Below are positions 1 to 23,322 of a DNA stretch of 23,322 nt, piece after piece. Positions within the stretch are counted from its first letter, which is position 1, and every line of letters begins with the position of its first letter. The DNA lies in the IMG/VR virus record IMGVR_UViG_3300020424_000030, positions 1 to 23,322 of that record. One strand, written 5' to 3'. The stretch comes from a virus. The position numbers were made by a program, and so were the translations under genes. Under the pieces are notes generated by a model. That model was not told the DNA's origin and searched no databases. It was given only the letters and a program-made list of their open reading frames with translations.

Positions 1-84
1 CCACATTACATTCAAGATGTGGAAGAAGTTGAACAAGTTCTTACAGCAAAACAATTTAGGGAACTTAACAACTTCAAGAAATAG
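1..84 (+). CDS. 3' end of an unidentified upstream gene (partial)
   Basis: Frame 1 is open from the first base and ends at TAG 82-84, giving 27 C-terminal residues that are charged (EEVEQVLTAKQFRELNNFKK at the end). Ten bases after the stop begins a strong intrinsic terminator, which is what one expects at the end of a real gene. Too little is visible to name the product. It lies on the same strand as the recombination genes and so probably belongs to an early or replication block to the left of the window. An alternative reading in frame 2 (from ATG 17) runs through the terminator into the serine recombinase and is less likely. Confidence 0.6.
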   Translation, partial: PHYIQDVEEVEQVLTAKQFRELNNFKK

Positions 85-93
85 GATGCAAAG

Positions 94-119
94 AAGGGTG
101 GCTAAGTGCCACCCTTTTT
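94..119 (+). terminator. Rho-independent terminator
   Basis: A perfect 9-bp stem, AAGGGTGGC pairing with GCCACCCTT, has a 5-nt loop (TAAGT). The right arm runs into five T's at 115-119. It sits 9 bases after the stop of the upstream partial gene on the same strand, so it should end the transcript entering from the left. The next gene starts only 17 bases after the T-tract. Confidence 0.85.
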
Positions 120-136
120 GTATGGAAAGGAAAGTT

Positions 137-826
137 ATGAATCAAATTACTTATGGGTTGGTTAGGGGAAGTACCAACAAGCAAGATGTATCACATCAGA
201 TACAAAAGATAAAAGAATATTATCCAAATGTAAAAGATTTTTTTATTGAAGATGGTGTAAGTGGAACACTACCAAGGGAACTTAGACCTACCTTCCAACA
301 AGCTATTGCTACTTGTAAGAAAGAAAAGGCAAGGCTTGTATGCACACACCTAGATAGATTGGGTAGGAATGCAAGTGACATTCTAAATTTTTATGAAGAA
401 GAAATACAAAAGGGTAAGATAGATGTGGAAGTAATAGGTTGTCCACTAAACCCTATGACCACACCCATACTTGTAGGTGTAGGTAGCATTGAAAGATATT
501 TGATTAGTGAAAGAACCAAGAGTGCTTTGTCTATGATTAGAAAAGAAATAGAAAGCAATGGTTTCTACATCACAAGGGATGGCAAGAAGATAACATCATT
601 AGGTTCACCAACTTGTAAGAAAGAAATGTCAAAGAAAGGTTTGGCTACAAGAAAAGCTAATGGTGATTTGTTTAAAGATACACACTTACCTTTAGTGCAA
701 AGGCTAAAGGATGAAGGTCTATCACTTAGGGGTATAGCAAAGGAACTAAACCATAGGGGTGTGAAGACCATAAGGGGTAAAGACTTTAATGCTATGCAAG
801 TAAAGATAATACTTGAAGCAGCTTAA
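137..826 (+). CDS. Small serine recombinase (resolvase/invertase type)
   Basis: This 229-aa protein has a serine-recombinase catalytic domain in residues 1 to about 150. It shows the nucleophile motif LVRGSTNKQDVSHQ (Arg10, Ser12), the conserved HLDRLGRNASDI at 71-82, and the ERYLISERT segment at 119-127 that begins the long E helix. Residues about 190-229 (GLSLRGIAKELNHRGV) form a helix-turn-helix-like DNA-binding tail. The length fits resolvases and invertases, not the 450-550 aa large serine integrases. I chose ATG 137 because GGAAAGGAAA lies just upstream; the longer frame from ATG 17 would cross the terminator at 94-119. It breaks and rejoins DNA at specific sites through a 5'-phosphoserine link. 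Whether it integrates, resolves or inverts DNA cannot be told here, and I saw no att-like pair. Confidence 0.9.
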   Translation: MNQITYGLVRGSTNKQDVSHQIQKIKEYYPNVKDFFIEDGVSGTLPRELRPTFQQAIATCKKEKARLVCTHLDRLGRNASDILNFYEEEIQKGKIDVEVIGCPLNPMTTPILVGVGSIERYLISERTKSALSMIRKEIESNGFYITRDGKKITSLGSPTCKKEMSKKGLATRKANGDLFKDTHLPLVQRLKDEGLSLRGIAKELNHRGVKTIRGKDFNAMQVKIILEAA

Positions 827-848
827 AAAATTTTAACAATGAAAGGGG

Positions 849-1010
849 GTGAAGGTTATTAAAACAATCTTGTATTACATAGGCGGTGGCATCCTTGCCA
901 TTGCCTTTATGTTTTTTTTGTGGGTGTCCATATGGTTTTTGTGTGCCTTGGATGACCATTGCTATGAACAAAACACAAACCCAAACTATTATATAGAAAG
1001 GAAAATGTAA
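849..1010 (+). CDS. Small single-membrane-segment protein
   Basis: A 53-aa frame starts at GTG 849 and ends with TAA 1008-1010, which overlaps the ATG of the exonuclease gene by one base (TAATG). Residues about 4-30 form one continuous hydrophobic segment (ILAIAFMFFLWVSIWFLC), followed by a polar, probably exposed tail of about 20 residues. Purines AAAGGGG directly precede the GTG, an unusually short SD spacing. No in-frame ATG comes earlier than residue 21. It fills the gap between recombinase and exonuclease, and the stop-start coupling supports translation. The family is unknown. It could be a small inner-membrane protein of the early operon, perhaps affecting the host or superinfection, but nothing shows this. 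Confidence 0.55.
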   Translation: MKVIKTILYYIGGGILAIAFMFFLWVSIWFLCALDDHCYEQNTNPNYYIERKM

Positions 1011-1960
1011 TGCCAAAGTTAACACTAGATGGCAAAGAGTTAGGGTGCAGTGCCTTACCAACTTTAATACTAGGTAAGCATTTCCAAAACACTAGGCGTT
1101 CTTTATGGGATGAACAGTTCAAAGCTAGTAAAGGTGTTGAACAACTACCTAGAAAAGAAACCTATGCTATGGCAAGGGGTAACATCCTTGAACCTGCAAT
1201 AGCTCAACTTGCTATGTATAACTTTAGAACCTTGTCAGATGCTAAGATGGAACAATGGATTCCAAAGGAAGCTTTCAGAAAACCTGAAGTAAAACTTGGT
1301 GCATCAATTGATTACATCTTACAAGTAGAAGATGGGGTACTACCAATCACCTATGAAGATACTACCATAGATTACTTTGGTAATGTTATTCATGAAATAA
1401 AGAGTGATAAAAACCACCAAGGTTTTCCCCACCTTGAATGGATTCTACAAGTGCAAGGACAAATGTTTTGTAGTGATGTGCATCAAGCAATCATTAGTGT
1501 GTTTGACCAAACAATGAACACCAAACATTATCCTGTCTTGTATGACCCACAGCTAGTAGAACAAATCATTAAAGCTGTTAATGAATTCTGGGATAAGATT
1601 GAAGAAGGTGTGAACTATGATGAAGATGATTCTTCTATCAATGACAACACTGACTCAGTTGACCTAACTACTATGCTTAACAAAACCAATCACAATCTTG
1701 ATGAACTTTGTACTAACTACAACCAGGTCACAAAAGAAATCAATGCACAAAAGAAAACACAATCTGAAATCAAAGGTAAGATTGTTAGTGTAATGAATCA
1801 TCTTAGTGTCAAACGTGGCAGCACAAATCTATTTAATATTGTGAGTGAAGATATAACTAAACATAAAAAGAAGATGGTTGATACAGGGGAAACATATCAA
1901 TCACATTCTTTTAAAATAAAGGAAAGGAAAAGTGATGAGCAAATCAACACAGATAATTAA
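1010..1960 (+). CDS. YqaJ-type (lambda Exo family) 5'-3' exonuclease
   Basis: This 316-aa protein has the PD-(D/E)XK nuclease motifs of the YqaJ/lambda exonuclease family in order. They are the RGNILEP helix (Arg56, Glu61), GASIDYI (Asp101), HEIKSD with the E-x-K pair Glu129 and Lys131, and the glutamine-rich QVQGQM helix (147-152). Such enzymes degrade the 5' strand of linear dsDNA and leave a 3' tail for an annealing protein. The RecT-type partner is the next gene and overlaps by 26 bp, a classic exonuclease/annealase pair. Residues about 215-275 are polar and coiled-coil-like, an extension beyond the nuclease core. The start ATG 1010 has GAAAGGAAA upstream and is coupled to the small membrane-protein gene. 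Likely role: recombination-dependent replication or repair of phage DNA. Confidence 0.9.
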   Translation: MPKLTLDGKELGCSALPTLILGKHFQNTRRSLWDEQFKASKGVEQLPRKETYAMARGNILEPAIAQLAMYNFRTLSDAKMEQWIPKEAFRKPEVKLGASIDYILQVEDGVLPITYEDTTIDYFGNVIHEIKSDKNHQGFPHLEWILQVQGQMFCSDVHQAIISVFDQTMNTKHYPVLYDPQLVEQIIKAVNEFWDKIEEGVNYDEDDSSINDNTDSVDLTTMLNKTNHNLDELCTNYNQVTKEINAQKKTQSEIKGKIVSVMNHLSVKRGSTNLFNIVSEDITKHKKKMVDTGETYQSHSFKIKERKSDEQINTDN

Positions 1961-2897
1961 TCCAGAAAATATGGACCAGCTTCTTGAGTTTGCTAATGCT
2001 ATGTCTAAGTCAGGTCTTGTTCCTAATGACTATCAAGGTAGACCCAACAACATAGTAGTAGCTGTGCAATGGGGAAGTGAAGTAGGTCTTGCACCTATGC
2101 AGGCCCTACAAAATATTTCTGTAATCAATGGGCGTGCTACAGTGTGGGGTGATTCTGCACTAGCATTGATAACATCACACCCAAAGTTTGCGGGTGTGCA
2201 AGAATTCTTTGAAGGTGAAACAGCTGTATGCGTTGTCAAAAGAAAAGTTGGTGATGACATACAAGAAACCCGTAGGGAATTTAGTATTGATATGGCAAAG
2301 AAGGCAGGCTTGTGGGGAAGGAAAGGGCCTTGGACATCTTACCCTAATCGTATGTTACAGATGCGAGCCCGTGGTTTTGCCATAAGGGATGCATTCCCAG
2401 ATGCAATGAAGGGAATGATTACTACTGAAGAAGCTAATGACACACCAAGGGATGACAAGAAACCCCATAAGAAGGGCGAAGACACACCTGAAATAAACAA
2501 TGTGATAGATTCAGTAGCAAAAGAAGTAGAGCCTACACAAGACAATCCTACGACCAGCAATGATGGTGAGCAGTTGACCGAAGGTGAAGTTGTTGTGTCA
2601 CCTACAGAGCAAGTGGATAACAATGATAGAACAAAGGGATTTGTTCTACATATTCCTATGTGTGAGCCAGAATATTTTGACACTCGTGACAAGTGGGTCA
2701 ACAGATATAGGAAGCTTATGTCTATGGTGAAGGAAGGTAAACTACCTGGTAGGGAAAAGATGACCAACCTTAAAAAACTAGAAGAAGAAAATGTTAAGAT
2801 GTTAGATTCTTTTGGTGCGGCTGGTGATGAACTTAGGGAACTACGTGGTAAACTTACAAGGTTGATTGGTGCAGAAAGTGCAGGTCAAAATGAGTAA
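1935..2897 (+). CDS. RecT-type single-strand annealing protein
   Basis: In this 320-aa protein, residues about 10-165 carry the conserved core of a phage RecT-like family: VGLAPMQALQNISVINGRAT (50-69), then WGDSALALI, then GPWTSYPNRMLQMRARG (131-147) and RDAFPDAMKGMITTEEA (151-167). These proteins coat 3' single-stranded tails and anneal complementary strands. Residues 170-240 are acidic and low in complexity, and about 240-320 form a charged helical tail that may be a partner-binding region. I chose ATG 1935 over GTG 1932 because the AAGGAAA upstream is then better spaced. The gene overlaps the exonuclease gene, so the two are probably translated together. The family match is by motif recognition only. 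Confidence 0.82.
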   Translation: MSKSTQIINPENMDQLLEFANAMSKSGLVPNDYQGRPNNIVVAVQWGSEVGLAPMQALQNISVINGRATVWGDSALALITSHPKFAGVQEFFEGETAVCVVKRKVGDDIQETRREFSIDMAKKAGLWGRKGPWTSYPNRMLQMRARGFAIRDAFPDAMKGMITTEEANDTPRDDKKPHKKGEDTPEINNVIDSVAKEVEPTQDNPTTSNDGEQLTEGEVVVSPTEQVDNNDRTKGFVLHIPMCEPEYFDTRDKWVNRYRKLMSMVKEGKLPGREKMTNLKKLEEENVKMLDSFGAAGDELRELRGKLTRLIGAESAGQNE

Positions 2898-3129
2898 GCA
2901 AGGACTAACACCAAGGCAATCTGATATATATAGATTCCTTGTTGCATATCATAAAGAGTATGGTGTGTACCCTAGTATGCGTGAAATAGCAGAAGGTAAG
3001 ATAGAAGGTGAACAAGTAATCACCAAGGTATCTGCTTCATCTGCTGTTAAGCTTACACTAGATAGGTTGGAATCCAGGGGATGGATTCGTAAAGGTAAAC
3101 ATATACCACGTGGCTTGGAAGTTTTGTAA
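2890..3129 (+). CDS. Stand-alone LexA-type winged-helix DNA-binding protein
   Basis: This 79-aa protein matches only the N-terminal DNA-binding domain of LexA. It has LTPRQSDIYRFL (residues 6-17), GVYPSMREIAEG with the recognition-helix region, then a ...AVKLTLDRLESRGWIRKG... wing and the ending RGLEVL. The LexA cleavage site and Ser-Lys peptidase domain are absent, so it should not self-cleave. The start is ATG 2890, eight codons inside a longer frame; the start region overlaps the RecT gene by 8 bp and has GCAGG upstream. It may act as a small repressor or regulator of this operon or of host SOS-type operators. Its place right after the exonuclease/annealase pair favours local control, but the target is unknown. 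Confidence 0.8.
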   Translation: MSKQGLTPRQSDIYRFLVAYHKEYGVYPSMREIAEGKIEGEQVITKVSASSAVKLTLDRLESRGWIRKGKHIPRGLEVL

Positions 3130-3314
3130 TGGCAAAGGAAGAAGAAATAGTTTTCACACCTGAACTTGCCAAAAAATTTCGTGAAGAATATGACAAGGCA
3201 AAAGCTCACGGCAAAGATACATTTGTATTTGAAGGTAAAGGATTCTTTACTGACTATGCAAAGTATCTGCTAGACCATCTAGAAAATGTAGGTATGTTTA
3301 GAGTTCGGCCCTAA
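3129..3314 (+). CDS. Small hypothetical protein, last gene of the rightward operon
   Basis: A 61-aa soluble, highly charged frame starts at ATG 3129, which overlaps the preceding stop by one base (TAATG). That coupling supports it as a real gene. The sequence MAKEEEIVFTPELAKKFREE suggests a helical N-terminus; the middle has aromatic residues (FVFEGKGFFTDYAKYLLDHL). No membrane segment and no family I recognise. Its last 17 bases overlap the 3' end of the lysozyme gene on the opposite strand. Confidence 0.7.
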   Translation: MAKEEEIVFTPELAKKFREEYDKAKAHGKDTFVFEGKGFFTDYAKYLLDHLENVGMFRVRP

Positions 3315-3747
3315 ATATATCTGCAATTCTTTGGGCTCGCTGACCAACTTGGCGAGCCCATTTACTATTCAAGGCTTCATCCGCCGCCGTTGTTCCGTCA
3401 TTGTTTTCTAATGCAGCCAACATATTCTGAAACTTTAGAAGGTTAGGCAACCCAAGATTATAAACCATATTAAGTATTTGTTCTTGTACTATGATAGGCT
3501 TTTCTTTTATCCAAGGTAAGCTTTGTTCTAATTCATTCCACATATCTTGTACTGTATTCTTTAATAAAAACACTGCTTCATTTTCTGTTAGCCCACCACC
3601 TGGAACTTGCTTGTCAATAAGTTTTCCATAACCTATTGTCCAATATCCTAGGTGGTCTTGGTATGCAACGTGCCTACCATTTTCTATAACACAACCTTCA
3701 TCCCTAGTGATTGCGGCAAAGAATCTATCGTGGTCTATGTGGTCCAT
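3298..3747 (-). CDS. T4-type endolysin (lysozyme, GH24)
   Basis: This 149-aa protein has the glycoside hydrolase 24 catalytic pattern: ITRDEGCVI with Glu17, YQDHLGYWTIGYGK with Asp31 and Thr37. These correspond to Glu11, Asp20 and Thr26 of T4 lysozyme. It cleaves the sugar backbone of peptidoglycan to release progeny. There is no signal peptide or SAR-type N-terminal anchor, so it should depend on a holin for access to the wall; a 3TM-type holin lies four genes upstream in the same transcript. The start ATG overlaps the stop of the preceding gene (TAATG). The C-terminal region has the usual WARQVGQRAQRI pattern. It is the last gene of the leftward block and overlaps the oppositely oriented neighbour by 17 bp. 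Confidence 0.93.
   Translation of the reverse strand: MDHIDHDRFFAAITRDEGCVIENGRHVAYQDHLGYWTIGYGKLIDKQVPGGGLTENEAVFLLKNTVQDMWNELEQSLPWIKEKPIIVQEQILNMVYNLGLPNLLKFQNMLAALENNDGTTAADEALNSKWARQVGQRAQRIADIFRAEL
3332..3360. terminator. Possible terminator hairpin inside the lysozyme 3' end
   Basis: A perfect 9-bp GC-rich inverted repeat (TGGGCTCGC / GCGAGCCCA) with an 11-nt loop lies 18 bases past the stop of the rightward operon, within lysozyme codons. On the + strand it is followed only by TTT, and on the - strand by no T-tract, so it is not a canonical intrinsic terminator. Its position at the tail-to-tail junction makes a role in stopping or processing the rightward transcript plausible. Confidence 0.4.
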
Positions 3748-3941
3748 TATGCTGTCGCTTTCTTGCCATACTTCTTCTTCATCTTCTTACGAAGTGTAGA
3801 CTTAGCAGTCTTGGCAGAATCAACAAAAGCTTGTTGAGTAGGCGCACCTTCGTCACCAGGCTTACGCATCTTTTCACCACTACCCTTTGCAATTCGTTTA
3901 CGCTTGGCGTGGATATTATAATACAAACCTTTCTTAGCCAT
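3747..3941 (-). CDS. Small basic conserved phage protein
   Basis: A 64-aa, strongly basic protein begins MAKKGLYYNIHAKRKRIAKG, continues SGEKMRKPGDEGAPTQQAF, and ends in a Lys-rich tail (STLRKKMKKKYGKK). I recognise this N-terminal pattern as recurring in marine phage genomes, always without assigned function. Its charge suggests nucleic-acid or virion binding. It ends by overlapping the lysozyme start (TAATG). Its own start lies 3 bases after the stop of another small basic gene, with AAAGGGGG upstream. No membrane segment. Confidence 0.8.
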   Translation of the reverse strand: MAKKGLYYNIHAKRKRIAKGSGEKMRKPGDEGAPTQQAFVDSAKTAKSTLRKKMKKKYGKKATA

Positions 3942-3943
3942 CC

Positions 3944-4072
3944 TTAGCCCCCTTTCTTTTTACCATATTTTTCTTTCATTTTTTTTTGCAAAGCTTTTGA
4001 CCCTGCTTTCTTGGTAAGTTTTTTCTTAGGTCTACCTACCTTTGAACCATAAGTTCCTGGACCCATTGGCAT
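3944..4072 (-). CDS. 42-aa basic protein with a VGRPKKK motif
   Basis: This frame is short but well supported: a near-perfect AAAGGAGG lies 6 bases before the ATG at 4072, and the stop is 2 bases before the next gene. The product begins MPMGPGTYGSKVGRPKKKLT and ends KMKEKYGKKKGG. About 40% of residues are Lys or Arg. The GRP core flanked by basic residues resembles an AT-hook, although the motif lacks the usual leading Arg. Its tail (KKMKEKYGKKK) resembles the tail of the next gene downstream (KKMKKKYGKK), so the two may be related by duplication. Function unknown; possibly DNA- or capsid-associated. Confidence 0.75.
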   Translation of the reverse strand: MPMGPGTYGSKVGRPKKKLTKKAGSKALQKKMKEKYGKKKGG

Positions 4073-4086
4073 AGCTGCCTCCTTTC

Positions 4087-4473
4087 TTATTTATTTATCT
4101 TCTTACTATCGGTGCCTTTGTACTTGTCATAGCTCCGCATTCCCGAAATGCCTAGCATTCCGAACATCAACGGCATCATTACAGACATATCAGCTTGTGG
4201 TATAGTAACTCCAAAGCCTGCCATAATAGGCGATACCATATAGTTGATTCCCATTGATAGCCCGCATATCCATCCAATCAATGGACGCCAGGAACTTTGA
4301 AACCAGTTTCCTTTGGCATCAGCTTTCAATACTTCTATCTGTTGCAATGCTATTTGCTGCCCATGTTTTTCTGCCATAGTCGCAATCTCATGAGCCAATC
4401 TATTCTTTTGGTCTTTGTCTTCTATAAACTTACCTAGCAATTTTGTTGCTGGGCCTATTAAAGATGTGAGCAT
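4087..4473 (-). CDS. Holin of the 3TM type
   Basis: This 128-aa protein has a polar, helical N-terminal half (residues 1-55) followed by the family hallmark GNWFQSSWRPLIGWICGLS (55-73). Hydrophobic segments lie at about 63-85 and 97-112, with the conserved end PLMFGMLGISGMRSYDKYKG (101-120). This architecture matches the '3TMs holin' family, small membrane proteins that permeabilise the inner membrane so that endolysin reaches peptidoglycan. The start at 4473 has AGGGGG upstream. The lysozyme, which has no export signal, lies downstream in the same transcript. The family identification is by pattern; direct evidence of lysis timing is not visible. Confidence 0.85.
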   Translation of the reverse strand: MLTSLIGPATKLLGKFIEDKDQKNRLAHEIATMAEKHGQQIALQQIEVLKADAKGNWFQSSWRPLIGWICGLSMGINYMVSPIMAGFGVTIPQADMSVMMPLMFGMLGISGMRSYDKYKGTDSKKINK

Positions 4474-4503
4474 TTTACCCCCTAAAAATTTTTGTAGTTA
4501 ATA

Positions 4504-4815
4504 TCATTTCTTACCATGCATTATTGCTGCACTCCCCATATACGCACCAACAATACCAGTGCCTGCAATGTAGAAAAGATTACTAATCCCTGCCAACGCT
4601 TCTACACGTTCTGTACTTACAAAGAAACAAGCAGCAGTAAATACACCCATACCTATTAGTGATGCAGTTGCCATCCTTCTTTGCGCCCTTTGTTTTCTAA
4701 GGTCATGTTGTAGTTCTGCTGTTTGCATTTCAACGTCTGAAACTACACCATCCTTATTTAAATCAAGCTCATTAAATTTAGAATCTGTTTGTAATTTTTT
4801 TTGTAGACTTGCCAT
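4504..4815 (-). CDS. EF-hand-containing membrane protein
   Basis: Residues 18-29 of this 103-aa protein, DLNKDGVVSDVE, form a complete EF-hand calcium-binding loop (Asp1, Asn3, Asp5, Gly6, Val8, Glu12). A basic helix (RKQRAQRRM) follows, then two hydrophobic segments at about 48-67 and 73-98. By charge, the loop could be cytoplasmic. The gene lies between the holin and another membrane-protein gene; its ATG overlaps the upstream stop (TAATG). A role in lysis, perhaps as holin partner or antiholin, or as a calcium-responsive membrane factor, is inference. The loop could also serve as a structural motif without binding calcium. Confidence 0.75.
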   Translation of the reverse strand: MASLQKKLQTDSKFNELDLNKDGVVSDVEMQTAELQHDLRKQRAQRRMATASLIGMGVFTAACFFVSTERVEALAGISNLFYIAGTGIVGAYMGSAAIMHGKK

Positions 4816-5279
4816 TAACTTGACCTTTGATAAAACATTATACCTAGCACAAGCACAGCCACGCCCACGCCTATACCTAGGAATATTAGAAAGTATGTAA
4901 GTAAATCTTCTTGTAGCTTGGCAATCTTTTGTGCTCTATCTTTTTCAGCTTGTTGCCTACGCTTACGTGCTTCTACTTGAAAGCGAACCCAATCACTATG
5001 TAACCCTGGTCTGCCTAAGTAAATCATCATTCTTTTTAGTTCTTCTTCTTTTTCACGTAGCTCTTCCAGTGCCATAAATTCTTCAAGGTCATGGTCTTCT
5101 TTGCCAGTGAACTTAGTAAAGATGCTGTTCTTCTTCTTATCTTTAGCGGCTCTAAGATTATCTGTAGCATGTGTAAAGGTAGCAATCTGTTTAGCACAAG
5201 TGTGTAGTTCTTTACCATTTTCGATTGCCTTCTTTATAATTCCAAATGCGGCATTTGCTGCTGCTACATATTCTAACAC
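4815..5279 (-). CDS. Conserved phage protein with C-terminal membrane anchor
   Basis: This 154-aa protein starts at GTG 5279 (MLEYVAAANAAFGIIKKAI). Residues about 55-125 are rich in Lys and Glu and predicted helical, including LEEFMALEELREKEEEL and GRPGLHSDWVRFQVEARKR. Residues about 127-150 are a strong membrane segment (YFLIFLGIGVGVAVLVLGIM) close to the C-terminus. I recall similar MLEY...LEEFMALEE...GRPGL proteins in other marine phages, unassigned. The SD is weak, so the GTG start rests on the typical N-terminal sequence. The C-terminal anchor and lysis-gene neighbours make a role at the inner membrane likely. It is not an Rz-type spanin, which has an N-terminal anchor. Confidence 0.75.
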   Translation of the reverse strand: MLEYVAAANAAFGIIKKAIENGKELHTCAKQIATFTHATDNLRAAKDKKKNSIFTKFTGKEDHDLEEFMALEELREKEEELKRMMIYLGRPGLHSDWVRFQVEARKRRQQAEKDRAQKIAKLQEDLLTYFLIFLGIGVGVAVLVLGIMFYQRSS

Positions 5280-5285
5280 TTAACA

Positions 5286-5441
5286 TTATCCAGCTTTTAC
5301 CTTAGAAGGTCTTCCCCTCTTTGGCTTATCATTCTTGGGTTCAACATCAGATGGTAGTGAATCATCTGTAGTATTTTTTGCTGTGGATTTTTTTAGTTTC
5401 TTTGGTTTTAGATGTGGATTCAAATCATATAAATGTGCCAT
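5286..5441 (-). CDS. 51-aa basic protein with AT-hook-like motif
   Basis: A short frame begins at ATG 5441 with AAAGGAGG ideally placed and ends at TAA 5286. The start touches the stop of the preceding gene (5442), so the spacing is that of a real cistron. The product opens MAHLYDLNPHLKPKKLKK and ends KNDKPKRGRPSKVKAG. KPKRGRPSK fits the AT-hook pattern (RGRP core flanked by Pro and Lys), which binds the minor groove of AT-rich DNA. No membrane segment. The phage genome is AT-rich, so DNA compaction or packaging is conceivable, but this is inference. Confidence 0.7.
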   Translation of the reverse strand: MAHLYDLNPHLKPKKLKKSTAKNTTDDSLPSDVEPKNDKPKRGRPSKVKAG

Positions 5442-5669
5442 CTATCCTCCTTTAAAATTAATCCATCCTTGCAGCAGTGCAAAGACAGTTCCTATTATGC
5501 CACCTAGCCATAATAAAACTTTGAGCCCACCCTTACCCATTGCTATTTGTGTACGCAATGATTTGATTTCTAGCTGGTTTTCAACAGATACCTTTTGTAT
5601 GTGCTCAACCTTTTCTTCTAGCCTAGCCAAGCTCGTCTTTATATCATCCATCAAAGTAGCTTTCGGCAT
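5442..5669 (-). CDS. Coiled-coil protein with C-terminal membrane segment (XhlA-like architecture)
   Basis: A 75-aa protein begins MPKATLMDDIKTSLARLEEK at ATG 5669, which overlaps the upstream stop (TAATG), so I prefer it to the longer frame from 5684. Residues about 8-48 form a heptad-like helix (LARLEEKVEHIQKVSVENQ). About 51-71 form one membrane segment (GLKVLLWLGGIIGTVFALL). This coiled coil plus C-terminal anchor is the layout of the XhlA haemolysin family, which works with holin and endolysin in PBSX-type lysis. The identification rests on architecture only. There is no convincing SD, so translation is probably coupled to the preceding gene. Confidence 0.7.
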   Translation of the reverse strand: MPKATLMDDIKTSLARLEEKVEHIQKVSVENQLEIKSLRTQIAMGKGGLKVLLWLGGIIGTVFALLQGWINFKGG

Positions 5670-6076
5670 TAGCTGACATTCCAAACTTCAGACCACTTGT
5701 CATCTATTTCTTTTTGAATTGCTGCAATGTCTGTTTTGATTGCATCTGTTGGAACAGCAAGTTCAGATTCATTGTACTTTTCTTTTACTGCATTGTTCTT
5801 TTCATCCCTAATAACAGCAGCATAATTATCTTGAACAGCTTTAACTGCGGCATCATCTGCAAGAACAAACTTATTATTGTTCTTTGCATTGTAGGCAGAT
5901 AGGTACTCAGCCCAAAAGGTTGCATAAACCTTATCATCTATAAAGTGCCAAGTTACAGGGCTGACATAACCTTCATCTTTACCAGCTCCTGGTTGCGAGG
6001 GTAGGGTTTGTGGATGGACTATCTTATCTTTTGTAAGCGTAGTCTTATATAATTTTCTTGTAATGTTATTAGCCAT
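5669..6076 (-). CDS. Hypothetical protein downstream of the tail fibre
   Basis: A 135-aa soluble protein starts MANNITRKLYKTTLTKDKIV. AAGGAG six bases upstream of ATG 6076 decides this start over the GTG at 6082. It is rich in Asn, Asp, Lys and Ala, with a likely helical C-terminal half (AVKAVQDNYAAVIRDEKNNA, then DAIKTDIAAIQKEIDDKW). No membrane segment and no family I recognise. It starts 10 bases after the stop of the RCC1-like fibre gene and could be a fibre-associated or chaperone protein. That is a guess from position only. Confidence 0.7.
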   Translation of the reverse strand: MANNITRKLYKTTLTKDKIVHPQTLPSQPGAGKDEGYVSPVTWHFIDDKVYATFWAEYLSAYNAKNNNKFVLADDAAVKAVQDNYAAVIRDEKNNAVKEKYNESELAVPTDAIKTDIAAIQKEIDDKWSEVWNVS

Positions 6077-6085
6077 TATCACTCC

Positions 6086-8152
6086 TTATGGGTTAATCTT
6101 ATGCCAGAACCTAAAGTTTGTATTAGTATTGGTTCCGTGTTGATAATAATAGTTGTTGCCAATACCCCACAATGAATTGTCACTAAACCTAGCAAAGTGT
6201 GTCCAGTAACCTGAGTAGTAATGACCTATGGAATATATATCTTCAAACCTAATATCATCAGAACCTAACCACCAAGAGGATTGCCCTGTCAATGTATGTT
6301 GGTTACCACTTGGGTACATGTATGCATTAGTAAAACTTACTGCACTTGTGTTAGCTTGGTAGTCATATGGTGCTGACATATAACCCCATATCCATAGACG
6401 CCCTTGCTTATCTAATCCCCACCAACCAGGTGCATTATATCCACTGGTTCTAAATGGGAAACAAGCTATCATTTCGTTTCTAGGAAACAATACATTGTTA
6501 GTTTGAATCACACCATCAGCAGATGATGTAACTGTTTTAAGCCTATTACTTCCAAAGGTAGTTGTTTGTGGGTCAAGCACTGCACTGTTAGCAGTCGTGT
6601 TGCCTTGCATCAATTGTCCGTGACCGTTGTAGCCAAAAACGTTAAATGACATACCTGTCCTAGATGCAATGGTGTAGGTGTACATATCACCTGGGCCATC
6701 AACACCTGAAGGGTTGCCCTTCCAAGCTACTACACTTGTAGTTGACGCATTGCCACATACTTGTATTGCAGCATAATTTTCTGAACCACCTATTTGAACC
6801 CAAGCTGATTGTGCAGTTGTGTTTCCTTGGCCCAATGCACCATTGGATGCTAGTCCAATTCCATATAGGTTTCCTGATGTGTCAATGTAATACGCATTAG
6901 CATTAATATTACCATTATAATAGTAAGTATTGTTACAAAGTATTTGAGCACAGTTTGTAACAGCTGTCATTTGTGCTGGTGAAGTTCTTGCTGCACCTAG
7001 TGATGATATACTATTAGTATTAGAACCTGTGTGATAAGCATTACCATTACTATCTACAAACATAGTATCATTATATCCTGCAGATATTTGTACAATGTTT
7101 GATAAGCCAGAAATTTTTGTAGGGGTAGTAGCATTGTTTGTGTTGCCTAACCCATGTGAGCCACTGCCTCCCCAACCAAATGCATAGACATCACCATTGT
7201 GTGTAATACAAAAGTAATGTGTGTTACCCATTCCCTGGTAACCTTTAGCATCATTAGTTGCAACACAACTAACTTCCATAGAAACAGAATTTGTTGTAGC
7301 ATCAGGGCCAAAGTAAGGGTTTCTAACTAATTGGAATCTATCAACTGTATCGCCTAAGCCCAACTGGCCCGAGCCGTTTTCGCCCCCGACCCATATGTTG
7401 CCTTTGTTAGTAAGTAAGACAGTAGAATGTGTGTTGAACCATTGTCTTACAAAGTATTCGTCTGCAGCCATACCACCAAATTCCATTGATAGCTGTGCAT
7501 AATGGTGACTCATTTCAAATGAAACAGCATTAGTTCCTGAGCCTAAACCAGGGTGCATATAGCCTGCGGTCATAGGTTCGTGTTTGCTATTAAGCCAATG
7601 TGCTGAAGATGTTGTACAAATCATTTGGTCTGTGTCTCTTTTGACAGGGCCACATCTACCATTAATCATTCCATCTTGTGGAATCCAATCTGCATTTGCA
7701 CCAGACTTACCATTGTATCGAGCTAACCAGGGGTACTTACCATCAGTGCCACCAAGGGTACTGTTGTTAGAGTTAGCATATAAGGGTATATTAGTTGATA
7801 GAATGTCTTGTCCTTCAAATCCACCAACAGTTCCAAAGCCTAATGTGTTTGCACTTGTAACCTTTACAGCAGAACCAACATTACCTACAGGTACTCTAAT
7901 AGCATTGTTACCATCATGGCTAAGTAAGTCACCCGCTGTTGTTAATGGTAGTGTACCATCTGCCATCAAGTTCCAATGTGTAGTGTTACTATTGCTTGGA
8001 GCTCCTGCATTTGTTCCTGTTTTGCTAGTTGTGTTAACATAAATCCAAGAAGAACCAGCGTGTGAAACCACATCATCTGCTTCATAAGTATTGGAATTAC
8101 TAAACGCCCCACGCCAGTGAAACTTAATTTTTCCTAAATCAACGGTTGCCAT
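6086..8152 (-). CDS. Tail fibre with RCC1-like repeat propeller
   Basis: This 688-aa protein has an N-terminal module at about 10-65 (FHWRGAFSNSNTYEADDVVS ... SNTTHWNLMADG), resembling the small carbohydrate-binding or linker repeats of phage fibres. About 250-688 holds roughly seven RCC1-type repeats, each a 'G-x-hydrophobic-aromatic-x-x-G' strand with GQLGLGN-like turns: GNIWVGGENGSGQLGLGD (251), GDVYAFGWGGSGSHGLGN (320), GNAYHTGSN (370), GNLYGIGLASNGALGQGN (427), FNVFGYNGHGQLMQGN (503), GRLWIWGY (584), NSLWGIGN (659). This predicts a seven-bladed beta-propeller, likely the receptor-binding head. AAGGGGG lies before ATG 8152. It directly follows the T7-type fibre-base gene, so the two probably form one adhesion apparatus. 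Binding target unknown. Confidence 0.82.
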   Translation of the reverse strand: MATVDLGKIKFHWRGAFSNSNTYEADDVVSHAGSSWIYVNTTSKTGTNAGAPSNSNTTHWNLMADGTLPLTTAGDLLSHDGNNAIRVPVGNVGSAVKVTSANTLGFGTVGGFEGQDILSTNIPLYANSNNSTLGGTDGKYPWLARYNGKSGANADWIPQDGMINGRCGPVKRDTDQMICTTSSAHWLNSKHEPMTAGYMHPGLGSGTNAVSFEMSHHYAQLSMEFGGMAADEYFVRQWFNTHSTVLLTNKGNIWVGGENGSGQLGLGDTVDRFQLVRNPYFGPDATTNSVSMEVSCVATNDAKGYQGMGNTHYFCITHNGDVYAFGWGGSGSHGLGNTNNATTPTKISGLSNIVQISAGYNDTMFVDSNGNAYHTGSNTNSISSLGAARTSPAQMTAVTNCAQILCNNTYYYNGNINANAYYIDTSGNLYGIGLASNGALGQGNTTAQSAWVQIGGSENYAAIQVCGNASTTSVVAWKGNPSGVDGPGDMYTYTIASRTGMSFNVFGYNGHGQLMQGNTTANSAVLDPQTTTFGSNRLKTVTSSADGVIQTNNVLFPRNEMIACFPFRTSGYNAPGWWGLDKQGRLWIWGYMSAPYDYQANTSAVSFTNAYMYPSGNQHTLTGQSSWWLGSDDIRFEDIYSIGHYYSGYWTHFARFSDNSLWGIGNNYYYQHGTNTNTNFRFWHKINP

Positions 8153-8164
8153 ACATATACCCCC

Positions 8165-9127
8165 TTATGGTAAATCAATTAATAAATGTCCATCACTTGC
8201 CCTTAGTGTCAAGCCTACTGAACCTGTTGCAAAAAAGTATGTGTCATAATCACTTATCTTTAAGTTTTCTGACCCACCTACTAAGGTATGTTCTTGTTGT
8301 AAAATTGTGCGTCCAACAGAATCTGTTGTTGTTTTTACCCCAAAGAACTTTGATGCTACAGCTGTAACACCCGAAACCTGTGTGTTAATAGCCTGTGCTA
8401 CCCGTAAAGGTGTCATACCTTTAGTGTTTTCTGTACCTGCTTCTGCTTCTGTTTGTGAAGCAATTGCATTAAATACACCATCATTACCTGCTGCACCCTG
8501 AGCACCACTAGGTATTGTGAATGTAAAGTCAACATTACCTGTAGTAGAATTAAAAGCAGCAGATGCTTGTGCATTACTCCCTGGTGAACCTGTTGTTGTA
8601 GAACTTACACTAGCAGAACTTATTGCACTGCTACTTACTGTTGGCTCACCATTAGCATCAAAAGATAAATTTTTATTAGCTCTAGTTGTAGCATTTGGTA
8701 TTGTTAAATCAGCTGTGGTTGATTCTGACGGGGGTGCTTTTAATACTCTTTGTATTTTTTCAGCATTATCACCGAGCTTCATAAATGTTGTATCAAAGTC
8801 ATCTTCCAATGATACAGCAGTTATTGAACCGCCTGCTTGATAGTTGTTAGACCTAGATAATGGTAGGTTACTTAGAACAGATACAGTTGTATTGTTAGCA
8901 GGTGCTGTGGTAAATCGTACTACGCCAGTACCATTTGTATTTAATCCTGCTGCACCTGTGCTATTGACAATAGTATAGTCTTGGCTGAATGTTTTCTTTA
9001 CATCATCAACATAGACTTCTATATCACTCGTGCTGTTGACTTGAAATGAAAAACTAAAATCTACATTGTTTCCATTACCCGTTCCGTTGGCACGCCTTAT
9101 AGTATCTGTAAGACTAAATGTAGCCAT
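8165..9127 (-). CDS. Tail fibre with T7 gp17-type N-terminal domain
   Basis: Residues about 18-125 of this 320-aa protein match the T7 tail-fibre N-terminal domain that fixes the fibre to the tail hub: FSFSFQVNSTSDIEVYVDD, then DYTI, GVVRFTTAPANNTTVSV, and SLEDDFDTTFMKLGDNAEKI. A repetitive Ser/Thr/Ala-rich stretch follows, with collagen-like GSPGSNAQAS and IPSGAQGAAGNDGVFNAI. Then comes the fibre linker NTKGMTPLRVAQAI, and the protein ends in VGLTLRASDGHLLIDLP. It is shorter than T7 gp17 (553 aa) and lacks a large distal receptor-binding domain. The adjacent RCC1-like fibre may supply that. GGAG lies about 9 bases before the start. Confidence 0.88.
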   Translation of the reverse strand: MATFSLTDTIRRANGTGNGNNVDFSFSFQVNSTSDIEVYVDDVKKTFSQDYTIVNSTGAAGLNTNGTGVVRFTTAPANNTTVSVLSNLPLSRSNNYQAGGSITAVSLEDDFDTTFMKLGDNAEKIQRVLKAPPSESTTADLTIPNATTRANKNLSFDANGEPTVSSSAISSASVSSTTTGSPGSNAQASAAFNSTTGNVDFTFTIPSGAQGAAGNDGVFNAIASQTEAEAGTENTKGMTPLRVAQAINTQVSGVTAVASKFFGVKTTTDSVGRTILQQEHTLVGGSENLKISDYDTYFFATGSVGLTLRASDGHLLIDLP

Positions 9128-9189
9128 TTTTATTTACTCCGCTACTAGATATACCATTTTTACTTGACATTGTATATTTTTTTTTATTG

Positions 9190-12100
9190 TTATTCGCCAC
9201 TGCCTAAAGCCCTTTCAATATCACTTTGATTTAAATTTACCCCTTGATTCCTTTTCATTAGTTCTATTTTTTGCATAACACTGTTATCAGTTGGTGGTAT
9301 AGGATTGTTTGGTTTTTCACCTGTTAGTTTTTGATGTAAGTCAAATTCATCTTTCAATGCACCATATTGTGGGTGTTTTACATAGGTTAGTTTCTTTGCA
9401 TATATCTTATACAAAGCATCAACCTTTTTAATTTCCCTTATCTTATGACCCCTAGATGATGGTATTTTATTACCTTCTGCATCTGTTATAAAACCACCTT
9501 GTGGGCTAGGCTCATACAAGTATTGGTCTGATTGAAATAATTCTGCAAAGGTTTCTAGGATTGGTGGCGGTGGTTTAACAGCACCAACAACATCTTGTCC
9601 AAACAATTTCTTTGCATATTCTGAAGATGCAGGGTCATTGTAATATTGTTTGTAATCTGCAAAAGCAAAAGAATCTAATTTAATTCCTGGGTCTATTTGG
9701 TCAGACAACCTTGTAAGACCTGTTTGCAAAAAAGCTAATTCTTTATTTACAACATTAGCAGCAGGTTTCTTTATAACTTTAAATGGTGACCAATAGTTCC
9801 AAAATGTACCAGTGGTTTGTGGTACAACTTCACCCCATCTATTTGTGTTAACAGGCTGTGTTTCACTGCAACCAGGTGTTCTAGCACAAGCTTTTTCTAA
9901 CGCTTCATATCCACCAATAATTAGATTATCAAGTTTGTTAAGCCCTGGCACATTAGGATAAATTTCTTTTATGTCACTTGGTTTAGTAAGACTAGGGTTT
10001 GTGCCGCCGCCTGTACCTTCTACTGGTTCACCTGTTCTTTCAAACAAGCCTTTCATACCTTGACCATACATACCAACAGAAGTTACTTGGTCTTTTATTA
10101 TAACACCTGCACTAACTGCCTGTTTTGCTAATATCTGTTGTACTCTTTCAAACTTACTATCTGAATCTGCATAAGGTGTGCCTTGTAGTTCCATAAGTTC
10201 ACCAACCAATTGAATCATAGGTAGTGTTTCAGAAACATAGTTTGTTGTAGCCAAGCCAACATTTAAAACTAAATCATCATGTATCTTAGGGTCATCAATA
10301 TTATAAATTACATCTTTTGTATCTACAGCAAAGGCTATAAGACCACTAATAGGTTCATACCTTGCATAGCTTATCCACTTATATCCACCATCTTCTTGCT
10401 TAACACCTATAGAATAAGGCTCATGTGTTTCAAGCCAGTTAGCTCTTTCCTTTTTTGTTCTAGGGCCGTAGCCTGTTATTGCTATACTATCGCCAAATAT
10501 ACCAGAACCAACAGCCATTAAACCTGTGCCAATTAGTTGACCACTAATTATCTTAGACATAACAGCACGCTTTTCATCACCAGACCCACCCATAAAGACA
10601 GCCTTAAAATTACTAGGCATCATTATTCCAAATGGTGTTCTTTCTGTAATTCTAAGAAATATGTTGGTAGGTGTTTTATAAAAAGGCATCCATATTTTCA
10701 TAATAGGATGATTAATAAAACCTTGGAAATCCCTAAAGAATGCAGGTAAATCATTTTGGAATGTGACATACTTACCAAACTGTACTGCTTCATCAAATGT
10801 ACTATTACTGTGTAAAGCTTTTATATAAGCAGCTGTGGCAAGTGTTTGTGCCTTTTCATCTGGTATGCCTGCTGCTTTACTTTGTTTTAATGAATTAATT
10901 TTTGCAGTTACAGCAAGTTCTTCTATCTTCATACCTCTTGCCATTACCTTAAATACTTCATCCATAGCCACAAGTGGTCTATAGCCTTGCATACGCATCA
11001 TTGCACCAAAGCCATCTATAGCCATACCTGTAACATTATTAAATGTACTAGCATCCCTATCTATGCCAAAGGCTTCAGAGCTTATGGCTTTCATATCCAT
11101 ATCAAGTTTTGTAGCACCATCAGTTAAAGTTCTTTCATGTATAAGTGCGTATTTACCTGCGGTAAATGCCTGCATCATATATTTAAATTGACCCATAAAC
11201 ATTGCATAAGCTTCTTTAGGTTTACCTTCTAAAAGCTTTTCAAATGGTTGTAATTGTAACATTGCAAATTGTCCTACAATGTTAAATGAATGTGTTATGG
11301 GATTTGACAATAAAGCTGATTGATATATTTCTGCCATTGGGTCTAGCAGATACCTACGCATTACAGAACGTTTTGCAAACTCATGTCTTGTTCTATCATT
11401 AGGTGCTCTTTCATAGAAATATAAAAGATTATCAATTGCTTCTTCACCACCATATGCTTCTAAATAATCAATAAGATTGTTTTGAGTTATGTTGCCAGAA
11501 CCAAGCATAACACCTGATTGTTCAAAGACCTGGTTAATAGCACTTATTCTAGCCTTACTTGGTGATGCTGTGATTCTCATTGCTGCTAAACCACGTGCTG
11601 CATCTTCTTGAGCACTAAACAACATTATAGATGCATAACCTTCAAGACTTATGGCTTGAGCTGCTTTTGCTTTGTCTACAACAGAACCTGTTTTTCTAGC
11701 CTTTTTGATAAGACGTTCTGCTTCTAGCTGTAAGGCAACAACTGTTCTTCTAGCAGCTAAAAATTCTGCATCTGTAAAAGGTCTTTCACCAGGTGTTCTT
11801 TGTAATAACATTAGCAATGCATCTGCACTACCAATCATATTTGCATCTTTAATTATATCTGAAAAACCACGTTCACCAATTCTTATAAGCCTTTGACCTG
11901 ATGCAGTAGTTATGTCTTTGTAATGCATATATGTTGCAGATATAATTTCACGTAAGGCAGCATCTGCATCTTTACCCCCACCTGTTTTAATATTTTTTAG
12001 ATTAGGTACAACTACATCACCCTTATCAGAACTATACTTTGTTTTATTATTCTTTAATGGTTGTGATGTTTTAAATGTATTTTGTAGTGATACATCTTTA

Positions 12101-12504
12101 GAATATATTTCTAATTTTTTTAATTCATCTTGGGTTGCAGGTCTAATGTAAACCTTACCAGATTCTTCAACATTAATTAGTGGTGATTCAATACCACCTT
12201 CTTGCATCTTCTTAATGTTGTCTTCTTTTTTTTGTGCATCTTCTAATTGTTTTTGTTTTTGTTTTTTAAGAGCTTCACCTTCTAAAATATCTGGTTGTCT
12301 TATTTCACCTTTCTTTTTACCTTCTGTTTCTGTGTAATCATCAATAAGTTTCTTTGCGCCATCAATAACAGTCTTACTTACTTTTCTTCCTACATTATTA
12401 GCCATAGCAACTTGCACAGGCTTTTCTTCTATAACCTGTTCATCAACTAAATCCTTAGTAGTATTTAAATTATCTACTTCATCATTAGGTGGAATTGCCA
12501 TCAT
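9190..12504 (-). CDS. Large internal virion protein with polyvalent-protein domain
   Basis: In this 1104-aa protein, residues 1-180 are charged and disordered (for example KKQKQKQLEDAQKKEDNIKK). About 395-750 carry a pattern I know from large phage polyvalent proteins: SFNIVGQFAMLQLQPFEKLL (406-425), GYRPLVAMDEVFKVMARGMK (507-526), KYVTFQNDLPAFFRDF, MPFYKTPTNIFLRITERTP (606-624), HEPYSIGV and WISYARYEPISGLIA (710-724). Several amphipathic or hydrophobic helices lie at 580-680. Its place just before the fibre genes and its size match the T7 gp16 position, so ejection with the DNA and membrane passage is the likely role. I see no transglycosylase motif. The start codon could be 12504 or 12501; AAGGA favours either. 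It overlaps the upstream gene by 20 bp. Confidence 0.8.
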   Translation of the reverse strand: MMAIPPNDEVDNLNTTKDLVDEQVIEEKPVQVAMANNVGRKVSKTVIDGAKKLIDDYTETEGKKKGEIRQPDILEGEALKKQKQKQLEDAQKKEDNIKKMQEGGIESPLINVEESGKVYIRPATQDELKKLEIYSKDVSLQNTFKTSQPLKNNKTKYSSDKGDVVVPNLKNIKTGGGKDADAALREIISATYMHYKDITTASGQRLIRIGERGFSDIIKDANMIGSADALLMLLQRTPGERPFTDAEFLAARRTVVALQLEAERLIKKARKTGSVVDKAKAAQAISLEGYASIMLFSAQEDAARGLAAMRITASPSKARISAINQVFEQSGVMLGSGNITQNNLIDYLEAYGGEEAIDNLLYFYERAPNDRTRHEFAKRSVMRRYLLDPMAEIYQSALLSNPITHSFNIVGQFAMLQLQPFEKLLEGKPKEAYAMFMGQFKYMMQAFTAGKYALIHERTLTDGATKLDMDMKAISSEAFGIDRDASTFNNVTGMAIDGFGAMMRMQGYRPLVAMDEVFKVMARGMKIEELAVTAKINSLKQSKAAGIPDEKAQTLATAAYIKALHSNSTFDEAVQFGKYVTFQNDLPAFFRDFQGFINHPIMKIWMPFYKTPTNIFLRITERTPFGIMMPSNFKAVFMGGSGDEKRAVMSKIISGQLIGTGLMAVGSGIFGDSIAITGYGPRTKKERANWLETHEPYSIGVKQEDGGYKWISYARYEPISGLIAFAVDTKDVIYNIDDPKIHDDLVLNVGLATTNYVSETLPMIQLVGELMELQGTPYADSDSKFERVQQILAKQAVSAGVIIKDQVTSVGMYGQGMKGLFERTGEPVEGTGGGTNPSLTKPSDIKEIYPNVPGLNKLDNLIIGGYEALEKACARTPGCSETQPVNTNRWGEVVPQTTGTFWNYWSPFKVIKKPAANVVNKELAFLQTGLTRLSDQIDPGIKLDSFAFADYKQYYNDPASSEYAKKLFGQDVVGAVKPPPPILETFAELFQSDQYLYEPSPQGGFITDAEGNKIPSSRGHKIREIKKVDALYKIYAKKLTYVKHPQYGALKDEFDLHQKLTGEKPNNPIPPTDNSVMQKIELMKRNQGVNLNQSDIERALGSGE

Positions 12505-15500
12505 CTTGTCCTTGGTTATTTGTTATTATTTCTTTACCCATCAATGCAGCAGGTAATGCACTAAACAATGCAAAACCTTTTTTGATTCTGGCTCTAAGCT
12601 CTGGTGTAAGCTCAATGATTCTTACTTTGACCCTTTCACTATTTGCTTCACTTTGACTAAATTGTGCATTGTCACTATCGAATACTTCATTGGCTGGTAC
12701 TAACTCACCCTTTTCACCTATAGTTTTTTGTAATACTTTTGGCAGACCTTTATCATAAAAAGTAAATGTTGGTTTTAGATTAATCATAGGAATTGTTCTT
12801 GCATAATCTAATGTAGGTAAGACAAGGTGTGTAAGTTTTTCATCAGGGTCATTCATTACTATTTCATATAAACCCCTTTTAAGAGCTGCTGTACTTGCCT
12901 TTTCTACATTGTTTATAAAAGGTTCTTCTTGATAAATTGGTTCACCTTTTGCTAATGCATATATGCTTTCTTCAGAAACTTCTTTATGAATATTATTTTT
13001 TACCTTCATTAGTTCTAGCGTTGGTTTTAGGTAAGCAAATGCATAGACATCATCTGTGCTTATAACGTCATTCCAATCATCTATTACAGTGCGTTTGTAT
13101 GGGTGGGAATTATCAGCACTTTCAAAAGCTTTTAAAAAATAATCCCTATACAAAAGCTCTGTGCCAGTTAATACATTTTCTAGATATATTTTAGGGTCTT
13201 GTTCTTGTGATGGATTTAATTGTAATTTTACTTGTGGCGGCAATTCACCATTTTTTCTATAATATTGTATAATGTAATCACCTACCTTTGCCCTATCCCT
13301 AACAGGTATTTCACTAAATTTTTTACCATCTATACGAAATACTTGTGACTTCGTAATATCCATATATTCATCCATACTTAGCTTCTGTACACTATCAGGC
13401 AGTAAGTTATAGAATTCATCTACATTATCTTGTAATGCATCATGCAAATTATCCCTAGTTACAGAGTGGGTGGTTTCAAACCTATCATCAAAATATTGCA
13501 TGTAGTATTGATTCTTTGCACGAACATCATCTATACCTGGTGTTGCAGGTTCTAAGAAATTGTGTTTCTTTTTTATTGCTGTTTCTACTAAAGTTCTAGC
13601 AAGGAAAGGCCCTGAGCCATTAATATTACCAGTAACAAAAGCAGTTAAGAATTGACTAAACTGTGGTTCATCAAGTGATAACATGCTTGTTATATCAAAC
13701 ATTGTTTCAGGCACGTCAGCTGTAGCTTGATTATTAAACAGCACTTTAATTAGTGGGTCTTTATAAGTGCCATCCATTATTGCATTTTTATATTGAACAT
13801 TGGCAGCGTTGTATTCATCTACCCTTTTTTTAGTACGCAACTGTTTGCTATGTTGTTGTGCTACATCACTTTGTATTTCAAATATTACACCAAGGTTCTT
13901 TGCATTAGGGCCAACACCTGTACTATGTGTACCAAATCTTATGTGTACAAATTCATCATCACCAAAGTGTCTACCCCCTCGAATTCGCACACCACCTGGT
14001 TCTGCTTTTTCTGCTATCTTATCAGGGTCTGTAAATGATAAGGTCATTGCATAAAAGTCATCTAGATAATCAGGGGCAGCACCTGAATATTTCATACCCA
14101 TAGGTTCTGTGCCAGTGGGGTTATCAATATCTGTGTCTACATTTCTTTGAGTTGTAGCATTAATATCATAGTCAAATATATCACCAAATTCATTTTGTTG
14201 TTCTTGCGCATATTCATTTAGCCACGAAGCAAATCGTGGGTAGTCATCATATTCTACTGAATTATTAATTCTAAAATCATTCAAGGCTCTAGTAGCTTCT
14301 TCATCTTTTTGACCATTAAGGTACACACCATGTATCATTTCAGAATTACCAAATATGTAGTAACCACTCATTTCATCATATTGCCTTGGTTCATCAGACA
14401 CACCATCCATTACTAAATCCATAGCAAATACATTTGGTTCATCTGAGTTTTGTGCGCCAAAGCCAATGATGTAATTTTTAAAGTTTTTATACTCAACTTC
14501 ACCTGAATCCATTAGAAATTGTGTTAACACTTCATTGTAACCTTCAGGTCTGTCTTGGTAGTTTATTTCACCATAGATACTTTTTTGAGCTTCTAGCATA
14601 TCTTCCTTACCAGTTTCTTCAAATTGGTCTAAAAAGACTTCTTCTGGCTGTCTGTCACTACCACTTTGTTCTGCTTTTCTTGAAACATACGCTAGGTTGC
14701 GATTCATCCACGCTTCAAACTTTCCTTTAACCTCAGGTATGTCATCTATGTAACTGTCTATGAAATTAGACATTTCAATGTTAGCACCTGGTTTGCCTAC
14801 ATTGTCTGACATATATTGTTCAAATGCTAAGTTGTCATAATAATCAAGCTCATGTATTTCAGCATCTAAGGTAGTATTTGTAGCAGTAACTTCACCACCT
14901 TCAACTATAGCGCCAGCTTTTCTTGTAGTGATTTGAACCTGGTTTTCCCTTATGTAATCAACTAAATCTTTTTTATCAAAAGATACATCTTGACCATTAT
15001 TCTTAGCTTTTAATTCATCAATAAAATCATTAACACCAACCCACCTTATTTCATCTTCTTTAACACCCATATTAAGAAGCTGCCCTTTAATATTACCTGT
15101 ATTAAGTCGTGGGCTAAGGTCTTTAGCTTTTGCTAATAGTTGACTATAGAATCCATCTTTATTTAGTTCTGTTAGTAATATGTTTTCATTTATACCTGCA
15201 GCACCTACACTTTTATCTTGGTCAATTTTAGGGCCTGTGTCTTGTTTAGTTTCACTTGTTGTATCTGTGCCTTTGACTACTTCTTCTTCTTCATCAAGAA
15301 CAGCTTCTACTTTTACATTACCATCTTCTTCACCAATTGTAGCTGTTACCTTATCTTTAACATCTTTAAAAACTTCTTTACCTTTTTCTATAACCTTTGC
15401 ACCAAATGGTGAGCCCATCCTTACAAATTCTTCACCTGCTATAGCACCTACTGCTGCACTTGCACCTAACTCAGGCACACTAATTTTTTCTTGTTTGTCT

Positions 15501-16288
15501 GCATCAACTCTAACATCTTGTTCTATGTAGTTAGCTGTAGCCGAATGCACGGCAGCTAAACCACCTTCAAACATTGCAGGTTTGCTTGTAGGTGCAAGGA
15601 TAATACTTTTAAGCATAGCCTTAAAACCTGCTTTGGTGGCTTTCTTACCAGCCATTTTACCTGCTATACCAATGCCAAATGTAGCTGCACCCACCCAAGA
15701 AGTAGGGTCAAGCATTGCATAACCAAAACCTTTAGCAAAATTAAGACCACTAATACCTTCACGGTCTGCTGTTTCCATTAGATAATACATAGAAGACGCA
15801 ACACTAGGTGGCATATCAAGACCTGCTGTTGCATTGAAAACCATATAAGGAAGGTTGTAATTAAACCTTAACATAAACTCTGCACCCCACTCACCCATTT
15901 CACGTGCTGTAAGTGTGCTAGGGTCATCCATACCTGCAGCTACAACACCACCTTGGTTGTAGAAATGTCTATAAAGTTGATTACTTGCAGCTAACCAGAT
16001 TGGGTCTGTAAGTTCTGTGCCTTGTCTATCTTTCCTACGTGCAGCTATGTAATCATCTGATAAAGAAAAATCAGGAATCTTTGTAAAGTTACTTCTATAA
16101 ATATCATATTCCATAGCAGCTTCACTGCCAGGTTCTATTCCTGCAGGATAACCTTTGTCAAAAGGCAATGGCATTTCACCAGGTGTTTCTTTTACTTTGC
16201 CGTCTACTGGGTCTGTGTACGCAAATGATTTACCTACAGACCTATTAAGCTGTGTATTTTCTAGTATGTTTAAAAATGTATCACTCAT
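12485..16288 (-). CDS. Giant internal virion protein with polyvalent 'EIQSD' domain
   Basis: This is a 1267-aa protein. About 150-250 is moderately hydrophobic (GYAMLDPTSWVGAATFGIG). Residues 370-452 match a polyvalent-protein region: FYSQLLAKAKDL, then NMGVKEDEIRWVGVNDFIDE (406-425), then KKDLVDYIRENQVQI. At 778-808 lies DDEFVHIRFGTHSTGVGPN...VIFEIQSD, the signature of the same family (usually EIQSDWHQ; here EIQSDVAQQ). The C-terminus completes it with ALKRGLYEIV, FTFYDKGLPKVLQKTIGEKG (about 1175-1194) and LTPELRARIKKGFALFSA. Long acidic inserts separate the blocks. The enzymatic meaning of the domain is not known to me. By position between the 663-aa protein and the 1104-aa protein it should be part of the ejectosome. 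Confidence 0.8.
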   Translation of the reverse strand: MSDTFLNILENTQLNRSVGKSFAYTDPVDGKVKETPGEMPLPFDKGYPAGIEPGSEAAMEYDIYRSNFTKIPDFSLSDDYIAARRKDRQGTELTDPIWLAASNQLYRHFYNQGGVVAAGMDDPSTLTAREMGEWGAEFMLRFNYNLPYMVFNATAGLDMPPSVASSMYYLMETADREGISGLNFAKGFGYAMLDPTSWVGAATFGIGIAGKMAGKKATKAGFKAMLKSIILAPTSKPAMFEGGLAAVHSATANYIEQDVRVDADKQEKISVPELGASAAVGAIAGEEFVRMGSPFGAKVIEKGKEVFKDVKDKVTATIGEEDGNVKVEAVLDEEEEVVKGTDTTSETKQDTGPKIDQDKSVGAAGINENILLTELNKDGFYSQLLAKAKDLSPRLNTGNIKGQLLNMGVKEDEIRWVGVNDFIDELKAKNNGQDVSFDKKDLVDYIRENQVQITTRKAGAIVEGGEVTATNTTLDAEIHELDYYDNLAFEQYMSDNVGKPGANIEMSNFIDSYIDDIPEVKGKFEAWMNRNLAYVSRKAEQSGSDRQPEEVFLDQFEETGKEDMLEAQKSIYGEINYQDRPEGYNEVLTQFLMDSGEVEYKNFKNYIIGFGAQNSDEPNVFAMDLVMDGVSDEPRQYDEMSGYYIFGNSEMIHGVYLNGQKDEEATRALNDFRINNSVEYDDYPRFASWLNEYAQEQQNEFGDIFDYDINATTQRNVDTDIDNPTGTEPMGMKYSGAAPDYLDDFYAMTLSFTDPDKIAEKAEPGGVRIRGGRHFGDDEFVHIRFGTHSTGVGPNAKNLGVIFEIQSDVAQQHSKQLRTKKRVDEYNAANVQYKNAIMDGTYKDPLIKVLFNNQATADVPETMFDITSMLSLDEPQFSQFLTAFVTGNINGSGPFLARTLVETAIKKKHNFLEPATPGIDDVRAKNQYYMQYFDDRFETTHSVTRDNLHDALQDNVDEFYNLLPDSVQKLSMDEYMDITKSQVFRIDGKKFSEIPVRDRAKVGDYIIQYYRKNGELPPQVKLQLNPSQEQDPKIYLENVLTGTELLYRDYFLKAFESADNSHPYKRTVIDDWNDVISTDDVYAFAYLKPTLELMKVKNNIHKEVSEESIYALAKGEPIYQEEPFINNVEKASTAALKRGLYEIVMNDPDEKLTHLVLPTLDYARTIPMINLKPTFTFYDKGLPKVLQKTIGEKGELVPANEVFDSDNAQFSQSEANSERVKVRIIELTPELRARIKKGFALFSALPAALMGKEIITNNQGQDDGNST

Positions 16289-16291
16289 ATA

Positions 16292-18283
16292 TCACTCAAA
16301 AAAGTTAGGTAAAATATTATTAAACTTAGTCTTCTGGGCAGCATCACTTTGTATGGCTATAAGTTCTGCCATCATTTCCCTAAGAAATTTTTTTCTTTCT
16401 TGACTTGTAGATGTTGCATTGATTTCTGTTTGTACTGTTCTTTTAAACATTTCAAAATTAGCAAAGCCTTGGTTTGTTAATCTATTGGCTAACTTGTCCA
16501 ATGCATCTACAGAAGCTTCTTTTAGAATCTTGTCTACAACGTCATTCTTAAATTTTTCTGCACTAAAATCTTGTCTTTTTTTAGCTGTAATCAAAGCAGA
16601 TTCAATACGCCCATAGGTTTGAAGATTTGCCCTAGAAACAGATTGTGCATTAATAAGTAGATTCGCAGGCATTTTTAATGTAGCTCTTACAGCTGTTAAT
16701 ATTTCTTGTGATTCCTTATCACCTTTTGCCCGTAGCTTTTCATAATAAAATTGCAAATCCTTGTAGGTAAGTTTTCCATCTTTAAAATAACCAAGCAGCT
16801 TACTATAAGTTGTTGTTACAAAACCTGGTTCATTTATTAAATCTGCATCCAACAATGATTTTGTTGCGCCATCACTTTCTAATTTTATGTTTTCAAATGT
16901 TTCATCACCTTGCAGGTCAAATGTAGGGCCTACAATATCTTCCATTTCTTGTAGTGCTTTAGCACCTGCTTCCCTATCAACCTTATATATTTCAGTTATA
17001 AGGCTTCTAATCTTTGAAGTTTTAACTGTAGAATCCATTTCTTTATCAAGAATTGTGTCTATGATTGCTGCAGAGTTTACTTCAACTACATTAGTCTTAG
17101 CCTTTGTATATACATTCATAGCATTGGTTTCTGCAGTGCCACTTTTGATAACACTATCAACCATAAAATTTCTAACTTCTTCCAACCTTGTGCCGTCTTT
17201 TCTATAATACAAAAGTACATTCTGTACTTCCCTAGACATTTTACTAAAGGCAGAATTTTCTTTTGTGTATGTACCTTTTAGAACTTCAGTTATAGCAGTG
17301 CTAATGGCATTTCTTTGTACTGCCTGTCCTTGGGCTGTAGATGATGATGATAATATGTTTTTAATAATTACACCCTTTGCACCTGTAAGTATCGCTTCTT
17401 TCCATTCATCATCCATTTTACTAATGTATGATTCACTCATACGATAATTTATTGCTAATGCTTTTTTGTTTGCAATAAGTGTGTCTGTTATTTTTTTTGT
17501 TGTTGGGTTGTCTTTTTTGTTTTGTTCACGTTCATCTTCTGTGCCAAGAACCAATTTTCCATCTACAATTTTATAAGGGTTACCCATAGTGAAAAAAGTT
17601 TCTGCAAGCTCTTTGTCTGCATCCCAGGAACTAGCAAAGGCTGCCTTTTGCATTTCTAAAAATTCTGCATTATGTTTTACAGTGATGCTGTGTAGTTCAC
17701 TATAGGTATGCAAACCCATTTCTGCACGGAACTTTCTTGCATATGCACCATCTTCATCATCAAACACACCTGCAAAACCACTAACAATATTTTCTAATTC
17801 TGTTTTAATTACATCAGGTTGGTTCTGTGGCAGCATAGGATTCTTATCTGCACGAGCTTTTATTTCTAATATTTTCTTTTTTGCAAGTGTAGTTAAATCT
17901 AAGTATGTTTGGTCTAAGGCAGCGTTTTTAGCTTTTGTGCCAAAGGTAGAAAAACTATCGCCTATACCAGCAAGTTCTTTTCCCATTTCAGAAGTAGCTT
18001 GTTTTATAGCTTTACTTCTTATTTCTTTTTCTTCTTTAGTTCCTTTAGGTAAATTGTATGCATCTTCTAGCTGCTGCATATTAGGTGCATTTTCCATCCC
18101 ATATTCTACACCTTCAACCTTGGCAATATTGTTTGCAGCATTAATCGCAAAGGTAGTCATTTTGTCCATAGCTACTTGTAGCTGTCTATAGCCTGCAGCT
18201 TGTTCTTGCTGTTCTGCAAAATCAATTCTAGGTATTCTTATACCCCTAAGTCTTCTTTGATATGTTTCTATACGTTGTGCCAT
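16292..18283 (-). CDS. Internal virion protein, T7 gp15-like position
   Basis: This 663-aa, predominantly helical and highly charged protein begins MAQRIETYQRRLRGIRIPRI at ATG 18283, one base after the upstream stop. The longer frame to 18307 overlaps that gene and is less likely. Helical stretches with many Ala, Lys and Glu run throughout (for example DLTTLAKKKILEIKARADKN). No membrane segment or catalytic motif is seen. The size (T7 gp15 is 747 aa) and place between the gp14-like and the giant polyvalent protein support an ejection-tube component. Sequence similarity to gp15 itself is not visible to me, so the call rests on position and helicity. Confidence 0.75.
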   Translation of the reverse strand: MAQRIETYQRRLRGIRIPRIDFAEQQEQAAGYRQLQVAMDKMTTFAINAANNIAKVEGVEYGMENAPNMQQLEDAYNLPKGTKEEKEIRSKAIKQATSEMGKELAGIGDSFSTFGTKAKNAALDQTYLDLTTLAKKKILEIKARADKNPMLPQNQPDVIKTELENIVSGFAGVFDDEDGAYARKFRAEMGLHTYSELHSITVKHNAEFLEMQKAAFASSWDADKELAETFFTMGNPYKIVDGKLVLGTEDEREQNKKDNPTTKKITDTLIANKKALAINYRMSESYISKMDDEWKEAILTGAKGVIIKNILSSSSTAQGQAVQRNAISTAITEVLKGTYTKENSAFSKMSREVQNVLLYYRKDGTRLEEVRNFMVDSVIKSGTAETNAMNVYTKAKTNVVEVNSAAIIDTILDKEMDSTVKTSKIRSLITEIYKVDREAGAKALQEMEDIVGPTFDLQGDETFENIKLESDGATKSLLDADLINEPGFVTTTYSKLLGYFKDGKLTYKDLQFYYEKLRAKGDKESQEILTAVRATLKMPANLLINAQSVSRANLQTYGRIESALITAKKRQDFSAEKFKNDVVDKILKEASVDALDKLANRLTNQGFANFEMFKRTVQTEINATSTSQERKKFLREMMAELIAIQSDAAQKTKFNNILPNFFE

Positions 18284-18284
18284 A

Positions 18285-18980
18285 TTAAGCAACTTTCCTA
18301 AAATCAATACCTAGCATTTCATAGTTCACTGCTTTGTAGAAATGTTTGCCATAGAACACAGCATTAGGATAGAAGACTTCTACTTCATCTGCCATTACAC
18401 CTACATAACGACTTGGGTTACCTAGATAACTAAATTCATATAGATTTAAATTAGTGCGTGTATCTACACCTACTTTAACAATATCTTCTTTTAGACGCCT
18501 ATCACTTGTAAAACCTGCTGTTCCATATACAGAACCAGCACTAACAACACCTTCAAATACACTACCTAGTGCAGCAACCTTACCAGCTCTTTCAGCCGCT
18601 TTACCTGCACGTCTATAGTTTTCTGCCTGGTAGTTAGCCATTTGCAAGGCGATAGTTGCGTTGTCACGGGCAACAGTAAAGTCTTTGGTAGAATCATACC
18701 TAATACCTTTTTGTATTACATCTACGGGGCTTCCCGCTTCTGCAAAGTTATACCCGCCCGCACCACCTTTAGCCATTGCACTAGCCATCAATCGGTTTCT
18801 TTCCCTTAATACTTCAACACCTTGTTCCTTGTATTCTACTGCTTCACGTCTGCCTTGAATCTTTGCTTCTTCTGCTTTGGCATAATAAAGATTTCTTCTA
18901 GCCTTACCTTCATTGATTTGACCTATGCCTTTTACTACTGAACCAACTACGGCTACTGCTGCTAGTGCTGGACCGCCCAT
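18285..18980 (-). CDS. gp14-like internal virion protein with C-terminal S74/chaperone-type domain
   Basis: In this 231-aa protein, residues 1-22 are small and hydrophobic (GGPALAAVAVVGSVVKGIG), then a long Ala/Glu/Arg helix runs to about 140 (EAKIQGRREAVEYKEQGVEV, AENYRRAGKAAERAGKVAAL). This is the layout of gp14-type internal core proteins. Residues 159-228 match the peptidase S74 / intramolecular chaperone domain: SDRRLKEDIVKVG (Ser159, Lys164 as the usual dyad), LNLYEFSYLG, RYVGVMADEV, YPNAV, then KAVNYEMLGI. In tail spikes this domain trimerises the fibre and then cleaves itself off; here it would sit on an internal protein. It overlaps the upstream gene stop by one base (TAATG). Confidence 0.85.
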   Translation of the reverse strand: MGGPALAAVAVVGSVVKGIGQINEGKARRNLYYAKAEEAKIQGRREAVEYKEQGVEVLRERNRLMASAMAKGGAGGYNFAEAGSPVDVIQKGIRYDSTKDFTVARDNATIALQMANYQAENYRRAGKAAERAGKVAALGSVFEGVVSAGSVYGTAGFTSDRRLKEDIVKVGVDTRTNLNLYEFSYLGNPSRYVGVMADEVEVFYPNAVFYGKHFYKAVNYEMLGIDFRKVA

Positions 18981-21034
18981 TATGAACCCCCTGTTGAAAC
19001 ACTATAGTCTAGTGAAAGTAATGTTAAGAAGACTGGTTGTGTTTGTGTGATTGATATTATTGCATCTGTGGAATATCCTAATATTCCTTTTTGTCTTTTA
19101 GTTCCTGTAAATGTAGAAACACCGCCACTACCTGGTATAGGAAGTGTGGTGAGGTTGACTTCTGTTCCATTTATAGCAAGGTTTTGTGACCTATATAAAA
19201 TAGGATTCACATCAACTATTCTTTTCTTTTGTGCTTGAACACTAGGAACACCAGGTAATTGCAATTCTACAGGCATTGTTTCTACTACAACTTCATAGTC
19301 TAAGCCTGCTTCTACAAAGCTTGTTGGTGTGTCTGCAGTGGTTATATTACCACTAGATACAACAGAACTAGCATCAACTATATTATCCCTTATAACAGCT
19401 GCAGTTTTACCTTCTATATGTGAATGACCACCTATTGTTGTTCCACTAAAACCAGATAGGGTTTGCACAGCAGAATCGGTTGTGAAGTCATCATCAAATA
19501 CTTCTACATAGTATTTTACTTGACCATTTATAGTTCTTTTGACTGTTACATAAATGGTATCTAAATCCACTGCCACATCTGTAAAAGAACCATCTGTTTG
19601 TAAAAAACTTGGTGCTACAACATTTTGTTGTTTGTTTAACATAAAAGCAGCTATACCACCTGTGAATCCAGTAGATGCAGAACGGTAACCAGTTGAGCTT
19701 TCACCATTAACAATCAACAACAAGTCACCTTCTGTTGTGTCTGTTGCAGGTCTAAGTGACATTCTTATAGGGTCAACTATCATATGTGATGAAAGCAAAG
19801 AAATATTGTTAGAAACATAGGAAAGTTCTACATCACTAAACAACATTTCCCTAAGTGTCTTACCTTGTCTTTGTATAAATAATGTGCCTGTTTCCGCCGC
19901 TGTAGGTCTTATACCTTCCTTTGACCCACGTTTTGTTGCAGATTTTAGAACAATGTTATTTGGTGTGATTGGTTCTAAGTCAGTCTGAGGTAGAAAAAAC
20001 TCAGCTCCAGTTGTGAAGACCTGAAGGTCTCTACCACTACGCATACCTGTGATTGCGTTTAAACTATCGGTTTGTAAGGTAACTTTTATCGCATCATCAT
20101 CCAAACCTTCTGCTGGTTTAAAATTAAATATATCTGCAACCTTAGATGCAAATAATGTAGATGGTAAAGCATAGCTGCCGCCAAAGTATAATCGTCCTTC
20201 GTGGAATGTTACTGTTCTGGGCCAACCCCTTGTGTTTGACCAGGCATCTTCAAACCCTTCTTCTAATGTCCAATCACCTGCAGCAATAGCATCTGTGCTA
20301 AAAAAAGGCACTTCTGCTTGTGCATCTACTTTTGTAGCACTTGTAAACTTAACAATCCTAGCTCTACCAAAACCATTATTAACATCTATAAATTGGTCTA
20401 CCATTGCCTGGGTAAAGAAACTAGCACCAGCTGTAAGGGTGATAGTATCATCTGTTCCACTAGGTGTTATGGTTGTTGTGCCTTGTGTGTTAGACTTTGT
20501 AAATTGATGTTTAGGTGGTGTTAGCTGTATAAAACTAGCAGACCATATGTTATCTGCTATACCCCTTTTTAATTGTATAGGGTTAAAGTTTTCGTGTACT
20601 AAAAGCAATGTATCTGCAGATTGTGCAAAATTTAATTTAGTAATATCAAAGTTAGTTACACCTGTTAGTGCGCCCACATTAAAATCTAAGTAAGGCACAC
20701 CGCCATTGTTTATATTATCAATAACTTGTTGGTTTTGATAAAACACAAATCTAATTGTGGTTTGTGTATTAAAACCTATAGCAGCTATCATAAAGGTTTG
20801 TGTTGTGCTAAACTCAAAAGGTATTAGAACAGTACCATTAGCTGCACCAAAGCTTGTAATGTCTTGTATAAATTTTAATCCTGGTCTTCTACTAAAGCCA
20901 CCTTGTGGTTCAAACAAAACATTCTTGGCCCTAGATGCACCTGCATAATATTGTTGTATATCAATTCTACCCCTAATTAAGGGGTCAATTTCACCAACAG
21001 TAAAACTAGCTTGATACCTTTTGACTGAGCTCAC
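18980..21034 (-). CDS. Tail tubular protein B / nozzle (T7 gp12-like)
   Basis: The N-terminus of this 684-aa protein has the podovirus nozzle signature: FTVGEIDPLIRGRIDIQQYY (11-30), RAKNVLFEPQGGFSRRPGLK (35-54), then a beta-rich body with TRGWPRTVTFHEGRLYFGGS and the ATKRGSKEGIRPTAAETGTL segment. These proteins form the hexameric tube below the adaptor, hold DNA in place and open on adsorption. The length is a little under that of T7 gp12 (794 aa). The start codon is GTG at 21034, which overlaps the adaptor stop by 4 bases (GTGA), so the two are translationally coupled. It has no membrane segment and is rich in Thr, Ser and Asp. Confidence 0.9.
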   Translation of the reverse strand: MSSVKRYQASFTVGEIDPLIRGRIDIQQYYAGASRAKNVLFEPQGGFSRRPGLKFIQDITSFGAANGTVLIPFEFSTTQTFMIAAIGFNTQTTIRFVFYQNQQVIDNINNGGVPYLDFNVGALTGVTNFDITKLNFAQSADTLLLVHENFNPIQLKRGIADNIWSASFIQLTPPKHQFTKSNTQGTTTITPSGTDDTITLTAGASFFTQAMVDQFIDVNNGFGRARIVKFTSATKVDAQAEVPFFSTDAIAAGDWTLEEGFEDAWSNTRGWPRTVTFHEGRLYFGGSYALPSTLFASKVADIFNFKPAEGLDDDAIKVTLQTDSLNAITGMRSGRDLQVFTTGAEFFLPQTDLEPITPNNIVLKSATKRGSKEGIRPTAAETGTLFIQRQGKTLREMLFSDVELSYVSNNISLLSSHMIVDPIRMSLRPATDTTEGDLLLIVNGESSTGYRSASTGFTGGIAAFMLNKQQNVVAPSFLQTDGSFTDVAVDLDTIYVTVKRTINGQVKYYVEVFDDDFTTDSAVQTLSGFSGTTIGGHSHIEGKTAAVIRDNIVDASSVVSSGNITTADTPTSFVEAGLDYEVVVETMPVELQLPGVPSVQAQKKRIVDVNPILYRSQNLAINGTEVNLTTLPIPGSGGVSTFTGTKRQKGILGYSTDAIISITQTQPVFLTLLSLDYSVSTGGS

Positions 21035-21663
21035 GACCTAACATCAGTAAGCATATACTGCCCTATAATAGAATTGTTTTGTCCTGATGCATCTATATTC
21101 ATAGCTTGTCTTAGGTAGCCGCCACGACCACTTTCAGAATCCATACCTATAGCAACTTGTCGCCAATATTGTGACTTGGTAACTTGGTCTGTAATAACTT
21201 CTGCTAAATGCCAGGCAACTTGGTAAACTAATAGCTGCACAAAATACTTTGGCATAGCACCTTCACTAATTGCTTTTTGATAATCTATATGTATTTCGGT
21301 AGCTTCTGTCATTAGAACTTGATAGCCACCTGTTGATTGCCCTAATTCAAAACTTGTAATTAGTGGCCCACCTGGTGATGATGTTGTTCTTACTGCACGT
21401 GGAACATTATTTATCATATCATTAGGCATACGATATTGATAAGTCCATTCATTTTGTGGGGTAGCAGAATCCCGTACTAGCTGTACTTTTGCTAAAGTAA
21501 ATGACCAAGGGTATAAACCAAAGGTCAGCATCTTAATTTCTTCATACATTTGACTACATGCATTAGCTTGTAGTGTTCCATCATTCATTGATGTAAAGCC
21601 ATCACTACCTAGAAGTAATAAAGCTTTGTTACAAATTGTTACATCAGTGTCACCTTGTGCCAT
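21031..21663 (-). CDS. Tail tubular protein A / adaptor (T7 gp11-like)
   Basis: This 210-aa protein has the gp11-type pattern: TICNKALLLLGSDGFTS (9-25), ACSQMYEEIKMLTFGLYPWS (35-54), then FTLAKVQLV. The middle carries W-x-Y-x-Y-R-M-P-N-D (EWTYQYRMPND), typical of this family. It forms a twelve-subunit ring joining portal to nozzle. The length is close to T7 gp11 (196 aa). ATG 21663 has AAGAAGG about 4 bases upstream. The gene stands right after the capsid genes and is coupled to the nozzle gene (GTGA overlap). The hairpin at 21684-21720 lies in its leader. Confidence 0.9.
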   Translation of the reverse strand: MAQGDTDVTICNKALLLLGSDGFTSMNDGTLQANACSQMYEEIKMLTFGLYPWSFTLAKVQLVRDSATPQNEWTYQYRMPNDMINNVPRAVRTTSSPGGPLITSFELGQSTGGYQVLMTEATEIHIDYQKAISEGAMPKYFVQLLVYQVAWHLAEVITDQVTKSQYWRQVAIGMDSESGRGGYLRQAMNIDASGQNNSIIGQYMLTDVRS

Positions 21664-21683
21664 ATAACCTTCTTTCTAGTAGG

Positions 21684-21720
21684 GTGGGGGGTTTTAATTA
21701 CCACAACATATACCCCCCAC
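21684..21720. other. Intergenic hairpin between head and tail genes
   Basis: A perfect 9-bp inverted repeat (GTGGGGGGT / ACCCCCCAC) encloses a 19-nt AT-rich loop, between the stop of the small head protein (21736) and the adaptor start (21663). In the leftward transcript it is followed by CCTACTAG and then the adaptor SD, with no T-tract, so it is not a standard terminator. It may cut expression after the abundant capsid genes or protect the 3' end of their RNA. Confidence 0.5.
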
Positions 21721-21735
21721 ACCACTTTTAAACCA

Positions 21736-22017
21736 TTAGTCAGAATCTGTTTGACTAATAGTTGTGCCATCTGACACATCAACCACAGTACCTGTATTCG
21801 AAACGACTGTGTGTATAGATTGTGTCATGGTTCCTCCTGTAGACCCATTCACAAAAAGAATGTCACCTACAGCAATAGTAGCAGCTACATCATTGAAGTA
21901 GCCTGAAGCTCGAACAGTTGCCTGCGTATCAGTTGTAGTGTACGCAAACATTTGTGGAGCTGTGCCTTTTTTAGACTGTCCACCAATCGGATTCCAGCCA
22001 TCCATAGAAAACGCCAT
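21736..22017 (-). CDS. Small head (decoration-type) protein
   Basis: A 93-aa, beta-rich protein starts MAFSMDGWNPIGGQSKKGTA, then PQMFAYTTTDTQATVRASGYFNDV and TIAVGDILFVNG. The pattern 'MF(A/S)YTT.D...(R/N)ASGYFND.....VGD' is one I associate with small structural proteins following the capsid gene in marine phages. It is probably a head-decoration or head-surface protein, but direct evidence is lacking. It starts 15 bases after the stop of the major capsid gene, with AAGGAG 8 bases before the ATG, so it should be strongly translated. Confidence 0.75.
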   Translation of the reverse strand: MAFSMDGWNPIGGQSKKGTAPQMFAYTTTDTQATVRASGYFNDVAATIAVGDILFVNGSTGGTMTQSIHTVVSNTGTVVDVSDGTTISQTDSD

Positions 22018-22031
22018 ATTAAATACTCCTT

Positions 22032-22889
22032 CTAGCTTTCGTCACAAACAACATCAACAATGCCATCTGTATCGATTGCAGTTGCCGCCATTGAAAGTTT
22101 CGCTGTTACCAGAAAACTCGTCTTTTCTGGCACATAGTTAATTTCAGTGCTTGGGGCCATAGCCACTGCACAACCTACTGCTGACTTATGAAAAGCAAAA
22201 CAGGTACGGTCATTCGTAGCCAATGGTAAGCCTCCTTCGTCGCGGTCACCTATAGAAATAAAGGTGAACCCGAGAACAGAGTTGATTTCCCCATTTACGA
22301 GAGCACGGACATTTTGGTAGTCACCACTAATAGCTCTTTCGTCTGATAGAAGACCTGCGATATTATTCGCATGTGTGACAAAAAATCTATCTGTTGGTGG
22401 TACATTTTTAGCATCTAGAGCTTTCTTAGCTGCAAGAATTTTTCCTACATTAAGATTACTAGCCGCCGCATTTCCTGTGGTCACCACAGTTTTTGCCACG
22501 GTAGAACCAGCTGTGGCTGCATTGATAGCGTCAATGATTATCTGGTCTTGCCTGCGACCAATCGCTGACCCCACTACAGTTGCCAATTCTCTACGCTCGT
22601 CGAAGTTAATTTTAGTCTGCAAAAAGATGTCACTATACTCTGATGCGACAAAATCAGACATACTAACTGACACAGATGTGAACGCTGTATTAAGCGGCAC
22701 CACGTCTGTACCAGGATTTCGCAGGGTTGCCTGTCCTTTTCCAATCTTTGGAAAATTGACTGTATTCCCTACAACACCCGTACGCATTCTACAGACATTT
22801 TGTAGCACGGCATTCCCTTGGTAGGCTTGATGCACTTCGCTATCAAAAAGCTGAACAAACGCTGGGCTTAGATTTGCGGTTGTTGTCAT
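22032..22889 (-). CDS. Major capsid protein
   Basis: In this 285-aa protein, patterns typical of podovirus major capsid proteins are seen: GNTVNFPKIGKGQATLRNPG (41-60), SDFVASEYSDIFLQTKINFD (78-97), RRELATVVGSAIGRRQDQII, then DAINAATAGST and RFFVTHANNIAGLLSD. The fold should be HK97-type. The position between a scaffold-type gene and a small head gene supports this. GGAG lies 8 bases before the ATG. The gene looks less AT-rich than its neighbours, with more C-ending codons, as expected for the most highly expressed virion gene. A 184-bp non-coding leader with inverted repeats precedes it. Confidence 0.92.
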   Translation of the reverse strand: MTTTANLSPAFVQLFDSEVHQAYQGNAVLQNVCRMRTGVVGNTVNFPKIGKGQATLRNPGTDVVPLNTAFTSVSVSMSDFVASEYSDIFLQTKINFDERRELATVVGSAIGRRQDQIIIDAINAATAGSTVAKTVVTTGNAAASNLNVGKILAAKKALDAKNVPPTDRFFVTHANNIAGLLSDERAISGDYQNVRALVNGEINSVLGFTFISIGDRDEGGLPLATNDRTCFAFHKSAVGCAVAMAPSTEINYVPEKTSFLVTAKLSMAATAIDTDGIVDVVCDES

Positions 22890-22967
22890 AAGATAAACTC
22901 CCTAATTTGACAGTTAAGTTAATCGCCATCAGGTTATTGGAATAATCCAGCCTGCACTTCACAATAA

Positions 22968-22995
22968 CGTTTGTGCAAACGGTGTATTTCTACAC
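22968..22995. promoter_or_regulatory. Two abutting hairpins in the capsid leader
   Basis: Read in the leftward RNA, GTGTA-GAAA-TACAC (22995-22982) is followed with no gap by CGTTT-GCAC-AAACG (22981-22968). Each has a 5-bp stem with a tetraloop; the first loop is of the stable GNRA type. The element ends 78 bases before the capsid start. It may be an RNA processing or stabilising element, or the second half may be a DNA operator, since CGTTTGTGCAAACG is an inverted repeat. Confidence 0.45.
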
Positions 22996-23045
22996 GCCAG
23001 ATTAGCTCCCAAAAAAAGAGAGTTATTAATCCCCTTTAAAATACA

Positions 23046-23065
23046 TTACAAACTGCAACTTGTAA
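23046..23065. promoter_or_regulatory. 20-bp inverted repeat after the scaffold gene
   Basis: TTACAA and TTGTAA flank an 8-bp centre. It lies 8 bases downstream of the scaffold stop and about 156 bases before the capsid start in an AT-rich stretch. It could be a protein-binding site controlling an internal promoter for the capsid gene. I could not fit a convincing -35/-10 pair, so the promoter itself is not called. Confidence 0.3.
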
Positions 23066-23073
23066 AACAATTT

Positions 23074-23322
23074 TTAACCAACAGCAGCTTTGTTGCCATA
23101 ATAGTCTTCAAATTCTTTCTGCACATCATTGGTATATTTCATATCATTACCATACCTAGGGTCATTCATTTTGCTTTGTGCATAGCGTTTAAATTCTTCC
23201 TGTGACATTTTAGGGTCAGGTGAAGTAGCAACTGGTATAGGTGTATTGTCACCTGACATACCCCTTAATTTTTGTAGAATCTTTGCACCACCTGCATAGT
23301 CACCAAAACCATAAAGTTCTGC
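23074..23322 (-). CDS. Capsid assembly scaffolding protein, C-terminal part (partial)
   Basis: The frame is open to the right edge of the window, so the N-terminus is missing. The visible 82 residues run from AELYGFGDYAGGAKILQKLR, through MSGDNTPIPVATSPDPKMSQ, to MNDPRYGNDMKYTNDVQKEF and the end. The tail 'EEF..YAQSKMNDPRYG.D...TNDVQKEFEDYYG' matches the C-terminal ends of podovirus scaffold proteins (mDPRY...V...F). Scaffolds direct procapsid assembly and leave before DNA fills the head. The location just upstream of the major capsid gene supports this. The internal ATG at 23259 is probably not the true start, because the reading frame continues through plausible protein sequence. Confidence 0.8.
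   Translation of the reverse strand, partial: AELYGFGDYAGGAKILQKLRGMSGDNTPIPVATSPDPKMSQEEFKRYAQSKMNDPRYGNDMKYTNDVQKEFEDYYGNKAAVG

Follow-up and report, generated by a model that had tools for sequence, protein, structure and literature searches.

GATC absent from the genome fragment of a marine podovirus, probably through selection by host restriction

GATC is entirely absent from the window, the 23,322-base stretch of DNA that was analysed here in full, and the lineage to which it belongs has most probably purged this palindrome because a Type II restriction enzyme of the host, which cuts there, selects against it.

The window corresponds to an IMG/VR contig that is partial; its record describes it as linear and gives no completeness estimate. 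It comes from an uncultured marine podovirus, a distant relative of Methylophilales phage MEP301. MEP301 was the best isolate match of the capsid protein (56.5%); tail tubular protein B matched it at 44.4%, and a terminase fragment of a close contig (L089) at 70.2%. A resolvase gene and a YqaJ gene adjoin each other in the window as in MEP301. Membership of the MEP301-type group calls for a length of 25 kb or more and for 40% or more of the genes in common with MEP301 (PMC8024684); the window is partial, at 23.3 kb, with three protein matches of 44-70%, one of them from L089. Phages of this type infect OM43 methylotrophs (PMC8024684). MEP301 keeps 99 of 141 expected GATC sites whereas the window has 0, and the host of MEP301 is not transferable to the window phage. 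The features of the window are as follows.

1..23322, no strand: GATC-free stretch, the whole window (0 observed, 51-78 expected; direct count, Markov model and codon shuffle)
17..826, + strand: serine recombinase, resolvase N-terminal domain (PF00239, 7.2e-20; partial PF07508, 1e-5, above the cut-off and spanning positions 12-50 of 102)
1010..1960, + strand: YqaJ/RecE-like exonuclease (phrog_434, 7.3e-25; PF09588, 9.1e-7)
1932..2897, + strand: RecT-like single-strand annealing protein (phrog_561, 1.4e-53)
2866..3129, + strand: small LexA-type DNA-binding protein (PF01726, 4.5e-10)
3298..3747, - strand: phage lysozyme (PF00959, 4.1e-11)
6086..8152, - strand: RCC1-repeat protein, tail region (PF00415, 3.4e-15)
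9190..12504, - strand: internal virion protein (phrog_6651, 1.3e-20)
14852..21556, no strand: CATG-free stretch (6706-base gap, with CATG at 14851 and 21557)
18980..21034, - strand: tail tubular protein B (phrog_376, 7.2e-110; 44.4% to MEP301)
21031..21663, - strand: tail tubular protein A (phrog_394, 6.7e-26)
22032..22889, - strand: major capsid protein, the basis of the family tree (PF19821, 3.4e-67; 56.5% to MEP301)

Missing and depleted words in the window

The initial annotation had reported zero GATC in 23.3 kb where tens of sites would be expected on base frequencies. Both statements were confirmed: a direct count over positions 1-23322 gave 0, and base frequencies predict 78.4. The Markov comparison that it had proposed (maximal-order model) gave 55.1 expected sites against 0 observed (z = -9.0). 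When synonymous codons were shuffled within each of 23 selected ORFs (22,578 bases in all), 50.8 +/- 5.0 GATC were expected, and the minimum among 1000 shuffles was 37. Each of twelve 2-kb bins is expected to hold 2.7 to 8.0 sites, and every bin holds 0. The absence of GATC exceeds what protein and codon constraints impose. The companion remark that GANTC is not avoided is roughly right, with 57 sites present, but this number is mildly low compared to the 78 given by base frequencies.

CATG is strongly depleted in the window (22 versus 102.6 expected by the Markov model; z = -10.5), and CCGG is missing (0 versus 7.3; z = -3.3). The codon shuffle gave expectations of 50.5 for CATG (22 observed) and 12.8 for CCGG (0 observed). 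These shortages were absent from the initial annotation. As to the clustering of CATG, the longest gap gave p = 0.013, yet a 2-kb dispersion test gave p = 0.11. CpG is also low in the window, at 0.32 of expected.

GATC in relatives and continuing selection

The next relatives of the window hold 62-117% of expected GATC; therefore, the purge is recent and lineage-specific. In a codon alignment of the window with 8 relatives, there were 153 relative-by-site occurrences of GATC, none of which was retained in the window. The window differs by one substitution at 96 of them, including 38 changes of GATC to GACC, and no amino acid is changed at 82. In the same alignment, other palindromes with sites were retained at 7-40% (for example TGCA, 82/332), the exceptions being CCGG (0/51) and CGCG (0/9). 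GATA, GATG, GATT, CATC and AATC are still common in the window and conserved relative to the relatives. Two colinear pairs of family members gave a similar picture: GATC numbered 0 in L068 versus 27 in L051 over 7.4 kb (80% identity), and 0 in L036 versus 31 in L011 over 11.2 kb (75% identity). The contrast in such pairs is all or nothing.

A count over the complete genome, also proposed in the initial annotation, could be approached only via very close contigs, and these are likewise without GATC. In these contigs, drawn from at least three metagenomes, GATC occurs 0 times against 17 (L082), 29 (L089), 22 (L090) and 19 (L145) expected. They extend past the window and are GATC-free there too. 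Among 615 substitutions between the window and three very close contigs, not one created a new GATC, whereas 17.1 were expected, or 11.9 after calibration (P about 7e-6). Because about 12 would have arisen by the calibrated estimate, selection against new GATC sites is still operating. The selection proposed from the bare absence is therefore real: the loss lies outside the codon-shuffle range, with 0 GATC kept at the sites of the relatives. The window provides a clean case, since its very close contigs are all GATC-free, its sisters have normal GATC numbers and continuing selection was tested directly.

Probable host restriction and its alternatives

Two causes had been offered for the loss, namely a GATC-cutting restriction system and avoidance of Dam-type methylation or mismatch-repair marking. 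The former is favoured by the loss of other palindromes and the repeated switches in GATC state, and the latter is disfavoured; the swapping of palindromes between relatives is better accounted for by Type II restriction than by Dam or mismatch repair. Orthodox Type II enzymes recognising GATC exist, and GATC, being palindromic, fits the form of their sites. The agent would be a cutting enzyme of the host, presumably with a DpnII/MboI/Sau3AI-like specificity. Every unmodified GATC would lower phage survival at infection. Many of the replacements were silent changes at the third base, GATC to GACC for example. Other enzymes that the lineage or its ancestors encountered may have left their mark in the depleted CATG and the missing CCGG. 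The host of the window phage is predicted to carry a GATC-cutting system.

Alignment of the capsid against bacterial genomes gave 18 loci, 17 of them titled as MAGs, and none indicates a host for the window phage. Among 14 MAGs in which genes related to that of the capsid occur, and which are not necessarily hosts, none has a DpnII-family gene, a point against restriction, and 3 have a D12 methylase. L111, a phage contig inside a Gammaproteobacteria MAG, lacks GATC (0/71), and neither the DpnII family nor a D12 methylase was found in that MAG.

GATC is the recognition site of Dam and MutH, and methylated or hemimethylated GATC might disturb phage replication, transcription or MutH mismatch repair, so that phages would avoid it with no restriction enzyme involved. 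As an explanation of the window this is quite unlikely. Mild depletion of GATC (339 of 556 expected, 61%), as Dam avoidance would have it, is seen in five Vibrio phages that have related capsids and presumably Dam-positive hosts, but these phages are not purged. Dam avoidance predicts loss of GATC alone, whereas the window is also short of CATG and without CCGG, and sister lineages instead erased GGCC, CATG, CCGG or GTAC. A 1.6-fold lower GATC frequency in a prophage is read as Dam avoidance in a sea-ice study (PMC12570018). Alternatively, a DpnI-like Type IIM enzyme could cut GATC methylated by a methylase of the host or of another phage, and the phage would shed the site. A phage-type Dam gene in the contig of L051 (PF05869, 1.8e-20; 1 of 50 records) points to methylated phage DNA in the family, and GATC, as a Type IIM site, is under-represented in all 46 phages with enzyme-bearing hosts, as reported by Rusinov et al. 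2018 (PMC6286503). However, no adenine methylase scored above cut-off in other records (PF02086, 0/50; PF01555, 0/50), and Type IIM cleavage alone leaves CATG and CCGG unexplained and would need two partners. We consider it very unlikely.

Removal of GATC by mutation bias or codon usage has practically no probability. The low CpG does indicate strong compositional biases in the lineage, but synonymous-codon shuffles never fell below 37 GATC, the five similar words noted above remain common and conserved, and the next relatives retain GATC; the codon shuffle rejects this explanation. An artefact of library or assembly, such as digestion at GATC, is just as implausible. All close relatives do come from metagenome assemblies, but the GATC-free very close contigs represent at least three metagenomes, and one metagenome (3300020430) holds L090 (0/22) beside L006 (24/30), L083 (35/30) and L094 (74/102); the presence of both kinds of contig in one metagenome contradicts an artefact.

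Beyond the window, L089 encodes a phage C5-cytosine methyltransferase (TIGR00675, 2.7e-38, over cut-off; PF00145, 1.5e-43), in which the C5-methyltransferase motifs PCQ and ENV are visible. Multispecific C5 methyltransferases of the SPbeta type have several exchangeable target-recognition modules of differing specificities, and methyltransferase modules were gained and lost among the relatives. In the first five methyltransferase rows, an 'LDTEC' module is present in three GATC-keeping relatives and missing from the GATC-free L089 and L090. That loss of a GATC-methylating 'LDTEC' module forced the purge was rejected: L145 has the module with GATC at 0/19, and L147 (31/42) and L151 (25/35) are without it yet keep GATC. 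Presence of a methyltransferase does not track GATC either. PF00145 was found in 9 of 47 records, in the purged L030, L089 and L090 and alike in L010, L011, L044, L091, L093 and L094, in which GATC is kept or moderately low.

Palindrome losses across the family and in known systems

In the capsid tree, which has 86 rows, the state of GATC switches 7 times, and at least 6 switches are forced by starred branches. GATC is eliminated at 23 of 72 testable family loci. Other members are without CATG, CCGG, GGCC or GTAC while keeping GATC. AGCT (0/85), TGCA (0/86) and CTAG (0/83 scored) were never lost in the family.

Rusinov et al. 2018 (PMC6286503) define phage 'site elimination' by an observed/expected ratio below 0.1 at an expected count over 15, and describe it as strongest in non-temperate phages; as to lifestyle, the window carries a resolvase-type recombinase whose PF07508 match is partial. 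The window, at 0/55.1, shows elimination of this type by our own Markov expectation, which is not their exact statistic. As in their cases, a short palindrome has been wholly lost from a small dsDNA phage, and GATC is among the avoided sites. Unlike in those cases, where host and enzymes are known, the window is known from phage sequence alone, and its loss maps to a single branch whose sisters carry GATC. Subgroups of pelagiphages are depleted in GANTC, which another report links to an orphan methylase of Pelagibacter (PMC9516812). The likeness lies in marine podoviruses whose depletion of a methylation motif tracks phage phylogeny; in pelagiphages GANTC is depleted, whereas in the window GATC is absent and other palindromes are swapped between lineages (PMC9516812).

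Restriction-site avoidance is well known, and the family of the window repeats it with different words. Whether the set of missing palindromes is a readable record of host restriction is an evenly balanced matter; lineages would erase different words within about 15-30% nucleotide divergence, with methyltransferase modules coming and going from strain to strain. In that event, phage genomes by themselves would reveal which sites uncultured hosts restrict, and this could serve to match hosts with phages. The family offers a natural series of repeated, phylogenetically placed losses, from which the speed of site erasure could be estimated and restriction specificities of uncultured marine bacteria guessed.

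Per palindrome test, elimination occurred in 30 of 984 cases in the family versus 6 of 195 in 16 off-clade control loci (all CGCG), 1 of 123 in eight isolates and 0 of 4885 in Markov-simulated sequences. The overall rate of site elimination in the family is not unusual, which counts against the restriction reading; GATC is what stands out. Two further points against it are that non-palindromic CpG words are missing from some members (16 of 10,754 tests), a loss beyond the reach of a usual palindrome-cutting enzyme, and that several relatives, 7 of the 72 tested loci, have GATC at an intermediate level (10-60% of expected).

Absence of GATC from the window and its closest contigs

A direct count gave no GATC in the 23,322 bases of the window, bearing out the initial annotation; 55.1 sites were expected from a maximal-order Markov model, 78.4 from base frequencies, and 50.8 +/- 5.0 (minimum 37) from 1000 shuffles in which synonymous codons were permuted inside 23 ORFs that we chose, with the proteins and per-gene codon usage preserved. 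CATG occurred 22 times versus 102.6 expected by the Markov model and 50.5 by the codon shuffle of the 23 ORFs; in the same shuffle CCGG stood at 0 versus 12.8, and AGCT and TGCA were above expectation. The largest gap between surviving CATG sites was 6706 bases (p = 0.013), and the dispersion of CATG over 2-kb bins of the window was not significant (p = 0.11). The lowest non-palindromic words were GAGA/TCTC (8 versus 41 expected), also low in the nearest relatives, and CATCG/CGATG (0 versus 11 expected), low in some of those relatives.

The window is the complete IMG/VR record, linear and without a completeness estimate, with the following genes:

left 3.1 kb, + strand: serine recombinase, YqaJ/RecE-like exonuclease, RecT-like protein and LexA-type DNA-binding protein
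from 3.3 kb onward, - strand: lysozyme and podovirus structural genes, major capsid protein last
6086-8152, - strand: RCC1-repeat protein, in the position of tail-fibre genes in related phages

The closest isolate was Methylophilales phage MEP301, with identities of 56.5% to the window's capsid protein, 44.4% to its tail tubular protein B and 70.2% to a terminase fragment of the close contig L089.

From their alignments, contigs L082, L089 (the same contig as L144), L090 and L145 were taken for the same species as the window or a very close one. L089 aligned to window positions 1-3514 at 98.3%, L090 to most of 79-3804 at 97-99%, and L082 to 14322-22362 at a mean of 94%, as a mosaic (tail tubular protein B at 99%, part of the 12485-16288 gene at 70% protein identity). 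L145 lies outside the window's reach and was 97.6-98.3% identical to L089 in aligned parts. GATC observed/expected was 0/17 in L082, 0/29 in L089, 0/22 in L090 and 0/19 in L145. Because L089, L090 and L145 run beyond the left end of the window, the absence of GATC is not confined to this fragment. A small phage protein in L089 (3717-4151, - strand) matched the DNA-binding region at the C terminus of DnaA (TIGR00362, 3.5e-11, under the model cut-off); a DnaA annotation is likewise given to a gene of pelagiphage HTVC203P.

Selection against GATC is acting at present. Among the 615 substitutions separating the window from L082, L089 and L090, not all of which are independent events because L089 and L090 overlap and mosaic L082 supplies most of them, one-sided GATC numbered 0 versus 17.1 expected given how often each type of base change was seen, and one-sided CATG 3 versus 20.8. 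Since this expectation runs too high for palindromes generally, it was calibrated on ten other palindromes (ratio 0.69), giving 11.9 for GATC versus 0 found (P about 7e-6); calibration on all fifteen other palindromes (ratio 0.62) gave 10.6.

The next relatives, about 65-80% identical to the window in aligned pieces, were not purged of GATC.

Table. GATC observed/expected in the next relatives (L077 and L091 are one contig)
L001 31/31; L077 43/48
L083 35/30; L084 68/66; L085 21/24; L086 28/30
L087 73/80; L091 45/68; L092 13/21; L093 37/54; L094 74/102
L147 31/42; L151 25/35

In a codon alignment with eight relatives, the window retained none of their 153 GATC, counted per relative so that one window place may count several times; amino acids were unchanged in 82 cases and changed in 71, and the commonest one-step replacement was GACC (38 of 96). 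CCGG was retained in 0/51 cases, CGCG in 0/9 and the remaining palindromes in 7-40%. Since the next relatives are unpurged and none of their GATC is retained, the purge is a property of the branch leading to the window's species. CATG was depleted in L083, L084, L093 and L094, and GGCC was almost lost in L084 (1/22) and absent in L093 (0/23).

Palindrome loss across the capsid family

A capsid-protein tree was built by a quick method, with SH-aLRT support only, from the 86 rows of at least 55% identity among 101 full-length rows. With purged set at no more than 10% of expected and normal at 60% or more, GATC was purged in 30 rows and normal in 47, with 9 more left unscored. Its state changed 7 times, at least 6 of these changes forced by starred branches, versus 23.6-23.8 with shuffled labels. 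Within its starred clade of five rows, the window alone was purged. No purge was found for AGCT (0/85), TGCA (0/86) or CTAG (0/83).

Table. Other palindromes purged on the capsid tree, rows (changes)
CATG 4 (2); CCGG 4 (2); GGCC 2 (2); GTAC 2 (2)
TCGA 7 (2); ACGT 9 (4)

Colinear pairs of family loci differed sharply in GATC: L068 0 versus L051 27 over 7.4 kb (80% identity), L036 0 versus L011 31 over 11.2 kb (75%), and L035 7 versus L023 0 over 4.65 kb (86%). In L029, GATC stood at a normal level over the initial 4.5 kb and was missing from the final 1.37 kb, a stretch 99.4% identical to GATC-free L030; L029 may be either a chimera made in assembly or the product of recent recombination.

In a survey of 94 loci, which takes in the window and its close contigs and counts L077/L091 although they are one contig, 52/1244 palindrome tests and 16/10,754 non-palindrome tests fell at or below 5% of expected; 40 loci had at least one such palindrome, and all 16 non-palindromic words hold CG. 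CATG was absent from L027 (0/61), L028 and L033. Only 8 of the 16 four-letter contexts held any of the 289 CpG of L027; CCGG accounted for 137 of these CpG, and CCGA, CCGC, CCGT, GCGC, GCGG, TCGA, TCGG and ACGT were at zero. In AT-rich L051, L055, L056, L058, L059 and L067, several CpG contexts, non-palindromic ones among them, were jointly zero (ACGG, ACGT, CCGC, CCGG, CCGT, GCGC, GCGG).

By the thresholds of Rusinov et al. (expected count above 15, observed count below 10% of it), 30/984 tests in 80 family loci were eliminations, in 28 loci, versus 0/4885 in simulated Markov sequences and 1/123 in eight isolates. The family's rate as such is ordinary, because 16 off-clade controls found by RecT (L095-L110) gave 6/195, and it is near the 3.9% and 7.5% quoted for other datasets in PMC6286503. 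All 6 control eliminations were of CGCG, nearly or wholly gone in L104-L108 and L110. What the family adds is its focus on GATC (23 of the 30 eliminations; 23/72 testable loci, with a count of exactly zero in 18) and the phylogenetic switching of this state.

Probable restriction, rival causes and methyltransferases

The simplest account is that the lineage was repeatedly exposed to Type II restriction of differing specificity. Every unmodified site would carry a chance of cutting on phage entry, so that sites would disappear, mostly where silent change permits, down to zero. Of the two causes offered in the initial annotation, restriction is favored by the loss of other palindromes in the family, whereas avoidance of Dam methylation or mismatch-repair marking is improbable: it would affect GATC alone, and 61% of expected GATC (339/556) is retained in five Vibrio phages whose capsids are related. 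Vibrios carry Dam. We hold it slightly less probable still that an enzyme cutting methylated GATC drove the loss. A library artefact is scarcely credible, as L090 (0/22 GATC) and three family members whose GATC was at normal levels all came from metagenome 3300020430.

When the capsid was aligned to bacterial genomes, matches were to phage-bearing contigs only, nearly all in MAGs. A DpnII-type gene was found in 0/14 genomes with capsid-gene relatives, which says little, as these need not be hosts.

Avoidance of restriction sites by phages is long established (stated in PMC6286503) and GANTC depletion in marine podovirus subgroups is already described (in PMC9516812); therefore the window was counted as one more case of the known phenomenon. 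No account of MEP301-like phages losing GATC or switching palindromes was found in the literature searched, mostly not in full text.

Profile searches identified a phage C5-cytosine methyltransferase (TIGR00675, 2.7e-38; PF00145) on L089, L090 and L145, including:

L089:2365-3726, - strand: C5-cytosine methyltransferase
L145:64-1506, + strand: C5-cytosine methyltransferase

Homologues in L091, L093 and L094 were 61-68% identical. The target-recognition part is modular, and whole segments differ between relatives; the L145 and L089 enzymes are one 28-residue module apart on contigs 97.6-98.3% identical. Judged from these sequences, the enzyme may be a second line of defence with exchangeable modules. 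A single methyltransferase module as the explanation of GATC state was ruled out by comparing more relatives.

Among 50 records, adenine methylases of PF02086 and, above cut-off, PF01555 were found in none and PF05869 in one, an absence that is weak because many records are fragments. The PF05869 match (1.8e-20) is a phage Dam-type methylase on the contig of L051 (G027:C1:14398-14811). L051 retains GATC (64/72), and the relatives L062 and L068 are GATC-free.

Follow-up and report, generated by a model that had tools for sequence, protein, structure and literature searches.

A polyvalent-protein module with a putative GNAT-like fold in a probable split gp16-type ejection protein of a podovirus

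Introduction

Three of the described systems that resemble the locus analysed here form its background. The first is the gp16 ejectosome of phage T7, in which gp16-N stays in the periplasm as the wings of the gp15 tunnel; in P-SSP7, the inner core vanishes after host attachment (PMC8954989). The second is the polyvalent proteins (Iyer et al. 2017, PMC5512222), giant multi-enzyme proteins for which 40 LPDs are listed, some of which may lack a Pfam model, and in which GNAT domains are known as two RimI-like families. The third is the published hypervariable island of HTVC010P-type phages, abundant pelagiphages in which this island carries an internal virion protein gene and was described with a ribonuclease (PMC6487183, PMC10504331).

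Although phages are often postulated to eject effectors, such proteins have seldom been caught in a defined machine. Here, we describe a widespread module, lacking a Pfam model, that we link to a T7-type ejectosome, for which a fold can be proposed and which a cultured SAR11 phage also carries. The module suggests a testable reason for hypervariable islands in the virion-core genes of abundant ocean phages, namely that part of a core protein may be cargo under arms-race selection. Our starting point was an initial annotation that had singled out two large ORFs as putative ejected proteins with polyvalent domains; its observation was confirmed, and its interpretation was supported in part.

Results

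Genomic context of the two proteins

The window (the whole stretch of DNA analysed, 23,322 bases from an IMG/VR record) is a podovirus fragment of very probably marine origin, since marine phages make up most of its relatives. Judged by tail tubular protein B (TTB), the nearest cultured phage is the Methylophilales phage MEP301, followed by HTVC010P-type pelagiphages. Both ORFs were found where the initial annotation had placed them, with lengths of 1267 aa and 1104 aa and with all of the quoted motifs (Table 1). They follow TTA, TTB, gp14-like and gp15-like genes and precede a fibre gene, an order that fits the gp16-type family. The proposed T7 gp15/gp16 location thus held as far as the ejection-protein operon is concerned, but both proteins correspond to a gp16 split in two, and the gp15 slot belongs to a 671-aa protein with profile matches in the relative L021 (2e-10) and in MEP301 gp26 (4e-8). 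The window also contains a separate lysozyme-like gene (3298-3747).

Table 1 Features of the window discussed in the text (positions in the window; aa, residues of the respective protein)
Feature	Position	Strand	Basis or remark
Tail tubular protein B	18980..21034	-	phrog_376 7e-110; best cultured match MEP301 44%
gp14-like internal virion protein, S74 peptidase-like tail	18285..18980	-	phrog_418 9.1e-14; Peptidase_S74 7.6e-8
671-aa protein, gp15 (internal virion protein C) position	16292..18307	-	Synteny and profile matches
1267-aa protein, probable N-half of split gp16-type ejection protein with C-terminal polyvalent module	12485..16288	-	
1104-aa protein, probable C-half of split gp16-type ejection protein	9190..12504	-	PHROG 6651, CT profile, tblastn
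NT domain of gp16-type proteins, aa ~90-310, FNYNLP ... DPTSWVGAATFG	15359..16021	-	NT profile
Module part 1, small helical, aa 379-455, GFYS ... GVKEDEIRWVGV ... ENQVQI	14924..15154	-	
Module part 2, putative GNAT-like core with large insertion, aa ~745-1251	12536..14056	-	Fold from relatives' models
EIQSD motif, aa 804-808	13865..13879	-	
FYDKGLPKVLQK motif, aa 1177-1188	12725..12760	-	Tyr invariant in relatives' alignments
Hypervariable cassette, aa ~440-1235	12584..14971	-	Limits inferred from relatives (window/L001, L003/L018)

Two probable halves of a gp16-type ejection protein

The most convincing reading of the 1267-aa and 1104-aa proteins is that together they form one T7-gp16-type ejection protein (internal virion protein D), of which each is a half. 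We built one profile from the N-terminal domain of the 1267-aa protein (NT) and one from the 1104-aa family (CT). The NT profile matches 123 ORFs, LUZ100 gp47 among them, and a direct tblastn comparison of the 1267-aa protein with the LUZ100 'internal virion D' gives E 4e-6 over the N-terminal part only (aa 98-269). In 41 ORFs, including LUZ100 gp16, NT and CT follow one another collinearly in a single chain, while the split form recurs in other phages as an NT ORF of 470-500 aa with an adjacent CT ORF of 1030-1110 aa. The 1104-aa protein matches PHROG 6651 'internal virion protein' (1.3e-20), its middle region matches marine 'internal virion protein D' sequences (HTVC011P, Syn5 and others) by tblastn, and its CT family reaches further marine T7-like phages through P-SSP7 gene 16, a 'T7-like internal core protein', and Syn5 gp45.

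The CT gene start overlaps the 1267-aa gene by 20 b. A +1 frameshift fusing the two ORFs was considered and set aside, since ribosome-binding sites precede the CT start within the overlap both in the window (AAGGA) and in L018 (GAAGGAGGGG), making separate initiation the simpler explanation.

Neither protein, nor the module described below, has a direct sequence match in the PDB, and neither matches the solved T7 gp16, so that the connection to T7 itself is based on synteny and on how the families are annotated; the authors of the LUZ100 study likewise found no T7 gp16 match (PMC10134795). Other HTVC010P-type isolates were not found to carry these NT/CT families, apart from HTVC028P and, for CT, MEP301. 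The window differs from the T7 arrangement in using two polypeptides, in carrying an additional module of ~870 aa and in the lack of a detectable lytic transglycosylase domain in its proteins (Pfam, up to E 1). An N-terminal lytic transglycosylase is present in T7 and absent from P22-like phages, so it is not a universal feature of such proteins.

The motifs of the 1104-aa protein had also been taken as polyvalent hallmarks, a reading that our comparisons do not support. LPD38 (PF18857) was rejected as their identity, as its profile is unmatched by the 1104-aa protein; the CT profile reaches LPD38-bearing ORFs at best with E 0.048 over 50 residues, which is not significant, and no giant ORF of the set matches it. 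The two motifs, AMDEVFK (AMDEVFKVMARGMK, aa 513-526) and FQNDLP (FQNDLPAFFRDF, aa 582-593), lie inside the stretch matching PHROG 6651; as internal virion proteins of the ordinary gp16 type conserve them too, they belong to the gp16 C-half and not to a polyvalent domain.

A polyvalent module in the 1267-aa protein

For the 1267-aa protein, the corresponding claim was borne out. Sequence comparison identifies a genuine polyvalent-protein module at aa ~376-1251, comprising GVKEDE, EIQSD and FYDK blocks and enlarging the N-half by about 870 aa. To collect relatives, we used a DNA pattern for EEIQSDWHQ, which occurs in at least 120 IMG/VR stretches and in 44 contigs among GTDB genomes of many phyla; conservation of EIQSD within this set is therefore by construction. 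Against a profile of 31 independent relatives, the 1267-aa protein scored 53.8 bits (E 7.5e-18 in a nine-sequence search), most of the match coming from the GVKEDE part and the C-terminal tail. Against a second profile it scored 23.3 bits, compared with 6.6 for the best of 2000 shuffled copies; these motifs, like those in the PHROG 6651 stretch of the 1104-aa protein, are not chance occurrences. Over aa 376-602 the score is 35.4 bits, and the GVKEDE block, in which GVKEDEIRWVGV occupies aa 408-419, aligns to the EIQSD-family profile with an hhalign probability of 99.7. The relatives' profile also finds L018, L002 and L003 (E 3e-19 to 2e-13).

The module is shared with bona fide giant polyvalent ORFs. 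It lies in one ORF with LPD38 in L094, L086 and L118, joined in L094 and L118 by ART-PolyVal or helicase domains, and this co-occurrence is why we regard it as truly part of polyvalent proteins. In the window proteins themselves, no named Pfam polyvalent domain was found. No Pfam model matches the module in the members scanned, and the 1267-aa protein as a whole has no Pfam and no PHROG match. Unlike the giant multi-enzyme proteins, the chain that bears the module here is a T7-type ejection protein, with one ejection domain, one GNAT-like module and no second enzyme found by Pfam.

The module also occurs in many ORFs of ~700-800 aa, and its place in the ejection operon recurs: the order MCP-TTA-TTB-gp14-gp15-[module protein]-CT-fibre was found, whole or in part, in L021, L109, L116, L040, L114 and HTVC028P. 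In the first four of these, the module protein comes after gp14/gp15-like genes or before CT, and in L114 it has an NT domain of its own (E 1.8e-14). The cultured Pelagibacter phage HTVC028P offers an isolate counterpart, with the module in gp34 (954 aa, 197 bits) followed by CT in gp33 (985 aa, 269 bits), although the N-terminal region of gp34, unlike that of the window protein, is missed by the NT profile.

Replacement of the module between near-identical phages

Two pairs of otherwise near-identical phages carry module alleles that share only 35-45% identity, while their flanks are mostly 83-100% identical. Between L003 and L018, for instance, identity is 96% in CT, 98% in the fibre and 92% in NT. 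The module protein, however, is only ~34-39% identical over aa ~440-1200, where dS approaches or exceeds 1 or is saturated, and its last 31 residues return to 94%. The window and L001 show the same behaviour, with 99.6% identity in TTB, 97% in gp15 and 97% in NT, dropping to 42-46% from aa 441 as far as the L001 contig extends. At 39% identity, the modules of L003 and L018 resemble each other no more than they resemble the module of the distant L002 (38%), and over aa 441-740 L018 resembles L002 (49%) more than it does L003 (34%). The simplest reading of these sequence patterns, seen in two pairs, is allele replacement through recombination, as would be expected of a part that touches host factors. 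A scan for further alleles through the conserved C-terminal tail returned no new phage.

A GNAT-like fold suggested by models of relatives

The initial annotation had called the domain function undescribed, which for the module of the 1267-aa protein can now be narrowed to a predicted GNAT-like fold with putative activity. We made AlphaFold models of two relatives, L109 (pLDDT mostly >90 in the module) and the compact L058 (mean pLDDT 86), and used the L109 model for structure searches. Among the 50 Foldseek matches listed against the PDB, 27 were GNAT acetyltransferases, the best with E 0.28. VIA-align gave Z values of 9.8 for the Rv1916/ICL2 C-domain, 8.4 for NatD, 8.2 for AtaT, 8.1 for TacT2 and 7.6 for GCN5, which are only suggestive, as middling Z values are common.

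The GNAT fold runs b1-a1-a2-b2-b3-b4-a3-b5-a4-b6-b7 and binds CoA through a loop of the form R/QxxGxG/A. This same order of elements can be read from the secondary structure of both the L109 and L058 models. In the window copy, part 2 of the module is predicted to comprise strands around HFGDDEFVHIR and EIQSD, the helix ALKRG, the FYDK helix and the ELTPEL strand, with the Glu of EIQSD placed by the relatives' models at the end of beta-4 and the Tyr of FYDK, invariant in alignments of 63 and 70 sequences, in alpha-4, two positions shared with GNATs. The segment LALKRLLREAAENGYDRIAWTT falls in register with GNAT alpha-3/beta-5 by hhalign, without significance. Searches for an acetyltransferase at the sequence level gave no Pfam match, no sequence-profile match and no significant profile-profile match to GNATs, from which the module further differs by large insertions and a CoA loop that is non-canonical in relatives. 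The fold assignment is thus suggestive.

Proposed role and alternatives

That both proteins probably enter the cell with the DNA, as the initial annotation proposed, is a prediction well founded on homology and position. We think it reasonably probable that the two polypeptides make up a gp16-type ejection protein whose N-half is ejected with the module and serves as a host effector. Such a protein would be packed in the virion core, leave through the tail with the gp14- and gp15-like proteins at DNA ejection and help to form the envelope conduit. It would thereby carry the module into the host, where, provided that it crosses the inner membrane, the module would target a component of the host or of its defences, with acyltransferase-like activity as its most likely mode of action. 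If this is true, a protein that modifies the host may be delivered as soon as infection starts. Since T7 gp16-N stays in the periplasm, however, a module on the N-half might not reach the cytoplasm.

The main rival to the effector reading makes the module a component of the ejection channel itself, a domain of gp16-N that faces the envelope and varies with the periplasmic, peptidoglycan or inner-membrane receptor contact that it makes. Its position on the N-half agrees with this, as do the periplasmic wings formed by T7 gp16-N around the gp15 tunnel (PMC8954989), and variability like that of tail fibres is expected of parts that contact the envelope. We nevertheless regard a channel part as rather doubtful, because the module is also found in chains other than podovirus ejection proteins, namely the giant helicase/ART/LPD38 ORFs and the ~700-800-aa ORFs, because its predicted fold is enzyme-like, and because L017 has an ART-PolyVal-like domain in the equivalent place between NT and CT (ART-PolyVal 5.8e-5, below Pfam's cut-off; phrog_4700 2.6e-8). 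A second contig, L223, has an LYHGS-type motif in the same region downstream of NT. More tentatively than for the effector itself, we suggest that in some marine podoviruses the ejection protein could be a vehicle with swappable cargo, either GNAT-like or an ADP-ribosyltransferase, that enters the cell ahead of any phage gene expression and is exchanged by recombination between conserved flanks.

The R/QxxGxG/A loop is absent from the window copy, which reads EIQSDVAQQHSKQ there with no glycines after EIQSD, and the loop glycines are also missing from HTVC028P gp34 (EMQSDLLQASKTEMF), while L002 and L003 read ...YGKG at this position. Given the missing glycines, the window copy may be non-catalytic, and the module could then be a GNAT-like decoy or inhibitor that is ejected to bind host defence factors or ligands, a role that would also suit rapid allele replacement. 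Against this, the window and its full-length relatives keep Glu at the beta-4 position and Tyr at the alpha-4 position, and we consider a decoy unlikely.

A peptidoglycan hydrolase is suggested by annotation, in that the module's sole PHROG match, phrog_7348, is labelled 'endolysin' and two cyanophage relatives are annotated 'lysin'. PHROG 7348, however, is 2564 aa long and the module covers only 1623-2102, so that the label may stem from another domain; there is no hydrolase fold in the structure lists and no lysozyme Pfam match, and the window has its separate lysozyme-like gene, all of which makes a lysin very unlikely. That both proteins simply help to build the tail or head and never leave the particle is least credible of all, as nothing beyond the late-gene position speaks for it, whereas both halves are homologous to internal virion protein D families and the P-SSP7 inner core is gone after attachment (PMC8954989).

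We also asked whether an acetyltransferase gene at the gp13 position and the module might be mutually exclusive; this was rejected, as HTVC028P has both.

The serine recombinase-like, RecE-like and RecT-like genes at the start of the window form a recombination system that could serve in allele exchange, the proposed replacement of the polyvalent-type module (1267-aa protein) by recombination. The window's structural genes are transcribed in the opposite direction.

Coordinates of features in the window and in related phage sequences (L-numbers; NT, N-terminal domain of gp16-type ejection proteins)
Feature	Location	Remarks
DNA-invertase/serine recombinase-like, RecE-like and RecT-like genes	window 2-2897	+ strand
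gp16-type protein with ADP-ribosyltransferase-like domain downstream of NT	L017 3238-7122	ART-PolyVal, 24.3 bits, below cut-off
gp16-type protein with putative ADP-ribosyltransferase-like domain downstream of NT	L223 3232-4731	LYHGS-type motif only
RCC1-repeat-like protein, 688 aa	window 6086-8152	immediately after tail-fibre-like gene
Acetyltransferase-annotated gene, HTVC028P gp37	L306 15962-16423	between tail tubular B and gp14

L015 (5374-9015) shares NT and the downstream sequence with L017, with an unrelated insert at the ADP-ribosyltransferase position. In Methylophilales phage MEP301, two overlapping ORFs (gp24/gp23; L007 4611-7710) divide the family of the window's 1104-aa protein itself.

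Relatives of the RCC1-repeat-like protein are present in L003 and L018. HTVC010P-type pelagiphages carry an acetyltransferase-annotated gene between tail tubular B and gp14 (HTVC028P gp37, with equivalents in L337-L342); the window has no such gene at this position. The window's gp14-like internal virion protein (18285-18980) has a Peptidase_S74 (endosialidase chaperone-like) segment at its C-terminus; in L002 the homologue measures just 160 aa.
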